DNA of 64,000 nucleotides from Streptomyces cyanogenus (GTDB taxonomy: Bacteria; Actinomycetota; Actinomycetes; Streptomycetales; Streptomycetaceae). Under the pieces are notes generated by a model that was given only the letters and a program-made list of their open reading frames with translations, made no database searches and had not been told where the DNA came from. The translations under genes and the position numbers were made by a program. Positions 1-64,000 of this stretch are shown piece after piece. How positions within the stretch are numbered: position 1 is the first letter of the stretch; each line of letters opens with the position of its first letter. Location of the stretch: NCBI RefSeq assembly GCF_017526105.1, contig NZ_CP071839.1:1488001-1552000 (forward strand), written 5' to 3'.

Positions 1-1053
1 TGGGGAGTACGGCAGAGTCATCGACTCGATGACACAGAGCGCTTGGGTGAGGCCGGCGCCGGTGACGGAGAGGATGTCGCCGGGGACGAGGCCGGGGTGG
101 GGCACCATGGTCACGCCGAGTTTCCGGAAGGCCTGCCGACGTAGCAGCTTGAGCTGTGCGGAGGCGGCTGTGCGGCATTGGGAGACTGTCGTGAGCAGAC
201 TGGACTGGTAGGTGTAGGGGACGGGGAGCGGGCTGAAAGGGCCGCCGTATCGGTACGGGGAGTCGCCCGCGCCGTCGTAGGCGACGCCCTGCAGTTGGTT
301 GCCGGTGGAGTCCTCGCCTTGGGCGACGACGACGTTGAAGGCGCCTTCTCTGCTGGTGGCTCCCTGCCAGCGGACGACGGTGCCGGTGGCCCGGTCATCG
401 GTGATCTCCAGGAGCGGGGCGCCGAAGTCGCTGACGGGCTCGACGAGCAGGTAGCCGTCCGCGGTCACACTGGCTTCGGCGCCCCAGGCGTTGAGGACTT
501 CGGTGACGGCGGCGAGCCGGTCGTTGTCCCACTGCATGCCGAGCGGCACCGAACGGTCGGTGAGGCCACCGTCGAACGACACGGTGAGGGCTGGCTCGAC
601 GAGGCCGCGGATGACGGTGCCGAGCGTGTCGCTGGTGCTGGGCTGGTACGGGCTGATGAGTTTGGCCTCGTCAATGAGGGTGAGCAGGCCCTGGCAGGTG
701 ACAGAGACGGTTTCGCCGTCGGTACCGGACTCGGTGACGAGGAACCAGCCCCGGTTGATCCATTCGAACTGGCCGCCGACGTCGACGCCGTAGTCGATGC
801 GGAGCTGCTGCCCGTAGGCGGCGAGGGGGTGCTCGGGGTCGGTGCCGGGGTCCCAGTCGAAGCCGCCTTCCCGGCGCGGGATCGTGAGGCTGATCTGTTC
901 GGGGACGGCGAGGGAGCGGTCGCGGCTCTCGGAGCCGTCGGCTATGGGGATGTTGTCGGCGATGAGCTGGCCGTCGAGCCAGGATTCGGCGCGCATGGCC
1001 ATGGTGTAGCTGCCCTGCACGACAGCGAGCGCAGTTGTCGACATATCGAGCAT
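1..1053 (-). CDS. distal tail/baseplate protein (DUF5047-like), 3' part cut by window edge
   Basis: Reading leftward, 351 codons stay open from an ATG at 1053 to the window edge, so the C-terminus lies outside. The ATG starts one base after the stop of the upstream tail gene; a second in-frame ATG lies three codons in (1044). The protein is beta-rich and Trp/Gly/Asp-rich, with a segment like RREGGFDWDPGTDPEHPLA near residue 60 and PGLVPGDILSVTG near the visible end, a pattern I associate with DUF5047-type tail proteins of actinophages. Its place after the tape measure gene and one minor tail gene supports a distal tail or baseplate role. The family name is from memory; the reading frame itself is directly seen. 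Confidence 0.75.
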   Translation of the reverse strand, partial: MLDMSTTALAVVQGSYTMAMRAESWLDGQLIADNIPIADGSESRDRSLAVPEQISLTIPRREGGFDWDPGTDPEHPLAAYGQQLRIDYGVDVGGQFEWINRGWFLVTESGTDGETVSVTCQGLLTLIDEAKLISPYQPSTSDTLGTVIRGLVEPALTVSFDGGLTDRSVPLGMQWDNDRLAAVTEVLNAWGAEASVTADGYLLVEPVSDFGAPLLEITDDRATGTVVRWQGATSREGAFNVVVAQGEDSTGNQLQGVAYDGAGDSPYRYGGPFSPLPVPYTYQSSLLTTVSQCRTAASAQLKLLRRQAFRKLGVTMVPHPGLVPGDILSVTGAGLTQALCVIESMTLPYSP

Positions 1054-1054
1054 G

Positions 1055-2518
1055 TCAAGGTCCGAAGTCGTGCTGGGCGAGGCTCAGGAGTGTGCCGGGG
1101 AAGGCGTTGGCGATGTCCTGGAGCGTGGAGAAGTTGTTCGCGATGTCCTGCAGTGTGAATCCGGCCGCCTCCATCACGTCCGGCCAGTCGTCGCTCTTGA
1201 CGAGGTTCAGCTGGAACCAGCGGTAGGTGTCGTACCAGTTGGGGTCTTCGCTGTCGTCGATGAGCGCGTAGGTGCCGTCGAGTCGCGGCAGCGATGTCTG
1301 CCGGCGCAGCAGAATGGTGCCCTCGGTGGCGTGATCGAGGATCTCGTTGAGGGCGTCGCCGGCCTCGTCGGTCTCCGTGCGGACGGTGATGGTCGCGGAG
1401 GGGGCCGACCGGGGCCGGCCCACGACCACGATGCGTCCGTTGATGTTGAAGCTGCTGCTGTCGCGGTCGCGTTTCCATCCGAGCGGCGACTCCACTTTGA
1501 CGGCGGCGCCGACGCCTCGGATGGCGTCGGAGATGACGTCGCTGGTCACGGTGGATGTGAGTGACGACGAGTAGATGGTCCATTGGGCGCCGTTGACGTC
1601 GGTGAGGACGGCGGCATAGGTCAGGCTGACCCCGAATGGCTGCTCGGCGTCGACGCGCAGCAGCGACGCCTGCCCGGTGACGTCGACGTTGCTGGCTGCT
1701 CGCACAGCTGTGAGGTCGGTGCCGACCTGCCGATACAGAGTGGCGGTGACGATGTCGTCTCCGGTGAGCCCGGTCGCAGACACGAGGTTCCGCGGCGGGA
1801 AGACGGACTGTGCGCTGGCGGTGATGTCCGTCGACGCCTCCCGGACGCGCAGCACCCCGGCGATGCCGGTGGATGCGCTGGCCAAGGTGGCGGTGAGGGT
1901 GGGGCCGAGCGTGGCGGTGCCGGACGAGACGGAGGCTGTCGCCAGGGCCACGGTGCCTCCGTTTCCGGTGGCGACTGCGGTGTCTGCTCGCTCAGTCACG
2001 GCTCCGAAAGTGACACCGCTGACGGAGATGGCCTCTGCGGTGTAACTGTCGGCGTTCGATGCGACGCCGTAGCCGATGACAGCCCAGTCCCCTGACCTCC
2101 AGGTCAGGGCTGTGGTGCCGGTGGCGGAGAAGCCGGTGCCGCTGGTCTGGTCGTCGCCGAAGCTGACTGCCCAGCGCCAGCCGGTGCCAGCGGTCCGAGA
2201 CAGGCTGACGATGCGGCCGGTGATGATGGAGCCGGCCGACCCTGAGGGTATGGCGGTGGTGGGGTTGGCGTCTCCCCCGACGAGCACGCGCACGAACCAG
2301 GTGAGGCGTCGTGGTCCGGTGGAGGCGCCGAAGACGCCGCCTCCACCGGATGTACTTCCCGCAAGCGTCCACCCGGAGGGGGTCGAGGGGATGTTGTCGT
2401 TCGGATGCCCGGAGACCACCTGCAAGATGGCCAGGTGCCCGGCTGTACCAGCCACCACGGGTGTGATGGTGTCGGTGTGGCTGACCTGGGCTCCGGTGCT
2501 GCCGAACGAGATGGTCAC
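1055..2518 (-). CDS. minor tail protein, 487 aa
   Basis: A GTG start at 2518 overlaps the tape measure stop (GTGA), giving 487 residues. The product is Thr/Ser/Gly-rich with beta-strand-like repeats and no transmembrane helix. Its C-terminus carries a short internal duplication (LQDIANNF then LQDIANAF). It sits directly downstream of the tape measure gene, where siphoviruses encode distal tail and tail-tip proteins, and is translationally coupled to it. I recognise no catalytic motif. Assignment as a minor tail protein rests on position and composition. Confidence 0.7.
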   Translation of the reverse strand: MTISFGSTGAQVSHTDTITPVVAGTAGHLAILQVVSGHPNDNIPSTPSGWTLAGSTSGGGGVFGASTGPRRLTWFVRVLVGGDANPTTAIPSGSAGSIITGRIVSLSRTAGTGWRWAVSFGDDQTSGTGFSATGTTALTWRSGDWAVIGYGVASNADSYTAEAISVSGVTFGAVTERADTAVATGNGGTVALATASVSSGTATLGPTLTATLASASTGIAGVLRVREASTDITASAQSVFPPRNLVSATGLTGDDIVTATLYRQVGTDLTAVRAASNVDVTGQASLLRVDAEQPFGVSLTYAAVLTDVNGAQWTIYSSSLTSTVTSDVISDAIRGVGAAVKVESPLGWKRDRDSSSFNINGRIVVVGRPRSAPSATITVRTETDEAGDALNEILDHATEGTILLRRQTSLPRLDGTYALIDDSEDPNWYDTYRWFQLNLVKSDDWPDVMEAAGFTLQDIANNFSTLQDIANAFPGTLLSLAQHDFGP

Positions 2519-5500
2519 CTCAGCCTCCTCCCTACCCGCGCCAGGTAGGCCTGCCGATCCTCGGACGCCTTGATCTTCGGCCGGACCTGCACGTCGATGA
2601 GGTTCCGCAGGCGATCGTCGTTGAAATGGACGTGGACCTCCGGACCCAGTTCCGCGGCCAGGGACTCCAGAGCGGCGGCGAGCCGCTCCCACACCTGATC
2701 GTCGTGCGGCGCGGGCCTCCTGCGGGGGGTGGTGGGGACATAGCGGCGGGTCTTGTAGGCGTCGGTGGCGCTGCCGGCGAGCCGCTGGGCTGCGGCGCCG
2801 ACGAGGTGACCGTGCAGATCGATTCCCTCGGCCATGCCTAGGACGACGTTCTTTCCGACCTCGTCGCGGAAGACACCCGATGGGCTCTTGATCTTCAGCG
2901 CTTTCTTGATCTCCTTGATCAAGTCCTTGGCTAGCTTCGCCATCTGCTTGCCGAGCGCCTTCTCCTGCGCCTTCAGGCCGGCGAGGAAGCCCTTTCCGGC
3001 GTCCTTGCCGCTGTCGTACATCATGTCGGCCATGTCGCGACCGAAGGACGTCGCGAGCTTGCCGCCCGAGCTGATCAGCTTGTTCAGCTTGGCGATGTCG
3101 CCCGTGGTGACATTCTTCTGGCCGAGGATGGTCGCGAGCTGGCTGCCCGGACCGGCATCGGACAACTGCTGCAGCAGCGCCTTCGACGCCCCACGCGCCT
3201 TCAGGGACTTCGTGAGGGCCACGAAGTTGGAGGCGGTCTTCTGCTGGCCCCCCATCTGGGAGATGAGGTCGCCGACATTCGTCGCGGACGTCCCCGAGAT
3301 GCTGAGGAAGTCCCGGATGTTCCCGGCCTGATCGGCGGCGTACTGGTTGGCCTCCGCGATGCGCTTCTGGATGTCGGCGCGCCTTGTGGAGAGCCTCTGC
3401 AGCTTGGCGCCCTGCTTCTGCACGCGTGCCGCGGTGCGGCCGTAGCCGGCGTTCAGCAGCTTCGTGGCCAGGCTCTTGATGGCCGAGCCGATGGCCGACG
3501 CCGTGCCGGTGGCGAGAGTCTTCTCCAAGCCGGTCTTGATGCTGTTGGCGATGGTGTTCTTCGCCGACCGTTTCGCGTTGCGGAGGGCGATCTCGGCGGC
3601 CTGCAGCTCCTTCTCTGCGGCCTTGAGACGCTTCTCTGCCGCGGCGACGCCCTTGTGCCTGCGCTTGGCCCTGGCAAGGTCGTCCTTGGCGTCCTCCACC
3701 TTCTGCCGGGCCCGGCGCTGCCGGTCCGCGGCGTTCTCGATGGTGCCGGAGGCGTACCCGGGCAGTTTGATGCCGTGGGCCTTGGCGAATGCCATGGACT
3801 GCGGGTGACTGAGGACGTCCTCACCGCCCTTGAAGTTCACCAGCTCCGGGCCGCGCTCGCCGACCCAGGCAAGGCCCGGGGCGGCGCCGCCGGTGCCCTT
3901 CGCGTACCAGTGCGGCGACCTCGCGAGCCACTGCGAGTAGGCGTGCAGCGGGCTTCCGTAGCGCTCGGCGATGTAGTTCAGGCCCCACTTGATCTGCGTG
4001 GCCGCGTTGGTCCGCCAGTCGGAGCCGGCCGAGGCCATCTTCGAGGCGGGCAGCGACTGCGGGATGCCGTAGGCGCCGGACGCCTTGTTCAGCGCTCGCT
4101 CGTTCCAGCCGGACTCACCGTTCCACAGTGCTCGCAGGGCGATCCACTGCTGCCCGGACCATCCGCGGCCAGCCGCGAGCATCTGCCCGATCTTCTGGTT
4201 GGCCGAGGAACTGCCACCGCTACCACCGAGCCCGAGCAGGCCGAGGAAGTCCCCGCCGAGGGAACCCAACGCTTTCAGTGCCTTCCCAGGCAGTTCGCTG
4301 ACCTTGACGAGCCCCTTCTTCACGATCGACCCGAGGGCCTTGGGCAGGCTGCCGAAGACCTTCTTGGCGATTGCCGTGCCCGACGTCTTCGCCATGCCCT
4401 TCATGAGGCCGCTGACGAGGTGACCGCCGATGCCCATGAATACGCGGCTTGGTGAGCGGATACCGAAGAAGTGCTTGACCGCCCCCACGACCGGGTCGAT
4501 CAGGTTCGTCTTGATCCATCCACCGATGCCCTCGACGCCCGAGACGATGCCGTCCTTTAGTCCAGAGATCAGGTGCTTGCCCTTAGACCACAGCCAGCTA
4601 CCAGCATTCTTGAAGGCGTCTACGGCCGGTCGGCCGACGTTGCGCCATGCCCAGCCTCCGATGCCCTTGGCTGCGGAGAGCACGCCGTTCTTCATGCCGC
4701 CGACGAGCTGCTTGCCTCGGGACCACAGCCAGGAACCGGCACGAGCGAACGTGGTCACCTGGGGCGCCACGACGTTCCTGTAGATCCAGCCCCCGATGCC
4801 TTTGGCGCCCGCAACGACGCCGTTCTTCAGGCCGACGACGAAGGCTCGACCTTTAGACCACAGCCAGCTACCGACGCCCTTGAAGGCGTCTACGGCTGGC
4901 CGCCCGACGTTACGCCAAGCCCAGCCTGCAATACCCCGGGCTGCGGAGACCACGCCGTCCTTGAGGCCGACGACGATGGCCTTGCCCTTGGTCCACAGCC
5001 ACGAGCCCGCTCGGGCGAACGGCTTGACCAGCCAGCCGATCACGCGGCCGATGTACTCGCCGATCTTCGTTCCGAAGGACAGGATGCCTCGACCCAGGCC
5101 CTGGATCATGCGCAGTCCTGCGGCGGCCATACGGCCGGCGTAGCCCAGGATGTTCAGGGCCATCTTCCCGGCCCACTCGTCGATCTTGCCAGCAGCCTGA
5201 GGGAAGACCTTGGTGAAGCCCTTGACGATGCCGTCCCACACGGCCCGCCCGAACCGGGCGAGCGGCTTGAGGATGGTCTTCATCAGACCCTTCTCGACAG
5301 TCCCGCCCAGACCCTCGATGCCGCGCAGGATCGGCGAGAAGATCTTGAGGATGGGGATCTTGCTGAACAGCTTCCCCAGCACCCCGGCGATGCGTCCGAT
5401 CGGGATCACCGAGAAGACAGCGATGATCGCGTCGAGCCAGTGCTTCTTCCAGAAGTCGAGGGAGAACAGCGGCTTGAACAGGTCATTGATGAAGCCGATC

Positions 5501-7026
5501 GCGAACGGGATCGCCTGGCCGCCCACGCCCTTACCAACATTCACCCAGTCGATGCCCGCGAGGATTCCAGCGAACTTCTTCGTCATGTCGGCCGCGTGCT
5601 GACCGACCCAGCCGATTGCATCGGACAGGCCCTTGCCAAGGATGCTGCCGAGGTTTCCCCAGTCGATGTCCTTGACGCCGCCAGCGATGGCGTCATGGAT
5701 GGACCGGCCGATGTCCGCGGCGTGCCCCTTCGACACCATCACGGGCGCCTTGTCGATGCTGGGGACGGCGACGTTCTTCACGTTGTTACCGGACAGGCCG
5801 GCGAGGAAGTCGGAGACGGCCGTCTTTGCTTCACCGAACTGGCGCTTGATGTCTCCGACAGGAACGATGTCGCCCAGGCGGCTCTTGATGTTTTGCGCTG
5901 CTGGAACCCCGCGCTCGTTGACCCAGCTCGCGAAACCGCCGACGGCTGTCGTCACCCCAGACAGCGCCTTGGTCGCGACGGTGAGGACGCCACTGTCGCC
6001 GATGGCGATCATCAGTCCTTCCCAGGCGTTCTTCAACCTGGTGATCTCACCGCGCCAGCCCTTCATCTGAATCTTTGAGATGCGGTCGGCGGTGCCGCCG
6101 GAGTTCTCCAGCTCTTTGGTGAGGCCGACGAGCTTGTCCGACCCCTGCTGGATCAGTGCGGCCATACCGGGGCCAGCTCGCTGCCCGAAGATCGTCATGA
6201 TCTGGCCGGTTGTTGCTCCGTGCTTCGCCAAATCCTGCACGATCTCGTTGAGCGGGCGCAGCTTGCCGTCCGCCGTCGACACCTTGACACCCAGGTCGTC
6301 CAGCGTCTCCGTGATCTTGTTGGTGGGTGACAGGAGCCGCGTCACCGCGCCGCGCAGCGCGGTACCGGCCATGGACGCCTTGATGCCGGCGTTGCCCATG
6401 AGGGCCATCGAGGCAACCGTCTCCTCGAACTTCAGCCCGGCGGTGTGTGCGATGGGGCCGGCGTACTTGAACGCCTCACCGAGATCGTCCACCGAGGTGT
6501 TGGCCTTGACGGACGCTTTCACCATGGCGTCGATGGCGTGCGGCATCTGCTTGACGGTCATGCCGTAGCCGGTCATGACCGACGTGGAGATCTCCGCAGA
6601 GCGAGTCAGGTCCAGCTGCTCGCTGGACGCCAACGCCAGCACCGACGGCATCGAGCCGTAGATCTGGTTGACGTTCAGGCCGGCCGTGGCGAGCTGCGCC
6701 ATGGCGTCCGCGGACTGGGAGGCGCTGTACTGGGTGCTGCGTCCGAGATCCTTGGCCTGGTCACGCAGCTTCTTCAGCTGGGAACCCGTCGCGCCACTGA
6801 GGGCCTCGACGCGGTTCATGTTCTTCTCGAAGTCGCCCGCCATCTGCACGACGCTCGCGCCGAGCCCGGCTGTGGCGATCGCACCGATGGTCAGGCCCTT
6901 CTTGAGGGCCGCGCCCACCCGCTCGGACGTGGTCTGCAGACGCTGCGCGGACCGGCCGACGTTGTTGAACACGCGGGACGCGTTGTCGCGGGCGATGAGC
7001 CGGTAGACGACAGCAGTGGACGCCAT
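2515..7026 (-). CDS. tail tape measure protein with SLT lysozyme domain, 1503 aa
   Basis: At 1503 residues this is by far the longest gene of the element. Residues 1-340 resemble the TP901-type tape measure core (YRLIARDNASRVFNN at the start, Ala/Gly-rich helices after). The centre is hydrophobic and helical. Residues about 665-850 hold four copies of a roughly 45-residue unit with SWLWSKGK and GGWAWRNV blocks. Residues about 945-1060 form a lytic transglycosylase (SLT)-like domain with NGESGWNERA, GAYGIPQSLP and WGLNYIAERYG, the expected Glu and fold motifs; this could open peptidoglycan during DNA entry. A Lys/Ala-rich coiled coil follows. The ATG at 7026 lies shortly after the frameshifted chaperone stop (7055). 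Confidence 0.93.
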   Translation of the reverse strand: MASTAVVYRLIARDNASRVFNNVGRSAQRLQTTSERVGAALKKGLTIGAIATAGLGASVVQMAGDFEKNMNRVEALSGATGSQLKKLRDQAKDLGRSTQYSASQSADAMAQLATAGLNVNQIYGSMPSVLALASSEQLDLTRSAEISTSVMTGYGMTVKQMPHAIDAMVKASVKANTSVDDLGEAFKYAGPIAHTAGLKFEETVASMALMGNAGIKASMAGTALRGAVTRLLSPTNKITETLDDLGVKVSTADGKLRPLNEIVQDLAKHGATTGQIMTIFGQRAGPGMAALIQQGSDKLVGLTKELENSGGTADRISKIQMKGWRGEITRLKNAWEGLMIAIGDSGVLTVATKALSGVTTAVGGFASWVNERGVPAAQNIKSRLGDIVPVGDIKRQFGEAKTAVSDFLAGLSGNNVKNVAVPSIDKAPVMVSKGHAADIGRSIHDAIAGGVKDIDWGNLGSILGKGLSDAIGWVGQHAADMTKKFAGILAGIDWVNVGKGVGGQAIPFAIGFINDLFKPLFSLDFWKKHWLDAIIAVFSVIPIGRIAGVLGKLFSKIPILKIFSPILRGIEGLGGTVEKGLMKTILKPLARFGRAVWDGIVKGFTKVFPQAAGKIDEWAGKMALNILGYAGRMAAAGLRMIQGLGRGILSFGTKIGEYIGRVIGWLVKPFARAGSWLWTKGKAIVVGLKDGVVSAARGIAGWAWRNVGRPAVDAFKGVGSWLWSKGRAFVVGLKNGVVAGAKGIGGWIYRNVVAPQVTTFARAGSWLWSRGKQLVGGMKNGVLSAAKGIGGWAWRNVGRPAVDAFKNAGSWLWSKGKHLISGLKDGIVSGVEGIGGWIKTNLIDPVVGAVKHFFGIRSPSRVFMGIGGHLVSGLMKGMAKTSGTAIAKKVFGSLPKALGSIVKKGLVKVSELPGKALKALGSLGGDFLGLLGLGGSGGSSSANQKIGQMLAAGRGWSGQQWIALRALWNGESGWNERALNKASGAYGIPQSLPASKMASAGSDWRTNAATQIKWGLNYIAERYGSPLHAYSQWLARSPHWYAKGTGGAAPGLAWVGERGPELVNFKGGEDVLSHPQSMAFAKAHGIKLPGYASGTIENAADRQRRARQKVEDAKDDLARAKRRHKGVAAAEKRLKAAEKELQAAEIALRNAKRSAKNTIANSIKTGLEKTLATGTASAIGSAIKSLATKLLNAGYGRTAARVQKQGAKLQRLSTRRADIQKRIAEANQYAADQAGNIRDFLSISGTSATNVGDLISQMGGQQKTASNFVALTKSLKARGASKALLQQLSDAGPGSQLATILGQKNVTTGDIAKLNKLISSGGKLATSFGRDMADMMYDSGKDAGKGFLAGLKAQEKALGKQMAKLAKDLIKEIKKALKIKSPSGVFRDEVGKNVVLGMAEGIDLHGHLVGAAAQRLAGSATDAYKTRRYVPTTPRRRPAPHDDQVWERLAAALESLAAELGPEVHVHFNDDRLRNLIDVQVRPKIKASEDRQAYLARVGRRLR
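4500..5010 (-). repeat. four in-frame repeats in the tape measure gene
   Basis: Four copies of a unit of about 135 bases, each encoding a roughly 45-residue block with SWLW(S/T)(K/R)GK and a GGW(A/I) motif, lie in tandem. The anchor codons fall near 4590, 4720, 4855 and 4990. Repeats in tape measure proteins change protein length and so tail length by whole units; whether copy number varies in relatives is not known from this sequence. Confidence 0.75.
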
Positions 7027-7054
7027 GGCCGCCTCCCCTCACATTGCGGGCGAG

Positions 7055-7617
7055 TCAGGGCCAGTTGCGGCTGCTGCGCTTCTCTTCTTCGACCTCGGCG
7101 ACTTCGCGTTCCTCGGCTTCAATGCGGTAGAAGATCTCCCACTCGGTCAGTTCCCTAGAGGAGATGCGCCTCAGTAGCTCTGCGACGGTGCATCCGAGGT
7201 CTCGGGCGAGGACGAAGTAGAAGCGGCGTCCTCGCTCGCCGTCACGGAGTTTCCCTCCATCTGCTCGGCCTCCTCGTCACTGAGCCCAGAGAGCCGGGAC
7301 GCGACGTCGAAGAGCCGGTCGAGGGTGCGGCCGTTCTTCATGCCGAGCAGGCCAGCGTCCTGGTCAGTGAACAGGCGGTCGCCGTTCTCGTCGATCAGGC
7401 ACTTCACGAGCAGGCCCGCCCTCATGTTCTCGGAGAGGATGACGAGTTCCTGCTGCGGAGTGCCGGCGTTGCGGATCTGCCGACGGGAGGCCTCGTAGGC
7501 GTCGCGCTCCTCGCCGGTCAGCCCGCGGACGATGACCTCGCCGCCCCACTCGGGAACGTCGACCTTCTCGGTCAGGAGGTCGTTGACGCCGAGGATGGCG
7601 TCGCGGTTGAGGGCCAT
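7055..7617 (-). CDS. tail assembly chaperone, -1 frameshift extended form (about 187 aa)
   Basis: Same start at 7617. After a -1 shift at GGGAAAC (7255-7249) the frame continues without stop to TGA at 7055-7057, replacing the Ser-rich tail with a helical charged extension (FYFVLARDLGCTVAELLRR, then RELTEWEIFYRIEAEERE). That extension has the look of the T domain of lambda gpG-T-type chaperones and is much more protein-like than the zero-frame tail. It runs to just before the tape measure start at 7026. The frameshift is inferred from the heptamer, gene position and quality of the downstream frame. Confidence 0.85.
7171..7617 (-). CDS. tail assembly chaperone, unshifted form (148 aa)
   Basis: The start is the ATG at 7617 (MALNRDAILGVNDLL). 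The N-terminal 120 residues contain RGLTGEERDAYE and a Leu-rich C-lobe typical of siphovirus tail chaperones encoded just before the tape measure gene. The unshifted frame ends with a Ser/Thr-rich, low-complexity tail and stops at 7171. A slippery heptamer at codons 121-123 lets a fraction of ribosomes make the longer G-T-type product (see the next entry). The role is binding the tape measure protein during tail assembly. Confidence 0.85.
   Translation of the reverse strand: MALNRDAILGVNDLLTEKVDVPEWGGEVIVRGLTGEERDAYEASRRQIRNAGTPQQELVILSENMRAGLLVKCLIDENGDRLFTDQDAGLLGMKNGRTLDRLFDVASRLSGLSDEEAEQMEGNSVTASEDAASTSSSPETSDAPSQSY
7249..7255 (-). promoter_or_regulatory. programmed -1 ribosomal frameshift heptamer GGGAAAC
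   Basis: On the minus strand the codons GAG GGA AAC contain G-GGA-AAC, which fits X-XXY-YYZ exactly and would re-pair as GGG-AAA. It lies in the overlap where the -1 frame is open both before and after, in the tail chaperone gene, the classic location for this signal. Confidence 0.88.
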
Positions 7618-7624
7618 GGTGCTC

Positions 7625-8095
7625 CTAGGAAATGTCTCGGGTGATGCCGTCGAGCACGCGGTTGACAGCTCGGCGGGAGGCGGCGCCGGCGGGCCGGACC
7701 ACCTTGTAGAAGTAGGGGCGTGAAGTCTGGGTGACCCAGACCTCACGGTTACCGAAGACGGGGTGACGCCAGCGCTTCTTGCCTTCGGCCATAGACGGCA
7801 GGGATCGCATGTGGGTGGGCATCTTGCGGCCGTCCACACGGATCGACACGTTCGCATCCTTGCCAGTCGTGCGGACCTCGACCCGGACGGCCTTCGCCAT
7901 CTGGGCGCGCAAGCCCTCGGGGCTGTAGCCCCGCTTGGACGGGATGTTCCGGATGGACTCCCGGACGAGCGGCACCAGCGGCTTGGCCACAGCCCGCAGC
8001 TCCTTCCGGAACCGCTTCTTGAGCTCCGGGTTGTCCAGCCGCCGCAACTGGGCGCTGATGCGTCGAAGCTCCTCGCCCGTGCGGATCTCGATCAC
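7625..8095 (-). CDS. HK97 gp10-like tail/neck protein, 156 aa
   Basis: The ATG at 8095 overlaps the end of the upstream gene. The protein is basic at the N-terminus (LRRISAQLRRLDNPELKKR), with an amphipathic helix, then a VRVEVR strand pair, and ends in a helix (GAASRRAVNRVLDGI). This layout matches HK97 gp10-type proteins, encoded between connector and tail tube genes and acting at the neck or tail completion. It sits directly upstream of the tail chaperone. No enzymatic motif is expected or seen. Confidence 0.75.
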   Translation of the reverse strand: MIEIRTGEELRRISAQLRRLDNPELKKRFRKELRAVAKPLVPLVRESIRNIPSKRGYSPEGLRAQMAKAVRVEVRTTGKDANVSIRVDGRKMPTHMRSLPSMAEGKKRWRHPVFGNREVWVTQTSRPYFYKVVRPAGAASRRAVNRVLDGITRDIS

Positions 8096-8316
8096 AGCGC
8101 ACCTTCCTCCGTGTACGGGATGTAGATGCGGTGCCGGGCTACGCCGCTACCATCGGACAGGCGGCGCCCCGCGCTATTGGTGGCATGGAACGCGACGTAC
8201 AGGCCGTAGGTGCTGAACTCCAGCGACTCGACCAGCTTGGGATCAAGTTCCAGGTGCTCGCAGATGGCCATGACGGTGTGCCGGGATACAGAGTCGGGTA
8301 CGTGCGGGAGACTCAC
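8092..8316 (-). CDS. small tail-region protein, 74 aa
   Basis: A 74-residue protein starting at 8316 and overlapping both neighbours by four bases. It contains HELDPKLVESLEF-like helical and GLYVAFHATNSAGRR strand segments. I do not recognise the family. The tight coupling between the tail tube gene and the gp10-like gene suggests a structural or assembly role. Confidence 0.65.
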   Translation of the reverse strand: MSLPHVPDSVSRHTVMAICEHLELDPKLVESLEFSTYGLYVAFHATNSAGRRLSDGSGVARHRIYIPYTEEGAL

Positions 8317-8792
8317 GGGATGGTGACGTTCTCGGCCGGGATCTTGGTGATGGCGAACTGGAACGTCATGGCGGCCGGGTTCTCGACGTCGCGGCTCTTG
8401 GGGACGCCGGTGACCTTGACGGGGAAGACGTCCATCTTCTGCCCGGTGATGTCGCCCTCCGGGAAGATGACGATGTAGCCGGCAGTGTCCCGCGGCATCA
8501 GCGTGCGGGCGTCCGACGATGTCGACGACGCGTACATCGTGATGCTGGAGTCGTCGGCGGTGATCCGGCCAGGGATCTTGCCGGTGAAGCGAGAACCGAG
8601 GTCGGGGGTGTCCTGCTGGTCGCTGTTGGTGGCGAACCCGGACACTGCGGAGATCTCTGCGGTCAGGTCGCTGCCGGCGTTGAGCTCCGCGCGGGTCGGC
8701 GACTGGTAGTTCGAGATGGACGCGACCCAGTAGTAGCGGGTCGTGCCCGGCGGGATGTACCGGCTGGTTGCGGCAATCGGCGTGGCGACCAT
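8313..8792 (-). CDS. major tail (tube) protein candidate, 159 aa
   Basis: The ATG at 8792 follows a GGAGAG site. The 159-residue product is beta-rich: it opens with IPPGTTRYYWVASISNYQSP, has a central Ser/Thr-rich segment, and ends with AMTFQFAITKIPAENVTIP. The pattern of an N-terminal arm, beta-sandwich and C-terminal strand, its size, and its position two genes before the tail chaperone fit a tail tube protein. No sequence motif proves this; mass spectrometry of virions would. Confidence 0.7.
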   Translation of the reverse strand: MVATPIAATSRYIPPGTTRYYWVASISNYQSPTRAELNAGSDLTAEISAVSGFATNSDQQDTPDLGSRFTGKIPGRITADDSSITMYASSTSSDARTLMPRDTAGYIVIFPEGDITGQKMDVFPVKVTGVPKSRDVENPAAMTFQFAITKIPAENVTIP

Positions 8793-8795
8793 GTC

Positions 8796-9074
8796 TCAGC
8801 TCTCCTCGTCCTTCTTGGGGGCCGCCTTGGTGCGCGACCGCGCCGGCCTGTCGGTGGGTTCATCCGCCGGCTGTGGCTGCTCCGGCTCGTCGGTGGTCTG
8901 CTTATCGGCCGACTCCTCGGCTGCGGCCTTCGCCCTTGCGGCCCGCTCGTCGAGTTCCTCCTGCGGTACCAGCTGCCAGCCCGCGGCCGTGTAGTGCGGC
9001 ATCGCGTCCTTGGGGACCACGATTTCCTGATCGGCGGGCAGGGTCGGGTGTCGCATGGTGATCGTCTGGTTCAC
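8796..9074 (-). CDS. structural-region protein with charged C-terminus, 92 aa
   Basis: A GTG start at 9074 overlaps the upstream stop. The first 40 residues resemble a short phage structural module (MRHPTLPADQEIVVPKDA, HYTAAGWQLVP), and the rest is Glu/Ala/Lys-rich, likely disordered (ending PKKDEES). Many actinophages carry such a small protein beside the tail tube gene; the function is unknown to me. Confidence 0.65.
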   Translation of the reverse strand: MNQTITMRHPTLPADQEIVVPKDAMPHYTAAGWQLVPQEELDERAARAKAAAEESADKQTTDEPEQPQPADEPTDRPARSRTKAAPKKDEES

Positions 9075-9409
9075 GGGACCCTCACCACCGCTACGGAGAC
9101 GCCGCTGGTCACGGAGTAGGTGATGGTGGCTAGCCCCGTCGTCGGGTCCGCGTACAGGTTGTAGATCAGCGGAATGACCCCGATGCCCGTGTTCGCGGCG
9201 ACGCTGAACGTCGAGTCCGCCACGGCGAGGCGGCCGTCGATTTGCCCCGGTGTCGTCAGCGTCACCGTGCATGCGCTGGCGTTGGTGTTCTTGACGTAGA
9301 GGAACGTGCCGGAGCCGCAGGCGGCGGTGTCGCCGTTTGTGGCTGCCACGGGCAGTGAGCCGATGTCGAGCCCCGCATTGGGCACGACGTTGGTGACGAG
9401 CGCGGTCAT
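9071..9409 (-). CDS. small beta-rich virion protein, 112 aa
   Basis: An ATG at 9409 starts a 112-residue Thr/Ala/Val-rich protein (GTFLYVKNTNASACTVTL, FSVAANTGIGVIPL) with the look of a beta-sandwich decoration or tail-associated domain. The motif VKNTNASACTVT is common in small virion proteins that bind capsid or tail surfaces. The function is inferred from location between the tail terminator and tail tube genes. Confidence 0.65.
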   Translation of the reverse strand: MTALVTNVVPNAGLDIGSLPVAATNGDTAACGSGTFLYVKNTNASACTVTLTTPGQIDGRLAVADSTFSVAANTGIGVIPLIYNLYADPTTGLATITYSVTSGVSVAVVRVP

Positions 9410-9460
9410 CCGCGGTCTCTCCTTCTGACTGGCCCAACGGGCGAGATGTCGGCGCCTCGG

Positions 9461-9922
9461 TCAGGCGCCGGAGTAGGCGTCGCAAGACACCTCGAAGACG
9501 ACGACAGCCTGCGCACCCTGCTGCGTCAGCTCCTGTGAGAGGCTGTGCGAGGCGACCATCGCTCTCATCACCGCGCCTCGCAGTCGACGATCCTGGGCGA
9601 TAGCTGCCCCGGCCTCCGTCAGCAGCTCGTAGGCGCGGCGACGGGCCCCCGATAGATCGTCCGTGCCGCGCAGGACCGCCGCAGCACAGCGGATCGTGAA
9701 CTGCTCCCGGTCCGCTGCACCGCCGAGGCCCTCCGTCAGCAGCGTGGACTCCGCGTCCGAGTCGTCCTCGCCGCCTGTCCAACCCACCGTCAGAACCTCC
9801 TGCAGTGTCTGCTGGGAGGTCGTCGGTCCGTCGAGGATCTTCACCTTGGCGAGGCCAGGCCATGCAGCGAACGCCACGACGAGTCCCTCGATCGCGGCAG
9901 GCACCTTCGAGGACCACGGCAT
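9461..9922 (-). CDS. tail terminator (DUF3168-like), 153 aa
   Basis: The start is ATG at 9922, with a GTG one codon upstream at 9925, overlapping the connector stop. Features are LAKVKILDGPTTSQQT near residue 25, a VGWTG strand, FTIRCAAAVLRG, a helix with AYELLTEAGAAIA, and VVVFEVSCDAYSG at the end. This strand-helix pattern, with a hypervariable middle and an AR..AY.LL helix, is typical of tail terminator proteins that cap the tail tube. It directly follows the gp6-like connector. Confidence 0.75.
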   Translation of the reverse strand: MPWSSKVPAAIEGLVVAFAAWPGLAKVKILDGPTTSQQTLQEVLTVGWTGGEDDSDAESTLLTEGLGGAADREQFTIRCAAAVLRGTDDLSGARRRAYELLTEAGAAIAQDRRLRGAVMRAMVASHSLSQELTQQGAQAVVVFEVSCDAYSGA

Positions 9923-10728
9923 CACGCCACCCCCGGCAGCTGCGGGCCGAGCAGCTCCAGGGCGCGGCGCGGTATCGCGAAACCGCGGCCAGCCGACCAG
10001 TTGTCGGAGTCGCCTCCGAGCTGAACGCCCATGGCGCCGCGCTGCGTCTCCCACAGATGCTGAATGATGATCAGCGCCGCGAGACGGTAGCTCTCTGGGA
10101 TGACGGCCTCACCCGCCTGGTACGTGAAGTCCACGGCCCCCGCGAGCAACGCCCCAGACGTGACCGTCAGCAGCCCCGTCCCTTGGTCGACCCGCAGGTT
10201 CATCGGGTCCCACGCGGCCGAGCCATCCGCGGCGGCGACCGACGTCAGGGACAGCACCGGTACCTGCCGGAGCAGCACCTCCCTGGTCCGGCCGACCTGC
10301 TGCCGCTCCACAACCGTGCGCCGCACTACGACCCGGCCGAGCGCTTGCTCCACCGCGCTCGTCGCCGCCCCGATAAAGCCGCGCAACTCATCGTCGTCCG
10401 CGGTCTCCGTTGGGCCCATGTTCAGCTGGGCGCGCGCATCCGCCAGCGACACGATGCCGACCGGAACCGCGGGCCGCACATCGAAGACGTCCGCATACGC
10501 GGTCGTCGGATTCGAGGTGACCAGCCGCCACGCGTGACGGCCGACCTGCGTTGTGACGTAGTCGATCCGCAGCTTGCCCGCGGTGGTCGACGGCAGCGGA
10601 ACGGCCGGGGTGAGCGTGCTGCCGTCGGGGAGGGTGAGCGTGAGCGTCGCTGACGACGGGTCCGTCAACGTTCCGGCCGCGTCGCGGACATCGACAGCGA
10701 TCTGCTGCACGGCGCCGAGGTCAATCAC
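9922..10728 (-). CDS. head-tail connector (gp6-like) with extra N-terminal beta domain, 268 aa
   Basis: A GTG start at 10728 overlaps the upstream stop. Residues 1-85 form an Ig-like beta domain (DGSTLTPAVPLPSTTAGKLR). From residue 90 the sequence SLADARAQLNMGPTETADDD and ELRGFIGAATSAVEQALGR matches the helical gp6-type connector start, which normally begins such proteins. The end is a helix of AALIIIQHLWETQRG type. The protein joins portal to tail. The N-terminal addition could be a fused decoration domain. Confidence 0.8.
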   Translation of the reverse strand: MIDLGAVQQIAVDVRDAAGTLTDPSSATLTLTLPDGSTLTPAVPLPSTTAGKLRIDYVTTQVGRHAWRLVTSNPTTAYADVFDVRPAVPVGIVSLADARAQLNMGPTETADDDELRGFIGAATSAVEQALGRVVVRRTVVERQQVGRTREVLLRQVPVLSLTSVAAADGSAAWDPMNLRVDQGTGLLTVTSGALLAGAVDFTYQAGEAVIPESYRLAALIIIQHLWETQRGAMGVQLGGDSDNWSAGRGFAIPRRALELLGPQLPGVA

Positions 10729-11795
10729 GTGGAGCCTCCCGACGCCGTAGGAACCAGAACCTTGCCGCTCGATGCCGTCGGAGCACTCCCTGCGCCCGCA
10801 CCCGCATTCGGCGAAGCCGTCACGCCAGGTCCCGACGTCCCCCGAACCGCCGCGGACGCCACCGATCCCGCGGCCAACAGTGCGACTCCCGCAGCCACAG
10901 CGCCGACGCCGTACCTGCCCCGAATGCCGCCCGCAGACAAGCCGGCAAAGCCTGCCAGTGACGCGCCGTCGGTGAATCCCGCCGTCCCGGATGCCGACAG
11001 GCCTGCCGCAGCCGAGGCGGGTGCGACCCCCACCGCGGCGACCGCCCCTGCAGCGGAGATTGCAGCGGTCACGGCACTGGACGCCGCCGCGGAAGCGTTG
11101 CGCGTGCCACCCGCGGTGAGCGTTGCGGTCACCGATTCGGAGGCCGACCCGCCTGCGGCCAGTTGACCTGCCGCCGAGAGTCCCGCCGTGGCCGCCTGGG
11201 CAGCGCCGCTGGCGGTGGCGCGCAGGCCTGACGCGGACAGTGTTGCGGTGCTGGACAGTGCTGCGTCGCCGGTGACGCCGGAGGTGACATCCGCCGCGGT
11301 GAAGTCATCGAAACGGAGCAGGTTCGTCGACTCGGCGCGGAGCCCGACGCTGGTACCGGTCGTGACGGCGGTATCGGTCACCGTGACGCGTGCGACGCCG
11401 TTGACGAACCCTTTGATCGTCGAGCCGACCGCCTGGATCTTCGCGACGTCACCAGCGACGGCTGCCCCGGAGAAGGAGCCGATGGAGGTGAAGCTGCCGC
11501 CCACGTTCGAGAAGAGAACCCACGACGTGCCGTCATTCCGCCACAGATAGCCGCTGGTGAAGGCCGTGTTGCCGCGGCACCAGACACCGTGGCTGACAGC
11601 TCCGGTGGCGGCGATCGTCACCTGCGCGGAGTGATCGTTGGTGGCCATCGCGGTCGCGGCACGGATGATGATCGTGCCGCCCGCAGTCCCCGACGAGAGC
11701 TGGTTGGAGACGATTGTCCAGAGGCCGGTCAAGTCAACCCAGTTGGCTCCCGGGGCGCCGTTCGCCCTGTTGAAGTCGTCGGTGAAGGTCGTCAC
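10725..11795 (-). CDS. lectin-like virion protein with Ala/Gly-rich repeats, 356 aa
   Basis: A GTG start at 11795 follows GGGGAGGG. Residues 1-170 look like a concanavalin-A-like/LamG domain (DDFNRANGAPGANWVDLTG, then LRAESTNLLRFDDFTAADV). Residues 170-356 are extremely Ala/Gly/Ser-rich with degenerate repeats of about 20-25 residues (AGLSAAG, ATLSASG, AGLSASG). This suggests a carbohydrate-binding head on a flexible or fibrous stalk, possibly displayed on the capsid or neck because the gene lies between the capsid and connector genes. The function is inferred. Confidence 0.7.
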   Translation of the reverse strand: MTTFTDDFNRANGAPGANWVDLTGLWTIVSNQLSSGTAGGTIIIRAATAMATNDHSAQVTIAATGAVSHGVWCRGNTAFTSGYLWRNDGTSWVLFSNVGGSFTSIGSFSGAAVAGDVAKIQAVGSTIKGFVNGVARVTVTDTAVTTGTSVGLRAESTNLLRFDDFTAADVTSGVTGDAALSSTATLSASGLRATASGAAQAATAGLSAAGQLAAGGSASESVTATLTAGGTRNASAAASSAVTAAISAAGAVAAVGVAPASAAAGLSASGTAGFTDGASLAGFAGLSAGGIRGRYGVGAVAAGVALLAAGSVASAAVRGTSGPGVTASPNAGAGAGSAPTASSGKVLVPTASGGST

Positions 11796-11815
11796 GAGCC
11801 CTCCCCGTCAGGGCG

Positions 11816-12211
11816 TCAGCTCGCCTGCGGGCTGAGGCTCACACCGAGCGTGTTCAGCGTGAAAGTGTCGCCCGACGCCCACGCCTTCGACGCCGACAAC
11901 GCCACGGAGAACAGGAAAGTCCCCGCGCTGCTGGCCGTCCACACCGAGATGTCCGTGAGCGTCTCCGACGTGCCACCGTTCGTCCACGGGCCCACCGCCC
12001 CCGACAGGGCGAGCGCCGACCCGGACGACGAGGCAGAGAACGTCGCCTGGATCCTGGTCGTCGAACCCGCGCTGATCGCCGTTGTGCCCGCGGCACCCGG
12101 GTTGGCGGTGTGCAGCTGGACGTAGGTCGACACCGGGCCGAACGCTGCGCCTGCACTCCGCAATGTGTTCAGCCAGTTCGACACCAGCGTGGTGCTCAGC
12201 CCCTCAGCCAT
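11816..12211 (-). CDS. small virion protein, 131 aa
   Basis: ATG at 12211 overlaps the 37-codon upstream gene. The N-terminus (LVSNWLNTLRSAG, YVQLHTANPGAAGTTAI) is a pattern I associate with small actinophage structural proteins that start with an amphipathic helix and continue as a jelly-roll or Ig-like fold. The remainder is Ser/Thr/Ala-rich beta sequence (TLTDISVWTASSAGTFLFS). A decoration or fibre-associated role is likely; I see no catalytic motif. Confidence 0.7.
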   Translation of the reverse strand: MAEGLSTTLVSNWLNTLRSAGAAFGPVSTYVQLHTANPGAAGTTAISAGSTTRIQATFSASSSGSALALSGAVGPWTNGGTSETLTDISVWTASSAGTFLFSVALSASKAWASGDTFTLNTLGVSLSPQAS

Positions 12212-12317
12212 CGGTCGACTCCTCCTCGCAAGGCTCGTCGGCCTCCGATTGCTGGCCGCCAGCGGGAACGACTTCCCCGCTGGCCTCCACCGTCAGGACG
12301 AAGGACTGAGCTTCCAT
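12204..12317 (-). CDS. mini-protein, 37 aa
   Basis: ATG at 12317 overlaps the stop of the upstream gene (ATGA) and its own stop overlaps the next start, so it is coupled on both sides. The peptide starts MEAQSFVLTVEASGE and ends acidic (CEEESTDG). The overlap geometry is the main support; the function is unknown. Confidence 0.6.
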   Translation of the reverse strand: MEAQSFVLTVEASGEVVPAGGQQSEADEPCEEESTDG

Positions 12318-12778
12318 CACGCCCCCTTGCTGCTCTCAGAGGGCTTCGCCCGGGTGCTGCGGCGCGGCTTCGACTCGGCCGCCGATGCCGACGGCTTCTC
12401 AGCCTGCGCCTGCTCCACGTCCTGGGTGACCTCGTGCGGCGGGTGCTGGTCGTCGGCGCGGGCGGCCACGTCCCGGTTCTCCGGCTCGGCGGCGACCATC
12501 GCCACATCCTTCTGGCCCTGCACCACGGGGTCCCGGCCGCCGTCCTTGGGCAGGTAGGCGTCACCGACCGGCCCGTCGAAGGTCGGCACGCCACGCTTCT
12601 CCGCGTCGCCCGGGACCGCCCTCTCGACGTCCCGGTCCTTGTCGCCGACCGGCTCCGCGATGCCGGATGCGCACAGCGACGCCCCTTCCTCGTCGGAGAC
12701 GTCGAAGGCTTCGCCGCGCTTGGGCCACGGCTGGCCGTCACGCGAGCCGGACACGTCGGTCATCATGCGAACACGCAT
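12317..12778 (-). CDS. acidic head-region protein, 153 aa
   Basis: ATG at 12778 after GAGAGG. The N-terminal 40 residues (MRVRMMTDVSGSRDGQPWP, then RGEAFDVSDEEGASLCASG) look like the small beta-barrel found in many phage head proteins; the rest is charged and probably disordered, ending in a Lys/Arg/Ser-rich tail. It lies two genes after the capsid gene. A decoration or scaffold-like role is possible but unproven. Confidence 0.65.
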   Translation of the reverse strand: MRVRMMTDVSGSRDGQPWPKRGEAFDVSDEEGASLCASGIAEPVGDKDRDVERAVPGDAEKRGVPTFDGPVGDAYLPKDGGRDPVVQGQKDVAMVAAEPENRDVAARADDQHPPHEVTQDVEQAQAEKPSASAAESKPRRSTRAKPSESSKGA

Positions 12779-12791
12779 CGATCTGCCTCTC

Positions 12792-13010
12792 TCAGTTGGC
12801 GATGATCCCGGCGTCGCGCAGGGCCGCCGTCAGGGCGTTGATGCGCTGCACGAGCGTGGCGAAGTTGTTGTTGATCGTTGACTGGGTGGGGGTGCTGGTG
12901 ACGTCGACCGTCCCCGCAGCGGGTGTGCCCGCGGCGCTCGTCAGATCGGCCAGACTGGCTCGAACTGCCAGTGCGCCGTCCGTCCCGAGGACTTGCTGCC
13001 CCTTGGTCAT
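12792..13010 (-). CDS. head fibre-like small protein, 72 aa
   Basis: The ATG at 13010 starts a 72-residue protein with an Ala/Thr-rich N-half and a C-terminal helix INNNFATLVQRINALTAALR with heptad spacing, which could trimerise. The opening MTKGQQVLGTDG and the position right after the capsid gene recall head fibre proteins of actinophages. The similarity is weak and based on layout. Confidence 0.6.
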   Translation of the reverse strand: MTKGQQVLGTDGALAVRASLADLTSAAGTPAAGTVDVTSTPTQSTINNNFATLVQRINALTAALRDAGIIAN

Positions 13011-13082
13011 GGACTTCTCCTGTGGTGTGACTGACGGCCGGGGAGCGAACCGACAGGCCGCTCCCCGGTGATGCGCCGCGGC

Positions 13083-14345
13083 CTACGCTGCGTTGCCGGC
13101 GTAGTACTTCACGGCGCCCGTGAGGTCGACGAGAGAGCAGTCGGCGCGCAGCAGGGCCCGGAAGGTGACCAGGTCCGTGTTGAACGCGTAGTCGTCAGAC
13201 CGCTCGAAGCGGACGCCGCCCGCGAAGCGGACGAAGAACTGGCTGAAGTCGCCGAACAGGACCGACTTGGCGGACAGGCCGACAGCCGGCACGTTCGGGT
13301 CGGTCAGGACCGGCTTGCCGAGGAGCAGGTCGGGGGCCCCGGCCTGCAGGGACGGCTGCCATATGTACTGGCCGGTGGTGTCCTTCAGCTTGCGGGCGGC
13401 ACCGACGGTCGCATCCCGCATGATCCACTTGCAGGATGCGGACGCCCGGTACGGCGCGATGACCGAGTAGAACAGGTCGATCATGTTGTCGCCGGAGAAG
13501 CCGCCCGTGACACCGGACTGCCCGGTCACGCCGAGCGTGGCGTCGGTGAGGATGCCCCGCGGCTGGCCGGTACCGGTACCTGCGATGGCGTGCGCACCGA
13601 ACGCGTTACCCAGCGCGCGACCGGCCTGCATGGCGAGGTAGCCCTCCAGGTCGACGCCGGTGTCGTCGAGGAGTTCGCGCGACACCTGGATCATCGTGCC
13701 GTACTTGTAGGCACCGAGAGGTACCTGCCCGAACGCCGGGTCAGAGACGCCGATCGCGTTGCCCTCGGTAACGATCGCCGCCGAGCTGTGCGCGGTCGTC
13801 TTCGGGACCTGGATGACCTCACCCGAGTTGGTGTTCAGGATCGTCGCACCCGCCTGCATGATCGCCGACACCTCAATAAGGTGCGCGATCAGCCGGTCGT
13901 AGAAGCCGGTCGGAACCGTGTTGCCGCCCGCGGTCGCCGTGCCCTTCACCAGCGTCCGGTAGTCGACCGGCCCGTCCGGAGTCACGTCGAAGAACCGGCC
14001 CCGCTCACCGCGCAGGAACGACCGCAGCTCCTCGCTGTTGCCGCCCTGCGCCGCGGGCTGCTCGCCGCGGCGCTCCACCTGACCACCGCCGGAGCCCCCC
14101 GAGCGCTGGCCGCCGCCGTGCAGCCTCTCGAAGGCCTCGTCGGCGTCCTTCGCCCGCTGCTCGGTGTCCAGCGCCGCCTTGATGCGCTGGTCAAGCTTGT
14201 CGAGCTCCTCGTTCATCACGTCCCACTGGCCCTGCTCCTCGGCCGTGAGATTGCGGTTTTCCTCCGTGCTGCGGTCGGCGATCGTCTTCATCTGCTCCCA
14301 GACCTGGGCGCGCCGCTCACGAAGCCTCTGAACCATTTCCGACAT
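13083..14345 (-). CDS. major capsid protein, HK97 fold, 420 aa
   Basis: The ATG at 14345 begins with a charged coiled coil (residues 1-75, MSEMVQRLRERRAQVWEQM), the delta/scaffold domain of HK97-type capsids, followed by a Gly/Gln/Ser-rich linker (76-105) where the protease would cut. From residue 120 come hallmark segments: VPTGFYDRLIAHLIEVSA, QVPKTTAHSSAAIVTEGN, IQVSRELLDDTGVDLEGYL, and a C-terminal VRFERSDDYAFNTDLVTFR. It follows the prohead protease gene. Expected product: several hundred copies per icosahedral head. Confidence 0.95.
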   Translation of the reverse strand: MSEMVQRLRERRAQVWEQMKTIADRSTEENRNLTAEEQGQWDVMNEELDKLDQRIKAALDTEQRAKDADEAFERLHGGGQRSGGSGGGQVERRGEQPAAQGGNSEELRSFLRGERGRFFDVTPDGPVDYRTLVKGTATAGGNTVPTGFYDRLIAHLIEVSAIMQAGATILNTNSGEVIQVPKTTAHSSAAIVTEGNAIGVSDPAFGQVPLGAYKYGTMIQVSRELLDDTGVDLEGYLAMQAGRALGNAFGAHAIAGTGTGQPRGILTDATLGVTGQSGVTGGFSGDNMIDLFYSVIAPYRASASCKWIMRDATVGAARKLKDTTGQYIWQPSLQAGAPDLLLGKPVLTDPNVPAVGLSAKSVLFGDFSQFFVRFAGGVRFERSDDYAFNTDLVTFRALLRADCSLVDLTGAVKYYAGNAA

Positions 14346-14621
14346 GGGTGTGGACTCCTCGTCCGCTCGAAATCGATCTCGAACGGGGAGCCCGCGCGGT
14401 CCCGCACCCTGGTGGATGCCTGCGGCCGGCGCCTTTTCGCTACCGGCGGTCCGCTGATCGCTGCCTCGTGTCGCACGCTGGCCCGTTGTGTGCTTCACCG
14501 CACCCAGAGCGGACACCGACCGGGAGAGCCCAAGTCGACGCCGTGGCAGTGCGGCTACGCGGTCCAAGAACGGCGTACCGCCCCCATGAAACGGGGGTCT
14601 TAGGGGGGTCTGAGGCGAGGC

Positions 14622-15338
14622 TCAGACGTAGGGGTCTTCACGGCGGGCCAGCAGAGCGGCTGCAGCGGCGTGACCCGCCATGCCGCGACGCACCTTCTTC
14701 GGCTGCGGCCCATCGGTGCGGACGAAGAACTTGCGCAGCTCGTCCTGCTCAGCCAGCGACCGCACCTCCTCTAGGGGCGCGTCGAACTTGTGCGCCAGCG
14801 AGCGCAGGCCCGCAGTGCTGTCCGCATAGGCCGGGGTGTTCACCGGGGCCACATCAACCAACTGCACGCCCGTCAGGCGGCGCAGCGGGTAACCCTGCTC
14901 GGTCGTCGACCAGTCGTCGGCGACCGTGCGGAATGCGAACGACGACTTACGGACGTCACCGCGCTCCACGAGCTCCACCACGTGCGCCATCGCGGCCGGC
15001 GGGAGCACGTCGTAGGACAGCCCGTAGGCATCCAGGCTCATCCGAAGAGTTCCGGCCGCCGTCGTGCCCAGCAGCTGGTTGTCGTCGTGGTTGTAGCGGG
15101 CGATGACCTCGGGCCACCCGTCGCCGCGGGACTGGTTGAAGGCGATCGGGTCGACGATCTCGACGAAGCCGCCCAGGTTGCGGGATTGACGGTTGAAGAC
15201 TGCGGCGTAGCCGCCGATGCGCTTCTGCCCCTGGTCGGCGCGCAGTTCTGCCTTGCCGGTATCGCCGGAGGTGTACCGGCGCTCGATTTCCACGGTGCTG
15301 CCTCCTACGGCGGTCCGGGTGATGTTGCGATCAGGCAC
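14622..15338 (-). CDS. HK97-family prohead protease, 238 aa
   Basis: GTG at 15338 overlaps the portal stop by eight bases. Characteristic blocks are GYAAVFNRQSRNLGGFVE, then IARYNHDDNQLLGTT (catalytic His region), SYDVLPPAAMAHVVELVERG, VRKSSFAFRTV (Ser region) and LRRLTGVQLVDVAPVNTPAY. This is the order seen in U35-type prohead proteases, which trim the capsid delta domain during maturation. The C-terminal 50 residues are charged. The 14346-14621 stretch downstream has no gene. Confidence 0.93.
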   Translation of the reverse strand: MPDRNITRTAVGGSTVEIERRYTSGDTGKAELRADQGQKRIGGYAAVFNRQSRNLGGFVEIVDPIAFNQSRGDGWPEVIARYNHDDNQLLGTTAAGTLRMSLDAYGLSYDVLPPAAMAHVVELVERGDVRKSSFAFRTVADDWSTTEQGYPLRRLTGVQLVDVAPVNTPAYADSTAGLRSLAHKFDAPLEEVRSLAEQDELRKFFVRTDGPQPKKVRRGMAGHAAAAALLARREDPYV

Positions 15339-16743
15339 GGTCGCGTTCCTCACGGACGAGACGCAGCCTGGGATCCTCTGTGCTGCGGATCGATGGCGGA
15401 CTGATCGACACGCCGGCTGCGATCGGCAAGGGGGTGTAGTCCCGTCCTTGGTCGTCCGGCAGCGGCGGCATGTTCTCCTTGTTGCGGATCTCGTCGATGT
15501 TCGCGCCGCCGATGAGCCGCTGCTTCTCATAGATCGACCAGCGGGTCAGCGGGTCCAGGCGGATCAGGGCGTCAGCGTCGAACTTCACGCACTGGCCGCG
15601 CGGAATCAGCATGGACAGATGAGACTCCAGCGTGCTCATCCACGGCAGCAGCGTCAGCTGGATCAACTCGATCTCCCGCTGCTCGGGTGAGCTGTACGAC
15701 ATGCTGCCGCCGGTCTCGCCGCCGATCAGCTCCGGCGGCACCCCGTAGATCGCCGCCAGCTGCGTGGCGCCAAGCTTCAGCGTGGAGATGAACTGCGCCT
15801 CGTAAGCGGGCACGGTGATGGGGTTGTAGTCCCAGTCTTTGCCATAGACGATCGGCTGCCGGGTCCGGATAGCCTCCATCAGGCGGGCCTTGATGACTGC
15901 GGAGTCCGCCTGGTCTACCGTCTGGGTGGTGTTCTTGAAGGTGCCCGGCGGAACCCCGCCCGTCGAGTGCCACGCCTCCATGTACTCCTGCGCGGCCAGA
16001 TTCGTCCTCGCCATCGAGGCGAACGCGCCGATCGGCGACAGGCCCAGCACCTTGCCCGGCAGCGTGAACCACGGAATGTGAACGATGTCCGTGCGGTCCA
16101 CACGGTTGCCGAGCACGTACCAGATCGGATTGACAAAGGACCCCTCGCCGGAGGGAGCCGAGTCGACGACCTGCACCCAGTCCATCGGCAGCCACTCAAC
16201 CATCACCGGATAGCCGAGGTAGTCCCGGGCCGTGACGTAGCCGACCGCGTTCCCCCGGTACACCATCGATAGAACAGCCCGCTTGATCCAGTCGTGCAAG
16301 TTGCCCTGCACCGATGGGTTCGCGAACAAGCTCGACAGCGGCAGCTGCTGAACCGAGCCGCTGGACTCCCGGAACTGTCGCAGCGGTGCCGCCGCGATGT
16401 TCGACGACAGCAGCCGCCCTGCCGCATACACGGGGGCCAGGCGAAGCACCCGGTCCACACCGACCGAGCCGTTGCCTCCCCCGCCGCCCTGCGCCCAGGG
16501 CACCGAGTCGATAGAGCGCTGCTCGGTCCGTGACCGCGTCTCCACCCCAACAACCCAGGCACCGAGTTGCCGAAATCCATGAGCCACAAAGCCGAGCCGA
16601 CGACCCCATGTAGCGCGGGCGGTCGCCCGCCAACTGCTCGTGGAACGACCGCGGGCTTCCATCCACACGTCACCCACAAGTACCGGCCCCGCGTTCTCCG
16701 CTGGCCGGCTCGAAGCGCGACGGAACCAACGTCGAATGCCCAT
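15331..16743 (-). CDS. portal protein, 470 aa
   Basis: ATG at 16743 forms an ATGA overlap with the gene before it. Portal-family blocks are visible: RVLRLAPVYAAGRLLSSNIA near residue 95, then the NLHDWIKRAVLSMVYRGNA and GYVTARDYLGYP regions, LGLSPIGAFASMA, MEAWHSTGGVPPGTFK, LGATQLAAIYGVPPELIGG near 340 and a C-terminal NKENMPPLPDDQGRDYTPL. This HK97-type portal forms the dodecameric DNA channel. A basic N-terminal extension of about 80 residues precedes the core. Confidence 0.95.
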   Translation of the reverse strand: MGIRRWFRRASSRPAENAGPVLVGDVWMEARGRSTSSWRATARATWGRRLGFVAHGFRQLGAWVVGVETRSRTEQRSIDSVPWAQGGGGGNGSVGVDRVLRLAPVYAAGRLLSSNIAAAPLRQFRESSGSVQQLPLSSLFANPSVQGNLHDWIKRAVLSMVYRGNAVGYVTARDYLGYPVMVEWLPMDWVQVVDSAPSGEGSFVNPIWYVLGNRVDRTDIVHIPWFTLPGKVLGLSPIGAFASMARTNLAAQEYMEAWHSTGGVPPGTFKNTTQTVDQADSAVIKARLMEAIRTRQPIVYGKDWDYNPITVPAYEAQFISTLKLGATQLAAIYGVPPELIGGETGGSMSYSSPEQREIELIQLTLLPWMSTLESHLSMLIPRGQCVKFDADALIRLDPLTRWSIYEKQRLIGGANIDEIRNKENMPPLPDDQGRDYTPLPIAAGVSISPPSIRSTEDPRLRLVREERDRA

Positions 16744-16982
16744 CACGCCTCCCACCAGCCGCTGTCATCAGGCTCGTAGCCGGCGATCCAGAAGCCGACT
16801 CGCTCACGGCCTCGCCGGACAGCGTCCAGGTACGCCCAGCGCCACCGCCGGTACAGGGACGGTCGCGGCGGCGACGGCGGCGGCGTCATGCCATCCGGCA
16901 GCGGCAGCCCTGCATCCAGCAGCTGCTGCCCCGAGACCGGAACGCAGTGGCCGATCTTCTTCACTTGCAGGTGCTCAGACAT
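16743..16982 (-). CDS. small protein between terminase and portal, 79 aa
   Basis: ATG at 16982, 14 bases after the terminase stop, and overlapping the portal start. The sequence is Pro/Arg/Trp-rich (PSPPRPSLYRRWRWAYLD, then a Trp-rich acidic end). No family is recognised. Similar small genes lie between terminase and portal in many actinophages. Confidence 0.65.
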   Translation of the reverse strand: MSEHLQVKKIGHCVPVSGQQLLDAGLPLPDGMTPPPSPPRPSLYRRWRWAYLDAVRRGRERVGFWIAGYEPDDSGWWEA

Positions 16983-16995
16983 GGAGCACGCCCTC

Positions 16996-18525
16996 CTAGA
17001 AGATCGATTGCAGGACGTCGTATTGGGATCCCTCAAGCAGGTGCGAGCGGGTCACGTAGGACCAGCGAGCCAGCGTCATTGCCACCAGCGGGCTGATGTC
17101 GCCCTGCACACCCTTCGTCGTCCAGGCGATCGTGTCGCCCGTCGCCCGCGTCTTCGCCGACGCCACCGCCACATCCAGCTGCCTGTTCGGCACGACCCGG
17201 AAGCTTTCCTCGCGTACCGCCTCCAACAGCTGGCCGGCCGCTGCGGCCATGTCCACCGCGTTCGTCACAGCCAGATCGCCTGGCTGCGGCGCCTCAGGAT
17301 CCTCCGGTCGATGAAAGTCCGCGGCGTCCAGCGCCGTCTCCAAGAACGCGAACGTGCCTCGCCCCATCGCGACCGAGATGGGGCCGAGCGCCTCTCGCAG
17401 CTCGATCAGCCGCGGCACCAGCCACTTCGTGCCCGGCCGGTAGTCCGCCAGTTGCGTGTGCCCCAGCCCGTCCCCACGGACCCCGTACACACACACCGCC
17501 GCATAGTCACGCAGCGGCGACACGTCCACACCGATCGCCACCCCGCAGTCGCGGTCCCGCTCCGACTCCGGATCCGCCAGCCGCGCCCAGGCCGCCGCGT
17601 CAATGACGGCGTTCCCCTCGCTCTTCCGCGGCCACACCCCGAGCCGCTCCCGCGCAAACCCGGCGTCACCCATGCTGCGGCGCTCTCGCAGCACCGCCTC
17701 TTCCGACAGGCGGTAGCCAAGCGCCGGATTCGACGCCGCCCACAGACGCCGGTCGTCCAGGTCGATCGCGTCGAGGTGGTCGAGGTCGCCCTCGATCCCC
17801 CAGTCCCGCCAGCCGAACGAGTCGTCGCCGCCAGCCTCCGCGCGGGCATGCAGCGCGAACATCACCTCGCCCGAGCCGTCGTCCCCGTCCAGCGGCGGCG
17901 ACGAGGTGTAGACGATCTGCGGGTTCGGGCGGGCCGACATCGTCGGCATCAGCGCATCCTGCTGCAGCAGCGTATACGCGAACGCCTCGTCGATGATGTT
18001 GCAGTCACCCGAGAAGCCGCGCCCCGAGCCCTTCGACCGGGCGATGAACTTGACCCTCGCGCCGGTGTCGAGCCGCTCGAAGCTCTCTTCACCATTGGTG
18101 TTGATGACCTTGATGTGGACGCCGTCGACGTCGATCAGGTTCTCCGACAGCGGCTCGCCCAGGCCCTTCAGCAGAGCCTTGAACCGACGGAAGCCCTCCA
18201 TCGCCGTCTTGTATTCGTGGGCGCTCCACATGATGAGGCGCTCGTCGAGAAGGAACAGGCCCGCCAGAGCGCGGGCTTCAAGGATCGCACCCTTGCCGTT
18301 CTGCCTCGCGACGATCTCGCCGTATTCGAAGCAGGCCCATTTGCCGTCCTCCCGCACGGACAGCATCAGCCGGATCGAATCCGCCTGCCACGGATCCAGC
18401 ACCAAGCCGGCCCGGCGCGCCAACTCCACCGCCTCATCGCCGAGCGAGTAGGCCGCCGGTGGGACGCACTCAACCCTGGGCCTGGCCGCGCCGTGCAGCG
18501 ATTCGCGCCGAGAGATCCGCGACAC
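16996..18525 (-). CDS. terL: terminase large subunit, 509 aa
   Basis: The ATPase domain shows EIVARQNGKGAILE as the Walker A equivalent and CNIIDEAFAYT as Walker B; the C-terminal nuclease shows GVAIGVDVSPLRDYAAV, with the first catalytic Asp. This is the phage packaging motor that cuts and pumps DNA into the prohead. The GTG at 18525 is preferred as start because upstream codons are a poly-Arg artefact; it overlaps the small subunit by 56 bases. Gene length fits the family. I saw no in-frame TTA codon in it. Confidence 0.95.
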   Translation of the reverse strand: MSRISRRESLHGAARPRVECVPPAAYSLGDEAVELARRAGLVLDPWQADSIRLMLSVREDGKWACFEYGEIVARQNGKGAILEARALAGLFLLDERLIMWSAHEYKTAMEGFRRFKALLKGLGEPLSENLIDVDGVHIKVINTNGEESFERLDTGARVKFIARSKGSGRGFSGDCNIIDEAFAYTLLQQDALMPTMSARPNPQIVYTSSPPLDGDDGSGEVMFALHARAEAGGDDSFGWRDWGIEGDLDHLDAIDLDDRRLWAASNPALGYRLSEEAVLRERRSMGDAGFARERLGVWPRKSEGNAVIDAAAWARLADPESERDRDCGVAIGVDVSPLRDYAAVCVYGVRGDGLGHTQLADYRPGTKWLVPRLIELREALGPISVAMGRGTFAFLETALDAADFHRPEDPEAPQPGDLAVTNAVDMAAAAGQLLEAVREESFRVVPNRQLDVAVASAKTRATGDTIAWTTKGVQGDISPLVAMTLARWSYVTRSHLLEGSQYDVLQSIF

Positions 18526-18868
18526 CCGAACCCCCCGCCTTCGCCGCCGGCTTCCCCACGGGGGCCGCCGACCCCTTCTGCGCCTGCCGAATCTCCGCCA
18601 CAAGACCCCGAAGAGCCGTCGCCTGCTGCCGAGCCTCGGCGAGAAGAGGCCCGATCGCCGGAGATTCACCCGAGTCTTCTCCGTCGTCCGCCTTGACCGG
18701 AGAACAGACCCGCGCCAGAATCGCGTTGAGCCAATCGAGCCGGTCAGCGAGACGGCAAGCTTCCTCCAACAGCACCAAGTGCGCCGGAGTCAGAGAGCCA
18801 GAGCCCGTCATCTCCCGCCAGAGCCGAGAGCCGCGAGGACCAAGTCCCGTCGGCCGCTTCGTGGCCAT
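18470..18868 (-). CDS. terS: terminase small subunit, 132 aa
   Basis: The product starts MATKRPTGLGPRGSRLWREM, a typical opening of actinophage small terminases, followed by a helix-turn-helix-like block (LTPAHLVLLEEACRLADRL) and a helical, Ala/Gln-rich C-terminus. It recognises phage DNA for packaging by TerL. The ATG at 18868 is assumed; an in-frame TTG at 18886 has a better spaced GAGGGG site and could be used, adding six residues. Confidence 0.85.
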   Translation of the reverse strand: MATKRPTGLGPRGSRLWREMTGSGSLTPAHLVLLEEACRLADRLDWLNAILARVCSPVKADDGEDSGESPAIGPLLAEARQQATALRGLVAEIRQAQKGSAAPVGKPAAKAGGSGVADLSARIAARRGQAQG

Positions 18869-19002
18869 GATCCCCCCCGGTACCAAGATCGAACCCCTCG
18901 AACTTTTTCTTCGGGGGGAGATTTTTTTGAAGGGGGCGCGGGGTCAAAGCAAGATCAAATCAAAAAACGGACATTCCCCCCACGCTGGCGCGTTTCCGCA
19001 GG
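18869..19002. other. non-coding strip between HNH and terS, candidate packaging (cos) region
   Basis: This 134-base gap is unusual for the element: it contains poly-T, poly-G and A-rich runs (TTTTTTT, GGGGG, AAAAAA) in an otherwise GC-rich genome. Phages with a terminase-adjacent HNH endonuclease usually carry their cohesive-end site close by. That makes the strip a candidate cos site, but I cannot see a defined core here. Confidence 0.25.
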
Positions 19003-19296
19003 TCAGAGGCTTGTCGCCTCGACCGATACCCATCGCCTCGGCCTCCGCCGGGGCTCCCGCGGCTCCGCCCGCCGGCCGTTGCACCGGCGGTGGGCCAGCC
19101 GGCAGTTCGCCCGGTCCAGAGGCGCCCCGCCGTGCGACAGCTGGACGATGTGGTCCACCGTCCGGCTCATCGGGTGCGTTCGAGGCAGTGCCTGGTCCAC
19201 CCACTGGCCGCAGATCCAGCAGTGCGACTCCTCGGCGAACACCCTTGCCCGCATCGCAGCCCACGCAGTGCCCGAGCGTCCCTTGCTGTAGGCCAT
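19003..19296 (-). CDS. HNH endonuclease next to terminase, 97 aa
   Basis: ATG at 19296. The protein has a CWICG and a later NCRLAHRRCNGRR block, with MSRTVDHIVQLSHGG between them: the Cys pairs bind zinc and the D-H...N...H residues form the HNH site. Small HNH proteins encoded directly before terS take part in specific cleavage by the terminase in HK97-like and other phages. The C-terminus is very basic, suited to DNA binding. Length is normal for the class. Confidence 0.9.
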   Translation of the reverse strand: MAYSKGRSGTAWAAMRARVFAEESHCWICGQWVDQALPRTHPMSRTVDHIVQLSHGGAPLDRANCRLAHRRCNGRRAEPREPRRRPRRWVSVEATSL

Positions 19297-19397
19297 GGCA
19301 CCTCCACACCCAGGCGGTACGGGTAGGGCAGGGGCGGGCAGGGCAGGCGGTGCATACCCCACCGTGCTCGGCCTACAGGGTCTGAGTGAGGCAGGAG

Positions 19398-19910
19398 CTA
19401 CTGCTGCACTGTGCCGTCCAGGGCCTTGGCCACCAGTGGGGCTAGGCGCTTGCTGTCCGTGCGGGCTGCTGTGCTGGTGGTGGGGAGGCTGACTGCCCAG
19501 GTATCCCCGGTGACAGCGATACCACCCATGCTCTTGGAGAGCTCCACCCATGACGTCAACGCTTCACGGTTCGGGAACATGTTGATCCCGGCGTCACCCG
19601 GTGCGGGCTGGCCGGCCTTGTCGCTGACGGTGAAGTCGTAGGAGCTGCCACCGACCTCGCTTATGTAGGTGTCCTCGCTGCTCTTGTGCAGCATCGACAC
19701 CGTCATGCCGTGGGTCTGCAGCGCATCGGCGATCTGCTGGGCCGAGCTGTAGTGACGGCTGCCATCGGCCAGGGTGGGTGAAGCGGTGGCCGCAGCGCTC
19801 GGCCTGGCATCGACGGTCCTCGTCTTCTCCGGGCCGATCACCGCCCAGCCTGCCGCGCCGATGACGATCCCGATAGCGCCGGCCAGAGCCGCCGTCACAG
19901 TGGTGCGCAT
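19398..19910 (-). CDS. membrane-anchored or secreted protein, possible moron, 170 aa
   Basis: ATG at 19910. Residues 1-27 form a hydrophobic signal or anchor (TAALAGAIGIVIGAAGWAVI) with no lipobox cysteine; the rest is soluble (SSAQQIADALQTHGMTVSML, GGSSYDFTVSDKAG) and looks like a small extracytoplasmic host domain. It is flanked by hairpins and sits alone between morphogenesis and early genes, as lysogenic conversion genes often do. I do not recognise the family; the extracytoplasmic location is inferred. Confidence 0.7.
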   Translation of the reverse strand: MRTTVTAALAGAIGIVIGAAGWAVIGPEKTRTVDARPSAAATASPTLADGSRHYSSAQQIADALQTHGMTVSMLHKSSEDTYISEVGGSSYDFTVSDKAGQPAPGDAGINMFPNREALTSWVELSKSMGGIAVTGDTWAVSLPTTSTAARTDSKRLAPLVAKALDGTVQQ

Positions 19911-19984
19911 GAGTCCCCCGCAGTGGAGCTGATAGTGCGCGGATCGTCGCACCAGCCCCGGGTGACAGCAACCAGAACGGGTAA

Positions 19985-20029
19985 AGTCCCGCCGTCCGGG
20001 ACGGAGGCGGGCGGCGGGACGTATCAGGG
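19985..20029. repeat. 45-bp direct repeat with hairpin, copy A
   Basis: Begins AGTCCCGCCGTCCGGGACGG and ends GGCGGGAC-GTATCAGG. The inner arms GTCCCG/CGGGAC and the outer arms GTCCCGCCG/CGGCGGGAC can each pair, so two alternative stems are possible. It ends exactly at the stop of the Cys-rich gene 20030-20242 and may act as its transcription terminator. Confidence 0.7.
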
Positions 20030-20242
20030 CTAGGCCCCGTAGCGGGGGTCGATGCCGATGTCCCCGCGAGCCAGCCGCTCAGGCTGACGGCAGACGTCCC
20101 AGTCGCAAGGCGTACCCGGTTCCGTGTGCCAGCACTGCACCGGCGGATCGTCCTCGTTGTCCGAGCAGGGAGCCTCACCGCATTTGCAGCACTGTTCTCC
20201 GACGCATCCGCAGCAACGGTCTGAGAGTTCGTCGTAAGCCAC
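20030..20242 (-). CDS. cysteine-rich mini-protein, 70 aa
   Basis: ATG at 20242 (MAYDELSD). The N-half contains nine cysteines among 28 residues (CCGCVGEQCCKCGEAPC, then a later C and CDWDVC), spaced as CC-x-C, CC-x-C and CxxxxC. Such density suggests metal binding (zinc ribbon or metallothionein-like) rather than disulfides in a cytoplasmic phage protein. A copy of the 45-bp hairpin repeat lies on each side. The function is unknown. Confidence 0.65.
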   Translation of the reverse strand: MAYDELSDRCCGCVGEQCCKCGEAPCSDNEDDPPVQCWHTEPGTPCDWDVCRQPERLARGDIGIDPRYGA

Positions 20243-20262
20243 GGCCGCCTCCCAGCACTGCG

Positions 20263-20307
20263 AGTCCCGCCGTCCGGGACGGAGAGCGGACGACGGGACG
20301 CATCAGG
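20263..20307. repeat. 45-bp direct repeat with hairpin, copy B
   Basis: Nearly identical to copy A, about 278 bases away (AGTCCCGCCGTCCGGGACGG then GACGGGAC-GCATCAGG), and again ending at the stop of the next gene (20303-20533). The pair looks like a duplicated gene-end hairpin, so each small gene carries its own terminator-like structure. Confidence 0.7.
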
Positions 20308-20533
20308 CGGCCTTGGGGCGGCCGGGCTTCACCTGGGCGGCTGCCTTGATGGTGGGCAGGTGGTAGAGCGGCCGATCGTCGTCGAGCCGCACCCGTTCGA
20401 TCTTGCCTCTGGTCTCCCAGACGCGGATGGTGCCGGGCTTCACACCGGCTACGCGGGCGGCTTCCCAGATGTCACCGAGGTCCCGCTGGTAGAGCTCGTA
20501 CAGCTCGGGGTTTGGGAAGGTCGGCACGGCCAC
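20303..20533 (-). CDS. small helix-turn-helix protein, 76 aa
   Basis: GTG start at 20533. The centre reads LGDIWEAARVAGVKPGTIRV then WETRGKIERVRL, the shape of a MerR/excisionase-type HTH with wing, followed by a basic C-terminus (QVKPGRPKAA). It is a probable DNA-binding regulator or recombination directionality-type protein. A strong hairpin lies just upstream of it (20551-20579), separating it from the previous operon. Confidence 0.75.
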   Translation of the reverse strand: MAVPTFPNPELYELYQRDLGDIWEAARVAGVKPGTIRVWETRGKIERVRLDDDRPLYHLPTIKAAAQVKPGRPKAA

Positions 20534-20550
20534 CTCCCCGGTACGCGAGA

Positions 20551-20579
20551 GCCCCCGCCGGCTCGTTCACGGCGGGGGT
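20551..20579. terminator. strong hairpin, terminator
   Basis: CCCCCGCCG at 20552-20560 pairs with CGGCGGGGG at 20570-20578 around a nine-base loop. On the leftward strand it follows the gene ending at 20661 and precedes the gene starting at 20533, so it probably ends the 22-20.6 kb operon. Confidence 0.65.
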
Positions 20580-20660
20580 TCTGGAGTGCTCTTGTGATGG
20601 GTGTTCCACCATCAATTCCGGAGGTTACAGTTTCAACGAGCAGCTAGCAAGTAGGTGCTA

Positions 20661-20831
20661 CTAGTCGTCCTCGCATTCGCAGTCCTCGGGGAGCTGCTGG
20701 CAGTAGGGGCAGCGCCAGCAGTCGCATCCGCAGACGTGGCAGCCGCCGCAGGCACATTGGCACATGCCCTCTCCACACGCTTCGGGCTCCTCGTAGTCGT
20801 CCTCAACGGCGTTGGCCTCATCGGTGTTCAC
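20661..20831 (-). CDS. cysteine-rich mini-protein, 56 aa
   Basis: GTG at 20831 overlaps the previous stop (GTGA). After an acidic start (VEDDYEEPEACG) it has about twelve cysteines, mostly in CxC and CxxC spacing (MCQCACGGCHVCGCDCWRC). That is metallothionein-like density with little room for a fold without metal. It is the second such gene within 1 kb; the two share no clear alignment, only composition. The coupling to the tau-like gene is seen; the function is unknown. Confidence 0.65.
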   Translation of the reverse strand: MNTDEANAVEDDYEEPEACGEGMCQCACGGCHVCGCDCWRCPYCQQLPEDCECEDD

Positions 20832-21097
20832 TGGGTCCTCCGATTGAACTTCTGGTTGGCTGTCGTCTCGACCGGCATATCGATGCCGCCAGCCTTCATC
20901 GCGCCTTCGAGCGCGGCCTGGGCACCACTCTCCTGCCAGGCGGCGGCGACGCGCGGGTCGGCGAAGTGGAGCCGCAGCACGCCGTCGTCGAGGGTGGGTG
21001 TGGCGTGGGCGAGGAGCATGCCGGTGACGTGCCGGCGGCGGTCGGCGGCGGCCACGATCCGCGGCCACCAGACGGGGATCGGCATGGTCAGGTCCAT
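20828..21097 (-). CDS. DNA polymerase III tau C-terminus-like mini-protein, 89 aa
   Basis: The start is ATG at 21097 (or ATG 21085, four codons on). The central stretch WWPRIVAAADRRRHVTGMLL, then ATPTLDDGVLRLHFADPRVA and AAWQESGAQAALEGAMKAG, resembles the domain at the C-terminus of actinobacterial DnaX (W..vl..v....r...lL.....v...dg..L.l.F......), minus the ATPase core. If real it could compete for or recruit host replisome subunits. The resemblance is by eye and needs a profile search. Confidence 0.5.
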   Translation of the reverse strand: MDLTMPIPVWWPRIVAAADRRRHVTGMLLAHATPTLDDGVLRLHFADPRVAAAWQESGAQAALEGAMKAGGIDMPVETTANQKFNRRTQ

Positions 21098-21390
21098 TCC
21101 CAGTTCTGGCGGGCTCGGGCGGCCCGGTGGGCGGCGTCGCCGATCTCCGCGGCGAGGCTGCCCCAGTCGGCGGGCATGAGCCGGTGCCGGGCGGCCTTGT
21201 GGAGGAGGTCGCCTATGCGGCTGGCTTCGCGGGGCGGGATGCTGGCGACGTCGGCGAAGGAGCCGTCGAACAGGTCGGCGAGCTCCCTCCACTCGCTGCT
21301 GTTCAGGGTGTTGGCGAGGTGCTGGCCGAGGTTGGAGATGGTGAGGGCGGACCGGGGGCCGCGCGCTCCGTGGCTGATGCTGATTCCCAT
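21088..21390 (-). CDS. hypothetical protein, 100 aa
   Basis: ATG at 21390 forms an ATGA overlap with the previous gene. The product (SLAAEIGDAAHRAARARQNW near the end, LGQHLANTLNSSEWRELADL in the middle) is alpha-helical and mildly basic. I recognise no family. It shares an operon with the tau-like gene downstream, with which it overlaps. Confidence 0.65.
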   Translation of the reverse strand: MGISISHGARGPRSALTISNLGQHLANTLNSSEWRELADLFDGSFADVASIPPREASRIGDLLHKAARHRLMPADWGSLAAEIGDAAHRAARARQNWEWT

Positions 21391-21614
21391 CAAGACGCCC
21401 CGTTCCGTTGCTTCCATGCTTCGTACTTGCCTTCGGCGTCGGCGCGGGCTGCCTGCTCGGTGGCTGCGGGATCGGATGTGACGATGGGTCGTCCAGTGGC
21501 GTCTTCGACGATGGCGGCAATCCAGGGGACACCGGGGGCTGTGGGGTCGTCGAGGTGGTGTGCGACTTGTTGGTAGGCGTCCCAGGCGTGGCCTTGCTGC
21601 AGGGTGACGGCCAT
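21390..21614 (-). CDS. hypothetical protein, 74 aa
   Basis: ATG at 21614. A short protein with QQGHAWDAYQQVAHHLDDPT and PWIAAIVEDATGRPIVTSD segments and an Ala/Glu-rich helical end. It shows one strand-helix domain with no catalytic motif. It is coupled to the next gene by an ATGA overlap. Role unknown. Confidence 0.65.
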   Translation of the reverse strand: MAVTLQQGHAWDAYQQVAHHLDDPTAPGVPWIAAIVEDATGRPIVTSDPAATEQAARADAEGKYEAWKQRNGAS

Positions 21615-21636
21615 GTGTTCTTCCTTTCGGTGGGCG

Positions 21637-21852
21637 TCAGACCCTTGTCGGCACGTGGCGCTGGTCGGGGTCGTGTTCGGCGTGGAAAGAGGCGGCGAGC
21701 ATGGCGCCGGTCCCACTGTTGTAGGGCGTCTTTTGGAGTTCGGGGCATCCGGAACAGACGACCCGGAACGCGTTCGCGGCGTGATCTGCTTGGGCGTAGA
21801 CGAACGAGCCGTCGGGCATTTCGAGGATCTTGCTGATGCGTTCGAAGGCCAT
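21637..21852 (-). CDS. hypothetical protein, 71 aa
   Basis: ATG at 21852. The sequence MAFERISKILEMPDGSFVYA, a CSGCPE pair and HAEHDPDQRHVP near the end suggest a small zinc-binding domain (two Cys and several His). It lies 11 bases after the DUF6197-like gene. The metal site is inferred. Confidence 0.65.
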   Translation of the reverse strand: MAFERISKILEMPDGSFVYAQADHAANAFRVVCSGCPELQKTPYNSGTGAMLAASFHAEHDPDQRHVPTRV

Positions 21853-21862
21853 GTCGGGCTCC

Positions 21863-22336
21863 TTACCGGTTGCGGTCGCTGGCGAGTTGGGCGGCGCGGC
21901 CGAGGGCGAGGAGGACGGGCCGCGGGCTGGTCTGGCGGTCGTTCCAGCTGGGGACGGTGTCGTCGGCGCCGCCGAACTCGCGCCGGATGACGTCGAGGAG
22001 GAGCGTGCACGCGTCGTCGGCCAGACGCCGGCTGCTGGCTTCGGCGCGGATGGCGCCGACGAGGCAGCGGCGGCCGTCCTCGTCTCGGCAGGCGCCAGTC
22101 GCCCAGCCGTCGGTCTCGATGCGGACGGCGGCCCGGTGGAGGAGCGCGGCGAGCGGGGTGCGATACGGGCCGGGGGCGGCCGGGGGCCGGGTGTCGACGG
22201 GGAGGCGGATGACGTCGGCGAGGTCGAGCGGTGTGGTGGCGATGCGGGCATCGATGGCGAGGGGTGCGAGCGCGAGCCGCTCGTCGAAGGTGAGGGCCCG
22301 GGGCGGCCTTGTCGTGGGGGCAGTGGTCGTGGTCAT
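21863..22336 (-). CDS. DUF6197-like protein, 157 aa
   Basis: ATG at 22336. The core TPLAALLHRAAVRIETDGW, ACRDEDGRRCLVGAIRAEA and a WNDRQTSPRPVLLALGRAA block reproduce a layout common to a family of small actinobacterial proteins (GW..G..D..GR.CL.GAIR...WND). The function of that family is unknown. It opens the operon that runs to 20661, after a hairpin at 22376-22418. Confidence 0.75.
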   Translation of the reverse strand: MTTTTAPTTRPPRALTFDERLALAPLAIDARIATTPLDLADVIRLPVDTRPPAAPGPYRTPLAALLHRAAVRIETDGWATGACRDEDGRRCLVGAIRAEASSRRLADDACTLLLDVIRREFGGADDTVPSWNDRQTSPRPVLLALGRAAQLASDRNR

Positions 22337-22375
22337 GTGGGTCTGCTCTCTGCGCGGTGACGTGTGGATGGGTGG

Positions 22376-22418
22376 CGGGGCGCCCCTGGGTTGCTGGCAG
22401 GCTTCGAGGGGCGCCCCG
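22376..22418. terminator. long-stem hairpin
   Basis: CGGGGCGCCCCT at 22376-22387 pairs with AGGGGCGCCCCG at 22407-22418, a 12-bp stem with a 19-base loop, placed just after the stop of the leftward gene ending at 22425. It likely terminates or attenuates that transcript. Confidence 0.65.
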
Positions 22419-22424
22419 GCGGCA

Positions 22425-22592
22425 CTACTTGCTGCTGGCGTAGGTGGTCTTCGCCATGACGCGGCTCATGGCGACGATGTCGGCGTCGTTGCCGCTCTGG
22501 GTGATCTCGATCGTGATCTGGTTGATGGTGTCGTCGTCGCCGCACTTCCAGGCGTCGGTGAAGCGGCGGACGGCGTCGGACTGCGTGGTCAT
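22425..22592 (-). CDS. small acidic protein, 55 aa
   Basis: ATG at 22592 has a good AAGGAGAG site. The peptide (MTTQSDAVRRFTDAWKCGDD, then INQITIEITQSGN and IVAMSRVMAKTTYASSK) is mixed helix-strand and bounded downstream by a strong hairpin. No family is recognised. It resembles short Spd-adjacent proteins only by location near the transfer-like genes. Confidence 0.65.
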   Translation of the reverse strand: MTTQSDAVRRFTDAWKCGDDDTINQITIEITQSGNDADIVAMSRVMAKTTYASSK

Positions 22593-22635
22593 GAGCTCTC
22601 CTTGGTGGTTGGTGGGTCGGGTTGTCGGGTTGCGG

Positions 22636-22992
22636 CTATCGGCGGCTGCCGGCCTTGGCGCGGTCGCCGCCGCGGAGCCGGTCGAGGACGCCCTGCGAGG
22701 TGGGGCCGGTAACCTGCGGGCCGGGGCTGCCGATCTCGCGCATCTCCGGCTTCCGCTCGTAGACGGTCCCCTCCTGGGCGAGGAGGCCCTCGGCGGAGAG
22801 GTGGCCGGTCATCCAGTTGCCGGTGATCGGGGACCGCCAGTCGAAGGTGTGGGCGGCGTACAGTTCGTCGGCCTCGTAGGGCGCGATGTTCTTCGCGGTC
22901 TTACGGATGGTGTAGACGGTCGTGCCCTTGCGGATGAAGCGGTTGAGGTCCTTGGCGCCCTTCTTGGTGGGCTCCCAGCTGCGTCCGGCCAT
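22636..22992 (-). CDS. hypothetical protein downstream of the translocase, 118 aa
   Basis: ATG at 22992. The sequence MAGRSWEPTKKGAKDLNRFI, KGTTVYTIRKTAKNIAPYEA and YAAHTFDWRSPITGNWMTGH suggests a small beta-rich domain with a basic C-terminus. It lies on the far side of the repeat cluster from the TraB/FtsK-like gene. The function is not recognised. Confidence 0.65.
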   Translation of the reverse strand: MAGRSWEPTKKGAKDLNRFIRKGTTVYTIRKTAKNIAPYEADELYAAHTFDWRSPITGNWMTGHLSAEGLLAQEGTVYERKPEMREIGSPGPQVTGPTSQGVLDRLRGGDRAKAGSRR

Positions 22993-23030
22993 GAGTGATC
23001 TCCTGTCTGATGCGTGGTGGTTTGTTCCCG

Positions 23031-23195
23031 CTGCTCAGGTCTGCTCAGCGGGCGTTAGTGCAGGTGAGGGCTGCTCACTGCTCTGATCAGGGGCTGCTCA
23101 GAGCAGTGGGTGAGCAGGCCGTGAGCAGCAGCGTGAGCGGCTGTGACCTGCTGGTTTGAGGTCTGATCAGGGCTGAGCAGACCCTGATCAGGGGT
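23031..23195. repeat. cluster of CTGCTCA / CTGATCAG repeats, candidate clt-like locus
   Basis: In the 221-base gap after the translocase gene, CTGCTCA occurs at 23031, 23041, 23071 and 23094; its complement TGAGCAG at 23111, 23122 and 23174; and CTGATCA(G) at 23083, 23163 and 23184. One pair forms CTGCTCA-GAGCAG back to back. Streptomyces TraB proteins recognise clusters of short repeats (clt/TRS) close to traB, so this arrangement fits such a site; an origin or operator cluster is the alternative. Confidence 0.6.
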
Positions 23196-23213
23196 ACATA
23201 CTCCGCGTAACGG

Positions 23214-25268
23214 TCACAGCAGGGCGGTCAGCCTCGCGAGCTTGTAGCCACGCGGGTTCTGCTCATCACCGATCCGGCCGAGCGTCTCCGGGGAGCCGAC
23301 GCTGGGCTTCAGGGCCGCCTTCAGCTCGTCGACGGTCCACTCCAGGTAGGCCTCGTCGAAGTCGCGCAGGGCCAGCAGGAGCGCCTCGGTCTTCATCCGG
23401 TCGACGCGCTCCTTCTCCATCACCGCGACCGCGTCCTCGATGAGGATCCGTGCCTCGCCGTCGGCTGTCGCGCCCTCGCTCGGGTCGGCGTCGCACAGGC
23501 GGAGCAGCTGCTCCCAGGTGAGGAGCTTCGGCAGCGGCATCCCGATGTCGGGCAGGTCCACCTCGGCTGTGGCGCGCAACGAGTCCTGGTCGGGGTCGAC
23601 CAGGCCGTCCGCCTTCCGCTCGACGGCGAGCTTGCGCAGCGTGTCGGACGGGGTCGGGTGGATGGCGTACTCGATCGGCTCGTCAGCCATGCCGGGTACG
23701 CCCTGGACGAAGATGTGGCCGGCGTCTTTAGGGTCGGTGTCGGTGGCTGGGGACAGCTTGTGCGGCAGCCAGCCCTCGGCGACCGCGCCGTCGCCGAACA
23801 CGGCGCGGGTGTCGCCGACCTTGCAGGGCCCGACGGCCTTGAGGGCGATCATCTGGGCGATGTTCTCGCCCAGGTACAGCTTGGTGCCGCCCTGTGAGGC
23901 GATGATCAGCGTGACGGCTTCCTTGCGGCCGACGAGGAGGAGCTCGAAGGCGAGCCGCTTGGCCAGCTCGGAGCCCTTCGGGAACTCATCGAAGATCACG
24001 GTGAAGTGCGGGCGCTGCCTGCTGATCTTCCACTTCTTGCCCATGCCGAGCTTCTTCCGGAGCCGGGCCCGAGCCTTGGACAGCATCAGCAGGAACATGA
24101 GCACCGCTTCGATCTGCTCGTGGCTGCGCGCTGTGATCCGAACGGCGTCGTGCAAGTCCTCCAGGCCGTCGCCGTGCGGGTCGAGGTCGATGGTGATGTT
24201 GTCGTAGCAGGCGGTGGTGATCTCGCCGATGGCCTGCAGCATGCCGGTCTTACCGCCGCCGGATGCGGCAACCACGAGGCCCATGACACCGGCGAACGCC
24301 GCATCCAGCGGGTCGCCGCCGACCGAGGTGCCGAGCCGGGACTTGTCCGTGATGCTGATGGACTTCGGGGCACGGTAGGGCAGGCCGGGCGCGGTGGCGA
24401 ACGGGTCGCCCTCGACGAGGCGGAGGATGGCGCAGGCGCGCCGCTCCTTCAGCGGCTGCGGCCGGACGCCGTTGGTGGGCAGGTCGAACCGGGTCTCCAG
24501 GCCGCCGGCCTTGGCGATGATGGCCTCGGGGGTGCCTTCGCTGACGCGGACCTTGCACTGCCAGCCCCACGGCTGCCGCTCCATGTCCCACACCTCTACT
24601 ACGGGCACGCCCTCGGCGACCATTGCGAGGAGCACGCACACCGCGGCCTGCTGCGGGGTCTCGGCGCGGCGGATCGGGAACGGCCGGGCACCCTCGGGCA
24701 GGTCGTCGAGCGTGACCGAGCCGTGGGCGCGGACGGTCTCCTCGGCGGGAAGGCCGAGCACCTCATCCGCGTCGGGCTGGCTGCGGTTGCGGCCGTGGAA
24801 GGCGCCGAGCCCCCAGACGCCGAGGCCGGCGAGCAGGTCGATCCAGAGGCTGCCGGTGACGGCGCCGAAGGACACTCCCCCGGCCACCGCTCCGGCTACG
24901 CCGGCGGTCTTGCCGGTGTACGTGAGGCGGTGCCGCTTGTACTCGGCTCGCAGCTCGGCCCGCCGCTTCTTGGCGGCGGCTTCCGCGTGCATGTCGCCTT
25001 CGGCCTCTCGGACCGCCTGGCTGGCGGTGGCGATCATCTGCGGGTAGTCGTCGTGGAACCTCTCCAGCCACAGCCGGCCGAGCTGCCGGTAGCCGCGGAA
25101 GGTGCGCGGGAGCAGGGTCAGGGAGGCGATCCGGTTGGTGCGCTCGGCGATGAAGCGCACCGACTCCAGCGGCTTCCGGCCGGCCGGCTCGTCCTTGAAG
25201 ACCGGGGCCGACTCGATCGACGGGACGAGGGTGAGTGTGGCCCGTTCCTCGGGCAGCGGCATGGCCAT
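23214..25268 (-). CDS. TraB/FtsK-like DNA translocase, 684 aa
   Basis: Residues 1-120 are soluble and helical; 123-156 hold two hydrophobic segments (GVAGAVAGGVSFGAVTG and DLLAGLGVWGLGAF) that would anchor it in the membrane. The motor has Walker A AASGGGKT near 334-341 and Walker B FTVIFDEF near 422-429, with a sensor-like LIIASQGG near 454. A C-terminal domain follows (residues 600-684) and could read repeat sequences. Size and layout match conjugative TraB/FtsK-SpoIIIE translocases of Streptomyces plasmids and AICEs, which move double-stranded DNA between hyphae; a phage gene of this sort is unusual. The start is the first of two in-frame ATGs after GAGAGGA. Confidence 0.85.
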   Translation of the reverse strand: MAMPLPEERATLTLVPSIESAPVFKDEPAGRKPLESVRFIAERTNRIASLTLLPRTFRGYRQLGRLWLERFHDDYPQMIATASQAVREAEGDMHAEAAAKKRRAELRAEYKRHRLTYTGKTAGVAGAVAGGVSFGAVTGSLWIDLLAGLGVWGLGAFHGRNRSQPDADEVLGLPAEETVRAHGSVTLDDLPEGARPFPIRRAETPQQAAVCVLLAMVAEGVPVVEVWDMERQPWGWQCKVRVSEGTPEAIIAKAGGLETRFDLPTNGVRPQPLKERRACAILRLVEGDPFATAPGLPYRAPKSISITDKSRLGTSVGGDPLDAAFAGVMGLVVAASGGGKTGMLQAIGEITTACYDNITIDLDPHGDGLEDLHDAVRITARSHEQIEAVLMFLLMLSKARARLRKKLGMGKKWKISRQRPHFTVIFDEFPKGSELAKRLAFELLLVGRKEAVTLIIASQGGTKLYLGENIAQMIALKAVGPCKVGDTRAVFGDGAVAEGWLPHKLSPATDTDPKDAGHIFVQGVPGMADEPIEYAIHPTPSDTLRKLAVERKADGLVDPDQDSLRATAEVDLPDIGMPLPKLLTWEQLLRLCDADPSEGATADGEARILIEDAVAVMEKERVDRMKTEALLLALRDFDEAYLEWTVDELKAALKPSVGSPETLGRIGDEQNPRGYKLARLTALL

Positions 25269-25279
25269 GGCGGGTCCTC

Positions 25280-26566
25280 TCAGTCCTTCTTCTCGGAGGC
25301 CTTCTTGGTGGCGTTCAAACGGCGCTTGGTCTCGCCGTGGGCGCGCCTCGCGAGGGGGTGGTAGGGGGCCGTGTCGCCGGGCGTGCGGCGGGGCGGAACG
25401 GGCTTGTACGAAGACCGGCGCGGAGAGCCGTTAATTTGGATCGCACGCTGCGCGTTCGCGGTCTTGCTGACGGTGTTCACCGAGCGGCTTTCGCGGGCCA
25501 GCTCGACGCGCTTCGCGTTCATGTTGCGGGTGCGGATGATGTCGACGGAGTCGCCCGGCTCGCAGCCCTCGATGTCGACGTGCGCGCGGATCCAGATCGG
25601 CTCGGTCACGGTGGTCTCGCCGAGCGCAGCCGCAAGCTTCAGGGCGTGCGCCCACACCTTCGGGAAGTCGTTGGCGCGGTTCTCGGCGAGCTGCTTGAGA
25701 CGCTCCTCCTCGGCCTGCTTGGCAGCCTCCCGTTCGGCGGCGCGCTGTGCCTCTTCGGCGGCCTTCCGTGCGGCCTCGGCGCGTTCGGTCTTGCGCTGTG
25801 CGCGGCGCTGCCGCCATGTCAGCTTTCCGTCGCGCTTGCGGATCTGGCCGTGCTCGTGGAGGTCGTACACGCCGGGGCCGGCGATGGATGCGAACGCGGT
25901 GCCGACCGCGGTGGCCGGGTCGAAGGCGTGCAGCCCGTGCCACAGGTTGATGGCGGCGGCGATGAAGGCGAGCATCCAGGCGATGAGCCGGTAGTGCCAG
26001 TGCGGCCGGTGGCCGGCGGCGGCGGCTCGGGCGCCCTTGAGGACGACCCACGCCCCACCTTCGAGCATGAGCGGCGCGGCCATCAGCCACAGCGCGTTCG
26101 GGTTGTAGAACGCGGCGATCTGCACGGGCATGGCGACGATCGCGCAGACGGCGTAGAACCGCAGCGCGTACTGGCGCCACTGCTCCTCGGCGGCGGCGAT
26201 CTCGGCGGCCTTCGCCGCTTCGGCCTGCTCCTGCGCGGCGGCCTTCTCCTCGACGTCACGGGCGGCGCGCTCCTGCTCCTCGCGCTCCCGGTTGAGCTTG
26301 GCGATGCGGGCCTCGCGGGCGGCCTGCTCCTCACGGGCACGGGCCTCGGCCTTGTCGTTGGCGATCTTCTGCTTGCGAGCTTCCTCGGCGGCCCTGATGC
26401 GCTCGGCCTCAGCCTCTGCCTCGGCCTTGATGCGGGCGGCTTCGGCTTCGGCCTCGGCGCGGGTCCGGATCGCCTCCGCCTCGGCGTGCGCCACCGGGTC
26501 GTACTCGAAGCGGGGCTCGGCGGGCAGCGGCGTGCCGTTGACCCGTTCGACGGATGCGGCGGTCAC
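25280..26566 (-). CDS. DUF2637-like membrane protein with long coiled coils, 428 aa
   Basis: GTG at 26566 after GAGGA. Residues 20-130 are an Ala/Glu/Arg-rich coiled coil; about 140-245 hold up to four membrane helices (YAVCAIVAMPVQIAAFY, LWLMAAPLMLEGGAWVVL, LIAWMLAFIAAAINLWHGL, GTAFASIAGPGVYDL), the pattern I know as DUF2637; a second charged coil and a basic tail follow. DUF2637-type proteins accompany TraB in Streptomyces conjugative elements, probably in plasmid spread. It lies 11 bases upstream of the translocase, an obvious functional pair. Confidence 0.75.
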   Translation of the reverse strand: MTAASVERVNGTPLPAEPRFEYDPVAHAEAEAIRTRAEAEAEAARIKAEAEAEAERIRAAEEARKQKIANDKAEARAREEQAAREARIAKLNREREEQERAARDVEEKAAAQEQAEAAKAAEIAAAEEQWRQYALRFYAVCAIVAMPVQIAAFYNPNALWLMAAPLMLEGGAWVVLKGARAAAAGHRPHWHYRLIAWMLAFIAAAINLWHGLHAFDPATAVGTAFASIAGPGVYDLHEHGQIRKRDGKLTWRQRRAQRKTERAEAARKAAEEAQRAAEREAAKQAEEERLKQLAENRANDFPKVWAHALKLAAALGETTVTEPIWIRAHVDIEGCEPGDSVDIIRTRNMNAKRVELARESRSVNTVSKTANAQRAIQINGSPRRSSYKPVPPRRTPGDTAPYHPLARRAHGETKRRLNATKKASEKKD

Positions 26567-26587
26567 GGGGATCAGTCCTCTCTGCGG

Positions 26588-26752
26588 TCAGCTGGCCTTG
26601 ACGCGGGGGCGCCGGCGGATGTGGTCGCTGGTGGTGCTCGGGGTGCAGCCCTGGACGAGGCTGTCGCCGGGGACGCTGGTGCGGACGGGCGCGGTGTCCT
26701 GCGGTCGTCGGCTGTCGTCGGTGCGGGCGCCGTGCGCCTTGTCCCGTGCCAT
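26588..26752 (-). CDS. small basic protein, 54 aa
   Basis: ATG at 26752 forms an ATGA overlap with the upstream membrane protein gene. The peptide is Arg/Ser/Thr-rich (ARTDDSRRPQDTAPVRTS) and ends basic (HIRRRPRVKAS). It is probably disordered. The function is unknown; the location suggests it belongs to the transfer-like gene set. Confidence 0.55.
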   Translation of the reverse strand: MARDKAHGARTDDSRRPQDTAPVRTSVPGDSLVQGCTPSTTSDHIRRRPRVKAS

Positions 26753-26940
26753 CAGGCGACCGCCTTCCGGTTTCGGTGCCAGACGATGGCGCCGAGGCCG
26801 AGCCAGACCGGGCCCGGGATCAGGCCGACGATCACGGCGGCACCGGTGAGCGCGGCGGCGATCGGGGCCGCAGCCGGCGGCCACAGACCCACGGCGATCA
26901 GGTAGAGCCCCAACAGGGCGACGGCGATGATGCGGAGCAT
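26752..26940 (-). CDS. small membrane protein, 62 aa
   Basis: ATG at 26940. Two hydrophobic helices (LRIIAVALLGLYLIAVGLW and ALTGAAVIVGLIPGPVWL) with a short basic end (HRNRKAVA). Small two-helix proteins near traB in Streptomyces plasmids are often Spd (spread) proteins. The length is consistent, but the family link is by context only. Confidence 0.65.
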   Translation of the reverse strand: MLRIIAVALLGLYLIAVGLWPPAAAPIAAALTGAAVIVGLIPGPVWLGLGAIVWHRNRKAVA

Positions 26941-27033
26941 GGCGACCTCTTCGGGGTCGAGACGGATGGGGGTTGGCTGATCGATGGCCAGGGCCCGCGT
27001 GCGAGACGCGGACCGAGGTCGACGGTCAGCGGG

Positions 27034-27216
27034 TCAGTGCTGCTTGCACTTGCCGCGGGTGCAGCCGGTGTCGATGTGCCGGCGGACGGGGGCGATCGCT
27101 GCATTCGCGAGGGCGTCACCGGCCCGGCCGCCCTTCTCGCCTCCGACCTTCTTGCCTGCGCGATGCAGAGCAGCGGCGGCGCTGTCGAGCTTCTCGGCGG
27201 CCTTGCGTCCGAACAT
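27034..27216 (-). CDS. small basic Cys/His-ending protein, 60 aa
   Basis: ATG at 27216. The Ala/Lys/Gly-rich body (KLDSAAAALHRAGKKVGGEK) is followed by HIDTGCTRGKCKQH, a possible metal site. It resembles small proteins in Streptomyces plasmid transfer regions by composition only. Confidence 0.6.
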   Translation of the reverse strand: MFGRKAAEKLDSAAAALHRAGKKVGGEKGGRAGDALANAAIAPVRRHIDTGCTRGKCKQH

Positions 27217-27256
27217 GAGCTGGTCCTTTCGGTAGGTGAGTGGGTTGGTGGTGCGC

Positions 27257-27302
27257 GCCCCGGGCCGGATTCGATCCGGCACCCTCGCGGCTGGGCCGGG
27301 GC
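27257..27302 (-). other. tRNA-like minihelix structure (uncertain)
   Basis: On the minus strand GCCCCGG pairs with CCGGGGC (7 bp), and the latter is stacked directly on a hairpin GCCGG-ATCGAAT-CCGGC, giving an acceptor/T-arm-like 12-bp stack; there are no D or anticodon arms, only 15 unpaired bases. The sequence GCACCACCA follows one base later. It is intergenic (27217-27308). It may simply be a transcript hairpin. Confidence 0.3.
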
Positions 27303-27308
27303 TGGGGG

Positions 27309-27512
27309 TTAGCGGTTGCCGCCGCGCCAGCGGGACACCTTGTCGGCGGCCTTGTTGGCGGCACCGTTCAGCCGCAGGTACTCGGGCGTCTCGTGGTCGA
27401 CCCCGGCGGCCTCCTCCCGGCGCTGGTTGGCGTGGAGGGCGGCGTCCGCCTCACGGAGCGCCTTGACGTTGGCGCGGCGCTCGGCGCGGTTCTTTCCTTC
27501 AGTGCGGGCCAC
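27309..27512 (-). CDS. small charged helical protein, 67 aa
   Basis: GTG at 27512. KNRAERRANVKALREADAAL and ANQRREEAAGVDHETPEY suggest one or two charged helices; no family recognised. It lies in the chain of short genes leading to the transfer-like operon. Confidence 0.6.
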   Translation of the reverse strand: MARTEGKNRAERRANVKALREADAALHANQRREEAAGVDHETPEYLRLNGAANKAADKVSRWRGGNR

Positions 27513-27588
27513 GATGGGCTCCTTCCTGGGCTGGGACTGTCCCGGCTCCCCTCACCGCCCGTGCGAGACGGGCGGATCGGGCAGCTGG

Positions 27589-27699
27589 TCAGTCCTCCTC
27601 GTCGTCGTCCGGACCCCAGATCTGCGGCGGGCAGTCGTCCATGGCCTCGGGGTCGCGGACGGTGCCGGGCGGCAGCCGCTCGTACTCGGTGGCGGCCAT
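27589..27699 (-). CDS. acidic mini-protein, 36 aa
   Basis: ATG at 27699 overlaps the previous stop (ATGA). The peptide starts MAATEYERLPPGTVRDPEAM and ends with a run of Asp/Glu (PDDDEED). The start-stop coupling and codon use support it; the function is unknown. Confidence 0.5.
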   Translation of the reverse strand: MAATEYERLPPGTVRDPEAMDDCPPQIWGPDDDEED

Positions 27700-27938
27700 C
27701 AGGCGGCGGCCGGGTAGTCGAAGCCGTCGAGCTCGTCGACGAGGCCGGGGTCGATGGCGGCGGCGTGGTCCCGGATCAGGCCGGCCACGTCGGTGCGGCC
27801 GGTACGGAGGGCGGTCGCGTAGTCGACGAACAGGGCGGCCACGTTCGCGTCGACGGCGTCGCCGACGGTGATCGTGGACCGGAAGTGGCGACCCAGGTCG
27901 GTGACGGCAAGATCAGCGCTGGACAGGAACGGAGACAT
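27699..27938 (-). CDS. hypothetical protein, 79 aa
   Basis: ATG at 27938. The Ala/Val/Asp-rich helical protein (VDANVAALFVDYATALRTG, VAGLIRDHAAAIDPGLVDEL) has no recognisable motif. It is coupled to the 36-residue gene after it. Confidence 0.6.
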   Translation of the reverse strand: MSPFLSSADLAVTDLGRHFRSTITVGDAVDANVAALFVDYATALRTGRTDVAGLIRDHAAAIDPGLVDELDGFDYPAAA

Positions 27939-27993
27939 GACGGATCTTCCTCACTGGTCGGATGGGGCTGGGATGGGGTGGATGTCTGGCGGG

Positions 27994-28368
27994 TCAGGCG
28001 ATGGCCCGGTACTCGTCGACCAGGGCGGCGAGACCGGTGAGGGTGTCCCGGGCCTTTTTCATCAGCCCGGCCTGCTCGTCGCCGCTGGTTTCGGTGGAGA
28101 CGCCGAGGTAGATGGCTGCGTCTTCCAGGAATTCGGCTTCGACAATGCCGGCGTCGTACATGCGGCAGGACGCGGTGCTGATCTGGTTGACGAAGTCGGC
28201 CAGGGTGGTGGCCGGGGCTTGCCCGATGACGGCCGCGACGGTGTCGGCGTGCTGGGCGATCAGCTGGTCGACGGTGACGTCGCAGTGGCTGTCACAGCCG
28301 TCACCGTCGTGGATGGTGCAGCGGTACCGGTGGACGTGCTCGCTGGCCGTCTGGGCGGAAGCGGGCAT
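27994..28368 (-). CDS. hypothetical protein with Cys/His-rich N-terminus, 124 aa
   Basis: ATG at 28368. Residues 12-32 (HRYRCTIHDGDGCDSHC) could bind a metal; the rest is helical (VDQLIAQHADTVAAVIGQA, then MKKARDTLTGLAALVDEYR). No family is recognised. Independent of its neighbours, with about 50-100 bases on either side. Confidence 0.6.
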   Translation of the reverse strand: MPASAQTASEHVHRYRCTIHDGDGCDSHCDVTVDQLIAQHADTVAAVIGQAPATTLADFVNQISTASCRMYDAGIVEAEFLEDAAIYLGVSTETSGDEQAGLMKKARDTLTGLAALVDEYRAIA

Positions 28369-28470
28369 GACGGATCTCCTCGGCTGGTCAGGCTGGGATG
28401 GGACGGTGGTGCCGCGCTGGCGGACTGGCGGGGGATGGATGGATGCCGCCAGCGCGGCGGCTATAGGGGG

Positions 28471-28632
28471 CTAGCGCACGTGCAGGTGCGCGCAGCGGTC
28501 GCGCCAGTTCAGGTGGATCGGGCAGGTCACCCGCTGCTCGGCCGGCACCTGCCGCGCCGTCTCCTGATACAGGCGCAGCACCAGGTCGTCGGATGCGTCC
28601 GCGGGGATCCGGGGCGCCGCGGTGGCGGTCAC
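28471..28632 (-). CDS. small protein with Cys-His end, 53 aa
   Basis: GTG at 28632 overlaps the upstream stop (GTGA). The sequence ASDDLVLRLYQETARQVPAE is followed by a C-x(9)-C-x-H-x-H end (TCPIHLNWRDRCAHLHVR) that may bind zinc. No family is recognised. Confidence 0.6.
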   Translation of the reverse strand: MTATAAPRIPADASDDLVLRLYQETARQVPAEQRVTCPIHLNWRDRCAHLHVR

Positions 28633-28973
28633 CGGGCGGCCTCCTCGTCGCCCATTGACGGGTAGATGCTGGCGCGGATCGCGCCGCGGACACCGTCGCG
28701 GTCGCCGTGCCGCCAGAACTTGGCGTACAGGCGGGTCACACCATCCGAGTCGACCCGCTCCGGCATCACGTCGGCGTCCAGATACTGGGTCCACGCCGCG
28801 AACGCGGCCCGCTGCTCGGCCGGCGTCGACGTCAGCGAGTCGACATCCCCGACCAGTGCGCCGGACACGGGGATCGACCAGGAGACGGCAGGCAGGTCGA
28901 CCTTCAGGAACTCACCGAGTACCCGGTACGCGGCTCGCTGCCAACGCCGCTTGTAGGCCTCAGAGACGCTCAC
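28629..28973 (-). CDS. hypothetical protein, 114 aa
   Basis: GTG at 28973 overlaps the upstream stop. It opens YKRRWQRAAYRVLGEFLKVD, continues with strand-like VSWSIPVSGALVG, and has a basic helix near the end (YAKFWRHGDRDGVRGAIR). The alternation suggests a compact domain of unknown role in the operon read leftward from the GntR-controlled promoter. Confidence 0.6.
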   Translation of the reverse strand: MSVSEAYKRRWQRAAYRVLGEFLKVDLPAVSWSIPVSGALVGDVDSLTSTPAEQRAAFAAWTQYLDADVMPERVDSDGVTRLYAKFWRHGDRDGVRGAIRASIYPSMGDEEAAR

Positions 28974-29251
28974 CGGTCCACCTCGATCAGGTGCAGCTGG
29001 CCGGCGGCGGCGAGCACGGTGCGGGAGGCGGCCATCACGTCCTGCGCGAGAACCAGCGAGTCGAACTCGGCGCCCGTCAGGTCGCGAGTGTCCATCTCGG
29101 CGGACAGTTCGGCGGTCCGGGCCGAGGCCACCTCGTAGCGGACGATCGCACGGACGACATCCGGGGCGGCGAGCGCCAGCTCCAGGCGGCGCATCACGTC
29201 GACGGCGGCCGGCGGCAGCGGGGCGGTGGGGGTGAGGGCAGGCGCGACCAT
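28970..29251 (-). CDS. first gene of the leftward plasmid-like operon, 93 aa
   Basis: ATG at 29251, with the divergent GntR gene upstream and a promoter overlapping its palindromic operator. The product is helical (VDVMRRLELALAAPDVVRAI, LAQDVMAASRTVLAAAGQLH) with no known motif. Because it leads the operon it is likely controlled directly by the GntR regulator. Confidence 0.65.
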   Translation of the reverse strand: MVAPALTPTAPLPPAAVDVMRRLELALAAPDVVRAIVRYEVASARTAELSAEMDTRDLTGAEFDSLVLAQDVMAASRTVLAAAGQLHLIEVDR

Positions 29252-29323
29252 GGCGAGGTTCCTTCCTCAAGGCATAGGGAGGCTGGGGCCGCCGTGTCGT
29301 CGAGCTCCGGCGGTGCGAGAATG

Positions 29324-29353
29324 ACGGTAGACCGGTGGTCCACCGGTCGTCAA
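29324..29353 (-). promoter_or_regulatory. leftward promoter overlapping the GntR operator
   Basis: On the minus strand, TTGACG (29353-29348) and TACCGT (29329-29324) are separated by 18 bases. The spacer is almost exactly the 17-bp palindrome 29331-29347, so a bound repressor would sit between -35 and -10. Confidence 0.6.
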
Positions 29354-29362
29354 CCGGTTGAC
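29331..29362. promoter_or_regulatory. two palindromic operators for the GntR/KorA-like regulator
   Basis: ACCGGTG-GTC-CACCGGT (29331-29347) and the perfect 14-bp palindrome GTCAACCGGTTGAC (29349-29362) lie side by side between divergent genes, sharing ACCGGT half-sites. GntR-family dimers bind such palindromes. The placement over both promoters suggests autorepression and repression of the leftward operon. Confidence 0.7.
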
Positions 29363-29387
29363 CCACGGCGGTGAGTCGCCCTATGGT
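29359..29387 (+). promoter_or_regulatory. rightward promoter of the GntR gene
   Basis: TTGACC (29359-29364) and TATGGT (29382-29387) are 17 bases apart, close to the housekeeping consensus. The -35 overlaps the second palindrome. The GntR ATG follows at 29423 after AAGGAG. Confidence 0.65.
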
Positions 29388-29422
29388 CAAGCACCAACCC
29401 AGCGAAGGGAGAGGAAGGAGCG

Positions 29423-30142
29423 ATGCTTGGATATGCCGAAATCGCGACCCACTTCAGGCGGCAGATCGCCGATGGCGAGCTGAACCCCGGGGACGAGATG
29501 CCGTCGTACAACAAGGCCGCCGAACAGTTCGGGGTCAACCGAACGACGGTCATCAGGGCCTACGACCTCCTCAAGACGGAAGGGCTCATCGTCAGCCGCT
29601 CCGGAGTGGGCACCGTCGTCGCGGCGCGCCCCGCTGTAGTCATCAGTGGCGTCGACCGGCTCGACCGGTTGCACCGAACCGGACGACGCTACGGGGCTGG
29701 CGAGGACTCGACAGGCCATCGCGTCATGCGGCGCTCGGTCGTCGACGGGCGCGTATGCCAGGCGCTCGACGTCGAACCGGGCGAAGAGGTCGTCATCCGC
29801 ATTCGCACGTTCCGGCAGGACGGCCGGCCGACCAGTGTCGGTGTCTCGGTCTACCCGCCGCGCACTGTGGCGGAGGTGCCCGAGCTGGCCGAGGAGGAGC
29901 GGATGGAGCGCTACTTCGGCGATATCTACACCGAACGCACGGGCCGCGAGGTCACCAAGGGGCAGAGGACGGCCCACGCTCGGCAGGCATCGCAGGACGA
30001 GATCGACGCGCTTCAGCTCGATGTGCCCGCGCACATGGCTGTGGCCGTGCTCGTCACGAACGTGACCTTCCACGACGACAAGGGTCCGCTCGGCTATTGG
30101 GAGGACGTGTACGCCCCCGGGGAGCAGATCCCGGTGTCCTAG
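29423..30142 (+). CDS. GntR/KorA-type transcriptional regulator, 239 aa
   Basis: Residues 1-70 form a GntR winged helix (MLGYAEIATHFRRQIADGEL, then EQFGVNRTTVIRAYDLL, EGLIVSRSGVGTVV); residues 90-235 form a UTRA/HutC-like ligand domain (RVCQALDVEPGEEVVIR, PRTVAEVPELAEEE). Regulators of this subfamily (KorA, KorSA) control transfer and maintenance genes in Streptomyces plasmids and AICEs. It has its own promoter and palindromic operators at 29324-29387 and is divergent from the leftward operon that leads toward the TraB-like gene. Confidence 0.9.
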   Translation: MLGYAEIATHFRRQIADGELNPGDEMPSYNKAAEQFGVNRTTVIRAYDLLKTEGLIVSRSGVGTVVAARPAVVISGVDRLDRLHRTGRRYGAGEDSTGHRVMRRSVVDGRVCQALDVEPGEEVVIRIRTFRQDGRPTSVGVSVYPPRTVAEVPELAEEERMERYFGDIYTERTGREVTKGQRTAHARQASQDEIDALQLDVPAHMAVAVLVTNVTFHDDKGPLGYWEDVYAPGEQIPVS

Positions 30143-30152
30143 AAACGCGAAC

Positions 30153-30176
30153 GGCCGGGCGTCGCCACGCCCGGCC
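30153..30176 (+). terminator. hairpin after the GntR gene
   Basis: GGCCGGGCGT (30153-30162) pairs with ACGCCCGGCC (30167-30176) around a four-base loop, ten bases after the GntR stop, followed by TGTTCTG. A likely terminator. Confidence 0.75.
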
Positions 30177-30242
30177 TGTTCTGCCAACCGCGAGTCGCCA
30201 CTCGCGATCAGTACCCCATCCGTTCAGAGAAGAGGTTCACCC

Positions 30243-30536
30243 ATGACCTTAACGCAGTCCAAGGCCGCTGCCCAGCGCAATCCCCCGGTCGACCACCTGA
30301 TGGATGCCCCGCTCGCCGATCTGCTGACGGAGTACAGCGTCGACGTGTCGACGCTGGAGACGGACCCGGGCTTCACCGGTGGCGCCTACGTCCGGGCGGA
30401 CGGCACCCTGCTGTTCGTGCGTCCGGCGGGCCAGCCGGAGGCGGAGTGGGAGATGATCGCCCGCTCGATGCTGGGCCGCGTGCTGCGGGTGCCACTGCCT
30501 GAGCTGCCGAGCCTGTACGAGCTGACCGAGCTGTAG
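30243..30536 (+). CDS. small prophage protein with a TTA codon at position 3, 97 aa
   Basis: ATG at 30243 after GAGAAGAGG. The second and third codons are ACC TTA (30249-30251), a codon that in Streptomyces needs the bldA tRNA. The protein (VDHLMDAPLADLLTEYSVDV, GGAYVRADGTLLFVRPAGQP, RVPLPELPSLYELTEL) looks like a compact globular domain of unknown function. Flanking hairpins isolate it as a one-gene unit. Confidence 0.75.
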   Translation: MTLTQSKAAAQRNPPVDHLMDAPLADLLTEYSVDVSTLETDPGFTGGAYVRADGTLLFVRPAGQPEAEWEMIARSMLGRVLRVPLPELPSLYELTEL

Positions 30537-30551
30537 CTCATTTGCGCGCCT

Positions 30552-30580
30552 GGGGCGCCTCGCTGTGGCGGGGCGCCCTT
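30552..30580 (+). terminator. hairpin after the TTA gene
   Basis: GGGCGCC (30553-30559) and GGCGCCC (30572-30578) form a stem followed by TTTC, 16 bases after the stop. A probable terminator. Confidence 0.65.
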
Positions 30581-30643
30581 TCACTGCTCGCTTTTCTCTA
30601 CCCTCCTACACTGGCTGACGCCCCACGAAAGGAACCGCTGCTC

Positions 30644-31033
30644 ATGCGCCCCGCCGATTACCGCGACTTCCTGGTTGACGTGCTGAAGAACACCCCTGAC
30701 GTGCAGAAGGTTGACGTCTGGGAGGGTGGCCCGTACCCGTATGCGCTGGCTGTGACGGCGGCCGGCCGTGAGCAGCGCTGGCAGATCATCGGCCAGCTGG
30801 CGGAGGGTGCGAAGCATGATCATGCGACGGCTGCTGTGGAAGGTGCGCCGGCCTCATTCCAGGCCGCGCCTGTGAGTGCTACGCCGGACGCGTGGCTGGC
30901 AGGTGTGATCGGCGCGGCTGAGTCGGCGGACACGGAGCGGATCGACGTGTGGTCGGCACGGGAGGGTGACCAGCGCAAGGGGCTGACGGTGTTCTTCCAC
31001 AACGGGGAGCGTGCCTTCGTGCGCCTGGTCTGA
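30644..31033 (+). CDS. hypothetical prophage protein, 129 aa
   Basis: ATG at 30644, with an AAAGGA about 10 bases upstream. MRPADYRDFLVDVLKNTPDV, YALAVTAAGREQRWQIIGQL and GLTVFFHNGERAFVRLV suggest an alpha/beta domain with two repeated halves (VDVWEGG then IDVWSAREG). No family is recognised. It has no TTA codon, unlike both neighbours on this strand. Confidence 0.7.
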   Translation: MRPADYRDFLVDVLKNTPDVQKVDVWEGGPYPYALAVTAAGREQRWQIIGQLAEGAKHDHATAAVEGAPASFQAAPVSATPDAWLAGVIGAAESADTERIDVWSAREGDQRKGLTVFFHNGERAFVRLV

Positions 31034-31102
31034 CCCCCTTCCGGCTGTCTCGCTGCAGGCGCATGGTGCGCGTGAGTGATCCCGTCGAGTGAGGGGGCCA
31101 GC

Positions 31103-31255
31103 GTGCACAGTCAGTTCGATCCGTCACGGTTAGAGGCGGCGTGTTCGGAGTGTGGGGCGTGGGTGGGTGCGGAGAAGGGGCAGCCGGCCGCGCATCACCA
31201 GAAGCCGGACGGCAGCCGGGAGACATGCCCAGGGAGTGGGCAGCCGACCCAGTGA
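31103..31255 (+). CDS. zinc-ribbon-like mini-protein with a TTA codon, 50 aa
   Basis: GTG at 31103 after GAGGGGGCC. The peptide holds ACSECGAW and HHQKPDGSRETC, so two cysteines, paired His and a later cysteine could bind zinc. Codon 10 is TTA (31130-31132), again bldA-dependent in Streptomyces. The transcript meets a leftward gene at a shared terminator. The function is unknown. Confidence 0.6.
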   Translation: MHSQFDPSRLEAACSECGAWVGAEKGQPAAHHQKPDGSRETCPGSGQPTQ

Positions 31256-31262
31256 ACGACGA

Positions 31263-31294
31263 AAGGCCCCGACCGCACTCGCGGTCGGGGCCTT
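31263..31294. terminator. bidirectional terminator between convergent genes
   Basis: AAGGCCCCGACCGC (31263-31276) pairs perfectly with GCGGTCGGGGCCTT (31281-31294), a 14-bp stem with a 4-base loop. A on one side and T on the other make it usable from both directions; the genes on either side converge here. Confidence 0.85.
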
Positions 31295-31296
31295 CG

Positions 31297-31956
31297 TCAT
31301 GCGGCTTGGGTGGCGACGGCGAGAGCGATGAGAGCGTGGTGCCCGTAGTCGCTGCCACAGCCCCTGCAGTGGCGGATGGGGCTGTCGAAGTGGAACTTGA
31401 TGCGGGTTCCGCAGGGGCAGATCGCCGAGAGCGGGCGTGGCGGCACAGCTCCGATGATCAATGCTTCGCAGGTGCCTCTGATCATGGTGAGTTCTTCGGC
31501 GAAGCTGTTGATCGCCTCGTGCTTGCGGACGGCGATGTCGAGGTTGAAGCGCAGCGTGGCGACAGCCTGGTCCATCCGGTACTGGGGGCGGACGGCCTGG
31601 CAGCTGGTGGCGTACCCGCGGTGCTCCCAGTCCCGAACCCATTCCTCCAGATCGTTGACGAGTCCACCGTGCGCGGACTGGCTGAGCGGCTCCATCCGGG
31701 CGGGTATGGGCGCCGTCTTGCTGCCGGAGACGCGGGGCCCGCCGGCGCTGGTGCCGGGCTCCAACTCGCCGGTGAGCGCGGTGAACAGGCCGGAGACGAG
31801 TCGGCGCCCGTGTTTGGTGTCCTGCCAGAGGGGCGGCCCGGCGAGTGCGGCGAGGTCGGCGTCGATGTGGTTCTGGCAGGGGCGGCAACAGTAGCGGTCC
31901 CACTCGTCGTCGAACAGGTCGTTGCGACAGACGATGCATGCGGCGGGCGCGTCCAT
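31297..31956 (-). CDS. zinc-finger-containing hypothetical protein, 219 aa
   Basis: ATG at 31956. Two Cys clusters are visible: ACIVCRND with YCCRPCQNHI at the N-terminus, and CPCGTRIKFHF with RHCRGCGSDYGHH at the C-terminus; the middle is helical (VATLRFNLDIAVRKHEAINS). It is probably a nucleic-acid-binding protein with zinc at both ends. Phages of actinobacteria carry many such proteins without known roles. Confidence 0.7.
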   Translation of the reverse strand: MDAPAACIVCRNDLFDDEWDRYCCRPCQNHIDADLAALAGPPLWQDTKHGRRLVSGLFTALTGELEPGTSAGGPRVSGSKTAPIPARMEPLSQSAHGGLVNDLEEWVRDWEHRGYATSCQAVRPQYRMDQAVATLRFNLDIAVRKHEAINSFAEELTMIRGTCEALIIGAVPPRPLSAICPCGTRIKFHFDSPIRHCRGCGSDYGHHALIALAVATQAA

Positions 31957-31978
31957 GGCGGTGCCTTTCGTGCGGTGG

Positions 31979-32173
31979 TTAGAGCCAGTCGCCGACGACG
32001 TGCACGTCGACAATCCGGTGGTACTGGTGGGCGGTGAGGCCTTGATGCCGGAGGTCACGCCAGCGGGGCTCGACGGGGTCGGCGAGTTCCTCGGCGCCGC
32101 GCTGGCAGAGCTCCTCCCAGTCGGACCACATCGGGTCACAGTCACCGAGGGAGAGCTGGTCGGCGGTCATCAC
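31979..32173 (-). CDS. small protein, 64 aa
   Basis: Either the GTG at 32173 or the adjoining ATG at 32170 starts it, overlapping the previous stop. The sequence (LSLGDCDPMWSDWEELCQRG, then RWRDLRHQGLTAHQYHRIV) is Trp/Asp/His-rich. No family is recognised. Confidence 0.55.
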   Translation of the reverse strand: MMTADQLSLGDCDPMWSDWEELCQRGAEELADPVEPRWRDLRHQGLTAHQYHRIVDVHVVGDWL

Positions 32174-32616
32174 TCGCCCTCCTTCTCCAGTGGCCAGCGC
32201 CGGTCGTTGGCGGCTGCTTCGGCGACGGTCGGCCCCTCGTCGAAGCGGGCGATGGCGGCGATGGTGGCTTCACTCTCGGCCTCGGCCCGGCGAATGGCGG
32301 CGAGCACCTCCGGCGGGATGAGCGAACCGGCCCCGGCGTCCTCGTCGTCGCTGCGGTCGTTGTCGGCGCATTCGGCGATGGTCGGGCCGGCCGCGGGGGC
32401 GGGCTGGTGGGGCATGTCGTAGGCGCTGAGCGTCGCCCGGGGCGGTCGGCCGGCCAGTTCCTCGTCGCGGCCCCACTGGTACAGCTGAACGGCCTGCTCG
32501 TAGAGGTCGGGCCAGTCGGGTGTGCGGCAGAAGAGGCAGACGCGGACGCTGATCGGGTGGCCGCCGAGCAGGTGCGTCTCATAGTGGTGCTCGCAGAGGG
32601 CGGGGGCAACGGTCAC
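32170..32616 (-). CDS. acidic early protein, 148 aa
   Basis: GTG at 32616 overlaps the LuxR-type gene stop. The N-terminus has CEHHYETHLLGGH and VCLFCRTPDW, so a C-H-H...C-x-x-C site is possible; the rest is acidic and helical (AAIRRAEAESEATIAAIARF). It may be a small adaptor or DNA mimic-like protein; that is speculation from composition only. Confidence 0.6.
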   Translation of the reverse strand: MTVAPALCEHHYETHLLGGHPISVRVCLFCRTPDWPDLYEQAVQLYQWGRDEELAGRPPRATLSAYDMPHQPAPAAGPTIAECADNDRSDDEDAGAGSLIPPEVLAAIRRAEAESEATIAAIARFDEGPTVAEAAANDRRWPLEKEGE

Positions 32617-32870
32617 GCTGCTACCTCTCGCTGCTGGTCGGGGAGTTCGAGTTCGTCGAGGTGGATGAGTCCGTTGGCGACTGCGGTCACGGCGGCGTGG
32701 GTGCGGGAGCGGGCGCCGAGTTTGGCCGTTGCGGACTTCAGCCGGAGGTGGATGCCGCTCTCGGTGGTGCCGAGCCGGCGGGCGATCTGACGGCTGGTGT
32801 AGCCGGACGCGGCGAGGCGGAGGGCGGCGAGTTCGCCAGGGCTGAGTGGGTGGGTGAGGTTGCGGGGCAC
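32613..32870 (-). CDS. LuxR-type helix-turn-helix protein, 85 aa
   Basis: GTG at 32870. Almost the whole protein is a GerE/LuxR DNA-binding domain: LSPGELAALRLAASGYTSRQ, then IARRLGTTESGIHLRLKSAT and AKLGARSRTHAAVTAV. There is no receiver or sensor part, so it is a stand-alone DNA-binding regulator, probably of early phage genes. The next stretch (32871-33039) has no gene. Confidence 0.8.
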   Translation of the reverse strand: MPRNLTHPLSPGELAALRLAASGYTSRQIARRLGTTESGIHLRLKSATAKLGARSRTHAAVTAVANGLIHLDELELPDQQREVAA

Positions 32871-33039
32871 GGTGGGTTCCGTTCGTCGGGCGCCTGTGTG
32901 GGCGCTGGAGGGGCTGTGGCGGGCGTGGGGCTAGTGCGGGGCTTGCGTGGCCTGTTCGTGGCTCAGGCGGGCGCGTGGGGCGTTCCTGGCCCCGTCTCGG
33001 CCCCGGCCGCCCGCACGGTGACAGCCGAGGCCGGGCGAG

Positions 33040-34434
33040 TCAGGGGCGCGGTCCTCGGCAGGTGACCTTGCCGGGGTCGCGGGTGAGGTGCTCGCCGCGG
33101 AAGTCGAACGGCTGACGTCCGCAGCAGGGGCTGATGCCGTTGTCGTCCGGGCCGGGGCAGGCGTGGACGGGCGTCTCCTCGTCGTCGGCCGCCGCGGGCT
33201 GCTGCCGGCCCGGGTTCGCCAGGCAGCTGGTCGGGTCGACGCCCTCGCAGTTCGGGCACGAGTGGGCTGCCGCGGGCTGCTCCGCCCCAGGGACGGGCTG
33301 GGCGGCGTGGAGTTCGGCTGCCCGCTCGCGGATCGCGTCCCACGGGGCGCCGCTGCCGAGGCCGAGCGCTTCGGAAAGGGCGAGCCGGTGTGTCTCGACC
33401 ACGTCCTCGCCGGTGGGCTGCTGCCGCATCTCGTCGTACCAGCGCTGCGCGTCCATGAGCGCGTCCCGCCGGTCGAGCTCGGCCCACTCGGTGTCGTCCT
33501 GCTGCCGTGTTTCGGTTCCGTGCTCGACGACCAGACGGCGCAGCTCCGCTTCCAGTCGCTCGATACGCTCGTGGTGCAGCTCCCACTTGGCGGGCACGTC
33601 GATCCCGGCAGCCTTGGCGATCGTGGCCAGCGTGCGGAGCGGCACGTAGGTACCACGGTCGCTGATCTCCCAGTCGGCGACCGCCCGGCGGTAGGCGGCG
33701 AGTTCCGACTCCAGCTTCTGGGCGCGCCGGTTGAGGCGCTGGTTGGTGGCGCGCGCCGTGGCCAGCGCCTCGGCGGCCCGGTCTGTCTGCTCGCCGAGCA
33801 CGGCCAGCACCGCATCGGCCAGCCGGTCCACGTCGTTGGTGCACAGGGCGCACGAGATGCTGTACGTGTGGCCGGGCCGCTCGCCGTGCTTGTGGTGGTC
33901 CCACTTCTCCTGGCCCGGCGTGTAAGGCCATTCCTCGCGGGACGTGGTGACCAGCACCTCGGCGATGCGGTCCCTCAGTTCGGCCCGGCTCGTCGGCGGG
34001 GACACCACAGCAGACACGGCGGCGGCGATGTTCCGCGGGTCGTCGACGACGAGGCTCGTGCCTTCGGTCCGGCAGTGCTCCCACACTGCGGCGGCGATGG
34101 CCTCCATCAGCGGGTCGCCGTCGATCCAGGCGGAGGCTTCCACCAGCTGGTAGCCGGCGCAGTCGCAGACCAGGCAGGGGCCAGCGTTCGGCTCGTGTTC
34201 GGGCTCGATGTGGCTGCACACCCTGCAGCGCCTGTACTCGGGGCCCTGCGGCGCCGGGAGCGTGTGATCGCCTCGGTGCTGCAGTTCGGCCTGAAAGAGG
34301 CCAGCAACGGCGGGCAGGGCGTCGTCCGGCTGCGTTGGGCGGAAGCGGGCGGCCTGCTGGGCGTGGGTGTTGGCGAGGTCGAGGGCGGCTTGCAGCACCT
34401 CGGTGGGTTCGTCGCGGAACGGGCGGTCGTTCAC
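33040..34434 (-). CDS. large early protein of unknown function, 464 aa
   Basis: GTG at 34434 after GGAG with good spacing. It contains several modules: VNDRPFRDEPTEVLQAALDL at the start, RCRVCSHIEPEH with a later CLVCDCAGYQ (zinc site), a central helical region, a coiled coil (NRRAQKLESELAAYRRAVA), and a Cys-rich C-terminus (SCPNCEG, HACPGPDDNG, SPCCGRQP). The mosaic of zinc-binding ends and a coiled coil suggests a DNA- or protein-binding scaffold. I do not recognise it. Confidence 0.7.
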   Translation of the reverse strand: MNDRPFRDEPTEVLQAALDLANTHAQQAARFRPTQPDDALPAVAGLFQAELQHRGDHTLPAPQGPEYRRCRVCSHIEPEHEPNAGPCLVCDCAGYQLVEASAWIDGDPLMEAIAAAVWEHCRTEGTSLVVDDPRNIAAAVSAVVSPPTSRAELRDRIAEVLVTTSREEWPYTPGQEKWDHHKHGERPGHTYSISCALCTNDVDRLADAVLAVLGEQTDRAAEALATARATNQRLNRRAQKLESELAAYRRAVADWEISDRGTYVPLRTLATIAKAAGIDVPAKWELHHERIERLEAELRRLVVEHGTETRQQDDTEWAELDRRDALMDAQRWYDEMRQQPTGEDVVETHRLALSEALGLGSGAPWDAIRERAAELHAAQPVPGAEQPAAAHSCPNCEGVDPTSCLANPGRQQPAAADDEETPVHACPGPDDNGISPCCGRQPFDFRGEHLTRDPGKVTCRGPRP

Positions 34435-34467
34435 GATCAACTCCAGGTGGTCGGGTAGGTTCGGGGT

Positions 34468-34502
34468 GCCGGCCGCCCCTGATTGCTGCAGGGGCGGCCG
34501 GC
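34468..34502. terminator. 14-bp-stem hairpin between early genes
   Basis: GCCGGCCGCCCCTG (34468-34481) pairs perfectly with CAGGGGCGGCCGGC (34489-34502), seven-base loop, between the genes starting at 34434 and ending at 34524. A probable terminator or processing site, lacking a clear T run on the leftward strand. Confidence 0.65.
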
Positions 34503-34523
34503 GCTGTGCCACGGTATGGCTCC

Positions 34524-34955
34524 TCAGTCGGCGGCGGACCGGACAACGGGGGCGGCGGGCTCGCAGTCCTGTGCGCCCGCGAGACGGCCTGTCGGGCACG
34601 GGTACGGCATCAGCCCGTCCCGGCCCTCCGCGATGGCGTCGGCGTCGATGCAGACGGGGCAGGGGCCCATCGGGGAGTCCTTGTGCAGGTGCCGGATCTC
34701 CTCCATGGCGGCGCGGAGGCGGCGGACTTCGGCGACGAGCGCCTTCGCCACCTCGGGGCTCATCGCGGCGATGTACGCGGCGTCGGCCTCGGAGCCGGTC
34801 TCGCCGTGCTCGCCGGTCCACGCGACCCAGTCGGCGTTGTCGCTGCTGCCGACCCGGTGTCCGTAGGGGATGGATGAGTCCACGGTCCACGGTCCGGGGG
34901 TGGCGGCGTCGGCGAGCGCGTCCAGGACGTCGAGGTCGGGCTGCTGGTCGGTCAT
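34524..34955 (-). CDS. Ea22-like phage early protein, 143 aa
   Basis: ATG at 34955. LADAATPGPWTVDSSIPYGH near residue 15, ADAAYIAAMSPEVAKALVAE in the middle and a helix LRAAMEEIRHLHK reproduce the pattern TPGPW...A.YIAA..P..V..L of Ea22-type phage early proteins; a CPVC pair and CPTG follow near the C-terminus. The molecular function of this family is not known to me. Confidence 0.75.
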   Translation of the reverse strand: MTDQQPDLDVLDALADAATPGPWTVDSSIPYGHRVGSSDNADWVAWTGEHGETGSEADAAYIAAMSPEVAKALVAEVRRLRAAMEEIRHLHKDSPMGPCPVCIDADAIAEGRDGLMPYPCPTGRLAGAQDCEPAAPVVRSAAD

Positions 34956-34984
34956 GGTGTCTCCGTTGCGGTGTGGTGGGCCGG

Positions 34985-35215
34985 TCAGACGGCGGGCTGG
35001 GCGGGGCGAGCGGTGCGGACGCGGGCCCGAAGCAGGGCGACGCGTAGGCCGAACTTGGTGCGGGCGCGGCCAGAGGCTGCTTCGACGCCCGCTCGGTAGG
35101 CGATCCACGTCCACGGCCCAGTGCCATAGACCTCGGCGTCAAAGTCGCGGGTAAGCGGCAAGGGCTGGGCAGGGCTCCAAGTGCCGTCGGGGTTCTGGCG
35201 GGAGGTCTGGCTCAT
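34985..35215 (-). CDS. small early protein, 76 aa
   Basis: ATG at 35215. MSQTSRQNPDGTWSPAQPLP opens a basic, Pro-containing peptide with a helical Arg/Ala-rich end (RTKFGLRVALLRARVRTA). No family is recognised. It stands alone between the Ea22-like gene and the deoxyribosyltransferase-like gene. Confidence 0.6.
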   Translation of the reverse strand: MSQTSRQNPDGTWSPAQPLPLTRDFDAEVYGTGPWTWIAYRAGVEAASGRARTKFGLRVALLRARVRTARPAQPAV

Positions 35216-35272
35216 CGGTGTCTCCGTGGTGGGTGGTTGCCGGTGTGGCGGGCGGTGGGGGCGCGGACGGGA

Positions 35273-35662
35273 TCAGGCGGCGGGGTCAACGTGCGGGTGG
35301 GTGAACTCGACCGGCTTGCCCAGCGACCGCGCGTACTCGATCTCGGCCCGGGTGCTGTCGCCGATGTAGTCGCCGACGACGAGGACCGCGTCGGCGAGGC
35401 GGATCTTCGCCCGGTGCAGGTCGTCCAGGCGGGCCTTGCCGGCCTCGGCCGCGGCCGGGTCCGCCCACAGGGGGTGCGGCTGCTTCATGTCGCAGCCGGG
35501 CTTGACGACGATGTGGCCGGCCCAGGTGAGGGAGCGGTCGGCGTCGGCCATCTGCTGCATGAACCGGGTGCTGCCGCAGATGACGACGACGTGCGGGATG
35601 TTGAGACGCTCCTTGGCGTCGGCGAGCTTCTCTTCCGGGGTGAGCAACTGCGGGTAAGACAT
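35273..35662 (-). CDS. nucleoside 2-deoxyribosyltransferase-like protein, 129 aa
   Basis: ATG at 35662. HVVVICGSTRFMQQMADADR near residue 25 and ADAVLVVGDYIGDSTRAEIE near the C-terminus, with YARSLGKPVEFTH after it, match the Rossmann-like fold of nucleoside deoxyribosyltransferase-like/DUF4406 proteins (CGSTRF start, S-T-R-x-E-I-E-Y acidic motif). These bind nucleosides or nucleotides; in phages they may shape nucleotide pools or base modification. Catalysis is not proven by what I see. Confidence 0.75.
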   Translation of the reverse strand: MSYPQLLTPEEKLADAKERLNIPHVVVICGSTRFMQQMADADRSLTWAGHIVVKPGCDMKQPHPLWADPAAAEAGKARLDDLHRAKIRLADAVLVVGDYIGDSTRAEIEYARSLGKPVEFTHPHVDPAA

Positions 35663-35682
35663 GGGTTCTCCTTCGGGTTGGG

Positions 35683-35835
35683 TTAGGCGGCGGGGTAGGC
35701 GGCACGCTGTCGGCTGGTGATCCAGGCGTGGCCGCAGGCGGGGCAGCGGTAGGCGCTGCGGATCTGGCCGGCGTCGGTGCGCTCGGCGCGAGGCGGGACG
35801 TTGCGGCGGCAGCAGCGGGGGCAGGTGTCCGTCAC
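35683..35835 (-). CDS. zinc-ribbon mini-protein, 50 aa
   Basis: GTG at 35835 overlaps the DnaB-like gene stop. CPRCCRRNVPPR near the start and YRCPACGHAW later give a Cys4 zinc ribbon spaced about 20 residues. It probably assists replication or transcription given its coupling to the helicase gene. Confidence 0.7.
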   Translation of the reverse strand: MTDTCPRCCRRNVPPRAERTDAGQIRSAYRCPACGHAWITSRQRAAYPAA

Positions 35836-37154
35836 CAGATCGCTCCCGTCTCGCTCCAGCCGGTGATGGGGTCGGCGTCGATGGGCTTGTAGGAGATCCA
35901 GGGCCAGCGCTCGCCCTGCCTGACGAAGTGCGGCCAGTCGCGTTCGTCGCGGCTCCCGCGCCAGGGCACGACCCTTCGGCCGCGGGCGCCTTCGACGTTC
36001 TGCGCAGACTTCTCGTCCTCGACAGGCCGCAGGCCGAAGCCGAACTCGGGCCAGCGCATCCACAGCGAAGAGCCGAGGGGGCGCAGGGAGCGCGGGCCGA
36101 GGCCGTTGCCGTGTGGGGCGTGGGCCTCCATGAGGACGGTGCACCCTGCCGTGGCGCGGGCCTCATCGATGACGACGGAGACCTTGCGGGCGAGCTCTTC
36201 GTCGTTCGGGTTGCCGGCATGGAGCCGGTAGACGGGACCGATGATCAGCACGTCGGGCTTGATCTTCTCGACGCGGCGCATGGCCCAGGCCCGGTCTGCA
36301 GGGCGGGTGAGGTCGAGCCCGGCCGGGCGGCATTCGATGTGGAACTGGCCGCGGCGTACCGGCTGCTCGAGGCTCTCGGCGGCAGCGAGGAGGGGTCGGA
36401 ACTTGCGGCGGGAGGCGGCTTCCCCGTTCTCGCAGTCGAGGGTGAGTACCTTGACGGGGTCGATGATCTCCCAGGTGCGGAACGGGTGAATGCCGGCTGA
36501 GAGGGTGACGGACATCTGCCGGAGCAGGGTGGACTTGCCGCCACCTTCGGACGCGGTGAGGATCAGCCGGTCCTGCCGCTCGAGCAGCCCGGGGACCACC
36601 CAGTCGTAGACGTCTTCCTTCTTGACGAAGTCGAGGATGTCTTCGACGGGCAGGTCTTCGGAGGCCATGCCGCGGTCTCGCAGTTCGCGCGCTTCGGCGA
36701 CGAACTTTTCGATGAGGTCACTGGTCTCGCCGGTGGTGCCGTAGCCGGCCTGCGCCATGCGGGTGGCGAGTTCGATGAGGGCTCGACGCAGGCCGCGGTC
36801 CTGGACGATCTCGGCGTAGTACTCGCCGTTGGCGGCGGTGGGTACAGCGCGAGTGAGTTCGTACAGGTACTGGGAGCCGCCAATGCGGGCAAGGTCGCCG
36901 GTGTCGGCGAGGTACTTGGCGAGGGTGATCTGGTCGACGGACAGGCCGCGGTCGTCCATGTGGAGGATGGCAGCGAAGATGAGCTGGTGGCGGGGCTGGT
37001 AGAAGGCTGCGATGTCGACGGTGTCGCGGACTTCGCGGAGTGCGGTGCGAGTGAGCAGGCACGCGCCGAGGGCGGACTGCTCGGCGTCGAAGTCCTGTGG
37101 CGGTACGCGCTCGAGCGGGATCCCGGTGTAGTCGGGCTCGAGTTCGGTGGTCAC
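35832..37154 (-). CDS. DnaB-like replicative helicase, 440 aa
   Basis: GTG at 37154 overlaps the stop of the replication-protein gene by one base. Residues 20-110 match the DnaB N-terminal domain (PPQDFDAEQSALGACLLT, HQLIFAAILHMDDRGLSVDQ, IGGSQYLYELTRAVPTAANG); residues 190-440 form a RecA-fold motor with Walker A TASEGGGKST near 200-209 and DVLIIGPVYR near 301-310. It likely unwinds phage DNA at an origin; the palindrome array in the preceding gene is a candidate. The motor part resembles AAA_25/RepA-type ATPases as much as classic DnaB. Confidence 0.85.
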   Translation of the reverse strand: MTTELEPDYTGIPLERVPPQDFDAEQSALGACLLTRTALREVRDTVDIAAFYQPRHQLIFAAILHMDDRGLSVDQITLAKYLADTGDLARIGGSQYLYELTRAVPTAANGEYYAEIVQDRGLRRALIELATRMAQAGYGTTGETSDLIEKFVAEARELRDRGMASEDLPVEDILDFVKKEDVYDWVVPGLLERQDRLILTASEGGGKSTLLRQMSVTLSAGIHPFRTWEIIDPVKVLTLDCENGEAASRRKFRPLLAAAESLEQPVRRGQFHIECRPAGLDLTRPADRAWAMRRVEKIKPDVLIIGPVYRLHAGNPNDEELARKVSVVIDEARATAGCTVLMEAHAPHGNGLGPRSLRPLGSSLWMRWPEFGFGLRPVEDEKSAQNVEGARGRRVVPWRGSRDERDWPHFVRQGERWPWISYKPIDADPITGWSETGAIW

Positions 37155-37960
37155 TAGAAGATCCCCCTGTCTTCGGGGCTCTGGCCGGCGACGGGCCGGA
37201 GGTGGCGGACGACGGGTGTGCCGGCGGCGGGTGCGGGCGGGAGTTCGGTCCAGCCGCGCATGAAGTAGCGGGCTGAGTCGATGTGGGTTCGGTCGGCGGT
37301 CCGGCGGGCGTAGGCGACGAGGGCTGGGATGCCGCATTTACGGATGAGGGCGATGACGGGGAACCACTGGTCGCCCTTGAAGGGCCAGCGGACGATGACC
37401 CCGCTCGCGGTCATGCTGTCGACGAGCGGACGGACCTCGTCGGGGATCCCCCAGTCGCTGCTGCCGGCTGGCTGTTCCGGCGCTTCCTGCTTGCTGGGTG
37501 ATGGGGATGGGGAGTGTGGGCCTGATTCCGGCCCACTAGAGGGCCTGATTCCGGCCCACTCTGGGCCTGATTCCGGCCCACTAGCGTGATCACGATTGGG
37601 GCTTAGTGGGCCTGATTCCGGCCCACTAGGTGAGTCGCGGGGGGTGTCTAGTGGGCCTGATTCCGGCCCACTAGAAGCGGTGGGGCGAGTGAAGCCAACG
37701 GCCTTCGGCAGCTTGTAGAGCGAGGGGCGCGTCCCCTTCCCCTGCTCGACGATCTCCAGCTCGCCGCTTTCGGCCGCCTTTTGTACGGCCGCCTTGACGA
37801 CGGACCTGGACGCGTTGAGCGCTTCGACGAAGTCGGCATAACTCAGCCGCACTTCGCACGCCGGCGTGCGCACCTGGTCCGCCACAAACAGCATGGCGAG
37901 CCTGGCGTTCCCCCTCGACTGGGAGTGTTTCCACACCCAGTGCATGGCGTCCAAGGTCAC
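37154..37960 (-). CDS. phage replication initiator-like protein with SGPESGP repeats, 268 aa
   Basis: GTG at 37960 with GAAGGA upstream is preferred over earlier in-frame codons. Residues 1-95 look like a winged-helix domain (DAMHWVWKHSQSRGNARLAM, LSYADFVEALNASRSVVKAA, LEIVEQGKGTRPSLYKL). Residues 100-165 are low complexity, with five SGPESGP units encoded by the palindrome array at 37516-37674. The C-terminus (residues 180-268) is a helical domain with VARRT- and YFMRGWTELPP-like segments as in DnaD-type initiator partners. The gene directly before the DnaB-like helicase is normally the initiator or loader; an origin inside it is plausible. Confidence 0.75.
   Translation of the reverse strand: MTLDAMHWVWKHSQSRGNARLAMLFVADQVRTPACEVRLSYADFVEALNASRSVVKAAVQKAAESGELEIVEQGKGTRPSLYKLPKAVGFTRPTASSGPESGPLDTPRDSPSGPESGPLSPNRDHASGPESGPEWAGIRPSSGPESGPHSPSPSPSKQEAPEQPAGSSDWGIPDEVRPLVDSMTASGVIVRWPFKGDQWFPVIALIRKCGIPALVAYARRTADRTHIDSARYFMRGWTELPPAPAAGTPVVRHLRPVAGQSPEDRGIF
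37516..37674. repeat. five palindromes inside the replication gene, candidate origin/iterons
   Basis: Five copies of a palindrome with 10-base arms, CTAGTGGGCC and GGCCCACTAG in the longest copy, around a constant 7-base spacer TGATTCC, lie at 37516-37539, 37541-37560, 37563-37584, 37604-37629 and 37648-37674. Spacer and inner arms are identical in all copies. On the coding strand they encode SGPESGP. Such long, identical palindromes beside a helicase gene look like iterons or protein-binding sites. Confidence 0.8.
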
Positions 37961-38033
37961 GGCGGTAGTCCTTCGGCTGAAGCGGATAGTTCGGGAAGGG
38001 CGAGGCCGCCACGGATGGCAGCCCCGCAGGGCG

Positions 38034-38903
38034 CTACTTCGGGAGGGGGAACTTCTCCGGGTTGGCACCGCCCGGCTTGAAGCGGAGGAGCTTGAGCTGT
38101 TCTCCGCTGCGGTAGGCGTTCCAGGTCTTGATGACGAAGGCGAGGAGGACGTCCTCGGGGACCCGGCCGGATTCCTTGTCGAGCTCCTGGGCGCGCTTGC
38201 GGAGCGTCAGGATGGGATGGTGCTGCTCGAGGTTCGCGCCCGTGCCAAGTCGCTCGAAGAACCAGGCGGAGTCATCGGCGTCGATCTGCGTGAACACCCA
38301 GTGCGTGAGTCCGAGCACCGACGAAGGGAGCTTCGTGGGAACTCGCAGAGCCTTGGCTATGTTGGCCGACTCGCGGGTCTCCGGGTGCTCCTCGAGGAAC
38401 GTCAGGCACTCGGTGTTGGTGGGGGTGTAGGCGCCGGTGTTGCGGTACTGGCCCTGCGTCCACATCAGGGCGCGCCGGAGTACGGAGGCCAGCGCCACCG
38501 CGTTCTGCTCGCTGCGGAGGGCGAGGGCGTCAGCCAAGGTTCGCTTACGCCCGTCGTCCATTGTCTCCTGGGTGCGGTGCTCGAGCCCGGTGACGACGAG
38601 CAGCTTGACTGTGACTCCGGCGAGCGCGACCGCCTGGAGGCGGTGCTGGCCGTCCAGGAGGGTTCCGCCGTACAGGGGCGGCTGCCCCTCCAGGAGCAGG
38701 ACAGCGCCCTTGGCGAACTTGATGGACTCGCCGTTCTCGGCCCAGTGGCCGGCTTCCATGTCGCGGGCGTAGGCAAGGACGGCGCGCTCGCGCAGGTTGC
38801 GGTTGTGGGTGTTCTGGGCGAGCCACTTCTCGGCGAGTGCCGGTGTGACGTCGACGACCCGGTACTGAGGGCCGGTGATCGCGGGTACCTTGGGCTTAGG
38901 CAT
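38034..38903 (-). CDS. ParB-like nuclease-fold (DGQHR) protein, 289 aa
   Basis: ATG at 38903 overlaps the upstream stop by one base. MPKPKVPAITGPQYRVVDVT starts the protein, and GGTLLDGQHRLQAVALAGVT near residue 80 is the DGQHR/ParB N-terminal signature, with LRERAVLAYARDMEAGHW before it. C-terminal helices follow (LTFLEEHPETRESANIAKAL). Proteins of this fold bind nucleotides and DNA and include segregation and endonuclease-like proteins. Coupled with a second ParB-like protein upstream. Confidence 0.8.
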   Translation of the reverse strand: MPKPKVPAITGPQYRVVDVTPALAEKWLAQNTHNRNLRERAVLAYARDMEAGHWAENGESIKFAKGAVLLLEGQPPLYGGTLLDGQHRLQAVALAGVTVKLLVVTGLEHRTQETMDDGRKRTLADALALRSEQNAVALASVLRRALMWTQGQYRNTGAYTPTNTECLTFLEEHPETRESANIAKALRVPTKLPSSVLGLTHWVFTQIDADDSAWFFERLGTGANLEQHHPILTLRKRAQELDKESGRVPEDVLLAFVIKTWNAYRSGEQLKLLRFKPGGANPEKFPLPK

Positions 38904-39637
38904 TACAGCTCCTTCTCGAGGGAGTTGGCGACGTCGGCGAGGGCGTCGCTGATTTTGTGGAGGCTCGTCGCCCACCAGCGGCGGGCCTCTTCGCTTGCCT
39001 CGGCGGTGGGCAGGTTCATGGCCTGTACGAGCCGGGTGGTGTGTTCCAGGGCGCCGAGGAGTTCGGGCACCTGGTGGTGGGTGGTCTCCCGGTTGCGTGC
39101 GAACCGGTCGTCTTCGGTGAGCCGGGCGAGGCGCTCGGCGGCTCGGGTGAGGTCGCGGCCGGCGTCGGTGAACGCCTCCGGCAGCGGGCGTCGCTTGACC
39201 TTTGGAGGCTCGGGGCGGGCGGGTTCGTCGACCAACTCGGCGTCCACGATGTCGGCGTCGCTCGCCCGTGACTGCGCGTACACCCGACCGTCGGTTCCGA
39301 CTACAGACCGTGTGCCAGGTGTCCCAGATGGGACACCTGCAAGATCCCGTTCGACGGTCCCTCGTCCGACCCCCGTAGCGGAGGCGATAGCCCGGACGCT
39401 GAGACCGCTGTCGCGCAGGGAGGCGACAACCTCTTGCCGCTCCTCGCGCGGGAGCCGGAGCCGTGTCTCGCCGAACTCGGCGGTGCAGTAGGCGTCCCAG
39501 GTGTCGTAGCCGAGGACCGCCCAGGTGCGGGTGGTGTAGGCCTCGCGGATGAGCTGCCAGGTTCCTTCAACAGCGATCTTGATTCGGTCGGTGAGGGCGC
39601 GTGCCTCTTCCTGCGTCGGCAGTGCGATGTCGTTCAC
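38903..39637 (-). CDS. ParB-like regulator with HTH, 244 aa
   Basis: ATG at 39637. Residues 60-105 hold a ParB/KorB-type HTH (LPREERQEVVASLRDSGLSV, RAIASATGVGRGTVERDLAG), followed by GTDGRVYAQS, a block seen in Streptomyces plasmid and phage regulators. The C-terminus is a helical dimerisation-like part (FARNRETTHHQVPELLGALE). The gene itself contains a perfect 24-bp inverted repeat at 39316-39339. Role in partition or regulation is inferred. Confidence 0.75.
   Translation of the reverse strand: MNDIALPTQEEARALTDRIKIAVEGTWQLIREAYTTRTWAVLGYDTWDAYCTAEFGETRLRLPREERQEVVASLRDSGLSVRAIASATGVGRGTVERDLAGVPSGTPGTRSVVGTDGRVYAQSRASDADIVDAELVDEPARPEPPKVKRRPLPEAFTDAGRDLTRAAERLARLTEDDRFARNRETTHHQVPELLGALEHTTRLVQAMNLPTAEASEEARRWWATSLHKISDALADVANSLEKEL
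39316..39339. repeat. 24-bp perfect inverted repeat inside the ParB-like gene
   Basis: CAGGTGTCCC (39316-39325) and GGGACACCTG (39330-39339) surround a four-base centre AGAT. It lies near codon 100 of the ParB-like HTH gene, directly after the HTH-coding part. It could be a parS-like binding site, an operator or an mRNA hairpin. Confidence 0.7.
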
Positions 39638-39713
39638 GCGGTCCTCCTCTCTGTGTTCGGATGGGGTGGGGTGTGTTGCTGCTAGGGCCGGTCGCGGGGC
39701 CGGCGGCCCGCGG

Positions 39714-40145
39714 TCACGCGGGCCTCTGACTGCCGGTGAGTCGGTAGCGGCGGTCGGCTGCGGCGTTCGCAGCCCGGCAGACGTCGCACTTCTCGCCGTT
39801 CTTCAGGTGCCGGCGGTACATGCGCGGCTCGCCACAGACCGGCTCGGGCCGCTTCTGCCGGGGCTGAGGCGTGGGTGCTGGGCCGGGCTTCCATCCGTTG
39901 GCCCGCCAGCCGTCCACGGTGGAGGCGCTGCATCCGACGCGGTCACCGATGGCCTTGTCGCTGAAGCCGCGGTTGGCGAGGATCTGCGCGGCGTGGATCT
40001 TCTCGGCGGGAGTGAGCTTCACGCGTTCGCCGTTGAGGGCGTACTCGATGGCGATGTAGTCGAGGTCGTTGTCCGAGTCGAAGGTGTCAGTGGTGGAGGC
40101 GTACAGGCGCTCGCGGGCGCCGTGGCCGACACGGGAGCCGTTCAC
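39714..40145 (-). CDS. HTH protein with C-terminal zinc pair, 143 aa
   Basis: GTG at 40145 overlaps the upstream stop. LTPAEKIHAAQILANRGFSD, KAIGDRVGCSASTVDGWRAN is a helix-turn-helix; NGEKCDVCRAANAAADRRYR near the C-terminus may bind zinc with an earlier Cys (PVCGEP). This layout is common in actinophage early regions; target genes are unknown. Confidence 0.75.
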   Translation of the reverse strand: MNGSRVGHGARERLYASTTDTFDSDNDLDYIAIEYALNGERVKLTPAEKIHAAQILANRGFSDKAIGDRVGCSASTVDGWRANGWKPGPAPTPQPRQKRPEPVCGEPRMYRRHLKNGEKCDVCRAANAAADRRYRLTGSQRPA

Positions 40146-41011
40146 GCGGCCACCCCGATCGCGTACTGGGGGTACTCGCGGAAGGCGTGGTCGAGGTAGC
40201 TCTTGTGGACGCCGAGGCGTTCGGCGACGGCGTGCCGGTCGAGGCCGGCGGTGCGCATGACCCAGGCGGCGTCTTGGGCGACGATCTCTCGGCGGGTGAC
40301 GCCGTACAGGGGCTCGAAGTGGGGGTCGTCGATCGCGCCCGGGTGCTGGTCCCAGTAGCTGGTAGGCGGCCAGTTGTGCTCTTGAGCTGCCGCGCGCACC
40401 AGCTTGTAGGCCTTGCGGGCCACGCCATTGCGGGTGGGCTTCTTCCCGCGGAGGGCGTCGTGCGCGCGGGCGACGGCGAGGGCGGTGCTGCCGCGGACCT
40501 GAAGTTCGGCGTTGGTGCTGGCCCGCCACAGCAACTGGCTGATGTAGCTCGGGTAGAGGCCCACGTGCCGAGCGATGACCTTCTGCGGCCAGCCGTCGGC
40601 GGCGAGTGCTTGCAGCCGTCGGATGGTTCCGAAGGCCGGCGTGTACTGGGGTACGACGTCATCTGCTGTGAGGGCGAGGAGCTTGGCGGCGTTGTCAGCG
40701 ACGAGGCGGTGCTTCAGGGGCATGCGGGTTCCGTCGGCCCGTGTGGGGAGGAGTCCCCGGACGACTTTGTCGCCGACGTTGGCCTTGATGGCGATGCCGC
40801 GGGGTGTGGCTCCGGCCGCGATGAGTTGCTGCACGTGGGTGCGTACCGGTCCGGCTTCGGTGAAGCGTTGGTAGTTGCCCTGCTGCTTGCGGTTGCGGCG
40901 ATCCCGCTCTGCTGCGTTGTAGCGCTCGACGCATTCGGGGAGGCGGCAGCCGTAGTTGGTGTAGCAGGTGAGGTTGTGGTGGTGCGGCGGTTCTCCGGTG
41001 CGGCGGGGCAT
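40142..41011 (-). CDS. multi-HTH DNA-binding early protein, 289 aa
   Basis: ATG at 41011 overlaps the small membrane gene stop. The N-terminus has CYTNYGCRLPECVERYNAAE, a Cys-rich start seen in actinophage proteins; three HTH-like blocks follow (GATPRGIAIKANVGDKVVRG, ADGWPQKVIARHVGLYPSYI, AGLDRHAVAERLGVHKSYLD). It looks like a protein binding several DNA sites, likely a regulator. No enzyme motif is visible. Confidence 0.75.
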   Translation of the reverse strand: MPRRTGEPPHHHNLTCYTNYGCRLPECVERYNAAERDRRNRKQQGNYQRFTEAGPVRTHVQQLIAAGATPRGIAIKANVGDKVVRGLLPTRADGTRMPLKHRLVADNAAKLLALTADDVVPQYTPAFGTIRRLQALAADGWPQKVIARHVGLYPSYISQLLWRASTNAELQVRGSTALAVARAHDALRGKKPTRNGVARKAYKLVRAAAQEHNWPPTSYWDQHPGAIDDPHFEPLYGVTRREIVAQDAAWVMRTAGLDRHAVAERLGVHKSYLDHAFREYPQYAIGVAA

Positions 41012-41181
41012 TACGGCTTCTCCTTCCGGATGCTGGTCTGGTTGGCGTGCTGTTCGAGGCGGCGGATGCCGTGACGGGCGCGAACCCAGTCGGCGAGGCT
41101 GAGGCAGGCACCAGCGGTGGCGCCGACGAGCGTCCCGACCGCGATCGCGGCCAGCCATGCGAGAGCGAAGTAGCGGACCAT
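41011..41181 (-). CDS. small membrane protein, 56 aa
   Basis: ATG at 41181 (ATGA overlap); its stop overlaps the next start. One membrane helix (ALAWLAAIAVGTLVGATAGA) is followed by a basic helix (DWVRARHGIRRLEQHANQTS). Single-helix early membrane proteins in phages may affect the host envelope or superinfection, but no family is recognised. Confidence 0.65.
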   Translation of the reverse strand: MVRYFALAWLAAIAVGTLVGATAGACLSLADWVRARHGIRRLEQHANQTSIRKEKP

Positions 41182-41585
41182 CAGGCGGCCCTCCTCGCGG
41201 CGGCGGTGCCGCGCCAGGTGCGGACGCCGCTGTGGTGCACGCTGGGTCGGTCGCTGCAGGCCCAGCCGGCGGTGCGGACGTAGCCTTCGTCCTTCAGCAG
41301 GGTCATCAGTCGACCCCAGTGAGCTTGCGGGTTGGGCGGGTCGGGCAGATGGTGGGCGTCGGCTACCTCGTAGCAGGTGAAGGTGCGTCCGGTAGCGGCG
41401 GCGGCTATGAACTTGGGCCAGACCACGGAGAGCCAGGACTCGTAGTCCTCGGCCTGCTGCCGGGTCTTCGTCTTGCTGGGCTCGGGGATGCTGCCGTCGA
41501 GGGCGGGCTGGATGGAGGTCATGCCAGGATTCGAAGGCACGACACTGACGCGCTTGGTTTCACGCGATGTTCCACGATCATGCAT
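41181..41585 (-). CDS. winged-helix-like early protein, 134 aa
   Basis: ATG at 41585 has GGGAGA eight bases upstream; an in-frame ATG at 41522 is less well served. The C-terminal 100 residues (WPKFIAAAATGRTFTCYEVA, HWGRLMTLLKDEGYVRTAG) match a small winged-helix fold recurrent in actinophages, ending SVHHSGVRTWRGTAAARR. It lies next to the recombination genes. The role is unknown; DNA binding is likely. Confidence 0.7.
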   Translation of the reverse strand: MHDRGTSRETKRVSVVPSNPGMTSIQPALDGSIPEPSKTKTRQQAEDYESWLSVVWPKFIAAAATGRTFTCYEVADAHHLPDPPNPQAHWGRLMTLLKDEGYVRTAGWACSDRPSVHHSGVRTWRGTAAARRAA

Positions 41586-41717
41586 GACGTGGTTCTCCCT
41601 GGTCAGTTGACCGGGCGCGACTTCTTGATGTGGCGGTTGTTCGCCACGAAGTCGAACTCGGGGTCTACTTGGTCCGTGGCCGCCCGCACTGCCCGCGGGC
41701 GGCCTCCGCTGTGCGGG

Positions 41718-42485
41718 CTACTGCTCGGTGGGCTCGGGCTTGGCGTTCAGCCAGGCGAGGAGCGGGCCGGCGATGTCGCGGGCCCCGACCGGCCGCTTGA
41801 TGACCTTGCGGTGGAGGTCCGGGCAGCGGGACTTGAGGACTTCGAGGGTGTTCTCCAGGTCCATCGCCACGGCGACGTCGAACTCGTACTCGATGCCCTT
41901 GCGCTGCTCGGGCCGCATACCGACCCGCTCGGGCTTGCCGCCGTTCAGCACCCACTCGGTGTAGGAGCGCATCGAGCAGACGACGTGGCCGGGGTAGGCG
42001 AGGATCGCGGCGACCATGTCGTTCTGGATGGGGGTGCCGTCCTTCCAGCCGGCGAACTTGTTGCCGCCGTACCGGCTGCTGGCCTTCTCGACCTGGTCGA
42101 GGGTGCCGTCGGTGCCCTTCCAGAAGTGGGAGAGGCTGTCGACGAAGACGGTGGGGTAGCCGAAGTTGGCGGCGGAGTCGAGGATGCGGATGAGGTCGCG
42201 CGGGTCGTAGCGGTCCAGGGAGACGGCGTCGAACTGGATGCCGCCGATCCCGGCGTACAGGCTGGCCGCTCCGCCCTCGGTGTCGATGACGCCGAACTTG
42301 CGGCCCTCGGAGAGGCCGTGGGCGATGGACAGGCCGGTCCAGGTCTTGCCGGAGCCGGACATGCCCTGGATGGACAGGCGGGCCTTGCGGCCGGCCTTGC
42401 TCGCCGGGCGGAAGGCGAACTGCCCGGGGGCGTCCTGCTGCTGGGCGGGCCGCGCGGTGCGGACGGGCTGGGGAAGCTGGGACAT
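41718..42485 (-). CDS. Sak4-like RecA-fold ATPase, 255 aa
   Basis: ATG at 42485. RLSIQGMSGSGKTWTGLSIA holds a Walker A (residues 41-48); PTVFVDSLSHFW near 112-122 is the Walker B with its Asp; FGVIDTEGGAASLYA near 65-80 and a C-terminal KRPVGARDI complete a RecA-like core without the RecA N-terminal domain. In phages such proteins (Sak4 type) work in single-strand annealing recombination, usually beside an exonuclease, as here. ssDNA annealing has not been shown for this one. Confidence 0.8.
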   Translation of the reverse strand: MSQLPQPVRTARPAQQQDAPGQFAFRPASKAGRKARLSIQGMSGSGKTWTGLSIAHGLSEGRKFGVIDTEGGAASLYAGIGGIQFDAVSLDRYDPRDLIRILDSAANFGYPTVFVDSLSHFWKGTDGTLDQVEKASSRYGGNKFAGWKDGTPIQNDMVAAILAYPGHVVCSMRSYTEWVLNGGKPERVGMRPEQRKGIEYEFDVAVAMDLENTLEVLKSRCPDLHRKVIKRPVGARDIAGPLLAWLNAKPEPTEQ

Positions 42486-42496
42486 GCGGGTTGCTC

Positions 42497-43408
42497 CTAG
42501 GCGTACTGGCGCTCGACCCACGAGGGGAGCGAGATCATCGGGTTGGGCAGGTAGCCGGGCCATTCGCCGCGCTCGCGGCAGATGGCGTAGGTGTTGAGGG
42601 CGACCTCGTTGAGGTGGCGGCCGATGCTGCGGGCCATCGGGTCGCAGGTGGTGACCACGACCAGGTAGGGCGGGTCCTTCTCCTGGACCACGAACTGCAT
42701 CGGGCGCTCGGGGTCGGCGACGCCGAGGGCTTCACCGCCGTCCTCGTACCAGCCCTGTTGCTGGTGGTAGCCGTGCTCGTTGAATGCCTTCTCCAGGTCC
42801 GCTCGGCGGCAGGACCGGGCGGTCTTGTAGTCGACGATCTGGCCGTCGTGGCGGAGCCAGTCGAAGCGGCAGCGGCGCCAGACGCCGTTGTCCTCCCAGA
42901 AGGCGGACATCTCGGCGAGTCCGGAGCCGGGCTCCAGCAGGGCGGCTGCTTCCTCGTTGGCGCGCAGCTCGGCGGCCATGGCGTGGACCTGTTCCAGCTC
43001 GTGGCGCTTGAGCGGGATGTCGCCGGCCGCTCGTATCGCGGCGACCTCGGCCTTGATGCTGTCGGTGTCCCACCGCGGGGCGTCGACGAGGACGAGCTCG
43101 GGGCCGTCGTCGAGGACGAGCTTGTGCGCGGCGGTGCCGAGTTCGAGGGCCTTGTTGTGGGGCTGCGGGTTGTCGAGCCAGTGCTTGAACTTGGCGGGGC
43201 ACTCGGTGACGAGCTTGCGGGCGCCGGTCGACGACAGGCTGCCGCCGGGGATCGGGTCCCGGTGATACAGGTCGGCGGGGATGTCATACAGACCCGGCTC
43301 GACCTCGGCCGGCGCCGCTCCGGTCCCGTCCTCGCAGTCCTCGCAGAGGCCGTCCCGGGTGAACGGTCCGTCGGTGTTGCCGCACTGGCGGCAGGCGAGC
43401 GGGCTCAC
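42497..43408 (-). CDS. RecE/Cas4-like PD-(D/E)XK exonuclease, 303 aa
   Basis: GTG at 43408 overlaps the upstream stop. A zinc ribbon (CRQCG and CEDC, residues 6-25) precedes the nuclease. Signature blocks: YHRDPIPGGSLSSTGARKL near 50, ALELGTAAHKLVLDDGPELV near 90-105 (conserved His), and CRFDWLRHDGQIVDYKTA near 180-197 with the D-x(9)-D-x-K motif. This is the exonuclease of a phage recombination pair, likely making single-strand ends for the Sak4-like ATPase, which is encoded 11 bases downstream. Confidence 0.85.
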   Translation of the reverse strand: MSPLACRQCGNTDGPFTRDGLCEDCEDGTGAAPAEVEPGLYDIPADLYHRDPIPGGSLSSTGARKLVTECPAKFKHWLDNPQPHNKALELGTAAHKLVLDDGPELVLVDAPRWDTDSIKAEVAAIRAAGDIPLKRHELEQVHAMAAELRANEEAAALLEPGSGLAEMSAFWEDNGVWRRCRFDWLRHDGQIVDYKTARSCRRADLEKAFNEHGYHQQQGWYEDGGEALGVADPERPMQFVVQEKDPPYLVVVTTCDPMARSIGRHLNEVALNTYAICRERGEWPGYLPNPMISLPSWVERQYA

Positions 43409-43656
43409 GCTGCCGCCTGCCCGCGGGCGATGGCCTGCAGGACAGCGATGCCGTTCTCGTCGTACTTGGCGAGGAGGATGGCGTCGCCGTAGTCGGGGAA
43501 GGTGGTGCAGAGCTTGACCCGGTTCACGGCGTCGGCGCGGTCGATGAGGCTGATCAGGGACTCGGTCCAGTCCCCCGCCGGGTAGCCGCCACGACCGAAG
43601 TGCGAGAGGACGTGACAGGCGACCTCGGCGGGAATCTTGGGGCGCTTGGCGTTCAT
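43405..43656 (-). CDS. small protein upstream of the exonuclease, 83 aa
   Basis: ATG at 43656. PAEVACHVLSHFGRGGYPAG, DWTESLISLIDRADAVNRVK and DYGDAILLAKYDENGIAVLQ form a compact helix-strand domain that I have no family for. The GTGA overlap with the exonuclease suggests a shared role in recombination or replication. Confidence 0.65.
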   Translation of the reverse strand: MNAKRPKIPAEVACHVLSHFGRGGYPAGDWTESLISLIDRADAVNRVKLCTTFPDYGDAILLAKYDENGIAVLQAIARGQAAA

Positions 43657-43685
43657 GAAGGCTCCAGATGGGTGTGCTGATGGGT

Positions 43686-43725
43686 GGCGGCTCGCCCCGA
43701 CCGGGGGGTTGCGGGGCGAGCCGCC
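43686..43725. terminator. 13-bp-stem hairpin upstream of the exonuclease operon
   Basis: GGCGGCTCGCCCC (43686-43698) pairs with GGGGCGAGCCGCC (43713-43725). It lies in the 169-base gap 43657-43825 between early operons and probably ends the leftward transcript from the 46-44 kb genes. Confidence 0.65.
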
Positions 43726-43825
43726 TCGGGTGCCGCGGAGCGCGAGGGGGTGCGCTCACGCGGCGGCTGTGGAGTTGGGCGCGCCGGCCGGACGGGACGC
43801 GAGGTCGACCGCCCGACCGACGGGC

Positions 43826-44233
43826 TTATGCGGCTCCGACGTCGACCTGCTTCTTGCTGGCCGGGCTGACGCGGAACTCCTCGACGGCGAAGAGGCCGTC
43901 TTCCTGCGGTGGCAGCTGCTTGATCGCCTTGGCGATCTTTCGGCGGACCGCGTCGTAGCAGTCGGGGCACATCGCCGCGAGGCGCCGGGCAGGCAACGAG
44001 GCTGCGGTCACGAAGTCGCCCTCGTTGATCGGGTCCCGCGGCATCGCGATCAGGACCACCTCGCCACGCTTGGAGATGTGCTTGCCGTTCTCCAGGTCGC
44101 AGCGGCCCTGCGTGCGCTGACCCGGCGCGGAATGTTTCTTGCCGCAGGCGCCCCGGCACTCACACCGGTGGCCGGCATTCCTCATCACCGCGGTCCACAG
44201 GGCCGCGCCGACTATCGGGGGACGGACGGTCAT
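43826..44233 (-). CDS. zinc-binding HNH-like protein, 135 aa
   Basis: ATG at 44233 overlaps the coiled-coil gene stop. RNAGHRCECRGACGKKHSAP near 20-35, GRCDLENGKH near 45 and MCPDCYDAVRRKIAKAIKQL near 90 give three Cys/His groups spaced like an HNH/endonuclease-VII or zinc-finger protein (GHRCE...C...H...CPDC). The catalytic residues are uncertain. The C-terminus is a short helix and tail. Confidence 0.65.
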   Translation of the reverse strand: MTVRPPIVGAALWTAVMRNAGHRCECRGACGKKHSAPGQRTQGRCDLENGKHISKRGEVVLIAMPRDPINEGDFVTAASLPARRLAAMCPDCYDAVRRKIAKAIKQLPPQEDGLFAVEEFRVSPASKKQVDVGAA

Positions 44234-44646
44234 GCGACGACCTCCTCGTCAACTACGGCGAACGGTGCGCGGTGCAGCGGCACGACCTCGACGACGGGCA
44301 TCTCCTGCGTGCGGGTGACCGCGGCGTGAGCCCAGGTGCGGATGTCGAGACGCCGGTCCCTGTCGGCGACCTGGCCTTCGAGTTCGCCGACGTACCGCTC
44401 CAGCGCGTCGCGGTCCCGGCCGACGTTGATCAGCGCGTCCCGCGTCTGCTGAAGCCGGTCAGCCAGCTGCTCGTTGGCCGTCTCCAGCTCGCTGAGCCGG
44501 GTGGCCTGCCGCAGGATCAGCGCGTCGGCGTCGGCGAGCCGCCGCTGCAGCTCGGCGAGTTCCTGCTCACGCTGGGCGAGCCGGTCGATAGCGCGGTGCT
44601 TGCGGGCGGGCCGGTTCGTGCGGCCGGGTATGAGGGTGAGGCTCAC
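44230..44646 (-). CDS. coiled-coil early protein, 138 aa
   Basis: ATG at 44646. After RTNRPARKHRAIDRLAQREQ a heptad-rich stretch runs to residue about 100 (ELAELQRRLADADALILRQA, LSELETANEQLADRLQQTRD, ALERYVGELEGQVADRDRRL). It probably forms a long dimeric coiled coil. Its neighbour upstream has a shorter one; the two may pair. Function unknown. Confidence 0.65.
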   Translation of the reverse strand: MSLTLIPGRTNRPARKHRAIDRLAQREQELAELQRRLADADALILRQATRLSELETANEQLADRLQQTRDALINVGRDRDALERYVGELEGQVADRDRRLDIRTWAHAAVTRTQEMPVVEVVPLHRAPFAVVDEEVVA

Positions 44647-44846
44647 GGCTGTCCCCAGTTGTCGAGGTCGATGATGTGCCCGGCAGCGCGGTCGGCCCGG
44701 AAGTTGCGGCTCGTCTCAGCTGCGGCCTTCAGTTCGAAGTTGGTCCGCTCCAGTGCGACGAGCTGGGCCTCCAGTTCGGCGACCCGGGCCCGCAGGCTGA
44801 CGATCGCGGGGTGCGTTTCGTCGGCCGGGTCGACGGCCGCGGTCAC
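44643..44846 (-). CDS. short coiled-coil protein, 67 aa
   Basis: GTG at 44846 overlaps the previous stop (GTGA). RARVAELEAQLVALERTNFE is a heptad coil, then FRADRAAGHIIDLDNWGQP. It could be a partner of the 138-residue coiled-coil protein. Confidence 0.6.
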   Translation of the reverse strand: MTAAVDPADETHPAIVSLRARVAELEAQLVALERTNFELKAAAETSRNFRADRAAGHIIDLDNWGQP

Positions 44847-45040
44847 CGGACCGGCTCCGTGTTGCACGTGCACGCCTCGGGGTGGGCGCAGGCCATGGCG
44901 TCGAAGACGCGCTCGTACCAGTCGGCGGGCTGCAGGTTCGGGGTGTGGCCGGCGGGCGGCTCGGCGAGCAGGGCCTGCAGTGCGGCGTCGGCCTCGACCA
45001 CCGGCAGCCGCACGTCCAGACGGGACAGGTCGACGGTCAT
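44843..45040 (-). CDS. small Cys-rich-ended protein, 65 aa
   Basis: ATG at 45040 forms an ATGA overlap with the next gene. LPVVEADAALQALLAEPPAG and YERVFDAMACAHPEACTCNT; three cysteines and a His (CAHPEACTC) near the end may bind a metal. No family is recognised. Confidence 0.6.
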   Translation of the reverse strand: MTVDLSRLDVRLPVVEADAALQALLAEPPAGHTPNLQPADWYERVFDAMACAHPEACTCNTEPVR

Positions 45041-45690
45041 CGCGACTCACCCGCCTTGCCCTCGACGGGCGCCGGAACGGCGAGCTTCTGCAGGCCGTAC
45101 TTGCGGACCCGGTCGTAGCGGGCGATGCCCCACTGGATCGCGTAGCAGGCCCAGATGAAGGACGACTCGTAGTCGTGGAAGTCCCACTCCCAGACGTCCT
45201 TGAACTCGTAGCCCTGGAACGCGAAGTCCTCCAGCACGTTCCGTGCCGTGTGCTCGTCGCTCAGGTCTTCGTTCAGCACCCAGGTGCGCAGGTGCTTGCC
45301 TGTTCCGGCGGGGACTCCGCCCCACTTGGCGTCATTGACGAACTGCTCCACGACTCGCTGTCGCAGCAGCTCCTCGGAGTACTCCTTGACGGACCGGCGC
45401 CCACCACCGAGCTTCTCCGCCCAGTAGTGCGGGTTGATGCCCCACCTGCGGTCCGCGCGGAAGAACTCGAACATGTCGGGCATGCGGCTGAAGACGTAGT
45501 CGTCGCCCAGGTCACCGCACATGGCCAGCCGTCCGGGCCAGGTGATCAGGTCGAACCAGTACTCGCCGTAGCCGCGCGGGTTGTTGGTGAACCGCAGGTG
45601 CCGGTAGAGGCCGTCGTCGTGCAGGACGGTCATCTGGTGGCCGGCCGTGTCGCGGGTGAACCGGGCGGCGATCTCCGGGTAGTCGCTCAC
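45037..45690 (-). CDS. conserved-looking actinophage early protein, 217 aa
   Basis: ATG at 45690. A Trp/Tyr/Asp-rich protein (GYGEYWFDLITWPGRLAMCG, RADRRWGINPHYWAEKLGGG, VWEWDFHDYESSFIWACYAI) with no transmembrane helix and no known catalytic motif. Its length and aromatic composition suggest a globular protein found in several actinophage early regions, role unknown to me. Confidence 0.7.
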   Translation of the reverse strand: MSDYPEIAARFTRDTAGHQMTVLHDDGLYRHLRFTNNPRGYGEYWFDLITWPGRLAMCGDLGDDYVFSRMPDMFEFFRADRRWGINPHYWAEKLGGGRRSVKEYSEELLRQRVVEQFVNDAKWGGVPAGTGKHLRTWVLNEDLSDEHTARNVLEDFAFQGYEFKDVWEWDFHDYESSFIWACYAIQWGIARYDRVRKYGLQKLAVPAPVEGKAGESR

Positions 45691-45866
45691 AGCGCGCCCC
45701 CGTTCTCGGTGTCGGTGGGGATGTGGGCGCCGCCGTCACGCCAGGCGTAGGCGGTCAGAGCACCGGCGACGTAGCCCTGGCGGACGACCGCCATCACGTC
45801 GTCGTCCCAGTCGCCGAGGAGGGCTTCCTCGATGTCGGCGATCAGCTCCGGGGTCAGGTCGCTCAT
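45687..45866 (-). CDS. small acidic early protein, 59 aa
   Basis: ATG at 45866 overlaps the previous stop (ATGA) and its stop overlaps the next start. MSDLTPELIADIEEALLGDW is followed by VMAVVRQGYVAGALTAYAWR. No family is recognised. Confidence 0.65.
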   Translation of the reverse strand: MSDLTPELIADIEEALLGDWDDDVMAVVRQGYVAGALTAYAWRDGGAHIPTDTENGGAL

Positions 45867-46129
45867 GACGCCGCCCTCGCCATCGCTCGCAGGTACTGGT
45901 GGGCCACGACCTGGGCGGCGTACTTGGCGGTGCACGGAGCGCAGTCCTCATTGCACTCGGTCTCGCCGTTCGGCCACTCGACCATCGTGTGCAGGCTGTC
46001 CCGCTCGACGTCATCGACCGCGTCAAGCAGGTCGGCGAGGGCGGAGTTCGTGGGGCGGATCGTGTCAGCCGCCTCCGAGAGGTCGATCGTGTCGATCGCC
46101 GCGATCAGGTTGGGTGATACTTGAGGCAC
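45863..46129 (-). CDS. early protein with Cys cluster, 88 aa
   Basis: GTG at 46129 with AAAGGGG upstream. LSEAADTIRPTNSALADLLD, then ETECNEDCAPCTAKYAAQVV: three cysteines in CxxxCxxC spacing may bind zinc. It precedes the chain of coupled genes 45866 to 43826. Function unknown. Confidence 0.65.
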   Translation of the reverse strand: MPQVSPNLIAAIDTIDLSEAADTIRPTNSALADLLDAVDDVERDSLHTMVEWPNGETECNEDCAPCTAKYAAQVVAHQYLRAMARAAS

Positions 46130-46216
46130 GTGAAGCCCCTTTCGTTCGTGAGGTTCGTGAGGGGTGGATCGTTCGAGGTCGTCCCGTAGGCGCGGGGCGG
46201 CCTCTTTGCTGCCGCG

Positions 46217-46549
46217 TCAGGCGGCGGCGCGGGCCGGGCGGCGGGAGATCGGCTTGGCGTACTGGTTCGGCACCCGCTCGCCCTGGGCCTGGACCCAGCG
46301 GATGTGGGCGGCGGTCATGCGCGGCGACTTGCCGACGTAGGTGTGGGGGATCCGGCCGGCCTGGATGGACTCGACGACCCAGTTGGTCGTCTTGCCGAGG
46401 ATGGCTGCGGCCTCCTCGGGGGTGAAGCACTTGAGCTCCAGCTCGGCCGCGGTGGGGGCGGACGCCAGACGCTCAACCGCTGCCGTCAGCTCGGTGAGTC
46501 GCAGGATCAGCGTCGTGTCGGTGGGGGGAGCCAGGTCGTTCCTGGTCAC
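46217..46549 (-). CDS. excisionase-like HTH protein, 110 aa
   Basis: GTG at 46549 after GGAGAG. The core FTPEEAAAILGKTTNWVVES, IQAGRIPHTYVGKSPRMTAA is a MerR/Xis-type winged helix; a coiled N-terminal helix (LTELTAAVERLASAPTAAEL) precedes it. Encoded near a tyrosine integrase, such a protein is a good candidate for the recombination directionality factor, though general regulation is equally possible. It overlaps the XRE gene end by 77 bases on the same strand. Confidence 0.75.
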   Translation of the reverse strand: MTRNDLAPPTDTTLILRLTELTAAVERLASAPTAAELELKCFTPEEAAAILGKTTNWVVESIQAGRIPHTYVGKSPRMTAAHIRWVQAQGERVPNQYAKPISRRPARAAA

Positions 46550-46754
46550 GGGTTCTCTCCTCGTGTGTGATGGCTGCGATAGGCACGTCCAGGCGTGAGG
46601 CGTAGAGGTGGAGGGTTCCGGCCCCTGCTCCCTGTTGGCCGTTCTCGACTCGGGAGAGGAAGCCGGGGTCTCTGCCTATGTCCTTCGCGAGCTGCTGAAG
46701 GCTGATTCCCCGTGCCTCGCGGATGGCCTTCATTGCGGCTCCGTTCGGTCTCAC
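46473..46754 (-). CDS. XRE-family regulator, 93 aa
   Basis: GTG at 46754 (VRPNGAAMKAIREARGISL) is chosen because it is seven bases after a -10 sequence, giving a leaderless transcript as seen in many Streptomyces regulators of this type. The HTH is ISLQQLAKDIGRDPGFLSRV then ENGQQGAGAGTLHLYASRL. It likely acts in lysis-lysogeny control opposite the rightward XRE gene. Its 3' end runs into the excisionase-like gene. Confidence 0.75.
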   Translation of the reverse strand: MRPNGAAMKAIREARGISLQQLAKDIGRDPGFLSRVENGQQGAGAGTLHLYASRLDVPIAAITHEERTRDQERPGSPHRHDADPATHRADGSG

Positions 46755-46761
46755 GAGACAC

Positions 46762-46791
46762 AACGTAGACCTAATGAAGCCGCAACGGCAA
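46762..46791 (-). promoter_or_regulatory. leftward early promoter
   Basis: On the minus strand TTGCCG (46791-46786) and TACGTT (46767-46762) are 18 bases apart. The start point would fall on the GTG of the XRE gene at 46754, giving a leaderless mRNA. Confidence 0.55.
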
Positions 46792-46879
46792 GCGGCTAGC
46801 GCTGGTTTCTTTGGGTGTTGTTCTGGGTTACTTGGGCCTACTTGCGGGTTCGATGACGAGAGCTGTGGCCAGAGAAGTA

Positions 46880-46913
46880 CGGCGCGCAGCGGCGCATGCA
46901 CGGCGCGCAAGCG
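46880..46913. repeat. direct repeat in the immunity region, possible operator
   Basis: CGGCGCGCAGCG (46880-46891) and CGGCGCGCAAGCG (46901-46913) are spaced 21 bases apart (about two helical turns) between the two divergent XRE genes, so both repressors could bind here. The 234-base gap 46755-46988 has no gene. Confidence 0.45.
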
Positions 46914-46988
46914 CAACGAGCCGTTAACGAAGCAACAAAAATGCGCCCCTAAGACCGATCAATCCAGGTCAATTGGGGGATCCGGTAG

Positions 46989-47579
46989 GTGCGTGTTGCC
47001 AAACCGTGCGGCATGATGGCCGACATGACAGAGGACCGGACCAAACGGCAGTGGCCCAAGCTCGCGGATGCCATCAGGTCGGCCCGCGAAGCACGCGGGC
47101 TCACCCAGGTCGCCCTCGCCGAGCTCGCCGGCATCAGCGAAGGCAGCGTCCAGAATCTGGAGAGCGGCGAGTCCCGCACACGGATTCCACCCTCCCTTGG
47201 CAAGGTCGAGCCGCACCTCGGATGGGCCCCCGGCTCGGGGCTCGAAGTGCTACGCGGTGGAGAGCCCACCCGCGTGCCGGTCGTTCACGAGGGGTCGGCC
47301 GAGCTGCGCGTCGGGCAAGACAAGCTCCGCCGGAAGCTCCCCTTGCGGGTCGTCGATGAACTGGAGAGCGACGATCCGCTCATCGACTCACAGGTCATCC
47401 AGCTTCCCGGCACGAAGGGCGCCCGCATGACGGTCGTTGTCCACGGCCAGCCGGACGCCACACCCCAGGAAATCCAGGAGGCTCTGCTGGCCTGGCGCCG
47501 GGCGGAGCGCAAGCTGCACCGGCTGCCAGACGACGATGACGACAACGGAGACGAGCCGCAGGCTGCCAACGGCTCGTAA
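46989..47579 (+). CDS. XRE-family regulator, probable prophage repressor, up to 196 aa
   Basis: The GTG at 46989 has GGGGGA upstream; ATGs at 47013, 47016 and 47025 are alternatives. Residues about 22-65 form the XRE HTH (WPKLADAIRSAREARGLTQV, ALAELAGISEGSVQNLESGE). The larger C-terminal part (HEGSAELRVGQDKLRRKLPL, RMTVVVHGQPDATPQEIQEA) differs from LexA-type protease domains: no Ser/Lys dyad is visible. Divergent from the leftward XRE gene and upstream of the integrase, it is the best candidate immunity repressor. Confidence 0.8.
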   Translation: MRVAKPCGMMADMTEDRTKRQWPKLADAIRSAREARGLTQVALAELAGISEGSVQNLESGESRTRIPPSLGKVEPHLGWAPGSGLEVLRGGEPTRVPVVHEGSAELRVGQDKLRRKLPLRVVDELESDDPLIDSQVIQLPGTKGARMTVVVHGQPDATPQEIQEALLAWRRAERKLHRLPDDDDDNGDEPQAANGS

Positions 47580-47628
47580 CTCGGCCCTCACTGGTCGTGC
47601 ACGATCCCTTCCAGCATCACCCGGAAGT

Positions 47629-47651
47629 GTGGTGTCATATGCGGACACCAC
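47629..47651. promoter_or_regulatory. palindromic operator upstream of the integrase operon
   Basis: GTGGTGTC (47629-47636) and GACACCAC (47644-47651) flank a 7-base spacer ATATGCG. It lies 35 bases before a gene coupled to the integrase, so a repressor bound here could control integrase expression. Confidence 0.55.
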
Positions 47652-47685
47652 AATGGAGGGCGCCCGCAGTGGTCTTGGGGGACCT

Positions 47686-47904
47686 ATGTGTGTGCGGGTT
47701 CTGTCAGTCTCGGGAATGCCCAAAAAAGTCCGCATCTGGGTCGACGACCGGGATGACGGACGCTTCAACGTCTACATCGACGAGAGTCTGATCCAGGACG
47801 ACGGCGCCCTGGCCCTTCAGCAAATCCTCAACGTCACCATCACCGGCTGGCAACGGCTCGACGAGACCATGGTCCGGACCGCACTGCGTGCGGTCACTGG
47901 ATGA
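47686..47904 (+). CDS. small protein preceding the integrase, 72 aa
   Basis: ATG at 47686 with GGGGGA four bases upstream; a second ATG (47716, MPKKVRIWVDDRDDGRFNVY) is possible. The peptide forms a strand-rich domain (IWVDDRDDGRFNVYIDESLI, ILNVTITGWQRLDETMVRTA) with no HTH. It ends 15 bases before the integrase and is probably co-transcribed. It could be an accessory recombination factor, but that is only context. Confidence 0.7.
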   Translation: MCVRVLSVSGMPKKVRIWVDDRDDGRFNVYIDESLIQDDGALALQQILNVTITGWQRLDETMVRTALRAVTG

Positions 47905-47919
47905 GCCCAGAGGTGATCG

Positions 47920-49218
47920 ATGGCCTACGGAGAGAAGCGCGGCTACGACAAGCGCGCCCGCAAGTGGCGGTATCGAGGTCGGTACAAGCTCCCCAACGGC
48001 AAGTGGGGGTCAGTCTCCAAGGACGACCAAGGTCAGCCCTTCTACACGGAACGCGCTGCCGAGCAGTACGCACACGGCCTGGAAGTCGACGTCCGGCGCA
48101 AGCAGTTCATCAACCCCCGTGACGGTCGGATCACCGTCGCAGAGTGGGCGGCGGCCTGGCTGCCGTCCATCGACGTCGGCCCCCTCACCGAGAAGGAATA
48201 CCGGCTGCGGCTGAAGAACCAGATCCTCCCCGAGTGGGGAGGTGTGGCGATCGGAGACCTGTCCCCCACCGCGATCGCCACCTGGGAAAAGGGCCTACGC
48301 CAGCGGCTGGCGAAGAACTACGCGGACGGCGTGATGAGCGTCTTCCGCACGATGCTCGATGACGCCGTCACAGAGAAGCTGCGAGGCGACAACCCGGTGG
48401 CCACCCGAAAGTCGGGCCGGCGCGGCCGGTACAAGCCGAAGCCGAAGGACGAGAAGGTCATCGCCACCCCGCGCCAGGCGCTCCTCATTGCCCGCAATGC
48501 GCTGGAGATGCGAGGCCTCAACGAGTACGTCCTCGTTCTCACGTCGGCCTACACCGGCCTGCGGATCGGTGAGCTGGCCGGCGTGCACCGCGACCAGCTG
48601 GCCCTGAAGGACACCGGTGAGGGGGCGCGCCTGCACTCCGTACAGCAGAGCCAGTACATCGACGGCGTGTTCACGGAGATCGCCAACAAGTACGACTCGG
48701 GCCGCGGACTGATTCTGCCGCGGTTCCTCGCCGAGCTGCTGCAGGAGTTGATGGACTCCCGGCCGGGCAGCGAATGGGTCTTCACCGCGCCCAAGGGCGG
48801 TCGGCTGCTACGGGGAGGTGACTGGTACAAGGACACCTGGCAGCCGCTGGTGTCCGGGCGGGCGCCGCGCGGTGTCGTGAGGGGCGCGAAGGCACGGGTC
48901 GGGATCAGGCCGGTGCTCGGCGTTGAGGGGCTGACGCCGCATGGGCTACGGCACTCGCAGAAGGTCTGGCTGGATGAGGGCAATCATCCTAGAGTTGCTG
49001 TTGAGGCGCGGATGGGGCATGTGCTCCAGGGCGTCGAAGGCACCTACTCGCACGTGACGTTGGCGATGGAGTTGGCGATCGCCGAGTACCTCCAACGCCT
49101 TTGGGAGGACTCGTTGAGGGTGGTCGTGGACCGCCGCGAGTTCGGCCCGTATCCCCCGCTCCAGATGCCCCGCCAGAAACGATCTCCCAGTCGTCTCCCA
49201 AGCCTGATTGGATCTTGA
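47920..49218 (+). CDS. int: tyrosine-recombinase integrase, 432 aa
   Basis: ATG at 47920. An N-terminal arm-binding-like part (MAYGEKRGYDKRARKWRYRG, a basic SAM-like core-binding domain to residue about 150) is followed by the catalytic domain: Arg215 in TGLRIGEL, His341-Gly-Leu-Arg344 in TPHGLRH, His367 in MGHVLQG and the nucleophile Tyr376 in GTYSHVT. It would integrate and excise the prophage at att sites. Position at the right end of the element next to host genes agrees. No serine-integrase features are present. Confidence 0.95.
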   Translation: MAYGEKRGYDKRARKWRYRGRYKLPNGKWGSVSKDDQGQPFYTERAAEQYAHGLEVDVRRKQFINPRDGRITVAEWAAAWLPSIDVGPLTEKEYRLRLKNQILPEWGGVAIGDLSPTAIATWEKGLRQRLAKNYADGVMSVFRTMLDDAVTEKLRGDNPVATRKSGRRGRYKPKPKDEKVIATPRQALLIARNALEMRGLNEYVLVLTSAYTGLRIGELAGVHRDQLALKDTGEGARLHSVQQSQYIDGVFTEIANKYDSGRGLILPRFLAELLQELMDSRPGSEWVFTAPKGGRLLRGGDWYKDTWQPLVSGRAPRGVVRGAKARVGIRPVLGVEGLTPHGLRHSQKVWLDEGNHPRVAVEARMGHVLQGVEGTYSHVTLAMELAIAEYLQRLWEDSLRVVVDRREFGPYPPLQMPRQKRSPSRLPSLIGS

Positions 49219-49330
49219 CTTCAGCACGCCGCAGCGGCCCTCCCGGGTTGTCCGGGAGGGCCTTTCTCACGTGAACGATCTATGCGCGTCCTACTGCAAG
49301 GACGGTGCTACCGGATCGGCATCCCGGACA
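49219..49330. other. probable right attachment junction (attR) at the 3' end of the acyl-CoA dehydrogenase gene
   Basis: The integrase stops at 49218; the host gene converging on it ends at 49308. The change from phage to host genes must lie between these points or just inside the host gene end. The coding sequence of the host enzyme is complete, as expected if the shared core restores its 3' end. The core itself cannot be seen because the left junction is outside the window. Confidence 0.4.
49236..49262. terminator. terminator between integrase and acyl-CoA dehydrogenase
   Basis: GGCCCTCCCGG (49236-49246) pairs with CCGGGAGGGCC (49252-49262) around a five-base loop, followed by TTTCTC on the rightward strand. 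It terminates the integrase transcript and could also serve the converging gene. Confidence 0.85.
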
Positions 49331-50540
49331 GGGCCCGCGCGATGACGAGCCGCTGGATCTCGCTCGTCCCCTCGAAAATGGTGTAGATCGCCGCGTCCCG
49401 GTGCATCCGCTCGACCGGGTACTCGCGGGTGTAGCCGTTGCCGCCGAGGATCTGGATCGCCTGGGCCGTGACCTTCTTGGCGGTCTCGCTGGCGAACAGC
49501 TTCGACATGGAGCCCTCGGCCGCGGTGAACGGCTTGCCGTTGACCGCCATCCACGAGGCCCGCCAGACCAGCAGACGCGCGGCGTCGATCTGCGTCCGCA
49601 TGTCCGCCAGCTGGAAGGCGACCCCCTGGTTGTCGATGATCGGCCGGCCGAACTGCTCGCGGGTCCTGGCGTAGTCGAGGGCGACCTCGTACGCGGCACG
49701 GGCGGTGCCGACCGCCATGGCGCCGACGGCCGGGCGGGACGCCTCGAACGTGGCCATCGCGGCGTTCTTCACGCTCCCCGAGCCTCCGGCCGCCCCGGCC
49801 TTCTCGCGGGCCCGGGCCAGGCGCTCGTCCAGCTTCTCCTTGCCGCCGAGCAGGCAGGAGCCGGGCACCCGGACGTTGTCGAGGACGACCTCGGCGGTGT
49901 GCGAGGCACGGATGCCGTGCTTCTTGAACTTCTGGCCCTGGGACAGACCGGCCGTACCCGGCGGAACGATGAAGGAGGCGTGGCCCTTGGAGCCCAGCTC
50001 CGGGTCGACCACGGCGACCACGACGTGGACGTTGGCGATGCCGCCGTTGGTCGCCCAGGTCTTCGTGCCGTTGATCACCCACTCGTCCCTGGCCTCGTCG
50101 TACACCGCACGCGTGCGCAGGGAGGCGACGTCGGAGCCGGCGTCGGGCTCGGAGGAGCAGAACGCGGCGACCTTGACGTCGTTCTGGTCGCCGTACATCT
50201 GCGGGATCCAGGTGCCGATCTGCTCCTCGGTCCCGTTGGCGAGGACGCCCACGGCGGCGAGGCCGGTGCCCACGATGGAGAGGGCGATGCCCGCGTCGCC
50301 CCAGAACAGCTCCTCCATGGCCATCGGGATGCCGAGGCCGGTGGGGTCGAAGTACTGCTGCGCGTAGAAGTCGAGGGAGTATATGCCGACCTTCGCGGCC
50401 TCCTGGATGACCGGCCATGGCGTCTCTTCTCGCTCGTCCCACTCGGCCGCTGCGGGACGGATCACATCCGCGGCGAAGCCATGGAGCCAGTCGCGTACTT
50501 CCCTCTGTTCCTCGTTCAGCTCCATGGTGAACTCGGCCAT
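49308..50540 (-). CDS. acyl-CoA dehydrogenase, 410 aa
   Basis: ATG at 50540. FAD-binding and catalytic blocks are present: [16 protein letters not shown] near 145, [19 protein letters not shown] near 170, and [20 protein letters not shown] at the end with the catalytic Glu about residue 390; [20 protein letters not shown] precedes it. The enzyme oxidises acyl-CoA esters to enoyl-CoA in fatty acid or branched-chain amino acid breakdown. Divergent from a TetR gene with operator-like palindromes between. A prophage appears to end at its 3' end. Confidence 0.92.
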
Positions 50541-50567
50541 GTCCCCTCCAGCGGGCGGCAGTGCGGT

Positions 50568-50606
50568 GTTACTAGCGGTAACCCGAAGTGTGTTACTGAT
50601 CGGTAA
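50568..50606. promoter_or_regulatory. two TTAC...GTAA operators for the TetR regulator
   Basis: GTTACTAGCGGTAAC (50568-50582) and GTTACTGATCGGTAA (50592-50606) are near-palindromes 24 bases apart (centre to centre), between the divergent acyl-CoA dehydrogenase and TetR genes. TetR-family lipid regulators bind similar TTAC/GTAA palindromes. Confidence 0.65.
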
Positions 50607-50712
50607 GGAAAGTCAACCGGTGATGACACCTCAGCATCCCGTTCGATGTGCGGGGAACGGTCAGTGTTAGTTTGCGCAGGCGTCACCGAATCAGCACGGG
50701 TGGGGAGAGCAC

Positions 50713-51357
50713 ATGGACACCACGCAGCGGACCGAGCAGCAGCGGTCCGCCGACCGCCGACGACGCGAACTGCTGGAGGCCGCCGACCGGGTGGTGCTGC
50801 GCGACGGCCCGCAGGCGTCGATGAACGCGATCGCGGCGGAAGCGGGTATCACGAAGCCGATTCTCTACCGGCACTTCGGCGACAAGGGCGGACTGTACGC
50901 GGCGCTCGCCAAGCGGCACACCGACGCGTTGCTCGACTCCCTGCGGGCGGCGCTGGACGCACCCGCCGACCGGCGCGAGCGGGTCGAGGCGACGCTGGCC
51001 ACCTACCTCGCCGCGATCGAGGCACGGCCCCAGGTGTACCGGTTCCTGATGCACCCGGCGGAGGGCAGCACCGGGGGCGACCAGGGCTTCGACGTGGGCA
51101 AGCACAGCGCTCCGCTGCTCCGGCGGATGGGCGAGGAGCTGGCCCAGGTCATCGAGGAGCGGGTGGACCTGGGTCCGGAGAGCCAGCAGCTGGCTCGGGT
51201 GTGGGGGCACGGGATCGTCGGGATGATGCACGCGGCGGGTGACTGGTGGCTGGGTGAACGCCCCTGTTCACGCGCCGAGTTGGTGCGGTCTCTCGCGGAC
51301 CTGCTGTGGGGTCGTCTGGCCGCGGCCGGGGACCGGATGGGAGGCCCCGGCTTCTGA
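50713..51357 (+). CDS. TetR-family regulator, 214 aa
   Basis: ATG at 50713 with GGGGAGAG upstream. The N-terminal HTH is ASMNAIAAEAGITKPILYRH then FGDKGGLYAALAKRHTDALL; the C-terminal domain is helical with a possible ligand pocket (VIEERVDLGPESQQLARVWG). Divergent orientation from the acyl-CoA dehydrogenase gene and the paired palindromes suggest it represses that gene and itself, released by an acyl-CoA or related effector. Confidence 0.9.
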   Translation: MDTTQRTEQQRSADRRRRELLEAADRVVLRDGPQASMNAIAAEAGITKPILYRHFGDKGGLYAALAKRHTDALLDSLRAALDAPADRRERVEATLATYLAAIEARPQVYRFLMHPAEGSTGGDQGFDVGKHSAPLLRRMGEELAQVIEERVDLGPESQQLARVWGHGIVGMMHAAGDWWLGERPCSRAELVRSLADLLWGRLAAAGDRMGGPGF

Positions 51358-51367
51358 CGGCCGCTCT

Positions 51368-51967
51368 TCAGCCGCGGGCCGGCGGGGGCTGGTCGCGCAG
51401 TTCCCCGCGTCCCCGAGCGGGAGCAGCCGGCCGGTGCCACGGGGCTCGGGAGATCTGCCGCACCAGCTTCCGGCGGCGCCACCCCGCCAAGCGGTCGGCG
51501 TACACCGTGCCCTCCAGGTGGTCGCACTCGTGTTGCAAGCATCTGGCAAAGAAGCCGGTGCCGTGGACGGTGACCGGGTCTCCCGTCATGGTGAAGCCCT
51601 CGACCACCGCGTGGTCGTAGCGCTCGGTTCCCGCCTCCAGGCCCGGCAGGGAAAGGCAGCCCTCCGGGCCCCGGATCACCACACCGTCGGCCTCGACCAG
51701 CCGCGGGTTCACCACATGGCCGAGGTGACGGACGTCCTCGTCGTCGGGGCAGTCGTACACGAACACCCGCAGACCGACCCCGATCTGGTTGGCGGCCAGG
51801 CCCACTCCTCGCGCCGCGTACATCGTGGCGAACAGGTCCTCCACGAGGTCCGCGAGGCCGGGTCCGAAGTCGGTGACGTCCCGGCAGGGCTCGCGCAGCG
51901 CCGCGTCGCCGAGCAGGGTGAGAGGCCGGACGCGCCCGTGGGCGCCCGGAATGGAACCGTGTCGCAT
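51368..51967 (-). CDS. def: peptide deformylase, 199 aa
   Basis: ATG at 51967. All three motifs are intact: GVGLAANQIG (residues 54-63), EGCLSLP (102-108, metal ligand Cys104) and QHECDH (145-150, His146 and His150 with Glu147). The enzyme removes the formyl group from nascent proteins. The C-terminal extension (residues 165-199) is basic and Pro/Arg-rich, longer than in E. coli PDF. It converges on the TetR gene, with 10 bases between stops. Confidence 0.93.
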   Translation of the reverse strand: MRHGSIPGAHGRVRPLTLLGDAALREPCRDVTDFGPGLADLVEDLFATMYAARGVGLAANQIGVGLRVFVYDCPDDEDVRHLGHVVNPRLVEADGVVIRGPEGCLSLPGLEAGTERYDHAVVEGFTMTGDPVTVHGTGFFARCLQHECDHLEGTVYADRLAGWRRRKLVRQISRAPWHRPAAPARGRGELRDQPPPARG

Positions 51968-52119
51968 GGCGGCAAGGGTACGGTTCGTTCAGCTCATGCC
52001 CGCCGCTCGAGGCCTGGGGCCGGGATTCGGCACTGGAATGGATCTCGATAGGCTGAGGTTCACACCACGTTGCCGGATGGCCCCAGGCGCGGCGCGTACG
52101 CAAGGAGGATCGAGAACTG

Positions 52120-53358
52120 ATGGCAGGCAACTCGGACCCGCTCTCGCCGCGGGCCAAGCTGGCCGTGACCGCGGGCAAGGCGGTCGCTGCGGCATCGCGC
52201 GCCGCAGGACGCGGCAGCGGGTCGGTGATCGGTGGCCGGGTCGCGCTGAAACTCGACCCCGATCTGCTCGGGCGGCTCGCCCAGAACCTGGACGTCGTCC
52301 TGGTGTCGGCCACCAACGGCAAGACCACGACCACCCGGCTCATCGCGGAGGCGCTGCGCGCCGCGGGCCCGGTCGTGTCGAACGCGCTCGGCGCCAACAT
52401 GCCGGCCGGCATCACGTCCGCGCTGGCGGGCGGCTCGGACGCGAAGTTCGGCGTCATCGAGGTGGACGAGAAGTACCTGGCCGGAGTGGCCCGGGACACC
52501 GCCCCCAAGTGCATCGCCCTGCTGAACCTCTCCCGCGACCAGCTGGACCGAGCCGCCGAGACCCGGATGCTCGCCGAGAACTGGCGCGAGGGTCTGGCCG
52601 GCTCCAAGGCGGTCGTCGTCGCCAACTGCGACGACCCGCTGGTGGTGTGGGCCGCGTCCTCCTCCGCGAATGTGATCTGGGTCGCTGCCGGGCAGATGTG
52701 GAAGGACGACGCCTGGTCCTGCCCGTCGTGCGGTGGCGTGATGCAGCGCCCCGGCGACGACTGGTTCTGCGGTGAGTGCGGCTTCCGCCGGCCCACGCCG
52801 ACCTGGGCGCTCTCCGGCGATCACGTGCTGGACCCGCACGGGTCCGCCTGGCCGATCCACCTGCAGCTGCCGGGCCGGGCCAACAAGGCGAACGCGGCCA
52901 GCTCCGCGGCGGTCGCCGCCGTCTTCGGGGTGCCGCCGCAGGTCGCCCTGGAGCGGATGTACCAGGTGCAGGCGGTGGCCGGCCGGTACGACGTGGTCCA
53001 GTTCCAGAACCGCGACCTCAGGCTGCTGCTGGCCAAGAACCCGGCCGGCTGGCTGGAGACGTTCTCCCTGATCGACCCGCCGCCCGCGCCGGTGATCCTG
53101 TCGGTGAACGCCCGCGGCGCCGACGGCACCGACACCTCCTGGCTCTGGGACGTCGACTACACCCGGCTGACCGGCCACCCGATCTTCGTCATCGGCGACC
53201 GGAAGCTGGACCTCGCCGTCCGTCTGGAGGTCGCGAACCAGCACTTCCAGGTCTGCGACGACCTCGACCAGGCCGTGCAGATGTGCCCGCCGGGCCGGAT
53301 CGAGGTCATCGCGAACTACACCGCGTTCCAGGACCTGCGCCGCCGCGTCGGCAACTGA
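52120..53358 (+). CDS. murT: lipid II isoglutaminyl synthase MurT subunit, 412 aa
   Basis: ATG at 52120 after AAGGAGG. Mur-ligase ATP site SATNGKTTTTRLI (63-75), IEVDEKYLAGVARDTAPKC near 115, LNLSRDQLDR near 136; a Cys4 zinc ribbon (SCPSCGG and FCGECGF, about 200-222) in the middle domain; then the DUF1727 C-terminal domain (PVILSVNARGADGTD, YTAFQDLRRRVG). With GatD it amidates the glutamate of lipid II in peptidoglycan precursor synthesis. The gatD gene follows 21 bases downstream. Confidence 0.93.
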   Translation: MAGNSDPLSPRAKLAVTAGKAVAAASRAAGRGSGSVIGGRVALKLDPDLLGRLAQNLDVVLVSATNGKTTTTRLIAEALRAAGPVVSNALGANMPAGITSALAGGSDAKFGVIEVDEKYLAGVARDTAPKCIALLNLSRDQLDRAAETRMLAENWREGLAGSKAVVVANCDDPLVVWAASSSANVIWVAAGQMWKDDAWSCPSCGGVMQRPGDDWFCGECGFRRPTPTWALSGDHVLDPHGSAWPIHLQLPGRANKANAASSAAVAAVFGVPPQVALERMYQVQAVAGRYDVVQFQNRDLRLLLAKNPAGWLETFSLIDPPPAPVILSVNARGADGTDTSWLWDVDYTRLTGHPIFVIGDRKLDLAVRLEVANQHFQVCDDLDQAVQMCPPGRIEVIANYTAFQDLRRRVGN

Positions 53359-53379
53359 TCTTCGAAGGGCGATCACCTC

Positions 53380-54108
53380 ATGAGCGACAACCAACTGCGG
53401 CTGGTGTGGATCTACCCGGACCTGCTCAGCACCTACGGCGACCAGGGCAACGCGCTCGTCGTGGAGCGCCGGGCCCGGCAGCGCGGCCTGGACGTGGCCC
53501 GGCTGGACGTGCGCAGCGACCAGCCGATCCCGACCTCCGGCGACATCTACCTGATCGGCGGCGGCGAGGACCGTCCGCAGCGGCTCGCGGCCGAGCGGCT
53601 GCGCCGTGACGGGCACCTGCACCGGGCGGTGGAGAACGGCGCGATCGTCTTCTCGGTCTGCGCCGGCTACCAGATCCTCGGCCACGAGTTCATCAACGAC
53701 CTCGGCCAGCGCGAGCCGGGCCTCGGCCTGCTCGACGTGGTGTCGGTGCGCGGCGAGGGCGAGCGGTGCGTCGGCGACGTGCTGGGCGACATCGACCCGC
53801 AGCTCGGCCTGCCCCAGCTGACCGGCTTCGAGAACCACCAGGGCGTCACCCACCTCGGCCCCACCGCCCGCCCCTTCGCCCGCGTGCAGATCGGCAAGGG
53901 CAACGGCACCGGGGACGGCACGGAGGGCGCGTACAACGGGACGGTCTTCGGCACGTACATGCACGGTCCGGTGCTCGCCCGCAACCCGCTGATCGCCGAC
54001 CTGCTGCTGAAGCTGGCGCTGGACGTCAACGCGCTGCCGCCGATCGACGACCGCTGGTACGAGGCGCTCCGCAACGAGCGCATCGCGGCTGCGCAGCAGC
54101 CTGCGTAG
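53380..54108 (+). CDS. gatD: lipid II isoglutaminyl synthase glutamine amidotransferase GatD, 242 aa
   Basis: ATG at 53380. CobQ/CobB-type class I amidotransferase: VFSVCAGYQILGHEF with nucleophile Cys94, TGFENHQGVTHLG, and GTVFGTYMHGPVLARNP with His195. It supplies ammonia from glutamine to MurT. A 27-base tandem duplication spans the stop codon and the first non-coding bases (54091-54134). Confidence 0.93.
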   Translation: MSDNQLRLVWIYPDLLSTYGDQGNALVVERRARQRGLDVARLDVRSDQPIPTSGDIYLIGGGEDRPQRLAAERLRRDGHLHRAVENGAIVFSVCAGYQILGHEFINDLGQREPGLGLLDVVSVRGEGERCVGDVLGDIDPQLGLPQLTGFENHQGVTHLGPTARPFARVQIGKGNGTGDGTEGAYNGTVFGTYMHGPVLARNPLIADLLLKLALDVNALPPIDDRWYEALRNERIAAAQQPA

Positions 54109-54134
54109 GTGACAGTTGCGCAGCAGCCTGCGTA
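54091..54134. repeat. tandem duplication at the gatD stop
   Basis: GCGCAGCAGCCTGCGTA occurs at 54091-54107 and again at 54118-54134, so the last codons and stop of gatD are partly duplicated. Probably a harmless slip duplication. Confidence 0.8.
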
Positions 54135-54334
54135 ACCCGTTCTTCACGGGATTTCAACGTGGTCCGGCAGACTCCCTGGGGCCCGCCTGACGGTCCGTCC
54201 GCTCACATGTGCGGGCGCGTCCAGCAGGCGGACGCCCGCTACGGAGCCACCCCCTTCCGCCGGTAGGGTGACCGGGAATCCGCCGGACAACGTGGTCCGG
54301 TTACCCGGCCCACGTTGAGAAGGTATTTCGGGCT

Positions 54335-55360
54335 ATGCGCATTGGTGTCCTCACGTCCGGCGGCGACTGCCCCGGCCTGAACGCCGTCATCCGGTCCGTC
54401 GTGCACCGTGCCGTCGCCGACCACGGCGACGAGGTCATCGGTTTCCGGGACGGCTGGAAGGGCCTCCTGGAGTGCGACTACCTGAAGCTCGACCTCGACG
54501 CCGTGGGCGGCATCCTGGCCCGCGGCGGCACCATCCTCGGCTCCTCCCGGGTCCGCCCGGAGCATCTGCGGGACGGTGTGGAGCGGGCCAAGGGCCATGT
54601 CGCGGAACTCGGCCTCGACGCGATCATCCCGATCGGCGGCGAGGGCACGCTGAAGGCGGCCCGGCTGCTGTCGGACAGCGGGCTGCCCATCGTGGGCGTG
54701 CCCAAGACGATCGACAACGACATCGCCGTCACCGATGTCACCTTCGGCTTCGACACCGCGGTGACCGTGGCGACCGAGGCCCTGGACCGGCTGAAGACCA
54801 CCGCCGAGTCGCACCAGCGGGTGCTGATCGTGGAGGTCATGGGCCGGCACACCGGCTGGATCGCGCTGCACTCGGGCATGGCGGCCGGCGCGCACGCCGT
54901 CGTCGTACCCGAGCGGCCCTTCGACATCGAGGAGTTGACGCGGAAGGTCGGCGAGCGGTTCGAGGCGGGCAAGCGGTTCGCCATCGTGGTCGCCGCGGAG
55001 GGGGCCAAGCCGCGGCCCGGTTCCATGGAGTTCGACGAGGGCGGCAAGGACATCTACGGCCACGAGCGGTTCGCCGGTATCGCCCGGCAGCTGTCGGTCG
55101 AACTGGAGCAGCGGCTCGGCAAGGAGGCCCGTCCGGTCATCCTCGGGCACGTGCAGCGGGGCGGCACGCCGACCGCGTACGACAGGGTGCTGGCGACCCG
55201 TTTCGGCTGGCACGCGGTGGAGGCCGTGCACCGGGGCGAGTTCGGCAAGATGACGGCGCTGCGCGGGACGGACATCGTGATGGTGTCGCTGGCGGAGGCC
55301 GTGGAGACACTGAAGACGGTGCCCACCGAGCGGTACGACGAGGCGGAGTGCGTCCTCTGA
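54335..55360 (+). CDS. pfkA: ATP-dependent 6-phosphofructokinase, 341 aa
   Basis: ATG at 54335. SGGDCPGLNAVIRSVVHRA at the start, GGEGTLKAARLL near 100 (GEGT rather than GGDDS, so ATP rather than PPi use), PKTIDNDIAVTDVTFGFD near 123-140 with the catalytic Asp127, then VMGRHTGWIALHSGMAAGA and LGHVQRGGTPTAYDRVLAT. It phosphorylates fructose 6-phosphate in glycolysis. A strong terminator follows at 55384. Confidence 0.93.
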   Translation: MRIGVLTSGGDCPGLNAVIRSVVHRAVADHGDEVIGFRDGWKGLLECDYLKLDLDAVGGILARGGTILGSSRVRPEHLRDGVERAKGHVAELGLDAIIPIGGEGTLKAARLLSDSGLPIVGVPKTIDNDIAVTDVTFGFDTAVTVATEALDRLKTTAESHQRVLIVEVMGRHTGWIALHSGMAAGAHAVVVPERPFDIEELTRKVGERFEAGKRFAIVVAAEGAKPRPGSMEFDEGGKDIYGHERFAGIARQLSVELEQRLGKEARPVILGHVQRGGTPTAYDRVLATRFGWHAVEAVHRGEFGKMTALRGTDIVMVSLAEAVETLKTVPTERYDEAECVL

Positions 55361-55383
55361 CGCAGTGGTTCCGGTGAGAACAA

Positions 55384-55417
55384 ACCGGCCCCGGTCACGA
55401 TGGTGACCGGGGCCGGT
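55384..55417 (+). terminator. terminator of pfkA
   Basis: ACCGGCCCCGGTCAC (55384-55398) pairs perfectly with GTGACCGGGGCCGGT (55403-55417), a four-base loop, then TCTACTCTT. A typical Streptomyces rho-independent hairpin. Confidence 0.85.
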
Positions 55418-55487
55418 TCTACTCTTGGTGCGGACAAGACAGCTGCGGACAGACACCGCGCAACCCCCACGAACCAGGAGCGGCCGG

Positions 55488-56438
55488 ATGGATCACAGCG
55501 GGCACGGCATGATGATGGATCTGCCGCCGTTCACGCTGGGGCGGGGTCTTCAGTGGTCGGCCGACCCGTTCTTCCTCGTGGCCTGCCTCGCCGGTCTGGC
55601 GCTCTACGGCTGGGGGGTCGTGCGGCTGCGGCGGCGCGGGGACGCGTGGCCGGTGTCGCGTACGGTGTCGTACGTCGTCGGTGTGCTCACGATCGCGCTG
55701 GTCATGTGCACCAGGCTGAACGACTACGGCATGGTCATGTTCAGCGTGCACATGGTGCAGCACATGGTGATCAGCATGCTGTCGCCGATCCTGATCCTGC
55801 TCGGTGCCCCGGTCACGCTCGCGCTGCGCGCCCTGCCGACGGCCGGGAGGGGCCGCAAGGGTCCGCGCGAGCTGCTGCTGATGCTGCTGCACAGCCGGTA
55901 CATGCAGATCATCACGCACCCGGCGTTCACGATCCCGCTGTTCATCGCGAGCCTGTACGGCCTGTACTTCACCCCGCTGTTCGACTTCCTGATGGGCTCG
56001 AAGACCGGGCACGTCGCGATGATGGTCCACTTCCTCGCGGTCGGTGTCGTGTTCTTCTGGCCGATCATCGGTGTCGACCCCGGCCCGCACCGGCCCGGTC
56101 ACCTGATGCGGATGCTGGAGCTGTTCGCGGGCATGCCCTTCCACGCGTTCTTCGGCATCGCGCTGATGATGGCGTCGACGCCGATGGTGGAGACCTTCCA
56201 GCACCCGCCCGGCTCGCTCGGCGTCGAGGCGCTGTCCGATCAGAGCGCGGCGGGCGGTATCGCCTGGGCGTTCAGCGAGATCCCGTCGGTGCTGGTGCTG
56301 ATCGCGCTGCTGTTCCAGTGGTACCGCTCCGAGCAGCGGCAGGCCAAGCGCACGGACCGGGCCGCCGACCGGGACGGCGACAAGGAGCTGGCGGCGTACA
56401 ACGCCTATCTGGCCTCGCTGAACGCGCGCGAGGGCTGA
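55488..56438 (+). CDS. CtaG-like cytochrome c oxidase assembly membrane protein, 316 aa
   Basis: ATG at 55488 with AGGAG upstream. Starts MDHSGHGMMMD, a Met/His metal-binding-like N-terminus, followed by about seven membrane helices; conserved HMVQHMVISMLSPILILLGA and MVHFLAVGVVFFWPIIGVDP are typical of caa3_CtaG family proteins, which assist Cu insertion into terminal oxidase. The C-terminus is cytoplasmic and charged. Confidence 0.9.
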   Translation: MDHSGHGMMMDLPPFTLGRGLQWSADPFFLVACLAGLALYGWGVVRLRRRGDAWPVSRTVSYVVGVLTIALVMCTRLNDYGMVMFSVHMVQHMVISMLSPILILLGAPVTLALRALPTAGRGRKGPRELLLMLLHSRYMQIITHPAFTIPLFIASLYGLYFTPLFDFLMGSKTGHVAMMVHFLAVGVVFFWPIIGVDPGPHRPGHLMRMLELFAGMPFHAFFGIALMMASTPMVETFQHPPGSLGVEALSDQSAAGGIAWAFSEIPSVLVLIALLFQWYRSEQRQAKRTDRAADRDGDKELAAYNAYLASLNAREG

Positions 56439-56520
56439 GCAGCCGTATCCTCCCGGCAGGCGCCGTTTCCCGGGAATCGGGGCACCATGGTCGGTAACGG
56501 ACCATGAGGAGGGTGTCGCG

Positions 56521-56688
56521 ATGCCCGGTTCCACGAACGGTTCCATCAGGACGATGGGGGCACTCACGGTCGGCGGGCTGGTCCTCGTGACCGCCTACAC
56601 GGTCGCGCTCGGCAGCAACGGCTGGCTGTGGTTCGGATGGGTGGTGCTGGGTCTGCTGACCCTCACCCTGGTCGTCACCCAGTCCTGA
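56521..56688 (+). CDS. small two-helix membrane protein, 55 aa
   Basis: ATG at 56521 after GAGGAGGG. Two membrane segments (TMGALTVGGLVLVTAYTVAL and WLWFGWVVLGLLTLTLVVTQ) with a short N-terminus. Encoded between the CtaG-like gene and the Lrp regulator; perhaps a small oxidase-associated protein. No family is recognised. Confidence 0.75.
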   Translation: MPGSTNGSIRTMGALTVGGLVLVTAYTVALGSNGWLWFGWVVLGLLTLTLVVTQS

Positions 56689-56725
56689 GCCGGTCGGCCG
56701 GGGCGGGGCTGGCTACAGTGCCCGC

Positions 56726-57211
56726 ATGAACAGCAGGACGCCCTCGTTCGACGAGCTGGACCGCCAGATCATCACCGCGCTCATGGCGAACGCCCGGACC
56801 AGCTTCGCCGAGATAGGAGCGGCGATCGGGCTGTCCGCCACGGCGGTCAAACGGCGGGTGGACAGGCTGCGCGAGACCGGGGTGATCACCGGGTTCACGG
56901 CGACGGTCAAGCCGTCCGCGCTGGGCTGGCGCACGGAGGCGTACGTCGAGGTGTACTGCGAGGGCGCGGCCCCGCCCCGGCGGCTGGCGGAGGTCGTCCG
57001 CAACCATCCGGAGATCGCGGCGGCGATGACGGTGACCGGCGGCGCCGACGCACTGCTGCACGTGCGCGCCCGGGACGTGGAGCACTTCGAGGAGGTGCTG
57101 GAGCGGATCCGTGCCGAGCCGTTCATCCGGAAGACGATCAGTGTGATGGTGTTGTCCCATCTGCTCCCGGAAAGCCCGGAAGCCGGCGCCACCCACGCGG
57201 CTCCCGAGTGA
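56726..57211 (+). CDS. Lrp/AsnC-family regulator, 161 aa
   Basis: ATG at 56726. The HTH (FDELDRQIITALMANARTSF, AEIGAAIGLSATAVKRRVDR) is followed by an Lrp ligand domain (WRTEAYVEVYCEGAAPPRRL, MTVTGGADALLHVRARDVEH). It lies upstream of ddaH and rocD in the same direction, the usual arrangement for a regulator of arginine and ornithine breakdown. The 152 bases after it (57212-57363) hold the ddaH promoter region. Confidence 0.9.
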   Translation: MNSRTPSFDELDRQIITALMANARTSFAEIGAAIGLSATAVKRRVDRLRETGVITGFTATVKPSALGWRTEAYVEVYCEGAAPPRRLAEVVRNHPEIAAAMTVTGGADALLHVRARDVEHFEEVLERIRAEPFIRKTISVMVLSHLLPESPEAGATHAAPE

Positions 57212-57363
57212 CCTCGGAACGCGCAGGGATCGTGCGCGCATCCTGCCGAGAACGCAGCAATGCTGCACCACCACGCAGCTCTTCTCGCTTGTCGTCCGAC
57301 TTCCTCCCTTCCTACCGTGGTGTCACCCCTCAGTGACACACAGGAAAGCGGAGGAAACCCTCT

Positions 57364-58173
57364 GTGTCCGACAGTCGTGTGCCGCGTCCACGGCGCTTTC
57401 TCGTCTGTGAACCCAGACACTTCGCCGTCCAGTACGCGATCAATCCCTGGATGAATCCCGACCGTCCCGTCGACCTGGACCTGGCCCAGGAGCAGTGGCA
57501 GGCGCTGATCCGCGCCTACCGGACCCACGGTCACACCGTCGACGCCGTAGAGCCGGTCCCCGGCCTGCCGGACATGGTGTTCGCGGCGAACGCGGCGTTC
57601 GTCGTCGGCGGCCGGGTGTTCGGCTCCCTGTTCCACGCTCCGGAGCGGCGCCCGGAGTCGGTCCACTACGACACCTGGTTCAAGGCGGCCGGCTACGACG
57701 TCTACCGGCCGGAGTCGGTGACGGAGGGAGAGGGGGACCTGGTGTGGACGGGCCGGTACGTGCTCGCCGGCACCGGGTTCCGCACCACCCGCGAGGCGCA
57801 CCGGGAGGCGCAGGAGTTCCTCGGCCACCCGGTGATCGGCCTGACCCTGGTGGACCCGTACTTCTACCACCTGGACACGGCGCTGTTCGTCCTGGACGAC
57901 GACAACATCTGCTACTACCCGGAGGCGTTCTCGCCGGGCAGCCGGGAGGTCCTCAAGCGGCTGTACCCGGACGCGGTGCTCGCCACCCGCGAGGACGCGC
58001 TGGCGTTCGGCCTCAACTCCGTCTCCGACGGCCGGCACGTCTTCATCGCGCCCCGCGCCGAGGCGCTCGCCGAACGCCTCGCCGACCACGGTTACGTCCC
58101 CGTCCCCGTCGACCTGTCCGAGTTCCACAAGGCCGGCGGCGGCATCAAGTGCTGCACCCAGGAGATCCGCTGA
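57364..58173 (+). CDS. ddaH: dimethylargininase (NG,NG-dimethylarginine dimethylaminohydrolase), 269 aa
   Basis: GTG at 57364 after GGAGG. Amidinotransferase-fold protein: RFLVCEPRHFAVQYAINPWM at the start, VFAANAAFVVGG near 80, YFYHLDTALFVLDDDN with catalytic His169, and GGGIKCCTQEIR at the end, with the nucleophilic Cys among residues 263-264. It turns methylated arginine into citrulline. The stop overlaps the rocD start (TGATG). Confidence 0.88.
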   Translation: MSDSRVPRPRRFLVCEPRHFAVQYAINPWMNPDRPVDLDLAQEQWQALIRAYRTHGHTVDAVEPVPGLPDMVFAANAAFVVGGRVFGSLFHAPERRPESVHYDTWFKAAGYDVYRPESVTEGEGDLVWTGRYVLAGTGFRTTREAHREAQEFLGHPVIGLTLVDPYFYHLDTALFVLDDDNICYYPEAFSPGSREVLKRLYPDAVLATREDALAFGLNSVSDGRHVFIAPRAEALAERLADHGYVPVPVDLSEFHKAGGGIKCCTQEIR

Positions 58174-59390
58174 TGACTGCACCCGCGCGCACCCGTACGT
58201 CCGACGACCTGATCCGCGCGGAGGAGCCGGTTCTCGCGCACAACTACCACCCGCTGCCCGTGGTCGTGGCCCGGGCCGAGGGCACCTGGGTGGAGGACGT
58301 CGAGGGCAACCGCTACCTCGACCTGCTGGCCGGCTACTCGGCCCTCAACTTCGGCCACCGGCACCCCGCGCTCGTCGAGGCGGCGCACCGCCAGCTCGAC
58401 CAGCTGACGCTGACCTCCCGCGCCTTCCACAACGACCGGCTCGCGGAGTTCGCCGAGCGGCTGACGCAGCTGACCGGCCTGGACATGGTGCTGCCGATGA
58501 ACACCGGCGCGGAGGCGGTGGAGAGCGGCATCAAGGTGGCCCGCAAGTGGGCGTACGACGTGAAGGGCGTCCCGGCCGGGCAGGCGACGATCGTGGTCGC
58601 GGCGGAGAACTTCCACGGCCGGACGACGACCATCGTCAGCTTCTCCACGGACGAGACGGCCCGCGCCGGCTTCGGGCCGTTCACGCCGGGCTTCAGGGTC
58701 GTGCCGTACAACGACCTGGCCGCGCTGGAGGCGGCGGTCGACGAGACGACGGCGGCGGTGCTGATCGAGCCCATCCAGGGCGAGGCCGGTGTCATCATCC
58801 CGGACGACGGCTACCTCGCCGGGGTGCGCGAACTGACCCGCCGCAAGGGCTGCCTGTTCATCGCGGACGAGATCCAGTCGGGCCTCGGCCGCACGGGCCG
58901 TACCCTCGCCGTCGAGCACGAGGACGTCGTCCCGGACATGCTGCTGCTCGGCAAGGCGCTGGGCGGCGGCATCGTGCCGGTGTCGGCGGTGGTGGCCCGG
59001 CGCGAGGTGCTGGGCGTGCTGCACCCGGGCGAGCACGGCTCGACGTTCGGCGGCAACCCGCTCGCGGCGGCGGTCGGCACGGCCGTGGTCGAGCTGCTGG
59101 AGACCGGCGAGTTCCAGCGCCGGGCGGCCGAGCTGGGTGTGATCCTGCGGGACGGGCTGACCGAGCTGGTCGGCAAGGGCGTGACCGGGTTCCGCTCGCG
59201 CGGGCTGTGGGCCGGCGTGGACGTCGACCCGGCGCTCGGCACCGGCCGCGAGATCAGTGAGCGCCTGATGCGCGAGGGCGTCCTGGTCAAGGACACCCAT
59301 GGCTCCACGATCCGGCTGGCGCCGCCGCTGACCATCACGGCGGAGGAGCTGCGGTCCGCCCTGGCGGCGCTGGAGAAGGTGCTGGGCTGA
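58173..59390 (+). CDS. rocD: ornithine aminotransferase, 405 aa
   Basis: ATG at 58173. PLP class III aminotransferase: LDLLAGYSALNFGHRHPALV, VLPMNTGAEAVESGIKVARK, NFHGRTTTIVSFSTDE, FIADEIQSGLGRTGR, and the PLP Lys261 in LLGKALGGGIVPVSA; HGSTFGGNPLAAAVGTAVVE near 290. It makes glutamate semialdehyde from ornithine, following DdaH in arginine use. A perfect terminator follows. Confidence 0.92.
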   Translation: MTAPARTRTSDDLIRAEEPVLAHNYHPLPVVVARAEGTWVEDVEGNRYLDLLAGYSALNFGHRHPALVEAAHRQLDQLTLTSRAFHNDRLAEFAERLTQLTGLDMVLPMNTGAEAVESGIKVARKWAYDVKGVPAGQATIVVAAENFHGRTTTIVSFSTDETARAGFGPFTPGFRVVPYNDLAALEAAVDETTAAVLIEPIQGEAGVIIPDDGYLAGVRELTRRKGCLFIADEIQSGLGRTGRTLAVEHEDVVPDMLLLGKALGGGIVPVSAVVARREVLGVLHPGEHGSTFGGNPLAAAVGTAVVELLETGEFQRRAAELGVILRDGLTELVGKGVTGFRSRGLWAGVDVDPALGTGREISERLMREGVLVKDTHGSTIRLAPPLTITAEELRSALAALEKVLG

Positions 59391-59396
59391 GGGACG

Positions 59397-59436
59397 GGCG
59401 GGCGGGGGCCGGTGGCGGCACCGGCCCCCGCCCGCC
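59397..59436. terminator. strong bidirectional terminator
   Basis: GGCGGGCGGGGGCCGGTG (59397-59414) pairs perfectly with CACCGGCCCCCGCCCGCC (59419-59436), an 18-bp stem with loop GCGG, between converging rocD and the DUF305 gene. Confidence 0.92.
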
Positions 59437-59442
59437 GTGCCG

Positions 59443-60087
59443 TCACCGGCTGCCGAGGAGCTGCTTCATCTCCTTGATCTCGGCGTTCTGCGCGGTGACG
59501 ATGGCGTCCGCCATGGTCTTGGCGGGGCCGTACTCGCCCTTCGCCTTCTCGGTGGTGGCCATCTCGACGGCGCCCTCATGGTGGTCGACCATCATCGACA
59601 GGAACCTGGTGTCGAAGTCCTTGCCGGTGGCCTTCTTCAGGGCCGTCATGCCGGCTTCGCTCATCATCCCGGACATGCCGGGCATCCCGGTGTGGCCGGA
59701 GTGGCCCATGCCGGCCATGGGGACGTCCTCGCCCCAGGACGTCAGCCAGCCGGTCATGGTGCGGATCTCCGGGTCCTGGGCCTTCTCGATGCGCGAGGCG
59801 AGGTCCTTCACCCGGGCCGAGGCGGCCCGGCCGGCGGCGAGCCTCGCCATCTCCAGGGCCTGCTGGTGGTGCGGGATCATGCCCTGCGCGAAGGAGACGT
59901 CCTGGGCGTTGTGCGCGGCGGCCGACGCGCTCCGAGTGGCCGGCGCGCCCGCGGTGGCGGAGGAGCCGTGGCCGGTGTGGCCGGCCCCGGTGCCGTCGTT
60001 GTCGCCGCCGCAGGCGGCCAGGACGAGGGCTCCGGTCACGGCGACCGCGGCGAGGGCGGCACGGCGCGTCAGGGTACGGATGGTCAT
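59443..60087 (-). CDS. DUF305 lipoprotein, 214 aa
   Basis: ATG at 60087. Lipobox ALVLAACGG puts the lipid on Cys at about residue 26. The ferritin-like DUF305 core has QGMIPHHQQALEMARLAAG and FLSMMVDHHEGAVEMATTEK, two H-H pairs, and MSGMMSEAGMTALK in between. The family is extracytoplasmic, probably copper-related. It shares its direction with the DUF6153-type gene upstream. Confidence 0.9.
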   Translation of the reverse strand: MTIRTLTRRAALAAVAVTGALVLAACGGDNDGTGAGHTGHGSSATAGAPATRSASAAAHNAQDVSFAQGMIPHHQQALEMARLAAGRAASARVKDLASRIEKAQDPEIRTMTGWLTSWGEDVPMAGMGHSGHTGMPGMSGMMSEAGMTALKKATGKDFDTRFLSMMVDHHEGAVEMATTEKAKGEYGPAKTMADAIVTAQNAEIKEMKQLLGSR

Positions 60088-60180
60088 ACGGGGAACTCCT
60101 GCTGTTCTGAGGGGATTTCGGGCACGCGTGCGCACAACCGCGGCACCTGCGCCGTGGCAGGGCGGCGGCCGGGGCGGCCT

Positions 60181-60591
60181 CTAGATCCGCAGGACTTGGA
60201 GTTCCGCCAGATCGGGCGGGGCGCGGGCGCCGTCCGGGGCGGTGGCCGGACCGGGGCACGGGCGGGGGGCCGGTGCGACGACGGCCACCGGGTCCGGGGC
60301 CGGCGCGGGCAGCTGCGGGCCGCCGTCCAGCGCGCCCGAGGCACAGCTGGGGTCGGCGTGGTGCAGCCGGTGGCCGCCGCAGTGACCGGCACCGTCCGGG
60401 CAGTCGTCCGGCGCGGTGACGCTCACCGCAGTGTGCGCGGCCGGGGCGTGTCCGGCGTGTGCGATGCCCCCGCCGGGTGCCAGGGCGTGCATGCCGAGCA
60501 GCCCGGCCAGCAGGGCGACCACGAGCAGCGCGCGGTGCCGCCGCCGGGGCGGTCGCTGGGCGTGTGCTCGGGTGCCGGTCATCGGGGACAT
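60181..60591 (-). CDS. DUF6153-like membrane-proximal protein, 136 aa
   Basis: ATG at 60591 or ATG 60582. An N-terminal hydrophobic segment (HRALLVVALLAGLLGMHALA) precedes a His/Cys-rich external part (CPDGAGHCGGHRLHHADPSC). Such proteins are commonly encoded beside DUF305 in Streptomyces; metal handling is likely. The upstream gap (60592-60708) has no gene. Confidence 0.75.
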   Translation of the reverse strand: MSPMTGTRAHAQRPPRRRHRALLVVALLAGLLGMHALAPGGGIAHAGHAPAAHTAVSVTAPDDCPDGAGHCGGHRLHHADPSCASGALDGGPQLPAPAPDPVAVVAPAPRPCPGPATAPDGARAPPDLAELQVLRI

Positions 60592-60708
60592 CGTACGAGG
60601 GCCGGATGCGGCCGGCGTGCGGGGGCACGCCGGGGTGCGGCCGGTGGGCCGAGGCCGAGCCACTCCTTCGGGCGGCGGGGTCGCAGCGGACGAGGGACGC
60701 GGTCGGCC

Positions 60709-62922
60709 TCAGTCGCCCAGGTTCGTCAGGGTGCCGCCGGCCGACTCCACCACGTTCAGGACCGATCGCGAGACGACCTCGTTCGGGAACCCGTCAGGGG
60801 TGTAGGCGATGGCGATCATCACGAACCCCTTGGGAATGCTGCTCCGGGCCGACGCGAAGAACGGCTCCACCAGGTAGCGGACGCTACCGGACGGTTGGCG
60901 TGCGAGTTCCTCGGCCACCTGGTTCTCGAACGCCGACATCCCGAGTGGGCCGTTGTTGGTGACGAGCTGGCCGCACGGGCTCAGATTGGCCGCCAGTTTG
61001 TTCGACCCTCCGAAGCGTGCCGCGACGATGTGACAGCGCGCCAGATCCGCCTCGGGCTCCCGGCCGAGGCTGCGCACCTTCGCCTGGGCCTCCCGATAGC
61101 CGACCGGGTCGGTCTTGGCTTCCCTGCTGCTGTTGTTGGGTGGGTTCTTCAGGCAGGCCTGACCGGTTTCGCTGCGGTGATTGGTGCCGAGGGTGTTGAG
61201 GATCCAGCCGGCACCGTTGTCGACCGCCTTGTCCGGGCGGGAACGGGTGCAGTCCCGAGCCTCGTCGTCGTCCTGGGCCGGCGCCGCCCGTTCGACCACA
61301 TCGGCCGGGGCCGGTGCTTCCCGGGTCAGTTCCTCTTCCTGCTCCAGCGCCTGCTGTACGGCCGCCACGTCCACCTGTGCCAGGACGCGGACGTAGGTGT
61401 CGGCGGTGTAATGGAGGTCGAAGGGAACGGGCGTCCCGCCCTGGGCCCGGGACTCGGACTCCGCCTGCTGCTTCTTCTCGGCCTCCCGTTCGGCGAAGAC
61501 CGCGCCGGCGTCCGCGGCACTGCAGGTGATGTCGCCGGTGCTGTCAAGCGGCAGTTCCTCGGTGGCGGTGCAGGTGCCGGCCGGCCGGCCCTCGATCGTC
61601 ACTGTCGCCGTCAGCTCGACGGTCACCCGTCCGCTGGTGATCCGCTTCCTGGCTTCGCGGCTGGGGAACACACCGGTGATGTGGCTGCCCACCTCGCATC
61701 CGGTGGCGGAGCAGCTCACCTGCGGTTGCTCCTCCAGACGTGCCGTGACGCCGGCATCCAGGGCACCCGACAACTGCGCGGTGCGGGCCCGGATCTCACT
61801 CCTCAGGGCTCTGCTCTCCGGTCCGGACAACGCGGATGTCGTGAAGGCCCCGGGAGGCGGTGCGCTCGCCCGGGCGGCGAGGCGGCTCGCGGCGGCCGGC
61901 TCGTGCGCGACGGCCTGTTGCATGGCGGCTCGCGTGAGGCTCTGCCCGGTCCTCGGGGAGGTCCGCGGTACGAATTCCAGGAAGCGGTGGGGGCGCGCCT
62001 TCGAGACGTACACATCGCCCTGGGCGGTGGCGGCCCTCAGCGCGGGCACGCCGTCGACACTCACGGGCGTGGCCTCGGGGTCCGGCAGGGTCGTGCTCGC
62101 GCTGTCGACCGCTTTGAGCAGTGCGTTCGCCAGCGTCGTGGGGCTCATTCCGGCGCGGGGTGTCGCACCGCTCGCGGCATCGGCCTTCGCGGCCCCGGCC
62201 ACCCACCTGCCCGCGAGATCCGTCCGGCCGTCCGCACCACCGAGAGCGGCGGGCAGGGGGTCGGGCATCTTGACGTAGGTGGTCCCGCCCACGGTCAGCG
62301 TCTGGACACGGGTCCCGGCGTACGGTGCCTCGCCGAGCGCCTCACCGGTGGTGGTGACCCGTGCCTCCGTCCAGCCGGCCCCGTCGGTCGCCGTGCGGTA
62401 CCGCACGCCCTGCTGGAGGGCCAGGTCCACCAGGGCGGTGGCGAACGGCGCCCGGCGATCGGTGGGCGACGTCCCGGAGCCGCGCCAGGTCAGCAGTGCC
62501 GCAACGAGGGCGGCGACCGCGGCGAACGCCACGAGCACGACCCAGCGGCCGGTGCCGTGCGTGAGCACGGTGGCCACGGAGGTGCCGGTCCCGTACCCCG
62601 GCCGGTGCGATGGTCCGGGTGGCGGTCCCGGGGCCGGTCCGGGCCCCGGCGACAGCGGTGGTGCGGACTGCGGCGCCGCCGGACCGGACCACGTCGATCC
62701 CCTCGTCCCGGCCGGAGGCGGCGGTCCACCCGTGCCCGGTGGAGACTTCGCACCCGTGGCGGCCCCGGTCGGCCCGCCTCGACCGGCAGCTCCGCCTGCT
62801 CCGGACCGGGTGGGTGGCAGCGGCACGGGCCGCCCCTGGGGCGGTGGCACGGCGCGGGGTGTCTGCTGCCAGGTGGGCAGCTTCGGCCCGTCGGATTCGT
62901 TGCTCCAGGAGTGATTCCCCAC
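60709..62922 (-). CDS. membrane-anchored protein with C-terminal nuclease-like domain, 737 aa
   Basis: GTG at 62922 after GGAG. Residues 1-120 are Pro/Gly-rich; about 126-147 is a single membrane helix (WVVLVAFAAVAALVAALLTW). A large external part follows, with HRFLEFVPRTSP in an LppX-like region and a coiled Ala/Glu-rich part near 430-530. Residues 600-737 contain DLARCHIVAARFGGSNKLAA and NGPLGMSAFENQVAEELA, resembling DNA/RNA nonspecific endonucleases of polymorphic toxins (H631 in the D/C-x-H-x-V-A-x-R-F-G-G motif). It could be a surface-delivered toxin; an immunity gene is not obvious. Confidence 0.65.
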   Translation of the reverse strand: MGNHSWSNESDGPKLPTWQQTPRAVPPPQGRPVPLPPTRSGAGGAAGRGGPTGAATGAKSPPGTGGPPPPAGTRGSTWSGPAAPQSAPPLSPGPGPAPGPPPGPSHRPGYGTGTSVATVLTHGTGRWVVLVAFAAVAALVAALLTWRGSGTSPTDRRAPFATALVDLALQQGVRYRTATDGAGWTEARVTTTGEALGEAPYAGTRVQTLTVGGTTYVKMPDPLPAALGGADGRTDLAGRWVAGAAKADAASGATPRAGMSPTTLANALLKAVDSASTTLPDPEATPVSVDGVPALRAATAQGDVYVSKARPHRFLEFVPRTSPRTGQSLTRAAMQQAVAHEPAAASRLAARASAPPPGAFTTSALSGPESRALRSEIRARTAQLSGALDAGVTARLEEQPQVSCSATGCEVGSHITGVFPSREARKRITSGRVTVELTATVTIEGRPAGTCTATEELPLDSTGDITCSAADAGAVFAEREAEKKQQAESESRAQGGTPVPFDLHYTADTYVRVLAQVDVAAVQQALEQEEELTREAPAPADVVERAAPAQDDDEARDCTRSRPDKAVDNGAGWILNTLGTNHRSETGQACLKNPPNNSSREAKTDPVGYREAQAKVRSLGREPEADLARCHIVAARFGGSNKLAANLSPCGQLVTNNGPLGMSAFENQVAEELARQPSGSVRYLVEPFFASARSSIPKGFVMIAIAYTPDGFPNEVVSRSVLNVVESAGGTLTNLGD

Positions 62923-63062
62923 CGAAACTCCACCCCGTATCGCTAGCCTATGCACCCATCGCCGGAACATACTTCAACTCGCGTGGTACTTATAGGAGTT
63001 CACCCAACCCGACACACTTCCGGCACCGCACGGCACACCACACAACGGGGAGACCGAACCCA

Positions 63063-63743
63063 ATGGCGGAGACCAGGGGCGTACTGCTGCCGGCCTATGT
63101 GCTGGCCGACGAGTCGCAGTCGATGGGACCGTACCGGCAGGACTTGTCGAATGGCCTGGTGTCGTTGTGCGAAGGCCTTCGGGCGGAGCCGATGATCGCG
63201 GCCAAGCTCCGGCTGGCCGTGCTCGGGTTCTCCGATGACGTGCAGGTGCGCCTCGCGGTGGCCGACATGCGTACCGAGACCAGCCTGCCCCGGGTCAGCA
63301 TCCGGGGCCTGACCAACTACGAAGCGGTGTTCGACGATCTGCTGGACCGGATTCCGTCCGACGTCCAGTGGCTGCGCGGTGAAGGGTACAAGGTGCACCG
63401 TCCGGTGGTGTTCTTCCTGAGCGACGGGCAGCCCACCGACGGTGGGGCCTGGCGTCAGCCCCATGCCAGGCTGACGGACCGGGCCACCACGCCGGCCGCA
63501 CCGAACATCGTGGCCTGCGGCATCGGCGATGCCCAGGCGCACACGATGGTCGAGGTCGCGACGCGCGAGGAGTTCGCCTTCGTCGCCAAGCCGGGGACCG
63601 ACATCGGCCGTGCCATCGCCGAGTTCTTCCATGCGCTCACCGCGAGCCTGGTCGCCTCGGGACAGGCACTGAACTCGGGCAGTCCGCAGCTGGTGGTGAA
63701 CCGGCCGGACCAGTTCACCATGGCGATCGACGAGGTGGGCTAG
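63063..63743 (+). CDS. VWA-domain protein, TerY-like, 226 aa
   Basis: ATG at 63063. The protein is a single von Willebrand A domain: LLPAYVLADESQSMG gives the metal-dependent DxSxS (D16, S18, S20), with RGLTNYEAVFDDLLDRIPSD (Thr of the site) and RPVVFFLSDGQPTDGG (third Asp). This is the form found in TerY proteins, which act with a PP2C phosphatase and a kinase. The next gene is PP2C-like and overlaps it (TAGTG). The divergent neighbour is the nuclease-like membrane protein. Confidence 0.85.
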   Translation: MAETRGVLLPAYVLADESQSMGPYRQDLSNGLVSLCEGLRAEPMIAAKLRLAVLGFSDDVQVRLAVADMRTETSLPRVSIRGLTNYEAVFDDLLDRIPSDVQWLRGEGYKVHRPVVFFLSDGQPTDGGAWRQPHARLTDRATTPAAPNIVACGIGDAQAHTMVEVATREEFAFVAKPGTDIGRAIAEFFHALTASLVASGQALNSGSPQLVVNRPDQFTMAIDEVG

Positions 63744-64000
63744 TGAGGTTCGCGAGCGGCGGCGAGCCCGCGGCATCGGGGGTCGCTCCCGTGGCCGCGC
63801 CGGGGCCCGCGCCCTGGCAACGGGTCGCGGTGGGGGTGCCCGGCCCCGAGTTCGAGGCACGGCCGCCCGGCCAGTACGACTTCGACTTTCCCGACACCGA
63901 ATGTGACGGTTGGTCAACCGACCTGTTGTCACTGCGCTTTGCCTCGGTGCGTGGCGCCAAACACCGGTACTACCGCCAGCCGCGACAGGATGCCGCGCGT
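63743..64000 (+). CDS. PP2C-type phosphatase, 5' part only
   Basis: GTG at 63743 overlaps the VWA stop. The 86 visible residues have a Pro/Ala-rich start and end with LRFASVRGAKHRYYRQPRQD, which fits the S-x-x-G-x-x-H...QD start of PP2C-type phosphatases in TerY-associated operons. The frame is open at the window end. A kinase gene would be expected next. Confidence 0.7.
   Translation, partial: MRFASGGEPAASGVAPVAAPGPAPWQRVAVGVPGPEFEARPPGQYDFDFPDTECDGWSTDLLSLRFASVRGAKHRYYRQPRQDAAR

Follow-up and report, generated by a model that had tools for sequence, protein, structure and literature searches.

The window analyzed in this study, a stretch of 64,000 nucleotides from Streptomyces cyanogenus (assembly GCF_017526105.1, contig NZ_CP071839.1, positions 1,488,001 to 1,552,000), carries between 23214 and 30142 an FtsK-superfamily translocase gene, the gene of a DUF2637-like membrane/coiled-coil protein, a run of small genes, and a divergent GntR regulator gene with two perfect palindromes. 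The set lies inside a complete integrated siphophage of 60.7 kb, which runs from 11.4 kb left of the window to position 49405, is bounded by perfect att repeats of 104 bp, and is matched by an empty site in two relatives. The features are as follows.

23214..25268 (-), FtsK/TraB-type DNA translocase, 684 aa, with weak N-terminal membrane segments (123-157), a RecA motor (Walker A at 335-341, DE at 427-428) and a predicted winged-helix domain (about 605-684)
22993..23213, clt-like array in the noncoding gap directly 3' of the translocase gene, with 10 TG(A/C)TCA / TGA(G/T)CA cores, a dyad center near 23105, and outer boxes TGACCTGC at 23144-23151 and GCAGGTGA at 23060-23067 (one mismatch), 92 bp apart
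25280..26566 (-), DUF2637-like membrane/coiled-coil protein (Spd-like candidate), 428 aa
26752..26940 (-), small membrane protein, 62 aa
26588..29251 (-), run of small same-strand genes between the GntR gene and the DUF2637-like gene (26588, 26752, 27034, 27309, 27699, 27994, 28471, 28629, 28970)
29330..29348, 19-nt perfect palindrome, candidate GntR operator
29349..29362, 14-nt perfect palindrome, candidate GntR operator
29423..30142 (+), GntR-UTRA regulator (E 1.5e-17 and 6.5e-12) in a KorA-like position, divergent from the transfer-type operon
22636..22992 (-), small gene following the array, conserved in many related phages
21863..22336 (-), small gene conserved downstream of the module
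16996..18366 (-), terminase large subunit, start uncertain (phrog_9, E 3.5e-64)
15331..16545 (-), portal, start uncertain (phrog_12, E 2.8e-55 for the longer frame)
14622..15293 (-), head maturation protease, start uncertain (phrog_80, E 2e-34 for the longer frame)
13083..14345 (-), major capsid protein, start uncertain (phrog_10, E 7e-86 for the longer frame)
2515..7026 (-), tape measure protein (phrog_1533, E 1.2e-95)
35832..37154 (-), DnaB-like helicase of the phage replication region (phrog_19, E 2.3e-29 for the longer frame)
47013..47579 (+), HTH (Xre-type) regulator, candidate lysogeny repressor
47920..49218 (+), tyrosine integrase
49302..49405, attR core, 104 bp identical to attL at window coordinate -11440, inside the 3' end of an acyl-CoA dehydrogenase gene

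Gene products of the module

The translocase matched PHROG 12531, "FtsK/SpoIIIE-like" (E 5e-68), although it hit no FtsK model in Pfam (including PF01580; E up to 0.1) or NCBIfam (E up to 0.01), and a sequence search of solved structures gave nothing at E 1. Its AlphaFold model matched FtsK motor domains (VIA-align Z 24.9, rmsd 4.1, 330 residues) and TcpA (Z 23.2, rmsd 8.7, 302 residues). Residues G337, K340, D427, and E428 were invariant in two alignments, in one of which, with 31 rows, the motor residues K340, D427, and E428 do not vary, and dN/dS to six relatives was 0.26-0.41. A membrane anchor is only weakly supported, since the hydrophobic stretches within 123-157 peak at a Kyte-Doolittle value of 1.43 and have low pLDDT. 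The predicted C-terminal winged-helix domain has a confident 89-residue model (pLDDT 90) with a helix-helix-helix-strands layout, but the best structural matches, which include winged-helix entries such as Rex, all stay under Z 8, and Foldseek returned none at E 0.001.

The 428-aa protein missed Pfam DUF2637 at E 0.1 but could be aligned with the DUF2637-annotated protein of plasmid pFP1 (28% over 118 aa, pairwise E 5e-15). Of the small genes, 26752-26940 encodes a strong hydrophobic helix. The two palindromes lie just before the GntR gene, between it and the leftward operon. The family names GntR and UTRA were also found for the regulator of pIJ101, and nearly the same pair of palindromes stands beside the 84%-identical GntR gene of L028 (L numbers denote the related loci compared here). 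Several frames scanned at first (20828-21748, 28622-29374, 29371-30246, 29387-30187, and 31130-31939) were mechanical ORFs that were not kept by the later gene calling.

The original prediction, which described this gene set beside a head-tail module between 20000 and 31300, is therefore confirmed as an observation, except that the translocase's own membrane anchor is only weakly supported. The head-tail genes are real but lie outside those coordinates, and the repeat array at 22993-23213 had not been noticed.

The repeat array 3' of the translocase gene

The 221-bp gap 3' of the translocase gene is a dyad array of CTG(C/A)TCAG octamers. It holds 10 core hexamers, compared with 33 in the other 63,779 bases of the window; its DNA fold has a z of -5.7, with 0 of 200 shuffles as low, and its dyad symmetry a z of 4.9, compared with at most 3.5 in 20 single-base shuffles. 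In the 8.77-Mb genome, the tandem octamer pair matches exactly only here. Streptomyces plasmid pWTY27 keeps clt, the Tra loading site, in this place: its clt covers 16 bp inside traA and the adjacent 159 bp, has repeats, and is bound by TraA (PMC3583192).

Phage and pFP1-type plasmid arrays share a convergent GCAGGTC/GACCTGC pair, which was found within 400 bp 3' of the gene in 36 of 58 relatives (6 duplicate loci having been left out) and in 6 of 1937 control pieces, with spans clustering at 81, 92-93, 104, and 114 bp, i.e., helical steps. The right-hand box of the window has one mismatch, so that the exact box pair is absent from this genome. Some relatives show no array by hexamer count (for example, phage Wofford L006 and plasmids L007, L008, and L010), and by our count 16 of 67 do not beat 20 shuffles on dyad symmetry.

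The octamer differs by clade and largely follows residue 662 of the translocase. Of 91 loci, 18 that were duplicate, overlapping, or mis-started were left out, and of the remaining 73, in which near-identical relatives remain, 37 had a readable motif. T was found with TCA arrays in 24 relatives and with TCG arrays in 4, and a residue other than T with TCA in 0 and with TCG in 6 (Fisher p 1.6e-4), whereas 3 had neither form. Residue 662 thus follows the last base of the octamer in 30 of 34 informative relatives, although Fisher's test ignores kinship and the rule was noticed before it was tested. The four exceptions (L017, L032, L034, and L035) all carry S at the position of residue 659, where the six other members of their subclade that we looked up carry A or G, an observation made only after the fact. 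According to a quick tree, from which two further near-copies were dropped and in which long branches were flagged for pZL12, pIJ101 TraB, L039, and Wofford, the change at residue 662 occurs within two distant phage clades. Truncated reading frames of L075, L078, L082, and L084, which apparently reflect a start chosen inside the upstream gene, were also dropped.

Related plasmids and phages

Relatives of the translocase occur on 46 plasmid records as well as on 91 phage records; the possibility named beforehand as counterevidence, a phage-only FtsK-like protein without TraB relatives, can therefore be rejected. In a survey of 392 Streptomyces genomes, 23 of 38 translocase places lie within 21 kb of a phage terminase or portal gene, and 22 genomes (5.6%) hold such a phage-linked translocase. 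These counts are lower bounds, because at most three candidates per genome were scored.

The pFP1-type Streptomyces plasmids (NC_006912; NBC_00285, WAC 01438, and S. lunaelactis pSLUN2) have the same gene order, with a divergent GntR gene, small genes, a DUF2637 protein, and a translocase (33% identity over the match), and an array with the same outer GCAGGTCA/TGACCTGC boxes. However, no virion genes are annotated in the stretches examined, the octamer is of the CTCTAC type, and the translocase of NBC_00285 carries an FtsK_gamma hit at its N-terminal end. pFP1 is typed as mobilizable by MOB-suite. GntR relatives, where found near translocases of phage contigs, are as often on the same strand as divergent (6 and 6 of 12 distinct loci by our count).

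pWTY27 TraA/clt and pSVH1/pIJ101 TraB/clt consist of a single FtsK-like Tra with a winged-helix end that reads short repeats in a cis site, which in pWTY27 is directly 3' of traA (PMC3583192, PMC4170104). The element studied here has a single FtsK-like protein and an adjacent repeat array, with the winged-helix end only predicted and the reading of the repeats inferred. These are plasmids rather than phages, their repeats differ, and the sequence similarity is distant but real (pIJ101 TraB, hhalign probability 95.5, E 1.3e-8). An alignment of pIJ101 TraB with the product of 7913-10231 of pFRL1 (NC_010851) was not used, as the latter may not be a TraB.

The nearest precedent is the plasmid-phage pZL12 (Streptomyces phage ZL12), in which a phage head-tail operon is followed by an FtsK-like gene, a membrane protein, small genes, and a divergent GntR gene (47% identical over the matched stretch); its conjugal transfer needs a tra gene and adjacent genes (PMC3583192). 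It is annotated with ParA/ParB, its Tra is a very distant relative (pairwise E 6e-5, hhalign E 4.7e-10), and no octamer array was seen in the stretch read 3' of it. The element studied here is integrated, and only a weak ParB-like hit was obtained, at 38903-39637 (E 0.0066), although a transient plasmid form is not excluded.

In large Streptomyces phages (Wofford, Karimac, and kin), the homologous motor shows 34-38% identity over 55-59% of the query in the best 30 records, but no DUF2637-annotated neighbor was seen in Wofford, and there is no array 3' of the gene. AICEs of the pSAM2 and SLP1 kind are also integrated and have a tyrosine integrase and an FtsK-like transfer protein, but they are defined by Int, Rep, and Tra (PMC3218068). 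Here, the other genes are those of a virion-forming phage, and no RepSA, RepAM, or Prim-Pol gene was seen among the proteins scanned, which did not include every prophage gene. We therefore rejected AICE as a name for the element.

A literature search, in a library lacking most subscription papers, listed no paper whose title or opening abstract lines described a TraB/clt module on an integrated Streptomyces prophage. What differs from pZL12 is the integrated state, the very different Tra, and the clt-like array, whereas a phage with plasmid-type transfer genes has a precedent.

A candidate phage-borne transfer module

We suggest, with moderate confidence, that a TraB-type, single-protein transfer module has become part of a family of integrated temperate Streptomyces siphophages. 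In this view, the translocase would be a membrane-associated motor whose predicted C-terminal winged-helix domain reads short repeats in the adjacent array (a phage clt), loads there, and pumps double-stranded phage DNA across septal or donor-recipient membranes, helped by the DUF2637-like protein and under repression by the divergent GntR protein. The phage would thus spread through a mycelium, and perhaps into neighbors, without lysis, besides forming virions. What the analysis itself establishes is the genes, their place in a complete prophage, the array, its sharing with plasmids, and its partial covariation with the translocase, while DNA binding, pumping, repression, and any transfer are inferred from sequence and by analogy.

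The original prediction, that the element may move both as virions and as double-stranded DNA between hyphae or uses the translocase to spread along the mycelium during lysogeny, is partly supported. The plasmid-type transfer module is well supported by the gene order, the predicted FtsK/TcpA motor fold, the similarity to pIJ101 TraB, the GntR regulator with its palindromes, and above all the clt-like array, the strongest evidence for the idea although it had been missed. However, the proposed AICE likeness is not established, and transfer between hyphae, during lysogeny or otherwise, remains an inference.

It is less likely, but possible, that the module acts only within one mycelium, moving or segregating phage DNA across septa or into spores without mating between mycelia. 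The same anatomy would serve, FtsK-superfamily motors also clear septa (PMC3218068), and the array would give sequence-specific loading. Although the closest plasmid arrangements are those of transfer modules, nothing in the sequence separates spread from mating. It is unlikely that the array is a replication origin or partition site beside an incidental translocase. Short repeats with dyad symmetry are also typical of iterons, and pWTY27 has such an iteron with a long inverted repeat, but there the iteron and clt are separate and clt is the one beside traA (PMC3583192). In addition, the array sits 3' of the translocase on phages and on several plasmids, far from the DnaB-like gene at 35832, and its octamer largely follows a translocase residue. 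An ordinary phage moron or lytic-cycle FtsK-like protein without a transfer role is similarly unlikely; PHROGs files the family under host takeover and relatives in large phages such as Wofford lack an array, but phage relatives in the clade of the window keep it, and the same gene set occurs on plasmids without phage genes annotated nearby. A packaging site, terminator, or operator is very unlikely, because the array, despite lying in the noncoding gap between the translocase and the late-side small genes a few kilobases from terminase, has the same design on plasmids and follows the translocase, not the terminase.

A more far-reaching reading, which we regard as tentative, is that a widespread class of integrated Streptomyces phages are true dual-mode elements, forming virions and also conjugating as double-stranded DNA. 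The phage-borne clt would then be built from two inverted halves, each a block of clade-specific octamers around a GCAGGTCA box shared with plasmids, on which two translocase rings load facing each other, and octamer identity would work as an address code that phages and plasmids change together with a few residues of the winged helix of the translocase.

The clade-to-clade changes of octamer and wing residue give a ready set of natural variants for studying how a translocase picks its DNA. The shared box suggests a second, conserved recognition step, which we found described in none of the passages that we read (PMC3218068, PMC4170104, PMC3583192, PMC4487206, PMC12889140, PMC7157519). Phages and conjugative elements are usually treated as separate routes of gene transfer. 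A temperate phage with its own TraB-like motor, regulator, and clt-like address could colonize a mycelium without lysing it, which would suit a multicellular host.

The prophage and its gene module

The window occupies positions 1,488,001-1,552,000 of a single 8.77-Mb contig. A 104-bp perfect direct repeat was found at window coordinates -11440 and 49302, and it lies in the 3' end of an acyl-CoA dehydrogenase gene. In two relatives the two flanks meet at this core, so the prophage is a 60.7-kb insertion. It carries the genes of a terminase, a portal, a protease, a capsid and a tape measure protein, as well as those of a DnaB-like helicase, an exonuclease, an Xre-type regulator and a tyrosine integrase. 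In addition to the tyrosine integrase, the left end of the prophage contains a gene (13860-14468 of locus L002) whose start (MALVGLVRVSTDKQNVDRQ) looks like that of a serine resolvase. A 22-bp perfect direct repeat (AGTCCCGCCGTCCGGGACGGAG), which contains an inverted repeat, is also present at 19985-20006 and 20263-20284 of the window.

Reading leftward from the divergent regulator gene, the module is arranged as follows:
29423-30142, divergent from the rest of the module: GntR gene
next, leftward: nine small genes
25280-26566, leftward: DUF2637-like protein
23214-25268, leftward: translocase (P0001)
22993-23213, non-coding: 221-bp repeat array

Two perfect palindromes lie between the GntR gene and the leftward operon. 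Nearly the same pair was found in the related locus L028, whose GntR relative is 84% identical.

The translocase and the adjacent repeat array

The translocase has no Pfam hit of note but matches PHROG 12531. Its structural model, which was built with 31 sequences and has a mean pLDDT of 69.6 (mostly 75-95 in the motor), matches FtsK (Z 24.9, rmsd 4.1, 330 residues) and TcpA (Z 23.2). When it was compared with TraB of pIJ101, hhalign gave a probability of 95.5 and an E value of 1.3e-8. The C-terminal 89 residues, about 596-684, are confidently predicted to fold alone (pLDDT 90) into a layout that we read as a winged helix, although the structural matches, which are of that kind, are weak (best Z 7.0).

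The array holds 10 cores of TG(A/C)TCA / TGA(G/T)CA within 221 bp, against 33 in the rest of the window, whereas single-base shuffles of the gap gave a mean of 0.1 and a maximum of 2 cores in 2000 shuffles. The spacings between the cores are 10, 30, 12, 11, 16, 11, 42, 10 and 11, mostly near helical multiples. The motifs face one way left of the centre and the other way right of it, with a dyad z of 4.9 and a single-strand fold z of -5.7. In the whole genome, the tandem octamer pair matches without mismatch only here, and the other places need two mismatches.

We compared the array among the relatives of the translocase. Of 58 non-redundant relatives, 36 have a convergent GCAGGTC...GACCTGC pair within 400 bp 3' of the gene, against 6 of 1937 control pieces from the same loci. 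The window itself is not among the 36, as its second box has one mismatch, but it keeps the 92-bp span. The main spans of the pair are 81, 92-93, 104 and 114 bp and step by about 11 bp, as if the two boxes must face the same side of the helix. The octamers differ by clade: CTG(C/A)TCA in the window's clade, CTGCTCG (as in locus L042), CTGCTA and CGTGACG in others, CTCTAC on pFP1-type plasmids, and CGATCGG-like on the plasmid loci L009, L101 and L106. Of 13 plasmid loci that were read, 4 (all pFP1-type, two of them near-copies) have the exact box pair, 6 have only one box, and 3 have none. By hexamer count, no array was found in phage Wofford or in plasmids L007, L008 and L010.

The octamer changes partly together with residue 662 of the translocase, which lies in the motif P-x-X-L-G. 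This residue is T in 24 relatives whose arrays end mostly in TCA and in 4 whose sparse arrays end in TCG, and the 6 relatives with P or G have TCG arrays. Locus L085, for example, has T and a TCA array, and locus L079 has P and a TCG array. Q goes with CTGCTA arrays in one clear case (locus L048) and one weak one (locus L038), and K in locus L039 goes with neither. The T/A against P/G difference occurs inside two phage clades that are only about a third identical to each other. This is what a recognition position would do, but kinship is not corrected for in these counts. In L039, the N-terminal 168 residues of the translocase are 70% identical to P0001, but the rest has diverged and goes with another repeat (CCGGTCG), which looks like a swap of motor, wing and array together.

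Distribution and history of the module

Of 392 Streptomyces genomes, 35 have a relative of the translocase at E 1e-20, in at least 38 places. Of these 38 places, 23 in 22 genomes lie within 21 kb of a terminase (phrog_9) or portal (phrog_12) gene on the same contig, 13 do not, and 2 sit on contigs under 5 kb. On one contig (C111 of survey genome G367), two copies of the same phage translocase and terminase with equal scores were found at 60678-77864 and 150559-167745, 89.9 kb apart, and are either tandem prophages or an assembly duplicate. A search of IMG/VR returned 21 loci with P0001 as the query, and 6, 16 and 7 loci with three diverged relatives, with some contigs recurring. The isolated phages in GenBank that have a relative are Streptomyces phages, nearly all of about 130 kb in the rows listed.

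In the tree, phage and plasmid translocases are interleaved. The window's clade of 29 rows consists of phage or viral contigs except for one unlinked row (L046), and the pFP1 plasmids together with Wofford sit beside another phage clade (support 97, with long branches flagged). The pFP1-type translocase of NBC_00285 (18930-21521 of locus L005) carries an FtsK_gamma hit at its N-terminal end (E 2.2e-18, residues 20-73), not at the C-terminal end. The membrane core of the DUF2637-like protein is far better conserved across phage clades than the neighboring translocase: it stays 61-86% identical in the listed phage loci of the L058 clade, although their translocases are about a third identical to that of the window. 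Parts of the module have thus been exchanged or are under different constraint.

Predicted mechanism and identity of the module

The present analysis establishes the gene set, the complete prophage, the array, its sharing with plasmids, its partial covariation with the translocase, and purifying selection on the latter (dN/dS of 0.26-0.41 to six relatives, a rough measure in such GC-rich DNA). By analogy with the work on pWTY27 and TraB (PMC4170104; PMC3583192), we infer that the translocase would bind the array through its C-terminal domain and pump double-stranded DNA. That this DNA is the phage genome, that excision comes first, and that the DNA reaches other hyphae rest on inference only. 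It is a matter of speculation that about six octamers per half would fit one hexamer each.

The locus is likely a TraB-type transfer module with a clt-like site, the latter recognized from sequence and position only, on an integrated temperate phage, and a function in transfer, which is inferred, is probable. The plasmid-phage pZL12 (PMC3583192) makes the combination of phage and conjugation known in kind, and what we judge to be new is an integrated family of phages with arrays of this design.
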